Under the pieces are notes generated by a model. It saw nothing but the letters and a program-made list of their open reading frames with translations, made no database searches and was not told the DNA's origin. Below are positions 1-64,000 of a DNA stretch of 64,000 nt, piece by piece (the stretch's first letter is position 1; each line of letters starts with the position of its first letter). The stretch is from Brachypodium distachyon (taxonomy: Eukaryota > Streptophyta > Magnoliopsida > Poales > Poaceae): NCBI RefSeq assembly GCF_000005505.3, contig NC_016131.3:4733501-4797500 (forward strand), in the 5' to 3' direction. Both the position numbers and the translations under genes were made by a program.

Positions 1-768
1 ATAATTCTCCATGTATGTGTCTGCCGGATTGGTCTCAGAAATTTCCAAATCTCCGGTGGTATGGTGCTTCAGATCTTGCCTCCTTGAGGATCAAGCAGTC
101 TGGCTTGAAGCTTGCACATATTATTCTGTTCTTATTCCTTGTGTTCGCTTCATTTCTTGCTGGTGATGTTTTCCTCCAACACTTTCTGCATCAGCAAGAG
201 GCTAGTCTTGGTCGTTGCATTCTCTCTGCAGTTGCTGCTACCCATCTCAACCTCCAGCTCGGAGGCCCACGACGTTGTGGTCTTTGGGGGCAGCGACTCC
301 ATGGTGAGTACGACGGCGCAGCTTGGCCTTCTTGGTGGTCTCAGCCTGTTTTAGGGGTTATTGTTCACCGCCTGACACTTGCTCATATGATCCAGTATCT
401 TTTGCGTAGCGAGTTTTCATCCTCCGGTTCTCTTCCGGGAATCGTCGGAGGCTGGTTGTTCGAAGCCTTCGCTGCATGCCGGGTGGCAGCCGGAGACGCA
501 GCTCGGTGGCAATGTCGTGTTCTCCGGTCGGCGGCGGCAAAGGGCGATGAATCCTTTTCCCACGTGTAATGTACGCGTGGCGACTCGATGGATGCGGATG
601 GACGCGTGTTCACTGCAGTTTAGTGTGTGTGTACGCGTGTGTTGTATGACCAGTGTTGTAATTTTTCCGATTCACAAACTTGTATCAGTTATGTCGAGTT
701 GTAATCTTTGGGGTGTTCTCACCCCACTCGTATCTTAATGGAATGCAGAGAGTTTTTACAAAAAAAAA
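1..768 (+). mobile_element. Retroposon-like 3' end with A-tail
   Basis: The stretch ends in an A-run at 760-768 right after a segment that reads like a 3'UTR, as LINE-derived or retrocopied sequence does. Two overlapping open frames occur (15-569 and 112-354), but neither resembles a family I know, and their compositions look like chance openings in GC-rich DNA. The left end lies outside the window. It could instead be the 3' end of a host transcript. The call is weak. Confidence 0.3.
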
Positions 769-1268
769 CGCAACCTTTCCTCTCTAGACCCCAGCCTCTG
801 CTCTTGTTCCAGCCTTCCAGGCTTTGAGCATAGGGCCATAGGGGTGCAACAGTACATCACGAGCTGCCTCCTTGCCTCCCATAGCCAACCCCGCGCGCAG
901 CACACAACACCAACTTTTGCGCAAAATGGATTCTCTTTGTTGCATTGAATCTCCCGTTAGCTCCAGCCTCCGGTGAGCCTGCCGGTAAAATGCTCGACGG
1001 CCAGCCACCTCCCCTGTTTTTGCCATGAGCAACCCCTCTTCTCCCTTAATTAAGCGAGTAACATGTAAGCCTACAGCCCGAAAAACAAAAGATGGCCCAA
1101 AACAAGAAAACACTATTCATGCGTACCGTTCACTGCCCGGGACCACCATTGTTACTTAGCGGGTTTTGACGTTGTTCGCCAACCTTCGCTCAAAAAAATA
1201 AAAAATAACTAGTTGATTCCCCTGCGCGTTGCTGCGGGTCATGCGGGAAAAAATAGAATGTGATAATA
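769..1268. other. Intergenic, no gene seen
   Basis: No open frame with recognisable homology, no RNA gene and no clear repeat. The minus-strand frame at 784-1113 has no family features and is treated as chance. Confidence 0.5.
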
Positions 1269-4200
1269 TGTAACATCCCAAAATTTCAAATTCTTACATG
1301 TGCATTGCATCCATGAGCATCATGCCACAATTGCATATTTGAATTCAAATTTGAATCTCAAAAGGCTTTAAAAGATTTTTATTTCATTTTAAACCCTAGG
1401 GTTTTCACCCATTTGAGCTTTGGATCTTCAAACCAATGGGTTTTATTTATAAAAGGGGTTTATTGCATAAATGAACTATCCCATAATTTTTGGATAATTA
1501 TTTGGAGTTGAAAAACTATTTTATTTAAATAGTTATATAGCCCTAAAACATTTATAGGGCAAATGTATTTTTATATCTTTTATTTTGAGGGGAAATTTAC
1601 TCCCAAAAGTTGAATCATGATAAAACATGATTTTACAAATTTTCTAGAATTTATTTGGATCAATTTGGAGTTCAAAATCAAAAGATATCAAAGAAATGAG
1701 AAAAAGGAAAAAAAAGAAAAGGCTAAAAGAAAAAAAAGGAAAAAACCGGACCGGCCCGGCCGTTTTGGGCCGAACCAACCACTGCGATCCCCACGCCGCG
1801 CCGTCGCCGCCGTGACTCCCGCGTCCGCCGATTTCGGCCTTCCCGAAACTCGCCGCCCGCGTCCCTATAAAGCCGAGCCTCCCCTCTTCTTTTTCTCTCT
1901 GCTCGCCCCCTCCCGCATGCGCCCACGCCGCCGCGATTGCTCGCCGGAACCCTAGCACGGCCGACGCCCGTTCTCGCTCGCCATCGACCGTACGGTACGC
2001 CACGTCGCCGGAGACCTCGCCTATCTCCTCCCTCTCTTCCTTGCGGACAAGCTAACGCGCTCGGTTTTCTTTTTCGCGCACCGCAGCACCTCGCCGTCGT
2101 CAAGCCGAAGCTCCGCCGCCGCCCGCAGCGCCTCCGTCGTCCTAGGCGCCGACCCCGTCGCACCCGCGCCTCGCCGCCGCCCTCAGCGCCTCCGCCTCGA
2201 CAAGACACGCACGCCCATCTCCTCCCCGACCCGAAACCCCGCCGGAAAACACCCGCCGCCGCTCCCCGCCATCGCCGGAGCTCCGCCAGAACCCTAGCGC
2301 CGCCGGTAAACCCTCATGCTCAATCTCGTCCGTTGGATCTTGATGAACGGCCGAGATTAGATCCAGTTAATTTATTTTAATTGAAACGGTATCGTCCAAT
2401 TAGAAGCTGACACGTGACACTTTAATAGAAAAATAAAAATGTAATTTTTAATCCCCCGGTTTAGTATAAATGGCACTTTTGTAGAAAAGCCCCTGTAACT
2501 TCAAATGCTTATAACTTTTAAACCCTTTGGCCAAATTTGACAAACTTTACCTTTTTGAAAAGCTCTCAACCTGTAGAATCTTTTGGCACTGTTTAAATTT
2601 AAATTTGCATAATCGAATCATAGTCAATTTACAGAAAGTCCTTTTATGCCATTTAATTCATAACTAATTATTTAGAAATCCTTTTTAATTGAAACCAGTG
2701 CCCAAATTTTTTTTTTATCCTCTGTCCATTGGGATAGAGAAATAAATATTTTGAATTAAATTATTTGGCTGATGCCAATAAAACTATAATTTAGGGTTTT
2801 AATCAATTATTTTTGCCTTTTATTTAAAACCCTAATGCATTTGTTTTAATTACCAATTCTTAAGATCAGTTGATCATCCAAATAAAATAAACCAAAACAT
2901 GTCACATGTTTTGCATTGCATCATGGCATATATTTTTACTTTTGATTGTATTGTGTGTTTATGTATGCAATGTTTGTATTTGATTAGTTTTCTCGGAGAG
3001 CGAACTATGTGATTGTGAAGAGTGCTTGAATACCAACTGCTATCAAGGCAAGTTCACTTTGACCATCATCCCATTATTTTATTATGCACTAGATTTTATT
3101 AGTTGCATTGTTAGGATTATTATTCTATCTATGCTAGCTATTCTCTCCTAGTAGTATAGGATACCCTTGCCATGTCCTCACCACCAATTGCCATCGTGGT
3201 AGTAAAATGCTATGCTATGATAATATACGAGGGTGGTATTATTACAATGTGATACTATTGAATTACAATATGGTTTTCCTAGTGTATGGCAAAACAAGTA
3301 ATTCAATGAACCGTCCTGAGTGGGCTGCTTTGAGGAATTGGAGATGTATGCGACGTCAGGTCCATTTCTATGGGTCCATTTCTATGAGTCGTCTCGCCAT
3401 TTCTATGGGAGCGCCTGCGTTGCAACTGAGGAATGCCACCCGGGGTAACCAGAGACTGGACTAGTTTCCTGTTTAGTAACTTCCAGTACAACCACATGGT
3501 ATTATGGGCTCTGCCAGGATGGATGTAAGAAATATGAACCTGGATCCGAGGTGACATCGGTATGTAGCAGTGTAGATTGGAACGCGTCCCTCAGGTGGTT
3601 TGGGGGAATATGTTCTGAAAATTCCTGTAATCGATGCCGTTGCTACTCTACTCTGAGGACAACAAGGGATTAACACGTTGGTTTCTTGTGGGAAATGTGT
3701 ACAACCTCTCGAGAGTGTCAAACTAAGTACTTAGCCGTGTCTCCGGTTACGGACAATTATGAGCAACTAGATATTGGGGCTGTAAGGAAGGTCTCACTCA
3801 TTCCAATTTCCTAATAAAATGAATGGATTTGAACCGGGTATGAGCATTGATGTATCTACTCAATGTGCCTAGGTTAATAGGAGCATGGGTGTTTTTACCC
3901 CGTGTCCAATAGAATTTAAAACTATTTGTTTAAAAATGATAGTATTGAACAATGATGCTTTCATGCAAATAGCCAAACCCCTCCTAGCCAAATTATGCAT
4001 GTACTTGGTAGGTCCTTTATAACTCTGGTGAGCTTGCCAATACATTCAAATGTATTGACCACGTAGTGGCTACAATTAACAATGCAGGTGGATCCGACGA
4101 TGAGTGGGGTTTGTCGTTATGTTGTGGATCATGTGCTTACATTCCAACATGCTCTCACCTTGGAGTAGTTGTGGCTCTTATGTTCTACCCTTTTCCGCTG

Positions 4201-4429
4201 CAGTTTTGAAAACATTGTTTTATGATGTTGAAACAGTATTTGCTTTATGCTGGCCCAAGAGGTCATGCGAGGTTGTAAGTACTATTTAAATCCTGGATGA
4301 TGCGATGTAATGTACTTTTGACCTTTGTTTCTGTATATTTCATCATGAAACTGTGTGTGCTAGTGAGTCGATCCAAGGACTAGCACAGTAAGCAGAGAGA
4401 TCGAACCCTGTAAGGGGAGGATCGCTTCA
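1269..4429 (+). mobile_element. Solo LTR, Gypsy-like, 3161 bp
   Basis: The element begins TGTAACATCCC and ends in CA at 4428-4429. It is flanked by identical 5-bp direct repeats, TAATA at 1264-1268 and TAATA at 4430-4434. TG...CA ends with a 5-bp target duplication define an LTR insertion. There is no primer-binding site, gag or pol next to it, so it is a solo LTR left by recombination between two LTRs. A TATA box (TATAAA, 1866-1871) and a GC-rich region after it set the + orientation. The length of about 3.1 kb and the TGTAACATCCC start fit RIRE3-like Ty3/Gypsy LTRs of grasses; that family name is from memory. Open frames at 1617-2380 and 3207-3721 are internal and not genes. Confidence 0.85.
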
Positions 4430-6195
4430 TAATAAAACAAAATATTCAATAAGATCATATTATATTTGATTCGTATTGCAGTTAGAAAGAAGAGTATGAG
4501 GACTCATGCTTTTTGTATCATCCGTAATCATTAGAGAAAGGTTGTACATGATTGAGTAAAATATGATACAATAGTTGTTAGTAAGAATACCATCTTGTCT
4601 ACAAATACGAATATCATCATATTGATTTAGTAAGCTTGCATCAACACATAAGATGTGATATGAGTAGTGGGAAATAAACTCTTCTTTGATCACTTGAAAC
4701 ATAGTAGAAAGCATCCAAAACAGAATGAAATGCTATTCAAAAGAAGAAGCTACCTTGCCCAACCACTAGATCATTTTTCCTAATGTGTGACTACCCATAT
4801 CAGTTACAACATCTTCCGTTTCCAAGTTTTCAGTGCCTTTTTATTATAGTCTAAAAAATAGTGTAGAGTGATTATAGATGGAGTTATGTTGCAACAAATT
4901 GGTTTAGGCAATTCATACTCTTGGACATCTAAAAAGGACATGGACATCTTGGTGTCCAGATTGTTGGTGTATCCTTGACCACACATTTTGCAGACTTCGT
5001 ACCATTTAGAGGACTGAATCACTGCTTATATCTTTGCAATGCAACAGTAGGTAGCTCCTTTTTGTTTTGAAGGTGAATAATATTAATTTAAATGTTTTAG
5101 AAGCAATATTGAGAACTATGGGAATGAATAAGTACCTGAAAGATGAAATTGGCAATGCAGATATTTCATCAAATTTGTGCAGTTTGCCTGCTGCTTGAAA
5201 TGGATATAAATGCACAACTTGAGGTAGTCGTTGCTGTAGAGTTGGAATTTCCCATTTATAGCTGAAAGTGAATATATGCTGGTTCAGTAGGCAGATGAAG
5301 AGAAAAAAGATTTAAAATGTGGTAATTGAAAGTCTTGATGAACCTGTTTCTCTATTGGGTAATCTCTGGTATATCCAAGTAATGTATATTTTGGTTGCTG
5401 AACTTGAAGTAGCTTCTAGTTTTCCTATTTAAAAATCAATCAACGACCAGCCTGACCAAGTCACCAAGCCACGAACAAAAGGAGTAGAATAATCTACCAA
5501 CCAGACGAATGTTACATTTTTTAATTATTAACTTGGTAGACACTAAGAACTACTACTGAAATGAAAGGGTGAAATTTCTAGTGATTGACATTGTGCAGTT
5601 CTCTGTTGCAGAAATAGAGTTGTCCGGTTGCCAATCAAATTGGCGCCGAGGGTCGAATTCAGAGATGTTGGGGTTGAGCTGATACAGAGTGCTTGAATAA
5701 AACTAATCAGAGTGCATATATATTGGTGGCTCTAAAATCAAGATTAGAAACTAAATAAATCACAGTCATCCAAGCAGAGCAGTGCGATTTTCGGCTGGCA
5801 CATGCCTGTTAGCAATTACCCTTGGCTCTTCAGGTGTATGCATGCCCTCTAAAATAGAGGATTTCATTGTACAGTGGAGTAATCAGCCCATTTGCTAATG
5901 ACTGCAGCAAAGATTTTCTTTTCTTTTTTGCAGCCTACTAAACATGTACTCCGATAACTAAAAAAGGGGAATCCTTAATACATACCTTAGAAGCGGCCTT
6001 GCTGGATGGAATCAACCACGTGATGCAGCGATTTTCTTCACACAAACAATGGCTGCAATGACAAAATACAAGTAAAACGCTACCAAATGAAAGATATAAG
6101 GGTCAAGATAGATGAGCCAAAAACTTATGAATGCTCGGAAGAAGCGGGGGAATTTCGTCACATCCGGCAAACACCAGGAGGCGTATAGCCAACGC
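4430..6195. other. AT-rich intergenic DNA, no gene supported
   Basis: I see no gene with homology. Short minus-strand open stretches (4804-5022, 5006-5215) follow one another and end at a GC-rich block near 7.0 kb. A decayed minus-strand transcription unit is possible, but no protein family is recognisable. Confidence 0.4.
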
Positions 6196-6251
6196 CAACA
6201 ATTGGATGAGAAGAGCTCATGGAAGGGGTCTCATATATGGGTTGTAGTACA

Positions 6252-6335
6252 GCATCCAGCCGATGGAAGCCATTAACTTCGATAGAGCGGCTCTTTGCAT
6301 CCAGCCGATGGAAGCCATTAAATTCGATGGAGCGG
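6252..6335. repeat. Two-copy tandem repeat, period 45
   Basis: GCATCCAGCCGATGGAAGCC recurs at 6252 and 6297, and the similarity continues to AGAGCGG/GGAGCGG. Two near-identical copies lie side by side. Confidence 0.8.
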
Positions 6336-6454
6336 CAAAGCATTTTGTCAGAGGAAGTTACTGGGGCTCACACGTTTTTCCTAGACCACTAATTGGACTG
6401 GAATAATCTGTAATTAGCATTAAAAAGAAGCATTGGGACATCAAGAAGCTAAAT

Positions 6455-6552
6455 CCAACCGGAGCAATTGCCAAGACTGAGCTACGTTCCAACACCAACC
6501 GGAACAATTGCGCCAAGACTGAGCTACGTTCCAACACCAACCGGAACAATTT
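6455..6552. repeat. Two-copy tandem repeat, period 42
   Basis: GCCAAGACTGAGCTACGTTC recurs at 6470 and 6512, each followed by CAACACCAACCGGAACAATT. This is a direct duplication at the edge of the GC-rich block. Confidence 0.8.
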
Positions 6553-6559
6553 CGCAGAC

Positions 6560-7022
6560 GGCGCTCAGCAGCGAGGATGGCGGCGGTGGCGGGGGTGGAG
6601 CCCGTGGGCAGCAGGGATGCGGCGGTCGGGGATGAGCCCGAGGGCGGCGTGGAAGGCGCTCGGCGGCGGTCGGGGATGAGCCCGGGGGCGGCGTGGAAGG
6701 CGCTCCGCGGCGGTCGGGGCGGAGCCCGGGGGCGGCGGGGACGCGGCGGGTGGGACTGAGGGCGGTAGAGCCCGTGGGCAGTAGGGATGCCGTGGTCGGG
6801 GATGAGCCCGAGGGCGGCGTGGAAGGCGCTTGGCGGCGGCCGGGGCGGAGCCATGGGCGGCGGGGACGCAGGGGGTGGGTGGCGGCCGGGGCTGATCCCG
6901 AGGGCTGCGGGGGCGGAGCCCGGCGGGTGCAGCGCGAGCCGGCGGCTGGGGGCGCTGCCGAGCGGGCGGCGTCTTGCACATCGGGCGCAAGAAGCGGTCG
7001 GGGCAAGACCGAGCGGCCAGGC
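6560..7022. repeat. GC-rich block with imperfect internal repeats
   Basis: GGGGATGAGCCC followed by GGGCGGCGTGGAAGGCGCT recurs about four times between 6625 and 6835. All frames on both strands stay open because the sequence is GC-rich and repetitive, giving Pro/Ala- or Gly/Arg-rich translations. It could be the CpG-rich first exon of a decayed minus-strand gene. No conserved domain supports coding. Confidence 0.6.
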
Positions 7023-7782
7023 TAGAAGCAGTTGGGTTGACATGGGAGTATTTTTTTCGAGGGAAAAACGTGTGAGTATTAGGGGATGGGATGCTGACGT
7101 GTACGTGGACGCTGACGTGGATAGCCTGCATGTTGAGCTTGCTAAAATTAACTGCAGTTAGTGGGTTTCAACTTTATAGAGTTTATAAATTCAGCCAATC
7201 CGGTATAAACAGTATTCAACCCACCTTGTTCACCTGGAACCCGGAAACCCTTTAGCACACTTGTTTAGACCATTTTTTCCGGCATCTGCATCAATCGATA
7301 CACACGACTTTTATATTAATGATGTCGCGAACAACGTTGAATTTAGTTATTACTACTCAAACGACAGCAAAGTAGGAAAAGAAACATAATTCTCTTAGGG
7401 GGATGTAAACGGATCGAACTGGATAATGCTCTTTTCATATCATTTACCTTAATTTTTTGCTTGATTCGGAGCGGAGCGGATAATGATCGGATTAGGATTC
7501 GAATGCGAATTATACCAGACTACAGATTCAGGGAAAAAATGAACCTGACACGGATTGGAAACGGATGACATAATTTTATTTCCGCCATGTAAAAATAAAA
7601 TATTTATATAAGTGCATAACTATTCCGATGACTTAGTTGTACATAATTTTTCATGAATTAATTTACTACACCAGGTGTGTGTTACATGTATACATCCACC
7701 GGAAACAAAGGAGAATATACTTAATTGATCTACAAAGTCAGAAACAAAGTAGAAGATGGGCAAAACTGCAACTTGAAAATAG
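7023..7782. other. Intergenic, no gene seen
   Basis: AT-rich with no recognisable coding or RNA feature. Confidence 0.5.
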
Positions 7783-8700
7783 TGTTGGAATTTTGGGTTA
7801 GGTACAAGGCCCAATCTGAAATTAATTCCTGGAAAATCTCAAAAGCCCATTCATGGAGTGGGATGAGGAAGTGGGAATAGTCCCACCTTGCTAGTTTAGG
7901 AGAGTTGGACCAATATATAAGGTATGTTGGTTCTCAACTCTTGAGCAAGTGAGCAAGGGAAATCCCCACACGCGCTCCTCCTCCTCCTCCACACGCCTCG
8001 CCTCGCCTCGCCTCGCGCCTCGCGTTTCGTGGATCGATTTCGAGTTCGAGCCGGGTCGGGGTGGGGTCGTGCTTATCTTTTTGGCAGTCGGAATCCGTTG
8101 CGGACGCGTAACAAATCCTGATAATTGCGGAGTCGGTTTTGGTTTCCTAAACCGAACCGAAGTCCGCCTGCGTGCCTATATAATAAGACGACCGCGGCCT
8201 CCGGACGTACCACGCCACAACCCTAGCCGTCACGCCCACGATCCAATCTCGCCGTTCGCCGCCAACTGCTACTCCATCCCGTCGGCTGCGTGCACAGATC
8301 GCCGGGAGAGCAGGCCTTCAGAACCCCGACCTTCGAGATCCTGCCTGGGAGACGGTCGATAAGGTTTTTGGGGAGCGTTCTCATGCGACTGCTCGCTTCT
8401 TCACGTTCTTGTTTCGTCGGCATCTTCATCACCAATGACCGACGACCTTGGAGATCCCGCGGCTCAGAATGCCATTCTAGCTCAGCAGCAGCAGGCTGCC
8501 CAACTCCAAGCACAGCAGTAGGCTGCCCAACTCCAAGCCCAGGCAACTGCTGCTGCACACGCACAAGCGCAGGCGTTGGCCGCTGCCCAAGAGGTAGTCA
8601 AGGCTGCTGCTGTTGCCGGCGTGAACATCGACGCCGCCGGACTCGTCACCGACCTCAACAAACAAACACAAGAAAAGAGTACAGCACCGTACGTAATCTG
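7783..8700 (+). mobile_element. LTR-retrotransposon fragment (LTR plus leader)
   Basis: The sequence starts TGTTGGAATTTTGGG, the usual start of many grass LTRs. It then has the AGTCCCACCTTGCTAGTTTAG block and a TATA box (TATATAAGG, near 7914) that I associate with grass LTRs, followed by a GC-rich leader. From about 8436 an open frame interrupted by one stop gives a Gln/Ala-rich peptide, possibly the start of gag or of the leader. No PBS, protease, RT or second LTR is present, so the element is truncated on the right. The right boundary is a guess. Confidence 0.45.
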
Positions 8701-8929
8701 CTCTTTCTTGTTGATTTTGATTAGTAGTTCTATTATTCATGCCGTGAAATTAGATGAGTTTTATTGCTGTGCGTTGCTATTTAATTTGTCTAGTTTGCAT
8801 GATATGATATGCTACATGTTTTACACATTGTTTTTCTGGATTAAATATTCATCGAAATTACCTAATTATTCAACAAATAATATCTTGGATTGCTCTGAAC
8901 TTACAGCAGGGTTTTGCATATGAGAAGTC

Positions 8930-9480
8930 ATGGATTAATTAAGACGTAGAGTTGACACGGACTATTGCCCTCTCTCTCCAAATTTTTTTTGTGAGGTAAA
9001 AGGTAAGGCTGTATCATTGAAAAATGACATTCAGTGCAAACATGCAAATTTTTCTTATAGTAGATTGGATCAAAAACGTATGCTGAGATGGGAATCTCTC
9101 AAACCACTTTTTTTTTTGGCAACTCTCAAACCACTTAAACACGTTTTACAGATAACCCCCCGCGATTACCTTCTTCCTTGGCAACGATTCAGCAAAAAAG
9201 AAAAGGAAATACGGGCGAGGCGATTAATCTTCCATCCGCCATGGATCCGCTCATAGGCGAGTGCCGGCGCTGGCCCTCCGCCGGATCCATTCACCGGAAT
9301 ATGCTTATCAACGGAACTGATGTCACATTTGCAGCACACAGTGTATCTGTGCATGAATCGCCAGAAAATTACTCAAAAAAAAAAAATCGCCAGAAAGGTC
9401 TCATGGACCAACAGAGTGATCGCCCACCAGGTGCGTCTTTCCAGTGCCACACATTTTCCCTAACAAATCTGTGCAAACTC
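8930..9480. other. Intergenic, contains first copy of a duplicated segment
   Basis: No gene seen. About 9300-9470 resembles 10975-11100: both contain GATCGCCCACCA followed by a TTCC(A/G)GTGCC(A/G)CACATT block. The two copies are direct and about 1.6 kb apart. Confidence 0.5.
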
Positions 9481-10090
9481 TCAAAAGCTGAGGTCCAACA
9501 GATTCGTTCGTCGGTGACAAAGGTGCTGACGCCGGCGCGGGCGAGTCAAGGTAGGAGACGAAGGCACATACGCCAGTTCAGCGGGTTGATGGAGGTGCAA
9601 GTGACGCAATGGAGGATTGGCCGTGGTTGAGCCGCCAGCGATGAGAGGACCGGCGCAGTTGAGGAACGCGCAAGAGGTGGCGCTGAGAGTGAGCCGTCGG
9701 TGGTGAGCCCACCAAGGGACGCGCAAGCAACGGATTGCAATTTCGTTCTTCTTCTTCTTGTTTGGACGGGAGGTATCTGTTTCGTGAGGTAAACTCATAT
9801 CGTGAGTTCTCTTCTTCACGTCAGAGGAGCCGGATCCGTTTTTCTGATGCCGCTCAATCCCAAGTCGTGAGTTTCCCACATCCACACCGATCTGTTGAAT
9901 CGGGTCACGAGCATGCGAGTAGATGCTAGTATGGTGTCCCAGGTTTCATTCACCAGACAAAGTGAATGGGTGGGTAGTAAAACAGAACAACATACAAGTA
10001 AGCTTGGACTTAGAGGCGCATGAAGTTCGTATCAAGATCTTTTTTTTTTCGGGTCAGTTCGTATCAAGATCTATATGTGGCACAGACGGC
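9480..10090 (-). ncRNA. Possible minus-strand PHAS locus, weak miR2118 site
   Basis: The 22-nt site at 9841-9862 reads TTTCTGATGCCGCTCAATCC on the + strand, so a minus transcript would pair with miR2118 with about five mismatches, one of them within the seed-distal half. It stands alone, far from the main cluster, and shares no flanking sequence with other sites. A TATA-like stretch lies on the minus strand near 10115. Without support from flanks, a chance match cannot be excluded. Limits are arbitrary. Confidence 0.3.
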
Positions 10091-11099
10091 TCAATATCAA
10101 TTTAGAGAGGTGGGAGTATATATTATGTTTACAAAATGTAGATGGATCGTAAATGTTGATGTTATTACAGTTGAACTCTGAGTATAGCAGTAAAAGATGT
10201 GCATCATAAATTCTTAACTATAGTTGTGTGCATCGGTTGATGCAGAGACCGGAACTCCATCCCTTTTCAAAAAAATATATCATAAATTCGCAATATTGTA
10301 AAATATACGTCGTACCGGATGCATGCTTTTCTCTCCAGTGTCGAGGATGATCCAACCAGCTTTCGCCAATCCAGTTTCCACAAAGCAAATGAAACAATTA
10401 TTACCGTCGACCACAGTACAGATTTGAATTAAGAATACAAAACTGCCTGGTACGTGTAATGGAGCAAGACCACAAATTTTGATGGTTATTTGTTTGACAA
10501 CAAGTTTCTGTTCATTCTCGACACGGATGAACTCGTTGTTCTCTTCCTTGAGCAGGTAGCTGCTGCAGTTCCGCCAGGGGATATACATTCAATTTAGACA
10601 TCACAATTGGAACTTTAGTTAAACTTGGGAACAAATCAGTACAAGTAAAGAAAAAACAGGATAGGGGACTTAGACCGCCAGACGTACAGTACAGTTAAGT
10701 GGAGTATAATTCAGGAACGACGCAACCTATCCATCATCTTTGAGAGGAGAACCGAGAGCGGATCGATCAGAGAAGCGTCGGATGCCGTCGATTTCCTGGG
10801 CTACTGGACAGCCTTGTCTTTAGGGAGAATAATGAGAATTATGTGAAGTTCCCTCACGTGTGTTGATGGCCCTTTTTCCTCCTGTCCTCCCTGGACTTAA
10901 TTATATTTCTAATCACGATTTCGGGCCCCCAACCCCAAATGTTTGGGGGCAGGTTCAGATGCTTACGCAAAACATGCTCATCAATGGGTGCAGCGCGCTG
11001 GGACTGAACAACAACAAGAGCAGTGAGTAGGGTCTCACGGCTTGACAAAGCGATCGCCCACCAAGTGTGTTTTTCCGGTGCCGCACATTCCTAACGAGT

Positions 11100-12560
11100 G
11101 CCCCTGTTCAATATATATACTTGACGGATATGAGATAGGGATCAAGTCAAAATCTCAATGAGCGATCGTGGCATGTCGTGGCAGGCAATGTTCGGGGAAC
11201 ATAATAAGTAGACTGGAATGAGAGGGATCTGTATATAGAAGCTAGGTCTAGGCTGAGGAACGAGAAAACGCACCGCACGCGCAGACTAACCAAATCAATA
11301 ACTGAGTAAAAATAGTGCAGAGAAGGCCACCCAACTATCAAAGACATAAATGTATCGTGGTCTTATTATTATTGAGTTGGTGTCACTTTAGTCCTAAAAT
11401 TATGAAATTGCACATTTAGGTCCTAATTTTATTTTAAGTGGATCACTCAAGGTTCTAATCTAGTTCTGACATGTTTGACTGGCCTACATGACTCGTTGAC
11501 TTCGTACACGTCAGCAAAGACGTCTACAAACCAAAACAAATGGCAATATAATTTAAGTTAGGTACCGAACGATCCTAACGACCATGCGAGTGGGAATCCG
11601 TGTGCGATCGCGTGAAGCCCACGAACACGAGCGGGTCAGGGCTTGCATCCTCCTTCTATACGAGCTCAGCTATGTCCTTAGTTCTCTAAAAGAAAAATCA
11701 CACAAGACTTGCAGGCAATGGCAAAAGAGCTGATGTCAGCAAGATTCTTTCTCGTTTAAAAGTTCAAAATGCTTTAACTCTCAAACAACACACCCGATTT
11801 ACAACCCGTTTTAGCCATTGACTTCATCGCGACGAGTACTTCAAAAGTAGATCTCATTTGTATATGTTTCAATGACTTTGTTTTCTGATACAAAGTTACC
11901 AACCCGTAATAACTAAGTTATCACATTATTCACAAAAGTTACCGGACTAAAAAGTAGATCTCATTTTGGGATGTGCCGATGACTTTTCTGATCTCAAAAG
12001 TCATCAACCATTATAAAGCGAGTTGACTAGCTGATCAATGCACTTGACTATTTGGCAACTGTTATGCTCCTGACTAGGTACCGAAAGATCCCGACGAGCG
12101 CACCGATTCAACCACGCGAGCTGGGTTGGACCAGCCCAACATTACCTGCACCAACCTTTCAATCGTGGCCCAAGCCCAAAATATACTACGACACAACGCG
12201 GCCCAAGCCCAAAATATACTACGACACAACACCTCCACCAACTGCTTCTTCCTCGTCCTCAGGACGACACCGATCCCCCATGGGAGCTCTTTCTTCCCAA
12301 AACCAAAAATCTAGCCGAAGTTACCCACCAGGAGACAAAAAGAACTCTCATACCTAGGCATAGGAAGTTACCCTGCCCCCTTATAAGATCTAGGAAAAAA
12401 AAACACATATACCTAGCCATCCTATACCCATCACGCAGTCTCTCTTGTCAACATGGATCTTGCACATGGTTTTTCAAGGGTTAGGTGAGACCGAACAACA
12501 TCTTGCTATATCCTTTATTTGGCAAATTAAATTTGCCAAGACGCTGAGGAAAAAGTTAAC
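11100..12560. other. Intergenic DNA, degenerate repeats
   Basis: No gene seen. GGTACCGAA(C/A)GATCC(T/C)AACGA-type sequence occurs twice (near 11561 and 12077). AAGTTACC/AAGTTATC motifs like those of the downstream minisatellite begin near 11885. AAATATACTACGACACAACG is repeated in tandem at 12179 and 12211. Confidence 0.5.
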
Positions 12561-12569
12561 ATCCTGTTC

Positions 12570-13285
12570 TATATTGAGTTGCCATCCACTCTACAGTATA
12601 AAAAGTCGCCACCCTAAATGGCACAAAGTTACCAACACATAGAGGACAAAGTTACCACCCTTTCGTCTATTAAGTTAGCACCCAACTGTCCATTGAGTTA
12701 CAGTTACCCAGCAACAAAGCAAAAAGTTACCACCCTTTTGTCTATTAAGTTACCACCCTGCTGTCTGTTGAGTTACCATCCATTCTACAGTTTGAAAAGT
12801 CACCGTCCTAATGGCACAAAGTGACCAATATACCGAGGACAAACTTACCACCCTTCTGTCTATTAAGTTATCACCCTGTTGTCTATGGAGTTACCATCCA
12901 CTCTAGTGTAAAAAGTCACCATCCTAAATGGCACAAAGATACCAAGAAACAAAGCACAAAGTTACCATCTTCTGTATATTAAATTACCACCATGCTTTCT
13001 ATTGAGTTACCATCTATTCTACAATATAAAAAGTCACTGTACTAAATGGCACAAAGTCACCAATACACCGAGGACAATGTTACCACGCTCCTGTCAATTG
13101 AGCTACCATCCACTCTAGTATAAAAAGTCACCGTCCTATAAATGGCACAAAATTACCAAGAAACAGAGCGCAAAGTTACCACTCTTTTGTCTACTAAATC
13201 ACCACACTACTATCTATTGAGTTACCATCCACCATACAGTATAAAAAATCACTACCCTAAATGGCACAAAATGACCAAAACACGA
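12570..13285. repeat. Minisatellite, about 117-bp unit, six copies
   Basis: The core AAAAAGTCACC(G/A)TCCTAAATGGCACAAAGT recurs near 12599, 12793, 12907, 13026, 13121 and 13240. Copies are separated mostly by about 95-120 bp, with one 194-bp interval. Each unit also holds GTTACCACCCTNCTGTCTATTAAG-type lines. Copies are diverged. Open frames across it (12445-12824, 13142-13390) are repeat artefacts. Confidence 0.85.
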
Positions 13286-13492
13286 GTCATACAAAGTTAT
13301 CATAAAAATAAGGACAATTATACTAGAAATTACCACGCACTACAACAAAAAATTACCCAACACATAAAAGGAAATAATAAGAAGATTTGAAACAGACAAT
13401 TACCTTTTTTGGGGTGTTGTAGATGATATCTCAATAACAATTTTTTCAGCAATGGTGGTTTATTCCTATAAACTTCCAATGGTCTTTGTAGC

Positions 13493-13749
13493 TTACTTTT
13501 CGATAATATTGACCACCACAGACGGCACTTTAGCCAATTGTTCAGCTAGGACACTAAGTTCAACTGCGACACTAAAGCTATCGGCCTTCTTTGCTTGGCA
13601 ACGTCGATGAGGTTTCTCCGAAGCAGGGACGGACCTCCACACATAGGCATGCTTAGTTGAAAGCAAACACCTCCTGATTCTTTCGCTTCTTGACCCATCA
13701 TCCCTATATGTATCAACTAGGGTCTTCCTTTTCTTCGCAATCGAGCACT
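13493..13749 (-). pseudogene. Exon-like open fragment, minus strand
   Basis: On the minus strand, a plausible splice acceptor (TTTATTGTAG) at 13750 opens a frame of about 85 codons ending in TAA at 13495-13493. The translation is rich in Lys/Arg at the start (AKKRKTLVDTYRDDGS) and ends VVVNIIEK. Composition and the absence of stops look coding, but there is no start codon and no neighbouring exon that I can identify. It could be the last exon of a transposase-derived or captured gene. Family not recognised. Confidence 0.35.
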
Positions 13750-13755
13750 CTACAA

Positions 13756-15019
13756 TAAACCAAAGCTCAACTAGTTAGTCTCCATGTTAGTTCAAAGTTC
13801 AAGCAACAATAAATCAATCAAACAGAACTCAAGCAGTAGGACACAACAAAGTTACCAATGTAAGAAGGAACTAGTACCACATGCTTGGGCTGGACAATTA
13901 TGAACCCCAACTGTCTGAAATACCAACTATGTTGAACAAGCATCAACAGAAACTAATTTGTACACAATGTTTGGAGTGGACAATTATATAGTCAATCAAA
14001 ATAGATGGCTCCCATGAACTAAATCAAATACACAATAATCTCTATCCAATCCAATCCATCAACACACATGCATACGCACATTAGTGGCCATCAAGTGTAC
14101 CAAAAATCGACATGCATAAACTAATCAATCTCTACCAATGCATCAGCACACATGCATACACACATCCTCCCTTCACCTTGCTCTTCTGTTCCTCGCATCC
14201 TCCAAGTCTTCAATGTCTTCCAGCAGCTTCTCCCACTTCCCCACTGAACCACTACGCCGAAGCAACCAAGGCAAGCAAGAATCCTAGCCTCACGAGCACC
14301 GCACAGCGGAAGCAGCAGAGATTTCGGCCCCGGGCAGCGATGCAGGCTCCGGCGAACCCCTCCGTTGAACTGCTGCCTCTGGTGGCGCCGCCGCCGCGGG
14401 TGAAGGCATGCACCACCCCACGCCCCTCCGCCGGCCTCCCTCCAGCTCTTCCCTCGCCGGCTGCTCGACCCCTTCGCCGCCATGAGTGGGGGATCCACGA
14501 GCTGCCGTCGGGTCGGGGCCGCGTACGCGCCCAATGTACAGCGGGCAGCGCAGGGCGTAGTCCGGTGGCAGCAGCAGAGGAGAGAATGTGGGGTGCGGAG
14601 GTGAGTCGCGAGGAGAAAGAAATGAGGAAGGATGAGGCGAGGGATTTGGCGAGTGGGGTGGAGAACAGAGAAGTTCGGTACTAAACTAACTGCAGAACGA
14701 TAGATTGATTGTTATGAGTGTATGTGTCAATTCATACCATACAAAGTTTACCAACCATTGTCTAGCCAAAAATTGGTCAAGGATTCACTCTTGGGTGGCC
14801 AGAAATTTGGCACGATTCGTAAAGAAAACATGAACACAAGATTGGCATAATCAAAACTTAATTATCATATCTTGCCAAAATTGCGGCAACAAAAATGTGG
14901 ACATAAAGCAAAAAAGCACGGGAAACCCGTAGGCCCCGCCCCTAGGATAGGAACCAGCGATACGAAACACTCAACGGACCTGATTTACCAAGAGGGCAGC
15001 TACGAGATCAGACGGCCAG
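13756..15019. other. Intergenic; GC-rich low-complexity segment 14110-14690
   Basis: The segment 14112-14684 is open on both strands with Pro/Ala/Arg-rich translations and no domain, so I do not call a gene. The rest up to the eEF1A promoter shows nothing else. Confidence 0.4.
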
Positions 15020-15144
15020 GAAGGAAACCCTAGCGGCCCTCTCTGCCAATATAAAGCGCCACCCCGCTACTCCGACCCCTTCCTTTCACAGTTCCCATCT
15101 CGCCGCCGCCGCATCCGCCCCCTCTCTCCTCCTTCTCCTCCGAG
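15020..15144 (+). promoter_or_regulatory. eEF1A core promoter and 5'UTR exon
   Basis: A telo-box-like AAACCCTAG lies at 15025-15033, and a TATA box (TATAAAG) at 15050-15056. The first noncoding exon starts near 15080, is pyrimidine-rich (TOP-like) and ends at CGAG/GTTAGC (15144/15145). The telo box just upstream of TATA is a known hallmark of plant eEF1A promoters. A 5'UTR intron of about 640 bp follows, ending at the CAG of 15782-15784 or of 15788-15790, just before the start codon. Confidence 0.8.
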
Positions 15145-15792
15145 GTTAGCGTCCGGATCGATCCTCCCCCTCCCCTGAGGTTTAGTCTTAGATCTACGCA
15201 CGTGCTTCTGTTTCGATTTGCTGCTAGATCGAGGTTTGGGTCGGTTTTGTTGCGCAGATTATTGTTGTTTTTGTATGTAATATGGAGGATGCCCTCTAAG
15301 CTCGTACTACGTAGCATCGATCTGTGGATCCCTCAGTTTCTGTATAATTTTTTGCGAGAGCTGTCAATTATCTGTATGCGCATGTGTAGGCGCGATTTCC
15401 TAGTGATTCTCTTCCGCAGCTGTAAGCGCGATTTCCTACTGATTCTCTTCGTGCTTGGTTGAATCTATCGGTCGATGTATTTGTGGTTTGTCGAGTAGAA
15501 CTGACGTCGTTGTACTTAATTTTGTACTGATTTAGAGATTTTATTTAGAATCAGCGGTTATAACTGTTGCTTACAGATAGTTTTGGGTCAAGATTTAGTC
15601 TCCACCATGTTGTAGTTCTAATATTTTTCCGTAGATCTAACCGGTGCATGCTGTCTTGTCATACTTGCTCGGGTGTTGTTCCATCTGACTAACACATCTA
15701 GTTCTGTTTCTTGTAATTATTTGTGTTGACATGTTGATGGTGGCGATATACTGTTTTCTAATCCCTGTTACTTCGATGCTGCAGTTTCAGCC

Positions 15793-17791
15793 ATGGGTAA
15801 GGAGAAGACTCACATCAACATCGTGGTCATTGGCCATGTCGACTCTGGCAAGTCGACCACCACTGGCCACCTGATCTACAAGCTTGGAGGTATTGACAAG
15901 CGTGTGATCGAGAGGTTCGAGAAGGAGGCTGCCGAGATGAACAAGAGGTCATTCAAGTACGCGTGGGTGCTTGACAAGCTCAAGGCAGAGCGTGAGAGAG
16001 GTATCACCATCGATATTGCCTTGTGGAAGTTTGAGACCACCAAGTACTACTGCACAGTCATCGATGCCCCTGGACACCGTGACTTCATCAAGAACATGAT
16101 TACGGGTACCTCCCAGGCTGACTGTGCCGTGCTTATCATTGACTCCACCACTGGTGGTTTTGAGGCTGGTATCTCCAAGGATGGCCAGACCCGTGAGCAT
16201 GCACTCCTCGCTTTCACTCTTGGTGTGAAGCAGATGATCTGCTGCTGCAACAAGGTATACATGCTATCCAACTTCTGTATATGTATGTAAAATGCTGTTC
16301 TAGATTCTATAGAACAATGCTCAGATTCATGTATTATCTTGCTATATCCACTTGATATTATCATTAAGGATGACTTAAAGTATGTTCACTGTCCAACACC
16401 ATTCTCCTTACGAGTTGAGCACCATTTATCATGTTATGTGTTGATCATGTAACAGAAGATACTGTTAATTGTTATGTTTCTGCTCAATTTAATCTGATAT
16501 TCTGATTTGACTCCCTTGTGAATTGAGCACCGTTATCTTGCAATATCCACTTGATCATTAAGATTGACTTGATACATGTTCACTGTTAAGCACCATTGTT
16601 CTCTCAAATTGAGCACCATCTATCATGTTATGTGTTGATGATGTAATGTAAGATACTATTAATGATTACTTTCTGCTCCATTTAATCTGACCTTACTCCT
16701 GAACTAGGAGTAGTGATTGCATCCTTCATATCTTCCTTGAGTACTCGAACTACATGTTTGTTCATAACCACTTCACTGTTATTTTTTAGTTATATTTTCT
16801 GTTAATCATGTTTGATGGCATAGTCAGTCCAAATGTCACTTCCTTAACTAGTGCCTGTTGTTTGACTTGTCCTGTTAAACTAATGGGATGCTCTGATGGT
16901 ATGTTTCAGATGGATGCCACCACTCCCAAGTACTCGAAGGCCCGTTATGATGAAATTGTTAAGGAAGTCTCTTCGTACCTCAAGAAGGTCGGGTACAACC
17001 CTGACAAGGTCCCCTTCGTCCCCATCTCTGGTTTTGAGGGTGACAACATGATTGAGAGGTCCACCAACCTTGACTGGTACAAGGGCCCTACCTTGCTTGA
17101 GGCCCTTGACCAGATCAATGAGCCCAAGAGGCCCTCGGACAAGCCCCTGCGTCTTCCCCTCCAGGACGTGTACAAGATTGGTGGCATTGGAACTGTGCCT
17201 GTGGGCCGTGTTGAGACTGGTGTCATCAAGCCTGGTATGATTGTTACCTTCGGCCCAACCGGTCTGACCACTGAGGTCAAGTCTGTTGAGATGCACCATG
17301 AGGCTCTTCAGGAGGCTCTTCCTGGTGACAATGTCGGCTTCAATGTGAAGAATGTTGCTGTGAAGGATCTCAAGCGTGGGTTTGTTGCATCCAACTCCAA
17401 GGATGACCCTGCCAAGGAGGCTGCCAACTTCACCTCACAGGTCATCATCATGAACCACCCTGGTCAGATTGGCAACGGCTACGCCCCAGTGCTGGACTGC
17501 CACACCTCCCACATTGCTGTCAAGTTTGCGGAGCTGGTGACCAAGATCGACAGGCGATCTGGTAAGGAGCTGGAGAAGGAGCCCAAGTTCTTGAAGAACG
17601 GTGATGCTGGTATCGTGAAGATGATTCCCACCAAGCCCATGGTTGTGGAGACCTTCGCCATGTACCCTCCTCTTGGTCGTTTTGCTGTGCGTGACATGAG
17701 ACAAACAGTTGCTGTTGGTGTCATCAAGGGCGTGGAGAAGAAGGACCCAACCGGTGCCAAGGTCACCAAGGCTGCTGCCAAGAAGAAATGA
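15793..17791 (+). CDS. Translation elongation factor 1-alpha (eEF1A), two coding exons
   Basis: The GTPase delivers aminoacyl-tRNA to the ribosomal A site in the cytosol. Coding exons are 15793-16254 and 16910-17791; joined they give 447 residues, the usual plant eEF1A length. Visible motifs: P-loop GHVDSGKS at residues 14-21, switch region RGITID, G3 DAPGH at 91-95, and G4 NKMD at 153-156. The intron falls exactly between Lys154 and Met155. Domains 2 and 3 follow without gaps, and the protein ends in the typical lysine tail (AAAKKK). The start ATGGGTAAGGAGAAG in context GCCATGG is unambiguous. There are no frame breaks, so the gene looks functional. An additional noncoding first exon lies at about 15080-15144. 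Strong antisense open frames are shadows of biased codon use. Plants carry several near-identical eEF1A copies, so I cannot say which one this is. Confidence 0.98.
16339..16700 (+). repeat. Tandem duplication inside eEF1A coding intron
   Basis: Sequence from CTTGCTATATCCACTTGAT (16339) recurs from CTTGCAATATCCACTTGAT (16534). The later TTGAGCACCAT(T/C)TATCATG block recurs at 16415 and 16609. Two diverged copies of about 190 bp lie in tandem within the 655-bp intron (16255-16909). Confidence 0.75.
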
Positions 17792-18820
17792 GGTGTCCCT
17801 GTGAGGAAATATCTAGCAGCAGTTTTAGTGTTAAAGTTTTGTCTATGGCCATTGCACTTCTTGCTTGAGACTCCTAAAACAATGCAAGTAGTGTTCCTGT
17901 TTGTCGTTTAAGTACACTGTATTTCTATTTCAGATTCGGCAGAACATTTGTGCGCTGAGTATGATTTGTGGTCAAACCTACTTTTCTGTAATGCTAGTTC
18001 TAAGATTGCAACTTTTATACCCTGCTCTTTCTTGTGCTTGGTGCTGCCTGCTATTCCCTGCTTTTCTTCCATAGTTTGCAAATTTAATTTTCTAGTTTGT
18101 TGTTTAATTTGTTTAGCATGCATATTTCGTTCTTAGTATCTTGTTCATTGTTTTTTTACTTAAAAATTCCAGCTTTACTCTGTATATTCAAAATTTTGAA
18201 TGCGAGTCGTTAGGAATGCCATGAACTCTTCGTAATTTCCCGCAGGTCGCCAGTGGCAATTTACGATTCAGTTCTGATTGTTCGTAATTTGCACAAAATT
18301 CTTGCCCAAACGAAAGTAAAGGTTCTACATTTGCCATTTGCATCACCTCTTCTGGGCCCGGAGGTTTAGCTCCAGGTGACAAGTACTACTCCGTACCTTT
18401 TTCAAACTTGAGACACTTAATTTGATTGCAGGGAGTATAATTTGCTCTTTTTTAGAGGGTGTGACTAGTACAATTAACTGTTCAACCCAAATTAGCATTG
18501 GACAGCGAGGAGTTTCCTTTTCTCTTGGTGGTCAACTCGGACTGAACCAAACTATTGTACTTCCCGCTCACCGAGAGGAAACCAGGTACTCAGCTGTCAA
18601 AAAAATGAAACCAGGTACTCAGGTGTAAAGAAAAGTTTCAGAAGATCTAAAAAGTCATTTAACAAAGAATGTGCTACAAATTGAGAGCTTGCAAAAACTC
18701 CTAAAAAAACATGACAAGAAATGACCAGGTACCCATGATAAAAAGTCATAATTTTAGATGATTTTTCACGGATTACAATCTCGTACTCTCGTAAATGTCA
18801 TACATCCATTCATTTGCCTC
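17792..18820. other. eEF1A 3'UTR and downstream spacer
   Basis: The T-rich region to about 18150 fits a 3'UTR. No single clear poly(A) signal is decisive. A solitary CTCCGTACC...GGGAG pair at 18390-18434 may be the remains of a small MITE. Nothing else is seen. Confidence 0.4.
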
Positions 18821-18829
18821 ACATTTTTC

Positions 18830-19140
18830 TGGAAGCACGAACCTACAAAACTGTTACCCAAAACTGTGCTGGAGTTCAGAATAAATGGTTCTAGAATGTT
18901 CGGATTTAACATAGAAGATCGAGTTCACAGTCCAGGCTTGAAATTGGATCAAGCACAATTCTCATTTTAGAATAGACTGTATTATGTTCTTCTGAGGGGA
19001 GTGTTGTTTTGATTTGATCTGATTGAAACTATTGTTGCACGACCGCACTTTTGCTTCTAATGTGCGGAGCAGTTAGCAAAGGCTTACCTCAAGCAAATTT
19101 CTTGTGTTCTTGCCACTACTTGAACCGAAATTCGTATACA
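18830..19140. repeat. Duplicated spacer block A (copy 1)
   Basis: GGAAGCACGAACCTACAAAA opens a block of about 300 bp that continues through CAGGCTTGAAATTGGATCAA and ends near GTATACACGAATAT. Related copies lie at about 20004-20300, 25250-25650 (interrupted by a MITE) and 34705-35030. Each copy precedes a PHAS-like unit by several hundred bases, so it is part of the larger duplicated unit. Confidence 0.8.
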
Positions 19141-19379
19141 CGAATATAATCATAGTCTTCCCCGCAAAATAAATAATACTAATAATCATAGTCTAGACAG
19201 GTGGATTTATAGTGTAAAAAGTTTCTCTCTACCACGCTGGTATGTATTGATGTATGCTATAAAGTTAGAACCATACACCTAACTTATTTGCGCAACCAAC
19301 TCAGTAGGTACGAGTCGTTCTGCTTCTATATACTACTAGCACAGCAAGCCTTCCTTCTATATACTACTAGCACAGCAGC

Positions 19380-19900
19380 CTTCCTTCTCTACTCTGCTTG
19401 CAAAGTGTACACAATCGTGTTGATCTAGCCCAGCTAAAGGACGGTACGAATTAGACACCAGTATTCCATAAGTCTAATTTCAATCTTGGACTGGCCTAGT
19501 CTAGCTAACGCCCGTAGATATTGACATAATAGAAGCTGCGTGCTTTAGGATGCGTGTCTTGGGAATGTGTGGCATCGAGAAACAAATGGCCGCAAACCGT
19601 GTACATGGGTCAGCTAGTTCACGCTGCTGGTCTAGGTAGCAGTTTTCCATGTTCTGTATGTTGGCTTCAAAGCTCAGGCTAAGCTTGGCTTAGCTTGGTA
19701 TGGATCGGGTCAAGTCAGGTGGATTCAGAAATACCAGTCTTTCAGAAACCGATCGACGAACGACGGGACGAGCGTTCGTTGCTTGAGTTGCTTCCTGTGG
19801 AATGGCCATGTCAAGGGCCACCTATTGGCTGTCTGTGCTTAGAGCAACTTGAGCCAATGCATGGGTTGCAGTGATTGGACTGGGTCGGCCTGAGATCTAC
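19380..19900 (+). ncRNA. Putative 21-PHAS locus, miR2118 site 19560-19581
   Basis: The 22-nt site contains GGAATGTGTGGCATCGAGAA, about three mismatches from the complement of a miR2118 member. The leader TTCATAAG...TCTAATTTC...CTTGGACTG and AGAAGCTGCGTG before it are shared with the loci at 20.9, 26.0 and 36.9 kb. Downstream, GGCTT(C/G)(A/G)AAGCTCAGGCTAAG and GGATCGGGTCAAGTC are shared with the same loci. A TATA-like TATATACTACTAG pair lies at about 19327 and 19354. There is no coding frame. Expected cleavage is 19571/19572. Limits approximate. Confidence 0.65.
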
Positions 19901-20542
19901 TACAGGGTAACCAGCGATCAGTTTACATATACACTGAGGGACATAATGAGCAGGGCATCCCGTTGAATCACGTCTATTCATTTTCCCCATATTTTTTTTT
20001 TTGGAAGCACGAACCTACAAAACTGTTACGCAAAACCGTGCTGGAGATTAAACGGTTTTAGAATGTCCGGATCGAACATAGAAGAGTTTATAGTCCAGGC
20101 TTGAAATTGGATCAAGCACAATTCACATTTTAGAATATACTCTATTCTGTTCTATTGAGGAAAATATTGTTTTGTTTCAATCTGATCAAAATTATTGTTG
20201 CATGACCGGACGTTTGCTTCTTACGTAGAAGTTCGCAAAGGCCAACCTTGAGCTTTGCATCTGTGGTTCTTGCCACTAATTGAACAAAAAATTGTATACA
20301 CTTACCCCGGTCACTGAAGAATAGAGAGCTGACTGAGCTGCCCCATTTGCTTTTGAACACACTCATCTTTTCAATTTTTATTCTTATCTGGAGTTACACA
20401 AAGTCTAGACGCGTTGATTTATAATGTAACTGTTTCTCTCTACCACGCACGTATGTATTAATGTTATGATATAAAATTTAGAACCATACATGCTCCAACC
20501 AACTCATGGTATGCATTAAAGTCGTTCTCCATCTATATACTA

Positions 20543-20655
20543 CTCCCTCCGATTCATATTAATTTTCTCAAATTTGTCTAAATATGAATATATCTATGCC
20601 TAAAAGGCGTCTAGATACATGTAATATTTTGACAATTAAAAAGGATCGGAGGGAG
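20543..20655. mobile_element. Stowaway-like MITE, 113 bp
   Basis: CTCCCTCCG...CGGAGGGAG terminal inverted repeats are flanked by TA at 20541-20542 and 20656-20657. The related sequence at 19325-19360 lacks it. Confidence 0.9.
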
Positions 20656-20689
20656 TACTTTGCGGTGCCTGTCCTCATACACATCAAGC

Positions 20690-21120
20690 CTTCCTTCTCT
20701 ACTCTCGATCATTGCAAGTATGCATAATCGTGTTGAGCCCTCTCATTTGGCCTCTCACTTTTTTAGCCTAGCTGACGGAGGGTACGAGTTAGACACAAAC
20801 TATTTCATAAGTCTAATTTCTATCTTGGACTGACATAGTAGAAGCTGCGTGTGTTAGGATTAATTGTGTGCCTTGAGAATGTGCGGCATCGAGAAACAAG
20901 TAGGCGCAAGGTGTTGTCACAGGTCAGCTCACTCATGCTGCTGATCTGGGTAGCGGTTTTCCATGTTCTGTCAGTTGGCTTCGAAGCTCAGGCCAAGCTT
21001 GTCCTGTCTTGGTTTGGTTTGGATCGGGTCAAGTCTGGTGGCTTCGAAACTACCGTTCTTCTAGAAAGAGTCTGACGAACGAGGCAGCTGAGATACGGCG
21101 GCTGTAGATTGGCTCATGGG
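20690..21120 (+). ncRNA. Putative 21-PHAS locus, miR2118 site 20874-20895
   Basis: Site GAATGTGCGGCATCGAGAA with about four mismatches to the miR2118 complement. Upstream it shares the TGCAAGTATGCATAATCGTG and TTTTAGCCTAGCTGACGGAG leader with sister loci. Downstream it shares the TCAGTTGGCTTCGAAGCTCA block. No coding frame with homology. Expected cleavage 20885/20886. Confidence 0.65.
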
Positions 21121-21869
21121 CTACAATGGTTGTGTGCCGTTATGCCGTTCTCATCTTGGTAAAAGATCGCAGTCCGTAACATTGAGCCTCCATCCCTCAG
21201 CACTCGCTCCACTGCTACTAGCGCGGTTAGCCAGTGGTAGATGCTGAATCCATCCTAATCCCATTGGAAACAAATTATCCTGCCTCGAATCGTTCGCTGG
21301 ATCATCAGCTTCTACTCCTGTCACGTGACTTGCCCACTGCAGAGCAACTTATTCGGTCCCATTTTGCTCATTTACATGCTTTCGGGTTACTCCAGTGCAA
21401 GGAGCACTGATATCTTCGATGCAATTTTAATTTCCATTTGATATGCTGTATTCTGAGTTCTGACTTCCTCATCATCAGTTTTTCAGATGTCTAGATTATT
21501 CAGACAACGCCCTCTCAAGTTCTTTCACTTGAGGCATATAACCATGGAAATAACTTCCTCAGGAGAATTATGTTAGGGGCAAATTCATTGCGATGGAGAT
21601 TTATTAGATTGATTTTCATGTTCTTGGAGATGACTGGCACACCCTCTCTAGCCACAAGTTTGTTCATTGCTTTGATGTGTATATATACCAACTTACATTC
21701 TTAGGTAGGAACCATTAACTCAGAAGGAAGTTAGCTGGTCAGTGTACTGAACTCTAGAGTCGCAGTCATGCTCTCAATTAATTTATTAAGAAATCCAGTG
21801 GCAGTTTTTTTCCTGTTAGTGTTTGGGCATTTTATAGACTCCTTCATAATTTGTTGTCACTGAAGCTTC

Positions 21870-22180
21870 AAAATTGAGCAGACAAATCGATTGTTCCGGT
21901 GTACATACATCAACGTAGGATTATTAGATTAATTTTTGATGTTGATTTTATTCCACAGTTTTGCCAGGACTTCTCCTGTCTTTGTTCTAGTGTACCTGGA
22001 GATGGTTGGCCCATCCTCTGTAGCCACAAGTTGATTAATCCTGATGATTTGTATATAAATAAACTCACATTCTTAGCTAGGACAGATTAAAAATGCAGAA
22101 GATGCACTTTACTATAAGTCATTTTATCTCCGATTCTAGATGACAGAAAGCCGACAAAGAGTTAACAAATAATTCTACCT
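21870..22180. repeat. Duplicated spacer block B (copy 1)
   Basis: GAGCAGACAAATCGATTGTT through CAGGACTTCTCCTGTCTTTG and GTAGCCACAAGTTGATTAATCC to ATTCTACCTTTTG. Copies recur at about 23605-24100 (with a MITE inserted at 23896) and 26495-27010 (with a MITE inserted at 26527). The block precedes the loci at 22.5, 24.6 and 27.6 kb. Confidence 0.85.
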
Positions 22181-22329
22181 TTTGTGGATCCTCCCAACAC
22201 TATAACCTTTTCTCTCTAGTACGCATACACGATACACCTAACTTATTTTTCTGACCAACTCGTAAGCACATACAACTACTTTCGCTGCCTTCATTCTCTA
22301 CTCACCTTGCAAGTATACGTAATCGTGTG

Positions 22330-22860
22330 ATCCCCTGCTATATATATGTGTGTGTGCTCTCATTTGGCCTCTCATTTTTTATAGCCTAGCCGATGAGGGC
22401 ACGAATTAGCAATTATTTCAAAAGACTAAATTTCTATCTTGGGCTGATTAGCATTTTTCAGACAGTTGCCGCAGATATTGAAGTGGTAGAAGCTGCTTGT
22501 CTTAGAGTTGTGTCTCTTGGGAATGTGAGGCATCGAGAAACAAGCGGGGCAAATTGGTTACATGACCCAACTTGTACACGATAGGAGGAGCCAAGCAGAC
22601 AAAATGCTCCTGCTAGCGACCGCCAGGATGCCATTAGAAGTTTAGATCACGATAAGGTAACACAAGGCCGTTGGTGTATCGTCAGGCTCATGCAGTATAT
22701 CTGCTGCAGCGATTTGATCCGAGGCGCGAGCGATAGGCACCGTCATCCCATTGCTGAGGCTGAAACAAAGGCTGATATAGTACTTAATAGGGACGGACGA
22801 ACGGCTGATAAACGCTTCTTCGCCGAGACTGGTCAATACTAGCTCGAGAAGGACTCGACG
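22330..22860 (+). ncRNA. Putative 21-PHAS locus, miR2118 site 22518-22539
   Basis: Site GGAATGTGAGGCATCGAGAA is one of the three best matches in the window, about two mismatches from the complement. The TATA-like TATATATGTGTG lies at about 22341, some 180 nt upstream. The leader (CTCATTTGGCCTCTCATTTT, TAGCCTAGCCGATGAGGGCA) is shared with the 24.6 and 27.6 kb loci. Noncoding downstream. Expected cleavage 22529/22530. Confidence 0.7.
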
Positions 22861-23329
22861 TAGTTTTCAGACTTCAATTCCTAATCCTTGCCATACCGTA
22901 GGATTACTGGCGGTGCACTTCAAATTTTTGCGGTTTGGACCTGTTCTTTGTGGTTTCGTAAAAAAAAAGATTATAGGACAAGGTTGCGTGGACTCGCTAA
23001 TTACATGTCTTGCACTCTTGCTGACATGGGCCGTACTTAATTAATTCTAGGAAAATGATATATTTCGCCCGACCGAAAATGCTTAATTCTAAGGGCCGGC
23101 TACTCTGCAGTCGACTGAGTTTTGTGTAAACCTCATTCGATTGCATTTTGGCCTAGGTCTTTGTATTAACATAGCTGCTTTTCCTTTTTTTTTTGTAAAG
23201 ATTGCTAGGCCATTATTTCGTAGAGTGAACCCAGTTCTCCTACATATGCATCTTTAATTTTTTTTAGGAACAGCTTTAATTTAATTTCGACCCTACAAAT
23301 ATCTAGTAGGTTTAGTTCTCCACTGTTTT

Positions 23330-23509
23330 TTCACCAGAGATTTGAAAAATTGTCAACATGCAATTGATGCAGTTAGAGCAATTGGCTTCAAAGGTCTTTT
23401 GGTGTAATTTTTGGTTTATCCGGAATCTTTGTTGTCGTTTTAGTTTTTCTCGATCAGTTGTGCTTGATTCTTTGAATAAATAAACCAGATCGTTGTTCTC
23501 AAAAAAAAA
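23330..23509 (+). mobile_element. Retroposon 3' end with A-tail
   Basis: T-rich 3' sequence ending TGAATAAATAAACCAGATCG then an A-run at 23500-23509. This fits the tail of a LINE or SINE insertion. The left boundary is not resolved. Confidence 0.35.
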
Positions 23510-23895
23510 ATTCAGTTTTTTTTAAAAAAAAACAAGCAACTGCGCTTTTTTAGTATGCAATTTTTGGCTTAATACATGGATAGTTCTAAACCGAAAATCA
23601 ATCGAGCAGACAAACCAATTGTTCCGGTGTGCATACAGCAACATAGGAGTACCAGCTTAATTTTTGAAGTTGATGGTATTCCACTGTTTTACCCAGGACT
23701 TCTCCTGTCTTTGTTCTAGTGTACCTGGAGATGAGGGGCCCATCCTCTCTACCCACAAGTTAATTAATTCTGATTATCTGTAAAGTCAACTTACGTTCTT
23801 AGCTAGAACAGACATGACTAACAATATAGAAGATTCACTTCACTATATAAGTCATTTTATCTTCAATTTTGTAGATGACAGAAAGTGGACGAAGC

Positions 23896-24060
23896 GGCTA
23901 TGTTTGGCATTGCGGTGGATTATCATAATCCAGTTTTTTCACCCGCTAATCACTATTTTCATGATTGGCTAACAAACTTTTTTATATTTTAATGTGTATT
24001 TTTCCACAATAGATTATGAAATAATTTCAGCGCAGGCAGTTCAGCATGCCAAACCGAGCC
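23896..24060. mobile_element. MITE with GGCT(A/C)(T/G)GTTTGGCAT ends, 165 bp
   Basis: The left end GGCTATGTTTGGCAT and the right end ATGCCAAACCGAGCC are inverted repeats. The duplicated block at 26985-27010 lacks the insert (GTGGACGAAGCAACTAATTC), giving an empty-site comparison. The target duplication is not clear, so the superfamily is unassigned. Confidence 0.75.
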
Positions 24061-24339
24061 TAATACTATATTTGGCGATGCTCTCACAAAACTTATTCAT
24101 GCAAATCAAAGAGATTTGCAAGACACGAAAAACCAAAATTTGTATACACGTATGTGGTCAACTTTTCCACTTGTATTCTTTTGGGAGTTACACAAAGTCT
24201 AGTACGTATAACCTTTTCTCTGTAGCACGTATGTTGTACGTATGCTAGAAAGTTGGAGTAGAACCAACCATACACGTATGTACGGGTCGTTTTCCTTCCA
24301 GTACTACTCTGTGGTGCCTTCCTTCTCCACTCTCCTTGC

Positions 24340-24990
24340 GGCTATACATAATCGTTCGATCCCCTCTTATATTTGTACGTGTGCTTTTATTTGACATCTC
24401 ATTCTTTTTAGCCTAGCCGCTGAGGGCACAAATTAGCCACCATTTCATAAGTCTAAATTTCTATCTTGGACTGAGTACCATACTTTCAGATAGTTGCCGT
24501 AGATCTTGAAGTGGCAAGTAGAAGCTGCGTGTGTTCGAATCATCGATCATGTACCTTGGGAATGTGCGGCATCCAGAAACAAATGGACGCAGGGTCCTTT
24601 GGCGTGACGATGAGGCAAGCTGACAAAATGCTCCTGCGAGCCAACGCCATCATGCCATTAGAGCCGAGGCTAGTAAGCACGACAAGCAAACGCAAGACTG
24701 CAGTCGTTTGGTCAGGCTCACGCAGTATATCTCCTGCTGCCCCGGGCATCTATTCTTCTCCTGTATGCTTACTAGGCACGAGAGTAACCTCCGCCGCTTG
24801 TTCGGGCAAATCGCCCACCGCCGCGCGCCTCGTAGATGTATTGATCGCGGAGGGAGAGGACCGGTTTTGAGGGCGCTTCCGCCATCGTTGAGAGGTGCCG
24901 CTCACGACTGAGGACGCCCCTTGCGCTTCGGAGGAGCCCGGAGGACGTCGTCGTTGGGCCCGGAGAGGCCAGGACCATTTTGTTAAATTT
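24340..24990 (+). ncRNA. Putative 21-PHAS locus, miR2118 site 24557-24578
   Basis: Site GGAATGTGCGGCATCCAGAA has about four mismatches. TATA-like CTTATATTTGTACG lies about 190 nt upstream. Downstream, the sequence AAGCTGACAAAATGCTCCTG and GTTTGGTCAGGCTCACGCAG is shared with the 27.8 kb locus. Open frames at 24511-24911 overlap the site but encode nothing recognisable. Expected cleavage 24568/24569. Confidence 0.65.
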
Positions 24991-24999
24991 TCCACATAA

Positions 25000-25225
25000 C
25001 ACGCATGTAGATCGTTGAAGATGAGATGAAGTAATTGCCCACGAGGTAAAACAGAAAAGGAAAGAAATGAAGAGTTACGTCGGTTGCTTTGCTGCACTCT
25101 AAAAAGAAGAACAAACAGAGTTAAGTCGGTTGATCGTCCCCTCTCATCGATGTAGCTCCTCCTCTTGTACGCGCTCTGGCTGGAGTCGGCTCTTCGAAGC
25201 AGACGGCTGGCTTGGAGTTTTCACG
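25000..25225. repeat. Duplicated block C (copy 1; empty site for MULE)
   Basis: GAGTTACGTCGGTTGCTTTG, GTTAAGTCGGTTGATCGTC and GGAGTCGGCTCTTCGAAGCA recur at 29070-29220. In this copy CCCACGAGGTAAAACAGAAAAGG is continuous; in the second copy the same point is split by an 829-bp element at 28223-29051. Confidence 0.85.
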
Positions 25226-25294
25226 GATATTTAGATGATTTCCATGGATTACATGTAACTAGAGTACAGTTTTAGAATGTTCGGATTTAACATA

Positions 25295-25408
25295 CTCCCT
25301 CCGTCACATATCAACTGACTCAAATTTATCTAAATATAAACGTATCTATATACTAAAATACGTCTAAATACATGTAATATTTCGGCACTTAATATGAGAC
25401 GGAGTGAG
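25295..25408. mobile_element. Stowaway-like MITE, 114 bp
   Basis: CTCCCTCCGTC...GACGGAGTGAG ends are flanked by TA at 25293-25294 and 25409-25410. The uninterrupted sequence AACATAGAAGAT at 18908 is the matching empty site. Confidence 0.9.
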
Positions 25409-25680
25409 TAGAAGATTTCATAGTCCAGGCTTGAAATTGGATGAAGCACAGTTCACATCTCCTTAGAATAGACTCTATTCTGTTCTTTTTGAGGGAAATA
25501 TAGTTTGGATTTGAGCTGATCGAAATTATTGTTGTAGGACCGCACGTTTGCTTTCTTCCGTGAGGAACAGTTGGAAAAGATTAATCTCAAGCAAATTTCT
25601 AGTGATATCTGTGGTTCTTTAACCAAAATTTGTATACACGAATATACTCATCATACAGACGCTTGAATTTTATAGTACAT

Positions 25681-25735
25681 ACTCCCTCCATCAGGAAATA
25701 AGTGACTTGTATTTGTGACTTATTTTGGCCGCCAA
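25681..25735. mobile_element. Truncated Stowaway-like MITE end
   Basis: One terminus, ACTCCCTCCATCAGGAAATAAG, is present, then unrelated sequence. The opposite end is missing. Confidence 0.45.
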
Positions 25736-25789
25736 CCCAGCATGTACGAGTCGTTCTCCTTCTATATACTACTAGCACAGCAAGCCTTC

Positions 25790-26290
25790 CTTTACTTCTC
25801 TACTCTACTACTTGCAAGGGTACATAATCGTGTTGATCTAGACTAGCTAATGGAGGGTAGGGATTACACAGTAACTATTTCATAAGTCTAATCTCAATCT
25901 CGGACGGACCTAGCCTAGCTAACGGCTGTAGATGTTGACATAGTAGAGGCTGCGTGTGTTAGGATTGTGTGTCTTGGGAATGCGCGGCATCGAGAAACAA
26001 ATGAGCGCAAAGTGTGTAGATGAGTCAACTTGGTCACTTTCCCAGCTTGGGCATGTCCTGTGAACCTGTCAGTTGGCTTCGAAGCCCAGGCTAAAGCCTG
26101 TCTTGGCTTAGTTTGGCCAAGTCGACGACTCCTTCGCCTTCCTCCGGTTCTCTGTCTCGGACACCTTTCTGGCTTTTTCTTTCTTGTTCTTCACCACTTG
26201 CCAGAACACTGAATCTGAACTCCTGTGTGATTGTCCTAGAGAGAGTGAATTGAGGTGTGTTAACAGGCCAGCGTTGACTAAAACAGCTGA
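25790..26290 (+). ncRNA. Putative 21-PHAS locus, miR2118 site 25975-25996
   Basis: Site GGAATGCGCGGCATCGAGAA with about three mismatches. The flanks match the 19.6 and 36.9 kb loci on both sides (GTGTTAGGATTGTGTGTCTT upstream, TCAGTTGGCTTCGAAGCCCA downstream). Noncoding. Expected cleavage 25986/25987. Confidence 0.65.
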
Positions 26291-26526
26291 GATACAGCAA
26301 ATGAAAACTATCCCTTGATGATGTGCTCACGATTTAATAACTGATATTTCTTTTCTCTATGACTCTATCAATACTGATACTCAAGTCCCTTCATCAAGCT
26401 TTACATGGATCATGGATTGGCTATGGTTTCGAGGTTACCGACAGTGCAGCTAGGTCAGATGATCATAATTTGTTGTCAGTGAAGCTTCACAATTGAGCGG
26501 ACAAATCAATTGTTCCGTTGGACATA

Positions 26527-26727
26527 CTTCCTCCGTTCCAAAACACAACTCATATAGATTTGTGCACTTGGACAAAAACAGCTCTCGTTTCGATCACTCA
26601 TATTTGATTAATAGTAAATGGATGTGAGTAGTTATTGGCCGGGTGCGGGTACCAAATGAAAAATGAGGTGTGTTGTAGAACAAATGAAAAAAAAATCTAT
26701 ATGAGTTGTGTTTTGGAACGGAGGGAG
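26527..26727. mobile_element. Stowaway-like MITE with long inverted repeats, 201 bp
   Basis: CTTCCTCCGTTCCAAAACAC at the left and its complement GTGTTTTGGAACGGAGGGAG at the right, continuing into the ATATAGATT stems. TA flanks at 26525-26526 and 26728-26729. The block at 21905 (TACATACATCAAC) is the empty site. Confidence 0.9.
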
Positions 26728-27349
26728 TACAACAACATGGGAGTATTAGATTAATTTTTGATGTTGATGGCATTTCACAGTTTTACCAGGACTTCTCCTG
26801 TCTTTCTTCTAGTGTACCTTGAGACGATTGGCCCATCCTCTGTAGCCACAAGTTGATTAATCCTGATGATCTGTATATAAATCAACTTAAATTCTTAGCT
26901 AGAACAGGTATGATTGACAATACAGAGGATTCACTTCACTATATAAATCATTTTATCTCCGATTTTCTAGATGACAGAAAGTGGACGAAGCAACTAATTC
27001 TACATTTGGTGATACACTCTCACAAAACTTATTCATGGGAATCAAAGAGGTTTGCAAGACACGAAAAACCAAAATTAGTATACACGAATGTGGTCAACTT
27101 TTCCATTTGTATTCTTTTGGGAGTTACACAAAGTCTAGTATAACCTTTTCTATGTATCACCCATGCTAGAAAGTTGGAGTAATTATAGAACCAACCATAC
27201 ACGATACACTAACTTATTTTTCCCAGCTAAAAAAAAACTTATGTTTCCTACCAACTCGTATTTACGAGTCGTTTTCCTTCTATTACTAGCTACTTTGCAG
27301 TGCCTTCCTTCTCCACTCTCCTTGCGACTATAAATAATCGAGATATCCG

Positions 27350-27740
27350 ATAAATAATCGTGTGATCCCCTCTTATATGTGTATGTGCATGCTCTCACTT
27401 GGCCTCCTATCATTCTTTTTAGCCTAGCCGATGAGGGGCACGAATTAGCCACTATTTCATAAATCTAAATTTCTGTAGTATCTTGGAGTGACTAGCATAC
27501 TTTCAGATTATCACTGTAGATGTTGAAGTGGTACATAGAAGCTGCGTGTGTTAGAATCGTCAATTAGTGTACCTTGGGAATGTGCGGCATCCAGAAACAA
27601 ATCGACACAGGGTTTCCCGGCGAGCCGACGAGCCAAGCTGACAAAATGCTCCCGCGAGCCGTTGGTCGCACGCCACCCGAGCCAAGGCCAGTAAGCACGG
27701 CAAGCAAACGCAAGACTGCATATTTTGGACTGACTAGCAT
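27350..27740 (+). ncRNA. Putative 21-PHAS locus, miR2118 site 27575-27596
   Basis: Site GGAATGTGCGGCATCCAGAA with about four mismatches. TATA-like CTTATATGTGTATG lies about 200 nt upstream. After the site the sequence runs GAGCCAAGGCCAGTAAGCAC, like its tandem partner. It is cut off near 27720 by a second copy of its own leader, so the two target sites are 241 nt apart. Expected cleavage 27586/27587. Confidence 0.65.
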
Positions 27741-28180
27741 ATTTTCAGATAGTTGCCGTAGATATCTAAGTGGTACGTAGAAGCTGCGGGTGTTCGAATC
27801 ATCAATCGTGTACCTTGGGAATGTGCGGCATCCAGAAACAAATGGACGCAGTGTCCTCCGGCGTGATGTTGAGGCAAGCTGACAAAATGCTCCTGCGAGC
27901 CAACGCCATCACGCCATTAGAGCCAAGGCCAGCAAGCACGACAAGCCAACGCAATACAACAGGAGTCGTTTGGTCAGGGTCACACAGTATATCTGCTGTT
28001 GCCCCGACCGTCTATTCTTCTCCTGTACGCTTACCAGGCAGTGGAGTAACCACGGCTGCTTGCCCCTTGTGCGCCGGAGCCCGGAGGGCGCCGTTGTTGG
28101 GCCTGAAGGGACGTACTTGAAAGCCAGGACCATTTTGTTAGAAAAATATTCTTTTTACACATCACTCGTATGTAGATCCT
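27740..28180 (+). ncRNA. Putative 21-PHAS locus, miR2118 site 27816-27837
   Basis: A partial tandem copy of the preceding locus, starting inside the leader (TGACTAGCATATTTTCAGAT). Same site variant with about four mismatches. The body is closest to the 24.6 kb locus. It may lie on the same transcript as the 27575 site, since no separate TATA region was duplicated. Expected cleavage 27827/27828. Confidence 0.65.
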
Positions 28181-28222
28181 TCAAGAACCGATGAAGTAAT
28201 ACCCACGAGGAAAAATAGAAAT

Positions 28223-29051
28223 GGGTTTTTTACGGTATCGTGGTACTCCAAAAGCTTACTTAGAAGTACCAAGTTGATATGGAAAGGGTAACTTAGTCAT
28301 TTTGTAAAAAATAATTTGGTCTTATTCACTGTTCTCCTATCGTCCTGATCAGTTCGCGGCCACCAGCCCGATCTCCATCGCACAGGAGCGCTGCTCCGGC
28401 TATATCTGCTTGCTGGTGCTAGCTCCAGCAGTCCAGCTTGTTGCTGAGCGTGGAGGACCCCTTGCACTCCACCTCCTCCATGCTAGTTTTTGTTTTCAAA
28501 TTGCTGTGCAAGCGCAGGCGGTCGTGCGTGGACTTGCGGTCTTGCCGGTGGCAGCAGTGGCAAGGACAGAGGCATGGCGTGTCCTCCATTTATCCCCGTC
28601 CGTCATGCTGTTTATCTCGTCTGGATTGGATTTGTCACGGTTCATCTTGTGCGCTCAGCCGCTGTTTGCATGCCTGCTCTGTCGTGCGCTACGTGCTCCG
28701 CTCCTCCTGGGGCCGCCCAATCGATCGGCACGGTGGGCTCGTTCCTCCGCCGGCATGGCCGTCAGGCCGTGGCTTTTCGTCTTTTCAGACAATGACGGCT
28801 GGGTTAGGTCACATGAAGAAGTTTTTTTAGTGAACCCTTAAAATAATGATTAATTGCAAACCAAATTTTGGTTGAGCACGGGAAAGACCAAACTATTCTC
28901 GCACAATTACAATTTTGCCCTCAACTCATGGTACTCCGGTTGTTTTAGACTCGGTACTCCATGGGACTAAAAAAAGAGTACCAAATACTACTAGCCACTA
29001 GATCAGACAAATAAACGGTCCATATTAAATTCGGGTACCGTAAAAGAGCTC
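28223..29051. mobile_element. Mutator-like element carrying internal sequence (Pack-MULE candidate)
   Basis: Terminal inverted repeats share CTTTTACGGTACC / TTTTTTACGGTATC. A 9-bp target duplication with one mismatch flanks it: AATAGAAAT (28214-28222) and AATAGAAAA (29052-29060). Block C at 25040 is the uninterrupted site. The interior 28370-28800 is much more GC-rich than its surroundings and open in several frames (28410-28841), without transposase. This fits a nonautonomous MULE with captured sequence. The source gene is not recognised and no function is claimed. Confidence 0.7.
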
Positions 29052-30220
29052 AATAGAAAAGGAAATGAAAAGTTACGTCGGTTGCTTGCTCCCTCTAAAA
29101 GAAAAGGAAGAAAAAACAGAGTTAAGTCGGTTGATCGTCTCCCCTCTGATCGATTTGCCTCCTTCTCTTCTTGCACGCGCCCTGGCGAGGAGTCGGCTCT
29201 TCGAAGCGGACGGCTGGCTAGGAGGAGCGCTGCGATTTCGCGTTTCTGCCCCCAGTGCCCGTTCCAAACATCGCCGGGACAAATTAACCAACGGCCGGGC
29301 TGCGCCGCCGGTGAGTTTCAATTGCCTTCCTACTTCAGTCCGTCGCCGGCCGGATGCTTTTCTCGTTTCGACTGAAATCAAATCACTCCAAGGTTTTCTC
29401 TAGTCCCTGTGCGTGAACTTCACCTTGCGTAATTAATGCATCGCAAATTTAGTCTGAAGTAATCGGGCAATAATCAAGAACTTGCAAATTTCGCTTCCTT
29501 AATTTGGTAACTAATTCAGAGGAACACGAAAAGGTCAGTAGAACGATCTGTATCCAGTGAATAATACTGCACGTTTTAACTCTTGCCCTCTTGACCCAGT
29601 GGTTGGGTAGAGACATGTCCGCTGACACGGTGGGTCGTAGTCCCTCTCCCTTGGCGCCGACTTCATTAGTTGGGATCAACTGGTTAATTAGCAAAACCTT
29701 CCTTGCTGAACGGAACATAGAAGTCAAGAGATCTCTACTACCTTAAGCTTATCAATTTGGCATTCTCAGAGGATTAACTAGGAAATTCCAAACGAAACCG
29801 CAATTAATTACCCCTGTGAGATCTAGTCTGCTCAAGTGTAGTTTTGTGCCTGCAAGAAAGTCCCTTTAACTCTACCTTGCCGGCTAAGAAACCCGAACGC
29901 TATTTATCAGGAATGCCTCTCGTTGCGCTGTTGGAGAGAGGCGAATCTGGTTAGGTTGCAACCTAATTGGATCTCTATACATAGTTGGATTTTAAGTCTC
30001 ATGAGTAATTGGGGAATAATCAAGAACTTGCAATTTTCGCCTCCTTAATTTGGTAATTATAACTCAGAGTGACATGAAAATGTGAGTAGAACGATCTGTA
30101 TCCAGTGAATAATACGTTTTAATTAATTCTTGCCCTCTTGATCCGTCTTAGCACGCAATATATTAATCTGCAAGTTTTGATTCCAACCCTGCAGGTCCCT
30201 TCTTTCCGGTGATAAATTTA
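29052..30220. other. Block C copy 2, spacer and probable GEX1 5' region
   Basis: 29070-29220 repeats 25060-25220. From 29450 to 30150 an imperfect direct repeat is present: AATCGGGCAATAATCAAGAACTTGCAAATTTCGC (29461) versus AATTGGGGAATAATCAAGAACTTGCAATTTTCGC (30007), followed in both by GAACGATCTGTATCCAGTGAATAATAC. CCTGCAGGTCC at 30188 could be a 5'UTR splice acceptor of GEX1. No other gene seen. Confidence 0.5.
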
Positions 30221-30222
30221 CC

Positions 30223-32678
30223 ATGAGAAGACGAAGCGCGTCGCTTGTGATCCTGTTGATTCTAGCCTGCCTACAACATAGCAGCGGCCTCTCATGGAAC
30301 ATCTTCTGTCTTCCCCGCCGTCGCCGACAACCCCAACGACGACGGAGCTCGACGATCCGGTGGCCGAATTCTCCATGAACAACGACAATAACAACAACCC
30401 TCGAGGGTTGAAGCTGCTAGAGAACGCGCAGAACAAGTTAGCCGGCCCCAAGAACTGCTGGCAGGAGGCCTACGGGAAGCTCTTCGCCAGCTGCAGCAAG
30501 ATCATGGCGGACAAGGAGCTTCAGTCGCGCCTGGCGTGGCACCTCAGCAGCTGCTTCCAGGAGGACTCCGGCAGGCAGCCATTCCCCTCCTGCAGCCAGG
30601 CGTCCAAGACGACGCTCTGCCTCAAACGGCTCGGCGATTCGGAGCACAAGGTGTTCCTCGAGTTCTTCCTCGAGACAAACACCCTCTGCCACCAGCTGCA
30701 GGCAGAGGCGTTCAAGCACAATACAGAGAGGCTCGTCAATGGCCTTTCTAGGTCCTCTAGATCTTCCATGGAAATGCTGGAGGTGATCGGGGAGAGGTCA
30801 GAGAAGATCATCAGCGAGTCCGGGAAAGTGCAGGACACGCTCAACAATGTCAAGAAGCAGGCGGACCGCCTCGCCGAGACGTCGAAAAACGTGCAGGTCC
30901 TGGTAGACGACGTGTTGGGTCACTCTAGGGCGATATTTGATCAGTCCAGGGAGATCCTGGCCTCACAGGCAGAGCTCAAGGGAGGGCAGGCCGAGATGAG
31001 GGAGAAGATCGATGCCGGCATGGAGCGCATCCAGGAGTCGTATGAGAAGCTCTGGAATGGGATGGATAAGCTGAAAGAGGAGACTGTGGATATTCAGAGG
31101 GAGATAAGGAATGTTGGTGATTCCCTGTCTTCCAAGATGGAGGATTTGCAGGGCACTGCGGATAAGATTGGGAGCGTGGCGGGCAAATCATTGGAGAATC
31201 AGATGCAGCTTTTGGAGGAACAGAGTAAGGCCATGGCAGGGCTGAATAGCCTCTATAGCTTTCAGTCAAAGGCTCTTGAGGAAAGCAGGTATGTATTTCT
31301 TATCTATCAACCACTTTGCAAAATATTGCAGTAGCAGTTAGTTAGGAATTGACTGAAAATATGCTGATATATATTTGTCTGAGCAATTTGCAGAGAAACC
31401 ATGCAGAAACTTGCACAGTTTGGCCAACGCCAGCAAGAGGAGTTGCTATCCAAGCAAGAACAAATCCGGCAAGCTCATGACCATCTCATCGAAAATTCAC
31501 ACTCCATACTGGATGCTCAGGTTAATGTTTTCTCATATATAATTACTCCTGTCAATTAGTGATAAGAGATTTCACTCACTCTTGTATGCTAACTGGATAT
31601 TTTACCCTGCTGCAGGAAGAGTTCAGAGCGAAGCAGGCCAACATTTTCGCTGCACTGGACAAGCTTTATATCCTCCACAACGCCATTCTTGCCGAGTCCC
31701 GCTTCATCAAGGCCTTCTTCTATTGTTGCATAGTGCTCCTCATCTACATGCTCACGTGCGCGAAACAAACGTTCAGAATCAGGGGCCAACTTTACTTTGG
31801 TAAGAATTCAGGTTGATCTGAAGTCTTATTTTTAGATGATATGGACCCCTCTCCGGCTCTATTTTATTTTGTTTTATTAAATGAAACCAAAACAACCAGT
31901 ATCCTCAATGCAAACTGTCAGAAAAAAAACTGTAGGAATAATACAGAAGACTACTACCAGCGCGCCCTACCAACCTAAACTACAGAGCCTACCGACAACA
32001 GCCAGAAAGACTACAGTAGCAGCACCAAAAGCTACTGCAACAGCAAAACTAGAACACTAAAATGATTGAGTCTGTACTTCTAACTGCATCTCAATAAAAT
32101 GTTACATCCTGTTCCATTGCTAATGTTTAATTTGGCAGGTCTGTGCATCACGCTTCTGCTGGAAATGGGTCTGATCAGGATCGGATCCGGTTCGACAATC
32201 AATTCTGGGTCTTGTCCAAGGTGTTCTTGGTCAGATCAATATTCCTCGCTGCTGCCACAATCCAGACATTGCATTCCATTTTCACATTCAGGTGGGTATA
32301 TACGAAACGAGGATGAACTTCCTGATAATACTACATCTAAATTCTCATGGCAATTAATTAACTAATCTGTTTTTGACCGAAAAATTAACTAATCTGTTGA
32401 TTATGTTTTTCAGAGATTACGAGTTGCTGAACCATCGGCTACTCCAGACACTGATCGAGAAAGTGCGAACACTAGAGGAAAACAAGGGTGAGAGGATGCT
32501 CTCGTACAGCAGGAGCGAAGAGAGCCTGAGGAATTACCCTTGGGTGTTTGACGAGTTGACGGATGAAGCGGACAGCAAAGGGGATCCGAACTACGTCTTG
32601 CCTGCAGAGGTCGTCGGTGAGAACTTTATCACCACGGTTAGCCGGAGGTACGATCTCCGGCCTCGGAGCAGGCAGTGA
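30223..32678 (+). CDS. GEX1: GEX1-like nuclear fusion protein, five exons, two apparent frameshifts
   Basis: GEX1 is a nuclear-envelope/ER membrane protein of gametes needed for nuclear fusion; its family includes yeast KAR5 and Brambleberry. Exons: 30223-31288, 31394-31520, 31616-31799, 32139-32291, 32414-32678, all with GT-AG introns. Visible in order: signal peptide (MRRRSASLVILLILACLQHS), Cys-rich domain (NCWQEAYGKLFASCSKI, LAWHLSSCFQEDSGR), long coiled coil (residues ~160-350), membrane segment in exon 3 (FFYCCIVLLIYMLTC), further hydrophobic segments in exon 4, and a basic C-terminus. Two breaks: the signal peptide is one frame away from the Cys-rich domain, the change falling near 30297-30312; and in exon 4 the frame changes near 32183-32191, after which the membrane segment and exon 5 read well. 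A shorter ORF starting at 30294 would avoid the first break but lose the signal peptide. Otherwise well conserved, so either a recent pseudogene or base errors. Confidence 0.88.
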
Positions 32679-33560
32679 TCGGTGAACGGCTTTTGATCCC
32701 CTCGTCGGAAGGCTGGTGGGTGTTTTGTATGCTGTGATCTATACGTACGATTATTTGGTTTTGCCCCCTATTGAGATTAGGGATTTGTATTGATTCACTC
32801 GATGTTGACAAAATTTACACCATATTGAACTTGCTTTCTCTGAAATTACCTTTACTAGAACATGCAACTGATTGCATTCTTAGCAGGAACTAATGTGATT
32901 TTTTTGTGAGAGTTTAGCAAGGCCTTAAACATATATGACAAACTATGACAATTAATAGCTGAACTAAGCATTTTATATATGCCACTGCTAATCTCGTGTA
33001 TTCGAAAAATGCCACTGGAATTCTAATCATTCGAAAAATGCCTAGGCAAAACTTGGAACTGCAGTGGCATTTTTCGAAGAATCTATAAGGTCTACTGATA
33101 TCTACTTCATATTAACCTCTCTCTCTCTCTCTCAATTCAATTTCTTCCTGCCACGAATATCCCACGTGGCTCTATCTACCAATACATAAGGGGCAACGTA
33201 TCCAGTGAAAACCACTATAATATTTTTAATTTTTTTCTTTTGTTAGGGAAGTGATATGTTATATATGTGTAAAATTTGAAGTCCGAACTCAACTGCATTT
33301 AACAGAAGGAATAATAATAATTCAGCATGGATAGTACTTCTTCACTAGTATATGGGACTATTCATTTGTGTATTTCTCTTTTTAATTCTTTCCAAGTGCA
33401 ATTGAATTTTAACTTGAATTTTGCACGGTTGTAGAACATCATGCCTCCAACATATTCTATTTTGTAGATCTTTTTGAAATTTCTAAAGATGATTTCTATG
33501 AAATTTGATCAGTCCGTACCGTGAAGGTGATTTTTGCCTGATATTTCCCTATATAAAGAA
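32679..33560. other. GEX1 3' region and spacer with small foldback
   Basis: Between 32975 and 33095, ATTCGAAAAATGCC occurs twice and GGCATTTTTCGAA once in inverse, with TGCCACTG/CAGTGGCA pairs, which suggests a small foldback element. A (CT)n run lies at 33117-33133. No gene seen. Confidence 0.45.
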
Positions 33561-33569
33561 AGCTATCTA

Positions 33570-34100
33570 CATTCAACTTTCCCTCTCGCTAAGGTGCTTC
33601 CCTCATCTACTCATGCCCACTTTGCTTAGTTCTTATGTTTTCCATGTTTGTTATTTCCGTTGAAATTCCTGGCGTGGTGATATTGGTACAATGATGAAGT
33701 ACCCCATATTCACCACTTGAGAATGAGGGGCATCAAGAAACCTTGTTTGGCAGGAATTGCTAGCTGGACAACCCAGAAATTTTGACCTGGCTTACTAAGG
33801 ACCCTTGAGGCAAGTAAACAAAACAAAGACCTTAATTTGTCCACACAAAATATGACATAGAAAATTTGCTATTTCAGTATATACTCCAGTTAATGATTTT
33901 CTATTTTTTAGAATAACAGTTGCCTATCCTGTTCTGTTGTGATCTGCAGGTAGTGTTTTTTCTTTAGAAACAGATCTGCAGGTGTTAAAGCGTGAATTGT
34001 TTCTAGTATATTTGGTTTGCTTTGTATACAAGGTGGGTTATTGTCTCGAAGCTCTAATTGAAAGGACCGACCGACGAGGGTTTGAATGAATTGTCACTCC
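33570..34100 (+). ncRNA. Possible PHAS locus, miR2118 site 33718-33739
   Basis: The site GAATGAGGGGCATCAAGAA has about five mismatches. A clean TATA box (CCTATATAAAG, about 33550) lies about 166 nt upstream. The leader AAGGTGCTTCCCTCATCTAC is related to that of the 38.2 kb locus (GAGGTGCTTCTCTCGTCTAT). Flanks differ from the 19-28 kb family. Noncoding. Expected cleavage 33729/33730. Confidence 0.5.
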
Positions 34101-34689
34101 GGCAGTTCATTTAAAATATATTGTGAACCAAACACCAGGAGTCGAACCACATATTTGACGTTCGGTCTATCTCAATTAGATCAAATATTCCTTCAATGTG
34201 TTCACATATAGTGAGGTGTCAACGGTGACTTTGTGTGGTGCATGTGAGTGTGTTCATGTTTCTAAACAAACAGCTAATTCGAAAAAATTAATTGGGAATT
34301 CATAATATTGATTCTCCAAAGAGTAGACATGTAGTCCAAATTTCCTGGTGGAATCTATCAAGTTAAATTCACTCTGCCTTTTCGTTCTTGAAGTCAAGTG
34401 GACCAACACAATGTTGCCAGCAGCCTGCTGCATGAGCAGATGTGCTAGTTCATTCATTCATACTAGCTAGTAGTTAGAATAAAAAGGAAAACAAATCATG
34501 TAACAAAGAGTGTGCTGCAATTGAGAGCTGAAAATTTCATAAGAAAGCATGACCATATCTATCTTGACATCTTGTTTACAAATAAGAGAAGAAAAATGTG
34601 GTCATATTTGCCCATGATAAAAAAAATGTTCTAGGTTTAGATGATTTTTCACAGATTACAATCATGTAGCATGTCATGTGTGTATTCAT

Positions 34690-35040
34690 TTTCCCCATTT
34701 TTTTTGGAAGCGCAAACATATAAAACTGCTACTCAAAACTGTGCTAGAGTTCAGGTTAAACGGTTTAGAATGTTCATATTTAATAGTCCAGGCTTGAAAT
34801 AGGATCAAGCACAAATCACATTTTTGAATAGACCATATTCTGTTCTTTTGAGGGTAGTGTTGTTTTGCCTCGATCGGATCAAAATTATTGTTGCACGACC
34901 GCATATTTGCTTCTTGCGTGAGAAGCAGTTAGTAAAGCCAATTGCATCTTGAGCAAATTACTTCTGAGTATCTGTAGTTCTTGCCACTAATTGAACTAAA
35001 ATTTGTAAAAATTTGTGTAGACGGGTATACTCATCCTTTC
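34690..35040. repeat. Duplicated spacer block A (copy 4)
   Basis: TTTTTTGGAAGCGCAAACAT through GTCCAGGCTTGAAATAGGATCAAGCAC and TTATTGTTGCACGACCGCA resembles 18.83-19.14 kb. Confidence 0.75.
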
Positions 35041-35269
35041 CGTTTTTATTCTCTCGGGAGTTACACAAGGTCTAGACGTGTGGATTAATAAGTACTCCGT
35101 ATAACATTTTCTCTCTACCACGCACCAACGTATTAGTGTATGCTATAAAGTTTAGAATTATACACCTAACTTATTTTCCCAACCAACTTGTATGTACGAG
35201 TCGTTCTCCTTCTATATACTACAGGTGCATGTCCTCATTTAGCTAGCACAACAAGCCTTTCCATCTCTA

Positions 35270-35570
35270 CTCATTGCAAATATACATAATAGTGTGATCC
35301 CTCTCATTTGGCTCTCATCCTTTTTAGCCTAGTCGACGGATTGTACGAATTAGGCACTAAATATTTCATAAGTCTAATTTCTATCTTCTTTTTTTTGACG
35401 GGGAAAGTCTAATTCTATCTTCACTAGCATAGCTTGAGACAATTGCTATAGATATAGAAGTAGTAAAAGCTGTGAGTGTTAGAATTGTGTGTCTTAGGAG
35501 TTAGGAATGTGCGGCATCGAGAAACAAATATGCGCAATGTGGATTTGACATGGGTCAACTTGTAAGCGCC
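35270..35570 (+). ncRNA. Putative 21-PHAS locus interrupted downstream, site 35502-35523
   Basis: Site GGAATGTGCGGCATCGAGAA preceded by TA gives about two mismatches to the complement of a miR2118 member, among the best in the window. The leader matches the 20.9 kb locus. Similarity to sister loci stops near 35570, about 45 nt past the site, where an unrelated insert (35571-36010) begins. Expected cleavage 35513/35514. Confidence 0.65.
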
Positions 35571-36010
35571 GGGGTCCGGCGCCGGGGTACGTGTTGGCTC
35601 ATTTAGGAGTGAGACTTGCCAGAACCGTTGGAGGGCAACATGCTGGTGACATCGATGGTGCAAGGAAGGTGAGCCTATCCTCTGTCCAGAAAGGATAGGG
35701 GTCCGAAAAAGACATCTTTGCAGCATTTAGGGGTGTAGGGCACATGTTGTTGCTGCAAACCATGGCTTTGTGATTGAAGGTTCAGCAGTTGGTGTCCTTA
35801 GTATTCCAGCAGGAGGGTCAGGCACATGTTTTGTCACAACATCTCTGCAGCTTGGAAACGCTGATCAGCTCGATGTACAGCACAGGCCCAGGGCTGATTC
35901 TGGGCGCCTATACTGTTGCCTGAACTGCTCGTTGATCCCAGAAAAGCTAAAGTGCATTCTTTGGACTCAGTTTGATTTCTCGGACGGAGCCAGCAATTCG
36001 ACGTGAGGAG
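35571..36010 (+). pseudogene. Inserted gene-like fragment, unrecognised
   Basis: This insert starts with GC-rich AAGCGCCGGGGTCCGGCGCC and holds an open stretch at about 35738-36006 reading FVIEGSAVGVLSIPAGGSGT, with balanced codon use unlike the AT-rich flanks. There is no good start, no intron signal and no domain I can name. It may be a captured or retroposed exon. It lies immediately after a PHAS target site. Confidence 0.35.
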
Positions 36011-36322
36011 GACGAGTTGAGATTAGGGGGGCGAAATCAGATACTTCAATCCTTTAGCTGTTTGAACAGGAACGAATCAATCAAGTTTCTACTAGAACAG
36101 AACGAGAGAATCAGTCCGTCCGGTTAAGCATTGGGGAGCTGATAGGTCGAAAGCGCGACGATTTTCCTGCTGCATCATTCATCCATACTTACACTAAAAT
36201 GCCAAATTAAGAAAATAATAAGAATGACCAACTTGTCTTTTCCCGTTAAAGAGTTCAAAGTATACATAATCGTATGACCACGCACATACGTCATGCTATA
36301 AAGTTTGTGACTTACGTATTTA

Positions 36323-36563
36323 CTCCCTCCATTTCACAAAAGTTGGCGTATTTTGTTTCGTTAAGACAAGGCTTTGACCAATAAAAACTCTTTTGATATG
36401 TGTTTTTTCATACATGAAATTTATATCAATGTATTCGTCTTTAAAAATTCTTACTAACGATCATGGTTTCGTATCATATAACTTACATATTAATAAAATA
36501 ATTCTTGGTCAAAAGTTTGTCTTAGCGAAACAAAATACGCCAACTTTTATGAAATGAAGGGAC
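36323..36563. mobile_element. Stowaway/Mariner-like MITE, 241 bp
   Basis: CTCCCTCCATTTCACAAAAG at the left and its near-complement ending GAAATGAAGGGAC at the right, with stems GGCGTATTTTGTTTCG / CGAAACAAAATACGCC. TA flanks at 36321-36322 and 36564-36565. Confidence 0.88.
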
Positions 36564-36639
36564 TATTTTCCAACCAACTCGTATGTACGAATTGTCCTCC
36601 TTCCTTCTCTACATTATTGCAGTGTCTGTCCTCATTTAG

Positions 36640-37170
36640 CTAGCGCAAGTGCACAACAAGCCTCTTATTGATAGGGCTAAAGATGACGGTACCTCTCATA
36701 ATCGGGGCGTGGGTTCCCTCTCATTTTGTTTAGCCTAGCTAGCCGGCGGAGGGTACGAATTAGAGACTAAATTAATTCATAAGTCTATTTTTTCTATCTT
36801 GGGCCGAACTAGCCTAGCCTAGCTAATTTCAGTTCTACTGAATTAGCAGAAGCTGCGTGTGTGTCTTGGGAATGTGCGGCATCGAGAAACAAATGGGCGC
36901 AAAGTGTCCACATGGGTCAACTAGTAAGCGAGATGCTCCTGCGAAGCAGCCGAGTCTACGGTGCCGCTTCGGGTACCAGTTTACTACGTTCTGTCAGTTG
37001 GCTTCGAAGTTCAGGCTAAGCCGGGCCTGGATGTGTTCGGATCGGGTCAAGTCGGGTGGCTTCCAAGCCAAGGAAACGCAAGCGAGCCGTCGCCGGTCAC
37101 GGCCACGAACGAGGGGGCGCGTTTTCCTTGCTTCTGCAGAATGGTCAGCGCGCGTTGACTCCTAGATAAA
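36640..37170 (+). ncRNA. Putative 21-PHAS locus, miR2118 site 36867-36888
   Basis: Site GGAATGTGCGGCATCGAGAA with about three mismatches. It shares AGAAGCTGCGTGTGTGTCTTG upstream and TCAGTTGGCTTCGAAGTTCAGGCTAAG plus GGATCGGGTCAAGTCGGGTGG downstream with the 19.6 and 20.9 kb loci, 16 kb away on the far side of GEX1. Open frame 36857-37165 starts before the site and has no homology. Expected cleavage 36878/36879. Confidence 0.7.
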
Positions 37171-37199
37171 CTCATGGGCTATGAGTAACTGTTTGTCTG

Positions 37200-37462
37200 C
37201 CTTTTTTTCTTGCAATTGATGTGTGTCGTACATAGTCTGGCCACCCTTTCTTGCTTATGCGTGCAACCTCGACGGCTATCTTCTTTCGGCTGTGTGCGTT
37301 GAGTGAGTGTGGGTGGTCAGGTCGCCCAGTGTGGTCTTTGGTGCGGTTATTTTTGCTTTGGGCATTTGTTACGGTTTTTGCTCGATTTTTCGTTAATTAA
37401 TTGGACAACTCTATTCTTCTTAATCAATGGATTGAGTCCTTCGGACTCTGGTTAAAAAAGAA
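37200..37462 (+). mobile_element. Retroposon 3' end with A-tail
   Basis: Ends TTCTTCTTAATCAATGGATT, GAGTCCTTCGGACTCTGG, then an A-rich tail at 37453-37464. The short hairpin before the tail resembles 3' ends of grass LINE/SINE copies. Left boundary unknown. Confidence 0.4.
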
Positions 37463-38023
37463 AATCTTGCAGCACAGAACACTCAGCCTCTCCCTCTTAG
37501 CACTGAGCTCCTAGGTCTGGACATTTTTGCTGGAAACCGAAATTTCGCTTAAGTAAATTTGGTGTTTAGTGACAAATGGTGACAAACCCAGCAGCAAAAA
37601 ACTAGAAACCGTTTTGGTAAAAAGACAAACTAGAAACCATAAATTTGGTTAACCGAGAAATTCAGTTTGGTATTCAATGATTGTTGAATTTGTGAATACA
37701 CGCAAGAGAGATAGTTTTCCAAGGCCCATAAAAAAAAAATTAGAATCCATAAATAATTATAAGACGCCCCCAATTAGGTACTAATATGCATACCCTCCGT
37801 ACTACTGGGCCTGGGCCAATATCAGCGGGCCAACGCTACAGTCCAGCCCATCAGTAAAATTTCGCTAGTTCACTCAAGGGGAATCTAAATCTTGCAACAC
37901 AACAGATTTTGAAAAAAAATAACAACGCACCTATTCCCTCCGTGCATAAATAAGTGTACGTAGTTTTAAAATTTGTCAAAAAAAAGTGTGTGGACATCTC
38001 TCTTGCCTCTAGCTACACACATA

Positions 38024-38400
38024 TAAGCAAAGGGCATCTCCCGTGTCCTTGCGAGGTGCTTCTCTCGTCTATTGACGTTGTTCTTTGTTCAGTTTGTCTG
38101 GTTTCCTTGCTTCCTCCTGGTGCTGAATTTCTTGCGTACATCGATCGTAACAGGGAACAATAGGATGATAATAGTGCACGTTCAGGACTTAGAGTGAGAT
38201 GCAGCAGGAAAACTCGTTCACCAAAGAGTACATGAACCTCGACTGGGGCTCCTGGTCTTTTGGAGACTTGGCTACGTAGCAGCAACACCAGGAGAAATCC
38301 ACACGTTTCATCAGTTCCGGGATGACCGTTCGTGGTCCAAAGAGTTGATCTGATCTTCAATCTGGTGCATGCAGGAATGGGTGCCTACTTATCTAGGATG
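38024..38400 (+). ncRNA. Decayed PHAS-like unit, degenerate site 38189-38210
   Basis: TATA-like CACATATAAGC near 38022 and leader GAGGTGCTTCTCTCGTCTAT resemble the 33.7 kb locus. At the same distance (about 165 nt) lies TGAGATGCAGCAGGAA, a degenerate match with about six mismatches. The site alone would not be significant; position and leader are the argument. Confidence 0.35.
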
Positions 38401-39159
38401 CCGAGAACTCTGAAACGACTAGAGCCCACACCTAAATTAGCAAAATAAGCACTCGACGAAGTGGCCATGCTGGTTATACTTTCTCTTGCGAAATGAAGAA
38501 CATCATCATGCTCCATTGCTCCATCGAAGAAATCAATTGAGTATCTCAGAGCACACTCTTTTGCTTTACCCATATGTATGCCATGTTAACTACTTGAAAG
38601 AAAATCCTCTATAATTTCAAAAAAAAAAAACGGATGTGAACATATGAAAACAACTTAATGGTGAGTTGGTGACCCATATAATGCTATTAGTCACTGGCCA
38701 TTGCTTGTCTGGCATGTGCAAAGTTTGAAGTGGAAGCCATCTTTTGAGTAAATTTGAGATCTCTTCATAAAGCCTCAAGGATTACAATGAGAGTGGGATC
38801 ATGAGCTCAGTTCTGTACGTCCAGCATACTGTATCACTTAGAGACGACAAAGAGTAAATTGCATCTGCCCTCGATGCAGGACTCCTTGTCCATCGTCTCG
38901 TGCAGCGCTGGTGACCCGTCGCCAGCGAGCGCATCTGAGCGGTTTCATTTCACGCTGGTGGTCGACACATCGCGCTGTTTTCCTCAGTTTCTTGTGACCA
39001 CGGGAAAACAGAGGAAAGAGGTCTCTGTTCTATGGATTCACCAATGCATTTCCTTGTGAAGAATGAAAAACCGTAGACGGGGAGTTAGGACATATTTATA
39101 CCTGTGTTTCTACCATTTCTTCTGTGTTTTTCTTTCATGTGTTCCAAATCAAGCCACCC

Positions 39160-39870
39160 AACCACACTCTGCCCCGGGTGAAACACTGAAACCACAAAAT
39201 AATCAACGACGCTACCATAATCATCCTTTCTCTAAAGGTCACGCTGGCCATGAATGTTCTGCAGGGTTGATCGATTTAGAACAAGTAAATCTGTACTTAT
39301 TGAAAATATTTAGCTCAAAGTCCATTTTGAACGGTAAATCCTTACATACTGACAATTATACATGAGCAAACCCCAGGCTGGGCCGGGTTTCAGACAGGGC
39401 TTCATAAAGCCCGACAAGAAACCTCAAGCCCGAGCCCGGCCCGAAGCCCGAGAAAATGACCGTTTAGCATTAAAATAATTGTTTTCGGGATAAACAAATG
39501 ATTTTTATACCTATTTTTCCTAAAAATACCTGTTTTTACTCATTTCGGGCCGGGCTTGGGACTGGAAAGTGAAGCCCGAGCCCGGCCCGGGACGTCGGGC
39601 TTCGGGCCGGGCCACCATGCCCAGGTATACTAACAATGTTCACTACTCTTGATTGGCGTTCCTACAATAAACATATGACCCACCACTATTCAATATTTTC
39701 ATGTACCAAGTCAAATTCACTTGTCATATATATCCTCGGCTAGAACTCCTTGTCTTTCTGCACCTATACCAGCCTCTGTTCATTATTTCTCGCTCGTGCT
39801 TTTCTTACTTAACTTGCTAGATCTTGATCCATATCGATAGGGTTGTAAGGCATGTATCCGTGACCTCGGA
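39160..39870. repeat. Segmental duplication D (copy 1)
   Basis: From CTCTGCCCCGGGTGAAACAC through CTTTCTCTAAAGGTCACGCT, CATTTTGAACGGTAAATCCT and CACTTGTCATATATATCCTC to the PHAS site. The second copy is 43999-44445. They differ by a 273-bp insert at 39356-39628. Confidence 0.9.
39356..39628. mobile_element. hAT-like nonautonomous element, 273 bp
   Basis: The insert is absent from duplication D copy 2 (44.2 kb). It is flanked by ACTGACAA (39348-39355) and ACTAACAA (39629-39636), an 8-bp duplication with one mismatch, typical of hAT. GC-rich subterminal GGGCCGGG...CCCGGCCC repeats (AGCCCGAGCCCGGCCCG) surround an AT-rich core. Terminal repeats are weak, so the superfamily is inferred from the duplication length. 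Confidence 0.65.
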
Positions 39871-40170
39871 ATGAGCGGCGTCAGAAAATTGTTTGTTAGA
39901 ACCACATGATCTGTCCATGGCTTCATGGGAATGGTCTTGGTATTTTCCAATCCGATCCGATCCGTTCTGCATAACAAACTAAGGCCTTCCCGACCCTTAG
40001 ATTGCATCGCACCCGCCGAACGTTGCCGCCACAATTGACTCTCTGACATGCCCGTCAGTCATCTTCGCAGTCACAATCAATTCAGTAGGACACTACCCTT
40101 CTGAATCTTGAAAACGGTAGTCTATACGTGCAGAGCTCTCGACCTCGGAAGTCTCGCAGAAAGCATTAGT
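39740..40170 (+). ncRNA. Putative 21-PHAS locus, miR2118 site 39866-39887
   Basis: Site GGAATGAGCGGCGTCAGAAA with about five mismatches. TATA box CATATATATCC at about 39726 lies about 138 nt upstream. The leader CTAGAACTCCTTGTCTTTCT and CTTAACTTGCTAGATCTTGA is shared with the 44.4 kb locus and partly with 41.7 kb. Noncoding. Expected cleavage 39877/39878. Confidence 0.6.
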
Positions 40171-40572
40171 TATAGGTTGTAGGTCTTGTTAGGGGCATAG
40201 CTGGGGTGTGTGTGTTCTGGTGGGCACGAGTGTGGTGTGTGCTGCTGTGCATCTGATCAGATTCTACATCTTGTATCCCAGTTGAAGCTCAAAAGAAGAA
40301 GAAGAAAAAAGGGACGTAGTGGGGTTGCACTTCGATAGAGAAACTTTGGATTTACCACGTTAGCTAACAGCTAAGTCCACATTTGTAGTGGCTGCATATG
40401 AAATGTCAACCGTCCATCTGATTGCATCTAAGGGGCAAGATGCACCAATTACCAATACATCTAGGAGGCAAGGTGGGACGGAACAGAGAACAAAACTCCA
40501 TCTCAATGTTGAGGTGGTGCATGAGATGACAAGTGAAAACTGGCTCTCTTCACAGCTGCCGCCATTTATATT

Positions 40573-40773
40573 GATTGCATCGAAGCCCTTAAGGAGTTCG
40601 GGAAGGTTGTCATTGAGCATTGTCCGAGAAAAGCAAACCAGGTTGCACATGAGCTAGTTAGAGTAGTTAGGGTTGATCCACCGCATGTTTGGCTGGACAA
40701 TCCTCCAAGTTTTATTAGTTCTCTTCGATGTTACTCTTGTTTAATTATTATTATGGCCTTCCTAAAAAAAAAA
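40573..40773 (+). pseudogene. LINE ORF2 RNase H C-terminal fragment with A-tail
   Basis: An open frame reads VVIEHCPRKANQVAHELVRV, the C-terminal signature of the RNase H-like domain of plant L1-type LINEs, then a short tail and an A-run at 40764-40772. Everything upstream of the RNase H end is missing, as in a 5'-truncated insertion. The sequence 40388-40572 before it is of unclear origin. Confidence 0.75.
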
Positions 40774-41480
40774 CTTTTAGGAACTTGATCGTAGCAACAA
40801 CTATGTAGAAACTAGAAACTCAGAACCAAGCGCAACTACGCAAGAATTGCGGAACAAACAGTAGGAAATAGAGAAGCACGCACGTACGGCACGGGTCTGG
40901 TCTGCGAGCTAGCTGCTGCCCATTACAGCCATGAACGCGGACGCCTGGTCAGCCATGCAGCGTCGAGGGGCTCACCGGTTGCCGCCGCCATCGACCTCGA
41001 TCGATGGAAGAACTGATCGACAAAGCTTACGCCGGTCTCAATTATTTGTCGGAATTAAAAAAACTGTTTGTTCCGCTCGGCCCCAACCCCTCGTTCTGAA
41101 GAGACGGCTTCTGCTGCTTCACGTCATTCCAAACGAGCTATGCTTCAAGCGAAAATAGCTGACTCATCACGGCCTCGATCACAGGCGAGGCTTGCGAACA
41201 TTTAGTTATATATGGGCCACGGACGTGTTAGAACAAGGCTTGCCTTGGACGATGGGTGGTGACTGAATGGGAAGGGAGAGTTTATACGAAAGGCAACGTA
41301 GGGAATGATGTTTAACTCATCGTTGGTCTAGAAAGGGTAAAACAATACGTATTGGTACTCAAAAGTGGGCGGTGAGTGAAGAATACTGAATGGGGGTGCG
41401 CCAAACATGGACCACCCCTGCTTGTACATTCATTCATTCAACCTTTACTGAACCTTTTCACATAGCTACCAATACCAAAA
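40774..41480. other. Intergenic, no gene seen
   Basis: No recognisable feature. Short open frames such as 40931-41158 lack homology. Confidence 0.45.
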
Positions 41481-41569
41481 AACTCCACTGGTACATATAT
41501 ATTTCTCGCCCAGAAGGTCAGGTCTTCGACCTATCAAACTCAAAACCACCACTACACATTATATCTTGC

Positions 41570-42010
41570 CCAGAAACTCCATGTTTTCCCTGCACCAACC
41601 TCTCTGTCTAATGATTATTTCTTCGCCTAGACTTTCCTTCTTAACTTGCTAGATCTTTATATTGATGAAGCTGCAAGCAACAATGCATGGATCCACGGTC
41701 TTGGAATGAGCAGCATCAGGAAAATCTCAGCAAATTCCACCGCAATTGTGCATTCTCTGTTGCTTAAATCATGAATGTGTTGCTAGGTCACTCATAATGT
41801 GATAAAGAATCTTCAGGCATCAATCTTTTCTGGACTAGTGTGTGGGATACCTTGCTAATACAAGCCACAGTCCTAGATGAGCATAGTTCTCCGAAAACTA
41901 ACGAACAGGATCATAAGTTCGCAACTTGAAAAGGGGAGGAGACGAATCACCTCGACCAGACCTACACGCCACGATCAAACATATATAGGAGGGTCATGAT
42001 CATGGATCGA
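41570..42010 (+). ncRNA. Putative 21-PHAS locus, miR2118 site 41701-41722
   Basis: Site TTGGAATGAGCAGCATCAGG plus AA, about four mismatches. ATTATATCTTGCC lies about 140 nt upstream, and the leader CTTCTTAACTTGCTAGATCT is shared with the 39.9 and 44.4 kb loci. Noncoding downstream. Expected cleavage 41712/41713. Confidence 0.6.
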
Positions 42011-42689
42011 GGTTGCCATCCTCCGCATGGTTCTCACTATCAATGAGATTTTAGTGTTTCAACAGATGCCGGAATAACTTTCTTTTGGTCAAAATATTTC
42101 AATCATTTCAGTAATACACAAAAAAATCAAATAAATTTCAATGTTTTTTTGTCCAAAATCCTCAAATTTTTGTTGGGTTTTAACCAATTCCAGGTGAGAG
42201 CTCGGTCATTGGGCAGAAACTAAAACCAAAAGGCCTGAAATTCACTGAATTTTGTTCATTTCAGCTATGTCTGAAATTTTGCCACTGGAAACGAAAACCA
42301 TGCTCCTCCAACGCGAACGGAAGAGGCATCGAAAGGTTTTTGAACAGAACAGAACAGAAGAGCCAGGCGATTACTCTTTTTGCTGGCTAATACATGTCAT
42401 TCAACATATCTGAGCTTATGTGTTGTCCACTTCATGATTTTTGTCAGCGCAAATCTACAACTCTGAATTAACAAGTGAATAGGCATTCAATTATTCCTAC
42501 TCATATTTAACGCATTCCATTACATAAAAATTATTCACCTCTTGTACATTGTCACCACCTTTTGCACATCTTTAATTCTTTATGTAAACTCGATAGAGTT
42601 GTGGAGATGAACATCCTAGCAATGAAGCCAGAAAGAGCGGCAGTGGAAAGCCATAAATACAATCAATATATAGCAGCACTACCCCTAAT

Positions 42690-43110
42690 TAACACCGTCC
42701 GTCGGAGTCAATTCTAGTCTGCTGCGAACAACACATGCCATCCATCCAGAGTCCAATCTCGTGTCTATTCTTCTTCTGCCAATGATACATGTCGTCAAGC
42801 AAACTCTTGAGAGATGGGTAAATAATGTGTGCATCCACATGGCTTTGAATGAGCGGCATCGGAAAGAGGAAAACACAAACTCTGTTTTGCAGGAATGCAA
42901 GATCAGTTCTTCAAACTTCGCGCGCAGACATTGCGCTGGACGACAATCCTGAAAATAGGCGCTATTATAAAAGTGGCATCTATCACTTTGCTCTGTTTTG
43001 TGACAAATATGTCCTACGTACATATGTCGGCGCTGCGTGTGATTAATGTACGAAGTACGATCTTACCGTTTCCTTGTGCTCCTCTTGAAACCTTAGCCTT
43101 GTGATTTTCC
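42690..43110 (+). ncRNA. Putative 21-PHAS locus, miR2118 site 42844-42865
   Basis: Site TTTGAATGAGCGGCATCGGAAA-like with about five mismatches. TATA box CAATATATAGC at about 42666 lies about 175 nt upstream. Flanks differ from the other loci, so the similarity is confined to the site and spacing, as in independent PHAS loci. Overlapping open frames (42761-43104) have no homology. Expected cleavage 42855/42856. Confidence 0.55.
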
Positions 43111-43239
43111 CTATCTAAAAATGGCATCTATCACTTCATTTCATTTGGTAGGAATGAAATGAAATTCAATTTTTGATTGATTTCATGTGGCTAATTCCGT
43201 TCTAACCAAACAAGTTGGTTTATGGAATTCAGAATGAAT

Positions 43240-43850
43240 TTCAGAATTCTATGCCAAAATGATGGGTGCCAAGCGAGCAGAATTTTAATCTGTGAGCACC
43301 TCTAGCACCTGTGAATTGAGCTGACACATCTCTCACGCTACGAGGAAAAAATTCACAGATCATGGTGCAAACTTGTTCGAGGCTGAACATGGTGTAAAAT
43401 AACCGTATACTAGGCAGCTAGACAGTCTAAACAAATTCAATTGGCATGCTATCTTTTTATTTGAAGGCACACAGTTCACGAGGTTGGGATACAAGCGCAT
43501 TCCGATAATTCCGTGGTGTTTGAGTTCTAGAGAGCTCATGGTCTAAACGGCTCTAGTACGCTGCATGTGGTGGTGCTGTTTTTGTAGAAGAAGCGGGTGG
43601 AAGAAGGCTTATCGAGACTTAGTGACAAACAAGCTGCGACCATTTTCCTGATGCCGCCCATTCCCAGCGATCTCTGGCTCATGCAAGAATATCACATTGG
43701 AGAAGAATTGTGAAGACTGAAGACATTAGCTATGCCTGCACAAGAGCTAGCTTAACATGTTCTTTGTTATACATATGCTGGTCCTGCGCTCAACAATTCT
43801 CTCTGTTCTTGTATGGTGGGAAGAAACAGAGCAAAAGGGCCATGTATATG
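43240..43850 (-). ncRNA. Putative minus-strand PHAS locus, site 43645-43666
   Basis: The + strand reads TTCCTGATGCCGCCCATTCC plus CA, only about two differences from miR2118 itself, so a minus-strand RNA carries a near-perfect target. A minus-strand TATA-like box (CCATATACATGG, near 43840) lies about 180 nt upstream. The block 43530-43930 recurs at 46.06-46.5 and 54.70-55.03 kb. Alternative: a + strand MIR2118-type hairpin, using GCGGGTGGAAGAAGG at 43600 as the other arm, but pairing is poor and not compensated in the copies. Expected cleavage 43655/43654. Confidence 0.65.
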
Positions 43851-44309
43851 GGCGTTGAATGTACGTTGTATACAGAGTACACATGCGCGGAAGTGATTAT
43901 GGTTCCAACTCTCCGTCTTGGCCATCTAACAAAATGTTGCTTCTGCCGTCAGTGGCGGTGCCGGATGCCTTGTGTCATGTCAATGCTACGGCCTTGTCCG
44001 AGGACAGCACTCTGCCTCGGGTGAAACACTGAAACCAAAAAAAAATCAACGACGTTATGATCATAATTATCCTTTCTCTAAAGGTCAAGCTGACCATGCA
44101 TGTTCTGCAGGATTGATCGATTTAGAACATCTAAATCTGTACTTACTGAAAATATTTGGCTCAAAGTCCATTTTGAACGGTAAATCCTTACATACTGACA
44201 ATGTTCACTCTCTTGATTGGTGTTCCTACAATAAACATATGAGCCACCACTATTTGTACATTCAATATTTTTCATGTACCAACTCAAACTCACTTGGCAT
44301 ATATATCCG

Positions 44310-44800
44310 TCAGCTCGAATTCCTTGTCTTTCCGCACCTATACCAGCCTCTGTTAATTATTTCTGGCTCGTGCTTTTCCTACTTAACTTGCTAGATCTTG
44401 ATCCATATATCGATATGTTTGTAGGACATGGATCTGTGGTCTCGGAATGAGTGGCATCAGAAAATTCAAAATTGTTAGTAAGAACCATAGGAACTTTTAG
44501 CTATTACCTAGGCCTGGAAGTGGTACGTGCGTAACCAGTTTTAATGGCCCGGTTTTAGGTTTGGGCTAGCTCTCTGTGGGTGAGCATGGACTGCAGCTCT
44601 GAACAGTTTGGCTTGGACAGTTGGACTAGGTCTGCCATGCAAACAAGCGATGCAGTTTCCAAGTTATAAGTTTGATTTTGTTGCAACATGTATCTATTGC
44701 AAAGAAACTGCATTCATTGTGGCGCATTGCAATATCGAGCAGGGTAAAAGACTATTGCCACACATTTTGTTTTGTCATGATAAAGGATTATTATATCGCA
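44310..44800 (+). ncRNA. Putative 21-PHAS locus, miR2118 site 44442-44463
   Basis: Site GGAATGAGTGGCATCAGAAA with about four mismatches. TATA box CATATATATCC at about 44299 lies 140 nt upstream. Sister of the 39.9 kb locus within duplication D. Similarity stops soon after the site (AGAAAATT), so the phasiRNA-producing part would differ. Expected cleavage 44453/44454. Confidence 0.6.
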
Positions 44801-45199
44801 AAAAGTCCTAGTTGTGATACACCAGTTTAGTTTGTAGCAATATGAGTTTGTTGCAACAATTCTCTTTGTTGCAATAGCTTCACGCAATGTGACATCAACC
44901 ATGGTGATAGTCTATTGCAACAGAATACAAAAGTGTGAAAATAAGTTTTCGCAACAACTTCATTATTTGTGGTATTATCCTACTGCTACGAAACCTATTT
45001 GGTGGCTTTGAAATGGTAAGGGCTCAATCGAAATTGTTTGGAACCGTGGTACCTCTGCTCCATCTCTAGATGCCGTCAGATATCACTTCTGTTCCTGTAC
45101 ACCCCCACTAGCTCCTCTAACGAAAACACCAGAACAGTTCAGATCACTCAATACCGCTTCAAAAAAAATGGGCATGATGTGCATTAAATAGTATTTCCT

Positions 45200-45740
45200 T
45201 CTCTCCTTTCCACCGGCTTCGAACAACACCCGGTGTTTTCGGGTTTGCCAGAGACTGCGCTGATGGATCGCGGCGAAATTTCACGAGCTCATGGTAGACA
45301 CAATTCCAAACAATCCCACCGAAGGGATCGGCGGAAACTTTCTTGAGGCAGCGGAAAACATGCGAATAAGTCAGACGTCACGGCCGCGAGAAATCCAACA
45401 AACACTGCGAGAACCCCATGTCGCCATCCACCACTTGTTCTTGTCTTCTAATAACCCCTTGGAAACTACTGCTAGGGAGCATTCGCAGACAATTTCCAAT
45501 CACCCTCATTGCAAGATTTCACGAACCAACAAATGATAGCATGCTTCAACTCATTTTCATGATGCCCTCCATTCCCAGTGAGCTCTTCGTCAACCAACAA
45601 TATGGAGTCTCTAATTCGCCAAGAGCTGCGAAGACGTTAGTTTTGCCTGATCAAGAGCTAAACACGATCTGTATTATATATGATCAAACAATTATCGTTG
45701 TTCTTGTCGAGTTGTGGAGTATATATGTTTGGGTGATGTA
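45200..45740 (-). ncRNA. Possible minus-strand PHAS locus, site 45556-45577
   Basis: The + strand reads TTCATGATGCCCTCCATTCC plus CA, about four differences from miR2118. Flanks do not resemble the 43.6/46.2/54.8 kb family. TATATAAT is present on the minus strand near 45670, about 95 nt upstream. Expected cleavage 45566/45565. Confidence 0.45.
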
Positions 45741-45851
45741 CAACAACAAAATGCAATGAGGTGAAGAAACCAGATGAAGAACGGGAAAGTCTGATCTGAG
45801 TGCTGGACGACTGTGCATGTGCGTTGCCTATAGAGTTTAAATAGGGAAGTT

Positions 45852-46025
45852 TTTTTCAACAAAGGAAGAGCTTTTATTAATTGACTCAGGCTGCATCAAA
45901 ACGATATAAACAAGAAACTTCAACACACCTGCCTTTGCATTTAAGAGGCACACAACCCTCATTATTGAATGTTTGCAAGATTACAAAATACACCAAATAA
46001 GACCTTGGATGGGCTCAGTCAATTC
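45852..46025 (-). mobile_element. Retroposon 3' end, minus strand
   Basis: Read on the minus strand it ends TTAATAAAAGCTCTTCCTTT, GTTG, then an A-run (T-run at 45851-45857 on +). This is the usual form of a 3' tail of a LINE/SINE insertion. It sits beside the duplicated block around the 46.2 kb site. Confidence 0.45.
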
Positions 46026-46039
46026 TCTTAATTACAACC

Positions 46040-46410
46040 TGCAGAAGGCTGAGGATTACGCGGTGTTCGAGTTCTAGGTAGTTCATCATCCAAACAGCTA
46101 AACGGCTCTAGTGCGCTGCATCTGGTGGCGCTGTGTTTGGAGAAGAAGCTGGTGGAAGGAGGCTTATTAAGACTAAGGAGAGAAGTACGCTGCGATCATT
46201 TTCCTGACGCCGCCCATTCCCAGCGATCTCTAGCTCATACAGGAATATCACATTGGACAAGAACTGTGAAGACGGTATGTATGTCTGTGCAAGAGCTAGC
46301 TTAACACGTTCTTTGTTATATACATATGCTGGTCCTGTCCTGCGCTGAACGATTCTCTCTGCTCTTGTGTGGTGGGAAGAAACAGAGCAAAAGGGCCATA
46401 TATATGCAGA
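46040..46410 (-). ncRNA. Putative minus-strand PHAS locus, site 46201-46222
   Basis: TTCCTGACGCCGCCCATTCC plus CA on +, about three differences from miR2118. The block is a copy of 43.53-43.93 kb, including the CAGCGATCTCT and ATATCACATTGGA flanks and the minus-strand TATA region (CATATATATGGCCC, near 46395). Expected cleavage 46211/46210. Confidence 0.6.
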
Positions 46411-46573
46411 CTACAGAAGTACAGAGTACACATGCGGAAGTGATTATGGTTCCAACTCTCCGTCTTGGTCATCTAATAAAATGTTGCTTCTGCCGTCGGG
46501 TTTGACCCTTCAAATTCTTTTGTTTCTCCCCCATCAAGTAATCTAGCTAGCTATTGGATATGCATTGCTTCAA

Positions 46574-46720
46574 GGAGAATCGTGTATTTTTTTAGGAAGA
46601 GTTCCCCTGATTTCATTAACGAAATCAACAACTCTAACGGTTTTAGCCGGAGGTTCTCAATAGATGTGAAAAGAGAACAATACCAAACCATGCATATCAC
46701 AAACCAACTACCGTAAAACT
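46574..46720 (-). mobile_element. Retroposon 3' end, minus strand
   Basis: On + it opens with TTTTTTTAGGAAGAGTTCCC CTGATTTCATTAACGAAATC, the reverse of a polyadenylated 3' end. It is bordered on the right by the foldback element at 46722. Confidence 0.35.
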
Positions 46721-46721
46721 A

Positions 46722-47281
46722 AGAGTAAATTTCAGAAAACCACAATTTTTGCCACGGTCATTTTGTCGAACCACAATTCAAGCAAAACCGTATGTAGAAC
46801 CACACATTTTGAGACAGTTTGTCTCAACCAGTCCGAAACCGGATGGTTTGACTTGATTTCTTACACGTGGGGTCCACTTGTCGGATGCCACGTCGGCATT
46901 GACCCGACCCGTTAACCCTGCAGCGGCTCGCCCGCACGTTCAACACTCGATGGTGAGGTTTCTTTTAACTTTTCTACAAATTGAAATAAAAGGTTCAAAA
47001 CTGAAAGCCTGAAATCAAAAGTAAAAATAAAAATCGAAAACATAAAAGCTAAGATTTTGACGGCGCGCAATCACAGGGGTTAACGGGTCGGGTCTATGCC
47101 GGCTTGACATCCGACAGGTGGGCTCCACGTGTAAGAAATCTGGTCAAACCGCCAAACCACCCAGTTTCGGGCTGGTTGAGATAAACTGACTCAGAATGTG
47201 TGGTTCTGCGGACGGTTTTGTGTTAACTGTGATTTGGTGAAACGACTATCCCAAAAACTGTGATTTTCTGAAATTTACTCT
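46722..47281. mobile_element. Foldback DNA element, 560 bp
   Basis: AGAGTAAATTTCAGAAAACC at the left is inverted at the right (GATTTTCTGAAATTTACTCT). Complementarity continues inward through the AACCACA, GACCCGACCCGTTAACC / GGTTAACGGGTCGGGTC and CACGTGG segments, so the arms span more than 200 bp each. There is no coding capacity. Flanks give no clear target duplication. Likely a nonautonomous Mutator- or hAT-type foldback. Confidence 0.75.
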
Positions 47282-47999
47282 GAAGCTAACGTACTAAAAG
47301 TTAAAAACAACCTACAACTGAGTGTCTTGGTAAAAAGATGCCTTCCAGGGTGACACCTAAATTATCTTAAGCGTCACCCCCCGGCTAAAGATGTGAATCA
47401 AGCTGGAGGAAATACTACTTACTTGGTGCTCTCTGAAGACACGTAGGGATAGGGTTAAACGTACGGGTCAGACCTGTCATAATTTGGAGAAAAAAAAGAA
47501 AGAAAAACATCTTTGTTTAAATAGAAATGTATATATTTTGTCCTTCAATTTGTCGGAAAATACCAAATGGTGTCGAAACGACACCAATGGCTGTCACTCT
47601 CTTAACCCTTATGAAGTAGTTTCGGTGTCAACGTGGGCATGCCATGTTGGCGTTTGGTGTTGATTATCTTGTTGGACCTGAACTCTGACAGCTACAGAAG
47701 ATGTTGATGAGACACTGTCACATTTCCTCCTGTCGGCATGGGTCTATTTGATTCTTTTCTCAGTTTTTGAGACGAAAAAAATAAACTTGTGGCTAAAAAG
47801 GAAATCTAATGCCAATGCAGCAAGTCGGTGGGAAACATATTGGTACCAGAACCACTTCGACATTTGGGGGGCGAAAAGTATAGACAAAAAGTTGAGAGAC
47901 AAAAAAAATACTTTTCTCTTTGTTTAAATGTGATAGGTTTGTAGAACTATATTAAAGGTAGTAAAATGTTTAAAAAAATGAAAATAGTAGTAAAAAATA

Positions 48000-48245
48000 G
48001 AATTTGCTCCTGTATTAAATACCTCTGTCTCTAAGGAGCATTCGTTGCTTTGTTACAACTACCCACACATATAAATGCTTGTCATCTCCTTTTCCTTTCA
48101 CGCAACACACAATAGGACATCCCTACATGTTCTACTCATCTCTTGGCACCGTAGATACCCATGCGCGTGCGCGTTCCTTTCCGGAACAAGCATGAGCAAA
48201 ACATGCTTTGCCCATGTTTGTTTGTGCTTTTGCTTCAACGTTGGA
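48000..48245 (+). ncRNA. Decayed PHAS-like unit related to 58.7 kb locus
   Basis: TATTAAATACCTCTGTCTCTAAGGA and TTTGTTACAACTACC match 58617-58672, and GTTCCTTTCCGGAA at 48172 occupies the place of the site in the other copy. The GGCATC core is lost here. No other feature is seen to 48830. Confidence 0.35.
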
Positions 48246-49059
48246 TGCTTCTAAACGGGACAAGTGCTTTTTAGAGAGTTAGAAGCCTCAAAAGCTGAAT
48301 CAGAAGCCTTGTTTGTTTACACTGGAGAGGCTGATGTAACGAGAAAGCAGCAGACGCCAAGCCTAGCCGCGTAGAACAGATCAAACGAAAACTTTCTGTC
48401 CTGTAGGGCCGATGCATGGCCAAGATTCCGCTACCGCAGCGACCTGCTGATGGACGTTTCATCCAAACAATTAGTTTGTTCTCTTTTTTTTTCTTATGTA
48501 CTCCTAGCTCGATCGGCAGTGATTGCAAAATTTGAATTTGTTGGACACTCATGATTAGCGCTTCAACCTACACATTTGGTTTATTTCTGATGAAGCACAA
48601 CAAGCCTAATACAAGATTTAGAATAAGGTTCACAATTTGGTTATGGATCAGGAAAAAGGTGTTTTATTTGCTTCCAATCTAATCTTCTTAGTTTCAGACA
48701 TTTTGATCTTGTACTAGAAATTTAGATAGATCTTCTTAACTTACATACTTTTATCTCGTACAAATTTCGAAATTTGGATGTTATTAGTTTAGACATATTG
48801 ATCTTATAGAGATAATCCGAATATTTCAAAATGACCGAGGAAAAAAAAGTAGTCGGAGTGTCAAGGCGGCGCTTGGGGCGATTCTCGTCTACGAGGCGCA
48901 GATCTACACCTTCCGGCCGATCTCTCCCCTGCGACGACCTTGGTTTCATCCCGCTCCCTGCTGTTGCACTCGGGGTGATTCAGGGGAGACCTTTGCATCT
49001 CTGCCCGCCCTTGGTGCGTGGGGGAGGGGAGGATTCTAGGGTTTGGGGTTTCGGCGGCA

Positions 49060-50247
49060 ATGGCATCTGGAGGTCCTGGTGATCAGGAAGAAGAGAGGGT
49101 GGAGGCAATGCTGAGTAAGATGAATCTGACGGAGAAGGAGAAGCAATCCGTGGTTGTTGAGGAGTTGGTTGATGAGGATGAAGGCCTTTTGTGGGCGCTG
49201 GTTGGGAAGGTGCTGCATCGGAAGATCTTCCATGTGAGCACGATGGAGGAGGCGTTGCGCCCTGCATGGGGTAACCCAAGGGGGCTCACCTTCCGATCGA
49301 TGGGAGAGAACATGTTCGTTGCACAGCTGGAAACGCAGCGTGACAGAGATCGAATCTGGGAAGGAGCGCCATGGATGGTTGGTAAGCATGCAGTGGTATT
49401 AGAGTTTTTTGATATCAACTCTAGGCCATTTGATCTGAAGTTTGATCGGATCCCAATGTGGACTCGTGTGATTAATCTGCCCTTTAATCTTCTCCGCCCA
49501 CCTTGGGTGAGAAGGATTGCGGATCTGACGGGTGAAGTGATCAAAGTTGATACTGACGCCAATGGCTATGCTTGGGGTCAGTTCCTGCGTGCTAGGGTTT
49601 GGGTTCCAGTGAAGGAACCAATTAGGAGGTATGTGAAGATTGACTCGTTCAGGAAAGATGAGACGGGCAAGCGTAAGGTGGTGGAGCTGTATAAGCTACA
49701 ATATGAGAATCTGCCCTATTTTTGTTTTTCATGTGGTTTGCTGGGGCATGCTGATATCTTCTGCCCAACGCCGGCTAGGCGGGATGAGGAGGGCAAGCTG
49801 CCATATAGTGAGGAGCTGCGTGCTCCGAGTTGGAGCAGGAGTTGGGGAAATGCGTCGTCTGCGACGCAGGAAGGGTCGTTTGCGAGTCGTAGCCGCGATG
49901 CGCAAGCTCAGGATGAGGAACAAGGAGAGGAGGTGACATACCCAGTGAAGAACGGTGGAAAAGTTCAGAATATGGTCTCTCAGTTCAATCGGGGTGGACA
50001 TGGTAGAGGTTATGGCCGAGGTGGTAGAGGCTCCGACCACATGTATCGGATAGTTCCGATGCAGTCGCAGGGAGAGACTTTGATGCTGCTAGATCAGGAT
50101 ACCCTCAATAAGAAACGCGCTAATGAGTTAGAAGGGGAAACAGAGAGGTCTGGAGACAGCAGAGATTCAAAGAAAAAGAAGGCTTCAGGTGGTGAGACGA
50201 GCCCTATTTTGGCGGCGGCTGAGACCCAGCCCCGCCAGGACCAATGA
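49060..50247 (+). CDS. LINE ORF1 protein (DUF4283 / zinc knuckle)
   Basis: ORF1 of plant L1 LINEs is an RNA-binding protein that packages the element RNA. The reading frame is intact at 395 residues from ATGGCATCTGGAGG. An upstream in-frame ATG at 49018 is less likely, since the conserved N-terminus begins MASGGPGDQEEERVEAML. A DUF4283-like domain lies at residues ~40-175 (WGNPRGLTFRSMGENMFVAQ), and a CCHC knuckle (CFSCGLLGHADIFC) at ~221-234. A Gly/Arg-rich patch (GGHGRGYGRGGRG) and a basic tail (SKKKKAS) follow. The stop codon overlaps the ORF2 start (ATGA, 50244-50247). It is the only intact frame of this element. Confidence 0.85.
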   Translation: MASGGPGDQEEERVEAMLSKMNLTEKEKQSVVVEELVDEDEGLLWALVGKVLHRKIFHVSTMEEALRPAWGNPRGLTFRSMGENMFVAQLETQRDRDRIWEGAPWMVGKHAVVLEFFDINSRPFDLKFDRIPMWTRVINLPFNLLRPPWVRRIADLTGEVIKVDTDANGYAWGQFLRARVWVPVKEPIRRYVKIDSFRKDETGKRKVVELYKLQYENLPYFCFSCGLLGHADIFCPTPARRDEEGKLPYSEELRAPSWSRSWGNASSATQEGSFASRSRDAQAQDEEQGEEVTYPVKNGGKVQNMVSQFNRGGHGRGYGRGGRGSDHMYRIVPMQSQGETLMLLDQDTLNKKRANELEGETERSGDSRDSKKKKASGGETSPILAAAETQPRQDQ

Positions 50248-53200
50248 GTTGCTTGGTGTGGAACTGTCGCGGGCTTGGGAACCCGGAGATAGTTCGTGAG
50301 CTTCACAATATGGTGAGGTTGGAAGCGCCCGCGTTGGTTTTCATTAGTGAAACCAAGATTGATGCTACAAGGGCAAGAAATCTTATGTCGAAATTGGGTT
50401 TTGTTGGTTGTTTGCCCGTGGCTAGCAATGGCCTTAGTGGCGGTTTGGTGTTGTTTTGGTCGAGGGAAGTTGATGTTACTTTGCAGACCTTGTCAAATCA
50501 ACACATTGATGTGCAAGTGGTGAACATTGGAGGTGATAGAAAACACTGGAGATTCACAGGCTTTTATGCTAAGGCGAAACGCAGCGAGCGGGCTGAGAGC
50601 TGGACTTTGTTGAGATGGCTTCGTACTTAGAGTGATCTGCCTTGGCTCTGTGGAGGGGACTTCAATGATATCCTCGATAATTCAGAATATTTTGGTCATA
50701 ATGACCGTGAGGAGTGGCAGATGGCTGGTTTTAGAGAAATAGTGGATGAGTGTGATTTCATTGATCTGGGTTATACTGGTGTACCGTTTACTTGGTACAA
50801 TGGCCAGAGTGCAGATGCTAATGTGAAGATTAGGCTGGACCGGATGTTGGTGAATCCTGCCTTCGGCGCGCTGTATGGGTGCACTGTTGTGAGGCATGCA
50901 CCATCACCTAAGTCAGATCATTGCATGTTAATTACAAAAATCCGTAAGTCGCTGGATGAGGATATTGCTGGAGGACCTCGGCCTTTCATGTATGAAGATG
51001 CTTGGAGGAAGGAGGAGAGTTATGCAGAGGCTGTGCTGCACGGGTGGCCGACGGGCGCTGGGATGGCTGGCCTTGCTGGGCTGAATAATGCATTATCGCA
51101 GATGCAAGTTTGTCTGACGGACTGGAGCTCCAAGAAATTTGGGGACGTCAGGAAGAAAATTAAGAAAGTTCGAAAGATGTTTGAGAGGAAGAGCTCCCTG
51201 TATCGTGGTATTTCCCAGCGAGAGAAGGAGTTGGCTCGGCAGCTGGCCGACCTGCTGCAAAAGAAGGAAATCATGGCTCGCCAACGGTCTCGTGTGGATT
51301 GGCTGAAAGAGGGTGATAGAAATATGGCTTTTTTTCATGCGCAGGCGTCGACAAGAAAGAGTCAGAATCGCATTAAGGTTCTTACTAATGATGCGGGTGT
51401 GGTGCTTGAGGATAGGGATCAGATTTTCCATTGCATAAATTCTTTCTATACTGACTTGTACTCGGCACAAGAGAATATTAATATTGAGGCTGTTCTTGGT
51501 TATGTCCCGACCAAAGTAACTATGCAAATGAATGAGCGCTTATGCCGGCCTTTCGAGGCGGGTGAGGTTAAGAAGGCCCTGTTTGACATGAGCCATCCAA
51601 GGCCCCTGGGGCAGATGGTTTCACGGCTGGGTTCTTCCAGAAACACTGGAATCTGGTTCAAGATGATGTGACGACGGCAGTCCTGGCTTTCTTACAAGGT
51701 GATCACATGCCGGATATTGTCAACCGAACTATTATTGTCTTGATACCGAAGGTAAAAAAACCCACAAAATATTACCCAGTATCATCCTATTTCGTTATGC
51801 AATGTTATATATAAGCTGTGTTCGAAAGTTCTTGCTAACCTCTTCCGTGAAGTGTTGGATGAAATTATTTCGGAGGAGCAAAGTGCTTTCGTTCCGGGCA
51901 GGCTTATCACCGACAATGTCCTGACTGCTTATGAGTGCATACATTCAATGAAGAAGAAGAAGAAGAAGAAGAAGAAGAAGAAGGGTAGACAGGGCTGGTG
52001 TGCGGTCAAGATTGACATGATCAAAGCTTATTATCGAGTGGAGTGGGCCTCAAGGCGTGATGCAGAAGTTGGGCTTCGTTGAGCAGTGGGTCACCTTGAT
52101 TATGAGATGTGTGTGTTCGGTGAGTTTCCAAGTGAAGGTCAATGGAGAACTGTTGCCATCTTTTCGACCTTCACGAGGGATTAGGCACGGGGACCCGATT
52201 TCACCTTACTTATTCCTGCTATGTGGTGAGGGTCTTTCATGCTTGCTGAAATCGTATGATGGCGGCTGGATTGATCGTGGGATCTGGGTGAACCCCAGGG
52301 CGCCTTGGATCACCCATCTCTTTTTCGCAGATGATTGCCTTGTATTTTTACGAGCGGATGTGAGAAGTGCTGTGTGGCTCAATACCATCTTGGAAATTTA
52401 TAGTAATGGCTCGGGACAGAGTGCTAACAAGCTAAAACGATCAGTGTTCTTTAGCAGGAACTGCTCGGCCCTGTCTCGACAGGTAGTGCGAGGCATGCTG
52501 CAAATTGACAGAGGTGCTCTCTGAGAAGTACCTCGGGTTGCCGACTGCAGTGGGGCGAATCACGGAGCAGAATGTTGAACACATTGTGGAGCGAGCAAGG
52601 TCAAGGGTACAAGGGTGGAGCGAGAAGAAGCTCTCCTGTGTGGGGAAAGAGGTGTTGCTGAAGACTGTGATCCAGGCTCTACCGACCTACTCTATGAGTT
52701 GTTTTAAACTCACAAGAGGTTTGTGCAAAAAAGTGACGACAAAGCCGTCAAAATACTGGTGGACTGGTTCACTTGATCGTCGAGGCATGCATTGGCAGTC
52801 TTGGGAGAAGATGGCTGTGCCCAAGGACAGAGGGGGACTTGGCTTCCGTGATTTGGAATTATTTAATGACGCTATGCTCGCTAAGCAGGTGTGGCGTTTG
52901 CTGGAACGACCTGACAGTTTGTGTGGTCGTGTGCTGCTCGGGAGATATAACCAGGGAGGAGATGTCCTAACAGCGTCGTGCCCCAAAGGTGCATCAACGA
53001 CCTGGAAGGCTTTAATGAAGGGAAGAGAGGTGTTGAAGTTAGGTCTGATCCGCCGTATTGGCGATGGCCGAACAACTGAAATTTGGCATGATAGATGGAT
53101 CGATGGCATCGGATCCATGAAGCCCCTCGGCAGATTGTCAGAGGAGCCAGTGCAGCTGGTTGTTGATCTTTTTGTGGAAGGTTCCACGGTGTGGGATGTG

Positions 53201-54348
53201 CAGAAAATTGAGAGAATTTTTTTCCCTATCGATGCGGCGGCAATCTTAAGCATGCCAAGGCCGCGAACAGCCCAGCCTGACTTTTGGGCGTGGGCATGGG
53301 ACAGAACTGGCCAGTTTTCGGTGCGATCGGCGTATAAAGAGATTGCTATAAGGAGTGAAGGAGCTTTGCCAGTCTCTGAATCTTCTATGGGGGGTGAGGC
53401 CACTTGGAAGGCTCTGTGGAAGCTGCAAGTAATGCCAAAGATTAGAGTTTTTTGGTGGCGAGTTGTGAAGGATCTTCTTCCTTCCTCTGCTGAGTTGCAG
53501 CGACGCCATATCAAGGAGCTAGGTAACTGTCCTTTGTGTGGTATTCAGTCAGAATCATTATTCCATGCCTTGATCGAATGTGAACATGCTAAGCAGTTCT
53601 GGTTGGTGGCAATGGAAGTGTTTTAGTTCAAGTTGCCGCGTCTGCATCCGAGGACATGGTCCAGGGACACACTTGATTCCGAGATCGTGCCGAGGAGAGA
53701 AACAGCTATTGTAATCTCAGTTATGTGGACGATCTGGGGCAGCCGGAATAGCTACACTCATGGTGAGCTGATGTATCAACCACTGAAATCAGTGGAGCTG
53801 GTGTCTGAGCTCATCAACTCGCTGGAGATTCCCAGGTTTGAAGCTACACAGGCCGAGCACGAGGAGCAAAAATGGTCCAGGCCAGAAGCTGGCTGGATCA
53901 AAATAAATACTGATGGTGCTGTGGACCTGGGGAAGATGACTGTTGGCACTGGGGTAATTGCTAGAGACCAAGCAGGATTTTTCCTCGCAGCGGAGTGTCG
54001 ACAGTATGTTGGCATACATGATCCGGCCGTGGCTGAGGTGATGGCTTGTAGGGATGCGGTTTTCTTGGCTGCTCAAAAGGGATGGCAGTACGTTGTGATT
54101 GAATCGACTGCCTCTCTGTTGTCAGTGCTTGGGATAGCCGGCTGGAGAATAAGTCTAGTTCCAGTCAGATTTTTCGGGAGATGAAAGATGTTCTCTCCAC
54201 CTTCCAGGGTTTTAGAATTTGCTTTGTTAGGAGAGGTGGTAATAAGGCGGCACATGTTTCTGCTCGCACTGCCCTCTCTTTAGTTTCGTCGGTGTGCTCG
54301 AATTTTCTGATTGAGCCTGTCCAATCGGATACATTATCGATGGAATAA
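50244..54348 (+). pseudogene. LINE ORF2 (endonuclease-RT-RNase H), broken
   Basis: ORF2 nicks target DNA and reverse-transcribes the element RNA. In order: APE-type endonuclease (LVWNCRGLGNPEIVRELHN; CGGDFNDIL after the first stop), RT ([22 protein letters not shown] at 52324-52335), zf-RVT (NCPLCGIQSESLFHALIECEH, ~53520-53590) and RNase H (INTDGAV, ~53908; ends QSDTLSME at 54348). Breaks: in-frame TAG at 50628-50630, frameshift near 51600, a frame change near 51750-51800, frameshifts near 52045-52060 and 52500-52510, TAG at 53624-53626, and a frameshift near 54140. A pure (AAG)11 run at 51951-51983 inserts a polylysine tract before the first RT aspartate motif, [13 protein letters not shown], where the usual KAYDRVEW Asp is Tyr. 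Confidence 0.9.
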
Positions 54349-54499
54349 AAGCCTCGGGCGATATTCTCAAAAAAAAAGTTTGACCTCGATGTCAACATGG
54401 TCCATCTCCGTGGTCAACATGGGCCAGAAACGGCCTGCAAAATGGAGTGCCACGTTCACAAAAGTGGAAGGGCCAGATTTTGGTCCATATCAGCAACAG

Positions 54500-54990
54500 C
54501 ACTGAAACAACTTGGGCCAAATCTCAGATCCGGAAAGATTTAATGCAAGCGTTTAGTGGGCCATGCTGCTTTTCAAGCTGTTATCTTTCGAGACTGGAAT
54601 ATATAGGTCGCAAATACAGTACTAAAAAGGCTTGAAGTTGATAGGAATAGCAGTCTGATCATCTTCAGCAGTGCGATCAAATGATAGACGAACAAGATTC
54701 CGAGATGCCTGGCGCTCGAGCGCTGTAACGAGTATTCGGTGGAAGAAGGCTTATTGAGACTTATTAGAGCAACACGCTGCGATCATTTTCCTGATACCGC
54801 CCATTCCCAACGATCTCTGGCTCACGCAGGAATATCACATTGGACAAGAACTGTGATGACATTAGCTATGTGCCTATGTCTGCACTGCTGCATGCACGAG
54901 AGCTAGCTTAATGTGTTCTTGACTATATGCTGGTCCTGCGCTGAACGATTCTCTTCTTGTCTGGTGGGAAGAAAAAGAGCAAAAGGGTTA
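54500..54990 (-). ncRNA. Putative minus-strand PHAS locus, site 54788-54809
   Basis: TTCCTGATACCGCCCATTCC plus CA on +, about three differences from miR2118. Third copy of the block at 43.6 and 46.2 kb, with conserved CGATCTCTGGCTCA and ATATCACATTGGACAAGAAC. Minus-strand TATA box (CCATATATATAACCC, near 54985) about 180 nt upstream. Expected cleavage 54798/54797. Confidence 0.65.
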
Positions 54991-55021
54991 TATATATGGG
55001 CGTTGAATGTGCGTACAGAGT

Positions 55022-55505
55022 ACACATGTGGAAGTAATTAATTATGAGTTTGTTCCACCTCTACAAATTAATCAGTTTATCACAAATGGATCAGTTAGCA
55101 CAGATTGGCTCTTACAAGTTATGGAACTTATGATCGATCCATAGATTATTTGAGCCCACCCGTTTGTGTTGAGGTGGGTTACAGCTGGTGTTTCAGACAA
55201 CCCGATCGATTGTTACGTGTCTCACCGAAAACATTTTTTTCACATTGGTGCATGACTAGTTTTGTCGGTAGCGAGGGATAATCATTTTTGTTGATTAGCA
55301 CGCTGAGAATATATGCATTCTTCCAATAATCACAGCTAATGTGACATGCTAAGAATATATTCATTCCTCGAATACTCATATCTAGCAAGGGATGATCCTT
55401 CCCTATTTACGTGCATATCCTGCGATAAAAATTGCAATATTTACACCACATAAAATAGACCGTATTACCCCCATATACTTTACCCCATATATAAGTATAT
55501 GGGGT
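55022..55505. repeat. Direct duplication E (copy 1)
   Basis: GTACACATGTGGAAGTAATT through TTGATTAGCACGCTGAGAAT to ACCCCATATATAAGTATAT. The second copy is 56530-57010, in the same orientation, highly similar. The ends carry no TG/CA or target duplication, so they are not LTRs. Confidence 0.9.
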
Positions 55506-55599
55506 AATATATAGGGGAAACACATACATAGCTCCTCACTTCTCATTCTGCCGAGTGTGGAAGGTTGTGCTCGTGCCCACATAACCAAGTAGTCAACTG

Positions 55600-56050
55600 G
55601 GTTGCCACAGGCTGTGAGGGCAGTTCTTTTATTATACACTTTCTTTTCTTTTCCACTCATGTGACACACAAGAACACTCAAACCTACGGGCCAGAGCGCA
55701 GCACAGGCTTCATTAGATACTATGCGTAGGCAAAATGATGAGTTCCTTAATTAATTTGCTACCCCAGAATGAGCGGCATCAGGAAGCACGCTAAGCGATG
55801 CAGAGTTACACGATGTCCTAATCTGCCATAAATGTAACTCAACATCATGTTATACAGTACACCATCATTTCCAATTTGTAAGGCGGATGGAGGTTTTTGT
55901 GGATGATAAGTGGAAAGATGGTGTAAATGAATAGTACTTCCTGTTGCCCATGCTGTGACTTTTCCCATGACGCACTCTTTCTCTGCATGCTCAGCCCAAT
56001 CAGGTGTGTTGCATGCACATGAGAGTAGTGGTAGCAGGAACGAGATTAAT
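55600..56050 (+). ncRNA. Possible PHAS locus, miR2118 site 55764-55785
   Basis: Site AGAATGAGCGGCATCAGGAA with about five mismatches, mostly at the miRNA 3' end side. No TATA box at the usual distance; ATATATAGG lies about 240 nt upstream. It lies between the two copies of duplication E. Noncoding. Expected cleavage 55775/55776. Confidence 0.45.
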
Positions 56051-56529
56051 GCAGCTTGTTGTTGTGCATGAAAAATACATGTCCGCCTTAAAATTAGGAA
56101 AAATTAAAAAAAAATCCAACCGCCTTACATAATGGAAAGTAGTTAGTATATAGGATCCACATCAGTGACATCACTAGTGTCACTGTGCTTTAGAGTATCA
56201 TGGTTCTGCCCCTGTTGCACGTGAATTTTTTTTAGAACAGGGTACGTATTAATTAAAAAATAAGTTGCATACAATCATTCGTAAAACGTGGCTCAAGGCG
56301 CAGGAAGTCATATCATTACTTAACACACCCCCAACATTAGAGCTGCAAAATTGTGACCCTCGGAGGTACCCTTTGACCCTCATTAGTTCAACCAAATGAA
56401 CTAAAATTTGAATGGCACAATTTTTTAAAAATCTACTCCATTTGTTTGAACTAAGGAGGGTCAAAGAGTATTCTGAAGGTTGCACCTCTACCCAACACAC
56501 GCCTTAATTACTACGTAAACTAGCCAACT

Positions 56530-57010
56530 CATGAGCTACATGCAGAGTACACATGCGGAAGTAATTATGAGTTTGTTCCATCTCTACAAATTAATCAGCT
56601 TATCACAAATGGATCAGCACAGATCGGCTCTTGTACAAGTTATAGAACTTATGATCGATCCATAGATCATTTGGGCCCACCCGTTTCTGTTGATGTGGGT
56701 TACGACTGGTGTTTTGTACAACCCGATCGAGTGTTATGAGTCTCATCAAAGACATATTTTTTTTCACATTGGTGCATGGCTAGTTTTCTCCGTAGCGAGG
56801 GATAATCATTTTTGTTGATTAGTACGCTGAGAATATATGCATTCCTCCAATAATCACAGCTAATATGACATTCTAAGAATATATTCATTCCTCGAATAAT
56901 CATAGCTAGCAAGGGATGATCCTTCCATATTGACGTGCACATCCTGCGATAAAAATTACAAATATTTACACCACATAAAATAGACCATATTACCCCATAT
57001 ATAAGTATAT
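56530..57010. repeat. Direct duplication E (copy 2)
   Basis: See 55022-55505. Similarity ends at AAGTATAT, 55 bp before the proposed Helitron start. Confidence 0.9.
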
Positions 57011-57064
57011 AACCTGAGGGGTTACTTTTGATCTCCACTATTGATCTGCATCAAAATCCGCATA

Positions 57065-57580
57065 TCTCTTTAATCTAAAGGGCGAAAGATTGAGGCCTTG
57101 TTTTTGCCTCCACATGTTTTTATCCCCACCGTTCTCACTTCCGATCTCCCTCGTTGGTCGTTCTTTTCTTCTCTGTCCTGTTTGGTCCGCTGGTTGATTT
57201 CGACCCGTCCATCTACCGCCGCCACCGCCGTTGTCTGCTTCCCGTCAATCCGGCTCTTTCCGGCCAACTTGCCGCTCGGGCGCCGGCCCCGCTGCTGCTC
57301 GCGCGTGCGCCGCTCGACGCCGCACCCTCGCCGCCTCCAGCCCTCAACGCTGCTGCCCGCGCGCGCCGACCTCCCTTGCTGCTCGCCGGAGGGAGAAGGG
57401 AAAGAGAAGAGAGGAGGAAGAAGGGAGGGAGGCACAGGTCACAGGAGGGCGCGCGCTGGACTCCGCTGCTGCAGTCCGGCGCCGCCACGCGACTGCTGGC
57501 GCCGGCCTGCTGCTGCTCCGCCCCGCCTGCTGCCCGCCGCTGGTCGCTGCTCGCGTGCGTGGAGAGGGCGCTCAGGTCGC

Positions 57581-57623
<43 letters not shown>

Positions 57624-58577
57624 TCCATGGCGGTCTGGCTTCTGTACTCACGCGCAGGAGATAAGACAGGAGGGGGAGGAAGGAAGTTGCGTGGATCACA
57701 GAGGAGAAAGGAAAGGAGAGAAAATGGACAGAGACGGTCAGGTGACGTGGCAAAATATCTTTGCCGGATGCTAGACTGTGGCCAAAGGTTATTTGGTCTT
57801 TACTTCCGGCAAAGACAAAAAAAAATTGCGTGTACACGTTTGATAAGATTTGTTATGTTTTAATTTTGTGTATTGTCCTGTAATTTTTATGCTAAACTTA
57901 TAGACCCCGTACATGGCGCCGTGCAAAAAAATGTTAATATTTGATAAAGTTTTAGTATTATTTCATTTCTTCCTATCAAACGTCTCTAGAAAATGATGAG
58001 TAATTATTTTCACATTACTCATTTTAAAAGCTAAATGAAACCACAGTAAAAAAATCAACTCAAAAACTAGACAAATTATTTCGAAACTTGTTCCGGGATT
58101 TGAACTTGGAGGGTTCATTTTCCAGTCAGATGGTAGTATCTTTGATGTGTTCGCTTAACCTGAAGCACCCTGACACAACCAAGTATTGAAAAAATGCAAA
58201 ATATTGTATTTCTCCATTTCATGATTATGCTATTTAGTGTAATGACGTGCTTAGTTTGTCGAAAAATGTATGTATGGAAGCGTTGCATTGATACAAAACA
58301 AGTACCAAATCCTGTTTCAATTCTTAACTTTCAATATAGCATTCGTGACCTGCATCCAACTATCCGAGTAAATGACGTTGTTCGCTTCGCTCGCTCGCTT
58401 ATATGCATTTTCTCACATATACTAATTTGTAATTTTTCTTATTTGTCCACTCCACCTCGACAGCAACTATTCAACATTTTAGAATTAAGTACCGAGACTG
58501 ACCAGTGCCAGGCATAGTTCTAGGAAAAAATTGCACATAGAACGTGACGCCGCAGCGAAGCGCGGTATCCCATCTAG
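57065..58577 (+). mobile_element. Helitron-like element with CACTA-derived interior
   Basis: The 3' end shows a short hairpin, CCGC (58550-58553) with GCGG (58562-58565), then CTAG (58574-58577) followed by T. That is the Helitron terminus. A possible 5' end is TCTCTTTAATCTAAAGGG at 57065 after an A. The 3' call is firmer than the 5' call. The interior from about 57250 to 58080 is a diverged, inverted copy of 59650-60600 in the neighbouring CACTA element. GC-rich frames at 57098-57863 are open on both strands and not genes. A (GA)n run lies at 57588-57617. Confidence 0.6.
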
Positions 58578-58709
58578 TATTTTCTAAGTGTACCGGTGCA
58601 AATCTCTTAAATATTCTGATATTAAATATCTCTACCTGCGAGGACTCTTCATTGTTTTGTTACAACTACCATTCATAGAAATCTCCCCCCACCCCCACCC
58701 CACATGATC

Positions 58710-59170
58710 TATATATGCTCTTGATCAGTGCACGCCATTGTTTTAGATGCCTATGCGAAAGCAGAAATGTGCATGTGTTCCTTTGCTTCCTCGGAATGGA
58801 TGGCATCTGAAACCACGCTCTAGAGTAAGTCTTTCCACCACGTCAGAATACCCTTTCCGTGAACCCCTCCAGTGACGGTTTAACAGGGTCAAAATAAACA
58901 CCGTCATTGGAGGCCGTTTGGTGCATCCTCGCGCAACACCACCGCCACTTGAATTCTCATCAGTACCACCTGTGTTCTTTCGAAAAAACACGCAATTTGG
59001 TGTAGAAGAGGTGGCAGCTTTCTGGATTGTCGATCTTATAAAAGCCGTCATTGGCCCGCAATGTTCTTTCGTAGAAGGTTAGACTTTGAGACTGAAATGG
59101 TCGCCTTTGCTGCCCTCGGTGTTCCCGGTGCCTCCAATTCCTAACCAATACATGCATCAATGGCTTATCA
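58710..59170 (+). ncRNA. Possible PHAS locus, miR2118 site 58791-58812
   Basis: Site TCGGAATGGATGGCATCTGA plus AA, about five mismatches. CTATATATGC lies about 80 nt upstream. Related upstream sequence at 48.0-48.2 kb has lost its site. Open frames on the minus strand (58743-59160) have no homology. Expected cleavage 58802/58803. Confidence 0.4.
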
Positions 59171-59422
59171 AGGCTTCAATTCAAACAACATAGGTAAATA
59201 ATAATTATCTGGGGTAAGATCAAGCTAGCTAGCTAGGACTATATATAGATTAGTGTCGTGTGGACTAGCTAGGCGGTAACTATCAGTATGTTCTGGTACT
59301 TCTGGTAGATGGTTTCAAATGTTGTGGTGTATGGTAGGCAATATATAGTGTAGGGATGAATGAGGAAATAAATCAAGAAATGGACATTGGCAAGCCAGAA
59401 GATCATGTGGGGGATGTAAATA

Positions 59423-61019
59423 CACTACAGGAAAACCTGACTTTGCCGGCGGCAATTTTTCGGTTTGTCAAATATAATACTAAAACATTGTCAAAAAAAG
59501 AACAAATTTTGGTTTGGTGTCATTTTATGGGTACATAAACTTGGCATAAAAACTACATGTCTATACGCAAAATCAAAATGATACATGCTTCACAAATTTT
59601 AACATCTTCGTATAAGTTACCGAACTTAGTTCTCAAACGTCCAATTTGAGTTTTGAACCAAGTTTGGCTATAATGTTTTCACTTTTTGAGTTGATTTTTT
59701 TACTGCAGTTTCATTTTCTACTAAAGCTGAGTAATGTGAATTAAAATCACCAACTTTTATCTAAAAATAATTATTTATCACTTTTAGGAGCCGTTTTATA
59801 GAAAATATGCAATAATACTAAAACGTTGTCAAAAATTATAAATTTTTGGCATGGAGTCATATTATGGGTATATAAGGTCAGGGTAAAAATTTCAGGTCAA
59901 TACACATAATTAAAATGGGACAAACCTCATCAAATGTGTACATGCAAAAAAAAAGAAAAAAAAATCTTTTGCCAAAGGCACTATATTATCTTTGCCGGCG
60001 GCCTAGCCTCCGGCAAAGACTGTTTGCCATGTCACCGATCCGCATGACCACGCCTCGGATCGGTCACGTGGCGTGCTCCTAACCGTTCATCTGAAAGCCG
60101 ATCCGAAGGCTCCCAGGCACTATCGTCTCTCTTATCTCTCTGTCTCCTCTCCCAGCCACACATCTCTCTTATCTCTCTCCCTCAATCGGTCCTGTGCTCC
60201 TCTCTCTCCTGTGGCCGGCTGGTGACTGGAGGCCGAAGATCCTCCGCGCTGCTGCTTCTGCTCTCCACTCTCCCTCTCCCTCCTCTCTCTCTTCTGCGAG
60301 AAGCCGCGGCTGTGACCGGCCTGCAGCAGCACCGGCGGCGCGAGGAGTATGTAGCGGCGGCGGCCTACAGCAGCAACGAGGACGAGCGGAGGCGGCGGGC
60401 GACTGGCGAGGAGCAGCGGCATGCGAGGCGTCGGCGGGGGCCGATCCTCCTGTGCCTCTCTCTCCCTTTTTCCTCCTCTCTTTTCTCTCCCTTCTCCCTC
60501 CAGCGAGCGGCAGCGGCCGGTGCGCGCGAGCAGCAGCAGCCGTGGCCGGTTGGCTGGCGGCCAGCAAGAAGCAGCAGCGGCGGCGGCCGGTGTGCGCAAG
60601 CGCAAGCAAGAGCAGCAGAAGTGGCGGCGGCCAGCAAGCAGCAGCAGCAGCGCCGGCCGGCCGCGTTGCTTTTTTTTTACATATATTTTATTTTCTTTGC
60701 CGAGTGCTGCAGTCGACGGCAAACAAATGTCTCGGCTGCTTTTTTTATTTTCATGTGGAATTTCTTTGCCGAAGGTCGGCCTCCGGCAAAGCCATCCTTT
60801 GCCGTTTCATGCCGTTAGCTACTTTTCTTTGCCGAGTGCTCCAAAAATACTTTCGGCAAAAGCTTTGCCGAAGGGCCCGTGAAAAAGCCTCCGGCAAAGA
60901 AGCATTTACCGGCAGGTCTTGGTACCGACGGCCTTTGCCGGAGGCCCTGACAGAAAGCAGCCGGCAAAGCCTTTGCCGGAGGTTTTGGGTCTCCGGCAAC
61001 ACCCGTTCTTCCAGTAGTG
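59423..61019. mobile_element. Nonautonomous CACTA (En/Spm) element, 1597 bp
   Basis: The ends CACTACAGGAAAAC and GTTCTTCCAGTAGTG are inverted repeats. A 3-bp ATA duplication flanks it (59420-59422 and 61020-61022). Subterminal TTTGCCGG/CCGGCAAAG motifs are dense near both ends (for example 59441, 59992, 60009, 60757-60980). No transposase is present. The interior 60170-60660 is GC-rich and open in many frames, giving Ala/Arg/Ser-rich translations without domains. Confidence 0.92.
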
Positions 61020-61022
61020 ATA

Positions 61023-62049
61023 TGTGAAATGAGTATAAGTCAATGGAACTAGAACAATGAAGTGCGCCACTAGTACTGTACTTTTGTGTGCCTGCATTCA
61101 AATTCTTAATTTGGTCTGCGGCGTGTAAGGACCGAACGACGCTATATGTGTAGTACCACCCAGTGTTAGCAATAATCATAATTGTAGATTATGCTGAGAT
61201 CGAGCTGATTCGAGCGCTGTTTGTGGATTGCTCTATACGACAAGTGTTCTTTGACTTAAGTTACCTGTCTTTGTGAGGCTGACAAGTATATAGACCATCA
61301 GAACCGAATGAGATCTGGACCGCCACTGCCACTGCCACTGGCGAGCAAATTAAGAGAAAAAGCTGAAAAACCTGGGAGGCTCTAGCGCACCTACTGCAGA
61401 GAAGATGGGTCGATTAAACAGAATCACAAACGACGGAAGGACCAATTGCCTCCACCTGAGGTTTGCATAGCCTCTGTATCCACCTAACATTTTTAAGAGT
61501 GTCGATCCATACATGGGCTTTATACATCTAAGAAAACAAAAAAAAAGGAATTATATAGATCCCAAAAAAAATTACCCTCTGTACAGTGCAGGTTCGATGC
61601 TAAGTTATTCCAGGAATTCACCGATAATGTCTCGCCGGCCGTGGAGAACTACGGAAGGTCCTCTTGGCCGGACAGAGAATCTCTGCGTGATGTGACTACA
61701 GAAACAGACAGCTTGGCACGTAAATTTGCGTGTCAGTCGGTTTTGGTAGCGAAACTGCTGATCGACCGGACACAGGTAGTAGCAGCGTGGCACGTATATA
61801 TGTGCCTGGATCCATCTTCCTGCTGTACCCAGCGACTACTTGTCCCATCCTAGAATACCTCTTCGTCAAGGAATTTGGCTGTGTAACCCTGTACTATGTC
61901 GCTGTTCTTGTAGACATCTGTCTAAGCTAGAGACGTACAAACAAAACAAGGCAAGAGAGAAAGAGAGGGAAGAGACACGGGTCTTCTTATGGTTTTGGAT
62001 GGTGCATGTACGTTGCATGCGTAGAGACCAGCTAGAACAAGTGAATATA
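61023..62049. other. Intergenic, no gene seen
   Basis: No recognisable coding or RNA feature. Short frames at 61513-62088 lack homology. Confidence 0.5.
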
Positions 62050-62167
62050 CTTCCTCGGTATAACAAAGAATACCTAAATTTTGATTAAATTTAAATGTAT
62101 TTATACACTAAGTCATATCTAAATACATCTAAATTTCAAATTTAAGACATTTTATTGGACGGAAGAG
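62050..62167. mobile_element. Stowaway-like MITE, 118 bp
   Basis: Ends CTTCCTCGG and GGACGGAAGAG with TA at 62048-62049 and 62168-62169. The interior (AATACATCTAAATTTCAAATTT) resembles the MITEs at 20543 and 25295. Confidence 0.75.
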
Positions 62168-62728
62168 TATATGGAACGGTAACAGCGACCATCGGGAAGA
62201 CATTAAATTTTGTAGGAGCCATATGTAATCTATCACAGCGGACACTACTGGCTGAAAAGACGGCTTCGTCTCCAATTAATGGTCAGCACAATCCGGTCCA
62301 GCCGCTGTTGTATGCGAGGTGATTTGACCACTGCGGTGTCCTGGTAAAAACCTCTAATGAAACAGACAGTGCTGGAGCTGGAGGTGAAATCGCATCAAAC
62401 TACTGGTGGCATGTTTCATTTGGAGTTGGAGGCACACAGTTCATGCAACACCGAACATTTAGTATACGAAAGCTCAAGAGTTAAATACATTTATGGTCAC
62501 TGAATCTGTCCGCTATACTCAGATTAATCTCACCATCTTTAGAAAAGTACAAATTGTTGCAGCAATTGAAGTTGCTAGAGGGGTCACTATACTATAGCTC
62601 CTTTTGTCCGGCATTTTAGGTACTAGCATATTTTTCTTCCGATCAATTAACGTTCACCCAGCTCGTTTTGGGAAATGTAAAAAAAACAAAAAAAACTCAA
62701 CATGTAAAGATGGTCACTTGTCAGTCAC

Positions 62729-64000
62729 TTTTTTTTTCAAGAATGCAACCCGGCGGGTACATCATCCATTAAAGAAAAAAAAGCCAGAAATCTAGTACAA
62801 CGCCGGAGAGGACATACAGCGCCACCAGGTGACACCAAACACAAAAAGACTACATGCTAATAAGCCACCTACTCGCCCCATGGGCTGACAAAAAGATACT
62901 ACCCTAAGCAGCCTGGCATGCGTCCATCGCGTCAACTCATCCATGATAGTCGAAATGACCACGTGCATTGAAGGGATTGCGCCGTTGAAGACCACATCGT
63001 TCCGATGACGCCAAATAGTCCAAAAGACCAACTGGATCGCCGAAAGGACGTCACGCCGAGCACGCCGCGGAAGGGGAAGCGAGGTCCACCACTCACGCAA
63101 GTTGGAGTTCGCATCTGGACACCAATCGCCATGGCCCCAAAGCGTGAGTAGGCGGCTCCAAACCTGCCTCGAGAGGACACAACCTAACAGCAAGTGTGAG
63201 ATGGTCTCCTCCCCCTGATCACAAAGAGGGCACCTCGCCGGGTGTGGAAGACCCCGTCTTGCAAGCCGGTCCGCCGTCCAGCAACGGTTCCGTGCGGCAA
63301 GCCATGCAAAGAACCGGCACCGCGCCGGAGCCCTCGTGTACCAGACCACGGACACCATCGGGTCACACACCCGCCCTGCAAAAAGGTTTGCATAGGCGGT
63401 TTTGGCCGAGTAGATCCCATCCTTAGACCAGTTACAAACCACGGTGTCGACCACCCCGTCCTCCAAATGAACCTCCTGGATCCATTCCCACACCGTGAGA
63501 AACTCCCCAATAGCCGCAGCATCCAAGTCCGGCCCCACATCCTCAAGCCAAGCGCCAAGGAGCGCGTCGCGGACCGAACGCTCCTGGATCCACTTGGGCC
63601 GGACCAAGCTCGCAATCCTGGGAAATGCATCACGAATGCGAATCCCCCACAGCCATCGATCGGACCAAAAAAAAATCCTCCTACCATCTCCCACACGCAA
63701 GGACGTAGCTGCCTCGAAGATCACATCGACCTCATTGGAAGTCTCCAAGGCCAGCCCTCTCCACGGACGCGAGTCGTCAGCCCGCTCCAGCCACCTCCAG
63801 CAGACCCTAAGGGCCCAATTCAGCATGTGAAGGTTGGGAACACCGAGGCCACCGAGCGGCTTGGGAGAGCAGACCGCCCGCCACGCCACAAGGCAATGCC
63901 CCCCTCTAGCCTCTTTCTGACCCTTCCACAGAAACCCACGGCAGATCTTGTCCACGCCCTTAATGATCTTGACCGGCAGATCCAGGGACATCATCGGGTA
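62729..64000 (-). mobile_element. LINE 3' portion, minus strand, cut by window edge
   Basis: A T-run at 62729-62738 is the A-tail of a minus-strand LINE. It is followed by a short 3'UTR and an ORF2 that runs off the right edge. Confidence 0.85.
62792..64000 (-). CDS. LINE ORF2 C-terminal part (zf-RVT), partial
   Basis: The frame is open from the window edge to the stop at 62792-62794, at least 402 residues with no break. The N-terminal part (KGVDKICRGFLWKGQKEARGG and GGLGVPNLHMLNWALRVCW) is the post-RT region typical of plant LINE ORF2. A zf-RVT domain follows (KTAYANLF...; ARCPLCDQGEETISHLLLGC at about 63205-63265 in window numbering). There is no RNase H domain before the stop, unlike the LINE at 48.8 kb, so it belongs to a different lineage. 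The true start lies outside the window; the ATG at 63994 is internal. Uninterrupted coding suggests a younger insertion. Confidence 0.88.
   Translation of the reverse strand, partial: YPMMSLDLPVKIIKGVDKICRGFLWKGQKEARGGHCLVAWRAVCSPKPLGGLGVPNLHMLNWALRVCWRWLERADDSRPWRGLALETSNEVDVIFEAATSLRVGDGRRIFFWSDRWLWGIRIRDAFPRIASLVRPKWIQERSVRDALLGAWLEDVGPDLDAAAIGEFLTVWEWIQEVHLEDGVVDTVVCNWSKDGIYSAKTAYANLFAGRVCDPMVSVVWYTRAPARCRFFAWLAARNRCWTADRLARRGLPHPARCPLCDQGEETISHLLLGCVLSRQVWSRLLTLWGHGDWCPDANSNLREWWTSLPLPRRARRDVLSAIQLVFWTIWRHRNDVVFNGAIPSMHVVISTIMDELTRWTHARLLRVVSFCQPMGRVGGLLACSLFVFGVTWWRCMSSPALY

Follow-up and report, generated by a model that had tools for sequence, protein, structure and literature searches.

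A clustered array of miR2118 target sites in Brachypodium distachyon is probably part of a noncoding 21-PHAS supercluster

The window analyzed here, a stretch of 64,000 nt from the genome of Brachypodium distachyon, very probably belongs to a noncoding supercluster of reproductive 21-PHAS loci. Visible in the DNA itself are the miR2118 target sites, a cluster of MIR2118 hairpins in the same genome, the lack of coding at the sites, an enrichment of TATATA on their upstream side and a similar start module within the window families; that the units are transcribed in the predicted direction, cut and phased, as well as their timing and function, is what we infer from these features. A first-pass annotation had read the region as a probable 21-PHAS array. 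The MIR2118 cluster, the excess of sites, their noncoding context, the 21 flank families and the upstream TATATA all argue for this reading, and the phasing is its prediction.

Each unit is probably a transcription unit of its own, composed of a TATA-type promoter, a leader of roughly 100-200 nt, a single 22-nt miR2118 site and a downstream body. The clustered MIR2118 family, located on another chromosome, would supply miR2118, which would guide a cut opposite its own nucleotides 10/11. The 3' fragment would then be copied by RDR6 and the product diced by DCL4 into 21-nt phasiRNAs in the register of the cut, in premeiotic anthers. For rice, the route from miR2118 via RDR6 to DCL4 is described in passages of PMC7562718.

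Target Sites and Their Genomic Distribution

All of the 16 plus-strand and four minus-strand sites of the first-pass annotation were found again at their coordinates, and its range of two to six mismatches holds for each of the 20 when they are compared with two miR2118 complements. With the same two complements, both strands of the window contain 22 sites with at most five mismatches and 25 with at most six, compared to 0.14 and 0.91 expected from 100 Markov shuffles. The annotation had also proposed a comparison with the miR2118 entries of the species. As queries we used 17 mature variants from hairpin-supported MIR2118 candidates, combined with a published-type pairing score (mismatch = 1, G:U = 0.5, pass at a total of at most 5). 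26 window sites pass, with scores spanning 1.5 to 5 across the array, while the shuffles give a mean of 1.17 and a maximum of 4 in any of 100; 200 position-scrambled miRNA sets yield a mean of 1.9 and a maximum of 7 passing sites on the real window. Thus, the 22-nt miR2118 site with acceptable pairing that characterizes grass 21-PHAS loci is present, weakly so in family A.

Coordinates are collected in Table 1, including three good minus-strand sites which had been overlooked (59122, 11072 and 9841). The remaining three of the 26 are weak plus-strand matches at 18195 (5.0), 38189 (4.5) and 49203 (5.0), the last of which lies within a LINE reading frame and is probably due to chance. The cut proposed earlier for the site at 36867 has the canonical position, opposite miRNA nucleotides 10/11. 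In an Rfam scan of the window, no family reached its gathering score.

Table 1. Positions of miR2118 target sites and associated features in the window
Feature	Position	Strand	Pairing score or identity	Remarks
Target site, family A	19560..19581	+	4.0
Target site, family A	20874..20895	+	5.0
Target site, family A	22518..22539	+	3.0
Target site, family A	24557..24578	+	4.5
Target site, family A	25975..25996	+	4.0
Target site, family A	27575..27596	+	4.5	First in 241-nt tandem pair
Target site, family A	27816..27837	+	4.5	Second in 241-nt tandem pair
Tandem repeat, 241-nt period	27479-27954			Holds sites 27575 and 27816
Target site, single	33718..33739	+	3.0	TATAWA at -168
Target site, family A	35502..35523	+	3.5
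Target site, family A	36867..36888	+	4.0	Predicted cut 36878/36879
Target site, family B	39866..39887	+	3.5	TATAWA at -139
Target site, family B	41701..41722	+	3.0	TATAWA at -205
Target site, single	42844..42865	+	4.0	TATAWA at -177
Target site, family B	44442..44463	+	3.0	TATAWA at -142
Target site, single	55764..55785	+	4.0	Single in flank-family grouping
Target site, single	58791..58812	+	4.0
Target site, family C	43645..43666	-	1.5
Target site, family C	45556..45577	-	3.0
Target site, family C	46201..46222	-	2.0
Target site, family C	54788..54809	-	2.0	LINE between site and the family's other members
Target site	59122..59143	-	1.5	Missed in first-pass annotation
Target site	11072..11093	-	3.0	Missed in first-pass annotation; left of eEF1A gene; relative C1:4655060
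Target site	9841..9862	-	3.5	Missed in first-pass annotation; relatives in loci L058, L060
Shared start module, 39866 unit	39627..39912	+	84% to 44192-44495

The array continues past both edges of the window, which sits within a supercluster whose sites (at most two mismatches) number 45 or more over 174 kb, C1:4,644,247-4,818,278. Genome-wide, the motif search returned 299 matches versus 25 with the reversed pattern. Among the matches listed, 80 have at most one mismatch; they are distributed over the supercluster (26), MIR2118 genes (12) and other places (42).

MIR2118 Genes

As expected for grass 21-PHAS loci, miR2118 genes are present in the same genome. Within the five stretches examined, a cluster at C6:13.92-14.0 Mb contains 20 candidates, 17 of which pass our fold rule (miRNA on the 3' arm, at least 17 of 22 bases paired), and two of three candidates pass at C5:7.469 Mb; a recount under another tie rule gave 16/20 and 2/3, respectively. 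For comparison, 300 places drawn at random from the window were put to a slightly more permissive rule, and 39 of them pass. The rule is lax, hence single hairpins are weak proof and it is the MIR2118 cluster as a group that convinces. A MIR2118 gene inside the window was considered and rejected: six of the 23 site complements fold with at least 15 paired bases, but so do 131 of 300 random places.

Flank Families and a Shared Start Module

Comparison of the flanks assigns 37 supercluster sites to 21 families. With one representative per family, identity amounts to 0.76 in the site, a value partly built in as the motif served to select the sites, versus 0.25-0.30 outside. The target site alone is therefore common to the loci, as in grass 21-PHAS loci generally, and duplicates of the same family share more. 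The members within each of the families A, B and C are such duplicates. Their similarity spans about -250 to just beyond the site and then collapses; the site itself reaches identities of 0.93, 0.85 and 0.89, the adjacent upstream flank bins at most 0.79. The alignment of family A comprises eight units with 400-nt flanks, the site at 27575 falling within the upstream flank of 27816.

From this pattern we tentatively suggest, as a possibility rather than our expectation, that a reusable start module of TATA-type promoter, short leader and miR2118 site (about -250 to +40) underlies the 21-PHAS loci of B. distachyon. Such a module would duplicate and gain new downstream sequence, so that phasiRNA bodies would arise by replacement at the trigger and not by slow divergence only. 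The clearest case is given by the units 39866 and 44442, which are 84-91% alike upstream and lose their similarity 25 nt past the site; over the next 1 kb past the module, the 39866 unit matches nothing else in the window. Counted by pairs, upstream is the more similar side in 62 of 86 and downstream in 24 (82 sites, those near stretch ends left out); a second count gives 63 of 81 (84 sites, with the same omission), and 31 of 41 outside the supercluster. Counted by family, the asymmetry holds in 10 of 16 (Wilcoxon p = 0.19, sign test p = 0.45), so that we claim no general law; the six opposite families are L036/L037/L056, the L058 pair, the 11072 pair, L051, L052 and L016/L048. In the alternative grouping that underlies the 62/86 count, three outside sites join family A and 41701 leaves family B. 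Family borders thus depend on the method.

A TATATA Element Upstream of the Sites

TATATA is enriched upstream of the site and not downstream. It occurs at -260..-55 in 27 of 45 unrelated representatives, compared to 6.9 ± 2.3 and a maximum of 15 in 300 random draws; in the same 45 representatives it was found four times downstream and six times at -560..-355. The element is palindromic, TATAAA shows no clear enrichment (6 vs 3.5 ± 1.8) and antisense CTATAWA is also elevated (6 vs 2.2). Consequently, the element marks the side of the site, not the strand. Four of the 23 window sites (24557, 27816, 36867 and 43645) lack TATAWA within 400 nt upstream. Titles and abstract openings in a literature search contained no promoter or TATA description of 21-PHAS loci, which is no proof of absence.

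Relation to Known Systems

Grass 21-PHAS loci are important for fertility, yet their sequences change very fast. In other respects the cluster is what one would expect of a grass genome, its kind of locus being already known in grasses. Related units with a one-sided promoter-like element and differing bodies on a shared start offer a concrete test ground for the origin of new loci, and their comparison gives a hint on how each 21-PHAS unit is assembled.

Clusters and superclusters of 21-PHAS loci in rice were reportedly described by Johnson et al. in 2009. The rice superclusters and Pms1 resemble the window in the dense clustering of miR2118 sites in intergenic DNA. A difference to the rice loci lies in the PHAS sequences, which are largely species-specific, with few matches across grasses according to excerpts of PMC7057497. 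Deletions of miR2118 render rice sterile, as stated in extracts of PMC7305157. In B. distachyon itself, sections of Jeong et al. 2013 (PMC4053937) report 288 phased loci initiated by miR2118a/b with evidence of cleavage. The window agrees with these in species, trigger family, noncoding nature and a score of at most 5 (26 sites); however, their rule, as given in those sections, also required degradome tags. The miR2275-triggered 24-PHAS loci are likewise clustered, noncoding and reproductive; the window contains no good miR2275-type site, its best match having six mismatches to miR2275.

Alternative Readings

NLR phasiRNA loci targeted by miR482/2118 have the trigger family and the core site in common with the window, and the sites could accordingly be the P-loop codons of decayed NLR resistance genes, a miR2118/482 target in other plants, surviving in pseudogenes. 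In one frame the canonical site, like the complements of many miR2118 candidates, translates as G-M-G-G-I. NLR loci, however, are targeted in coding P-loop sequence, and no P-loop coded in an NB-ARC frame was found at the 23 sites, with Pfam applied to the five longest frames. No stop-to-stop frame over these sites is longer than 154 aa, and Pfam gave nothing above cut-off for the five longest, which bears out the earlier description of the sites as noncoding and argues against NLR relics. Moreover, the second glycine codon of that frame is TGC, TGT or CGC in family A and a stop in 22518, the 21 flank families are mutually unrelated, and TATATA at 55-260 nt upstream is unexpected within a gene; we regard this origin as extremely improbable. 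Scarcely more credit is due to a transposon or satellite family which carries the motif by chance and was duplicated without function. The duplicated units of families A, B and C and the 241-nt tandem repeat with its two sites would fit such an origin. Against it stand the unrelated flanks of the 21 supercluster families, similar sites on C1, C3, C4 and C5, and within-family site identities in excess of the adjacent flanks. The noncoding, intergenic and clustered position of the sites is that of grass 21-PHAS loci.

Within the 21-PHAS reading, the array might be active in part only, families B and C, 59122 and 11072 working and family A being poorly cut or served by a diverged miR2118. Besides the spread of scores, this is suggested by miR2118 nucleotide 4 in the seed, which is mismatched against the best variant in 11 window sites including all nine of family A, where nucleotides 12 and 14 are mismatched as well. 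Among the matches listed, A stands opposite nucleotide 12 in just 4 of 26 supercluster sites versus 30 of 42 elsewhere; the listing is neutral at this nucleotide, and p = 1.2e-5 is optimistic as the rows are related. Another tally gives 5 of 35 versus 39 of 49, with loci partly picked by a pattern fixed at that base. Given these mismatches, some units may be cut poorly. On the other hand, the sites of family A are 0.93 alike while the downstream body differs, which suggests upkeep, and the published scoring tolerated totals up to 5 in the sections cited (PMC4053937). We consider partial activity conceivable, and doubtful.

No hairpin-supported variant matching family A or the nucleotide-12 form was found among the loci examined, in a search that was not exhaustive. 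The start TTCTCG/TTCTGG, which would match family A, occurs nine times in these loci, none in a convincing hairpin; the best candidate has 17 paired bases and an arm distance of 127 nt. Five candidates for a diverged miR2118 fitting the nucleotide-12 variant (L014, L061-L064; from 100 of 123 matches) were folded and none passed. A long stem appears at L014 only when its site strand is folded with 200 nt.

miR2118-type sites in the window

The first-pass annotation had proposed a probable 21-PHAS array with 20 miR2118-complement sites between 19380 and 59170. All 20 were recovered at their positions with two to six mismatches, and the proposal is supported by site numbers far above chance, a group of genomic MIR2118 candidates, the noncoding surroundings and the existence of unrelated site families. 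Judged from sequence, the array consists of predicted miR2118-triggered 21-PHAS loci, their transcription, cutting, phasing and stage being predictions as well. For Brachypodium distachyon, PMC4053937 gives over 1,100 phased loci, 437 of them with an assigned trigger, which is miR2118 in 288 cases. The steps after the cut described for rice are RDR6, DCL4, MEL1 and target cutting (PMC7562718; PMC7305157).

With up to five mismatches to the miR2118 complement, 22 sites are found on both strands (0.14 expected, 100 shuffles). The genome's own miR2118 was then used for comparison. Sites were scored by the rule of Jeong et al. (2013), which charges 1 per mismatch and 0.5 per G:U pair and accepts totals up to 5 (PMC4053937). 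Against 17 distinct mature variants of the same genome, 26 window sites pass; shuffles give 1.17 on average, and scrambled miRNAs 1.9.

The sites were said to be noncoding, and indeed the frames across them are short, the five longest being without known domain. Additional sites and neighboring features are compiled in the table. The 346-aa frame, which we take to resemble the plant nuclear-fusion protein GEX1, gave no Pfam match above cut-off.

Additional sites and neighboring features (window positions)
Feature	Position	Strand	Remark
Overlooked site	9841	-	good match
Overlooked site	11072	-	good match
Overlooked site	59122	-	good match
Weak hit	18195	+	left out of parts list
Weak hit	38189	+	left out of parts list
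Weak hit	49203	+	left out of parts list; inside LINE frame
Tandem repeats	12702-13283		overlapping; periods 96, 118 and 215 nt
GC skew -0.25	12001-14000		
eEF1A gene	15793-17791	+	two or more exons; Pfam domains GTP_EFTU and eEF1A C-terminal; inside the supercluster, with site 11072 to its left and 19560 to its right
346-aa frame	30294-31334	+	within array gap 27816-33718
LINE-type element	49018-54184	+	several frames; DUF4283, zinc knuckle, zf-RVT, RVT_3; reverse transcriptase match below its cut-off; splits site 54788 from other family C sites
LINE-type element, partial	62792-63994	-	zf-RVT

MIR2118 candidates and site clusters in the genome

miR2118 matches were located in the genome and the surrounding stretches folded, leaving out C6:13,962,001-13,990,000. 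In 17 of 20 candidates at C6:13.92-14.0 Mb and in two of three at C5:7.469 Mb, the miRNA sits on the 3' arm and pairs at 17 or more of its 22 bases. A recount with another tie rule gave 16/20 and 2/3, with an arm distance of 68-82 nt in 17 of 18. Since 39 of 300 random window places also pass a slightly laxer rule, the evidence lies in the candidate group and not in single hairpins. Many candidates at C6:13.924-13.9985 Mb form pairs or short runs with a spacing of 234-277 nt, an arrangement reminiscent of the overlapping hairpins that PMC4053937 describes for Bdi-MIR2118ab.

The 271.3 Mb genome, in which the window occupies C1:4733501-4797500, was scanned with a motif whose variable positions were left open. 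Up to two mismatches, there are 299 matches, compared with 25 for the reversed pattern. The 80 matches with at most one mismatch comprise 26 in C1:4.65-4.82 Mb, 12 MIR2118 genes and 42 elsewhere. Once two-mismatch matches are included, this supercluster holds at least 45 sites in C1:4,644,247-4,818,278, and a second scan extends it to 4,821,062. Other groups of such sites lie at C5:12.52-12.60, C5:5.39-5.40, C4:37.23-37.51, C5:44.12 and C5:45.83-45.91 Mb.

Opposite miR2118 nt 12, A occurs in 4 of 26 supercluster sites versus 30 of 42 elsewhere, a difference most simply explained by a shared founder. Nucleotide 4 is mismatched to the best variant in eleven window sites, nine of which make up the whole of family A; family A may therefore be cut poorly, or by an unlisted miR2118 variant. 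None of the candidates examined fits the sites with these nt-12 and nt-4 features.

Possible start modules and bodies

Flank similarity sorts 37 sites, taken from the window and three stretches beside it (L058-L060), into 21 families. Taking one site per family, identity is 0.76 within the 22-nt site, a value partly built in by site choice, and 0.25-0.30 outside; that choice has no bearing on how many unrelated families there are. Within window families, the sites are 0.93 (A, 8 units), 0.85 (B, 3) and 0.89 (C, 4) identical and the 150 nt upstream 0.67-0.79. Past about +50, identity is 0.30-0.56, near the level beyond -300 (0.33-0.50).

Among related unit pairs, 62 of 86 are more similar upstream than downstream. 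A second measure favors upstream in 63 of 81 (alike upstream only 45, downstream only 3, both 33); counted by family, the bias is 10/16 and not significant (Wilcoxon p = 0.19). In the clearest pair, 39866 and 44442, two upstream blocks are 91% and 84% alike. Because their similarity stops 25 nt beyond the site and neither unit's next 1 kb matches anything else within the window, slow divergence is hard to reconcile with the pattern, which suggests that a body, i.e., the sequence 3' of the site, was replaced. By contrast, 22518 and 24557 are 74% alike up to about 170 nt beyond the site. This kind of locus is already known; what may be new is a possible modular build of its units.

A TATATA element upstream of the site

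TATATA, which played no part in choosing sites, was counted in 45 representatives, one per family, pooled from the supercluster and other clusters, including parts of C5:12.59, C4:37.23, C5:44.12 and C5:45.89-45.91 Mb. It occurs at -260..-55 in 27 of the 45, at +76..+281 in 4 and at -560..-355 in 6; random places of the same loci yield a mean of 6.9 and a maximum of 15 (300 draws). CTATAWA is raised (11 vs 2.4), its antisense less so (6 vs 2.2), and TATAAA hardly (6 vs 3.5); AAAAAA is not enriched in these representatives (3 vs 8.0). Given the upstream enrichment and the antisense rise, the element tells the upstream from the downstream side of the site, but not one strand from the other. This suggests one putative promoter per miR2118 site, reading towards the body. 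Over all sites, TATAWA density is highest at -250 to -100, both within the supercluster and when the other clusters are counted apart.
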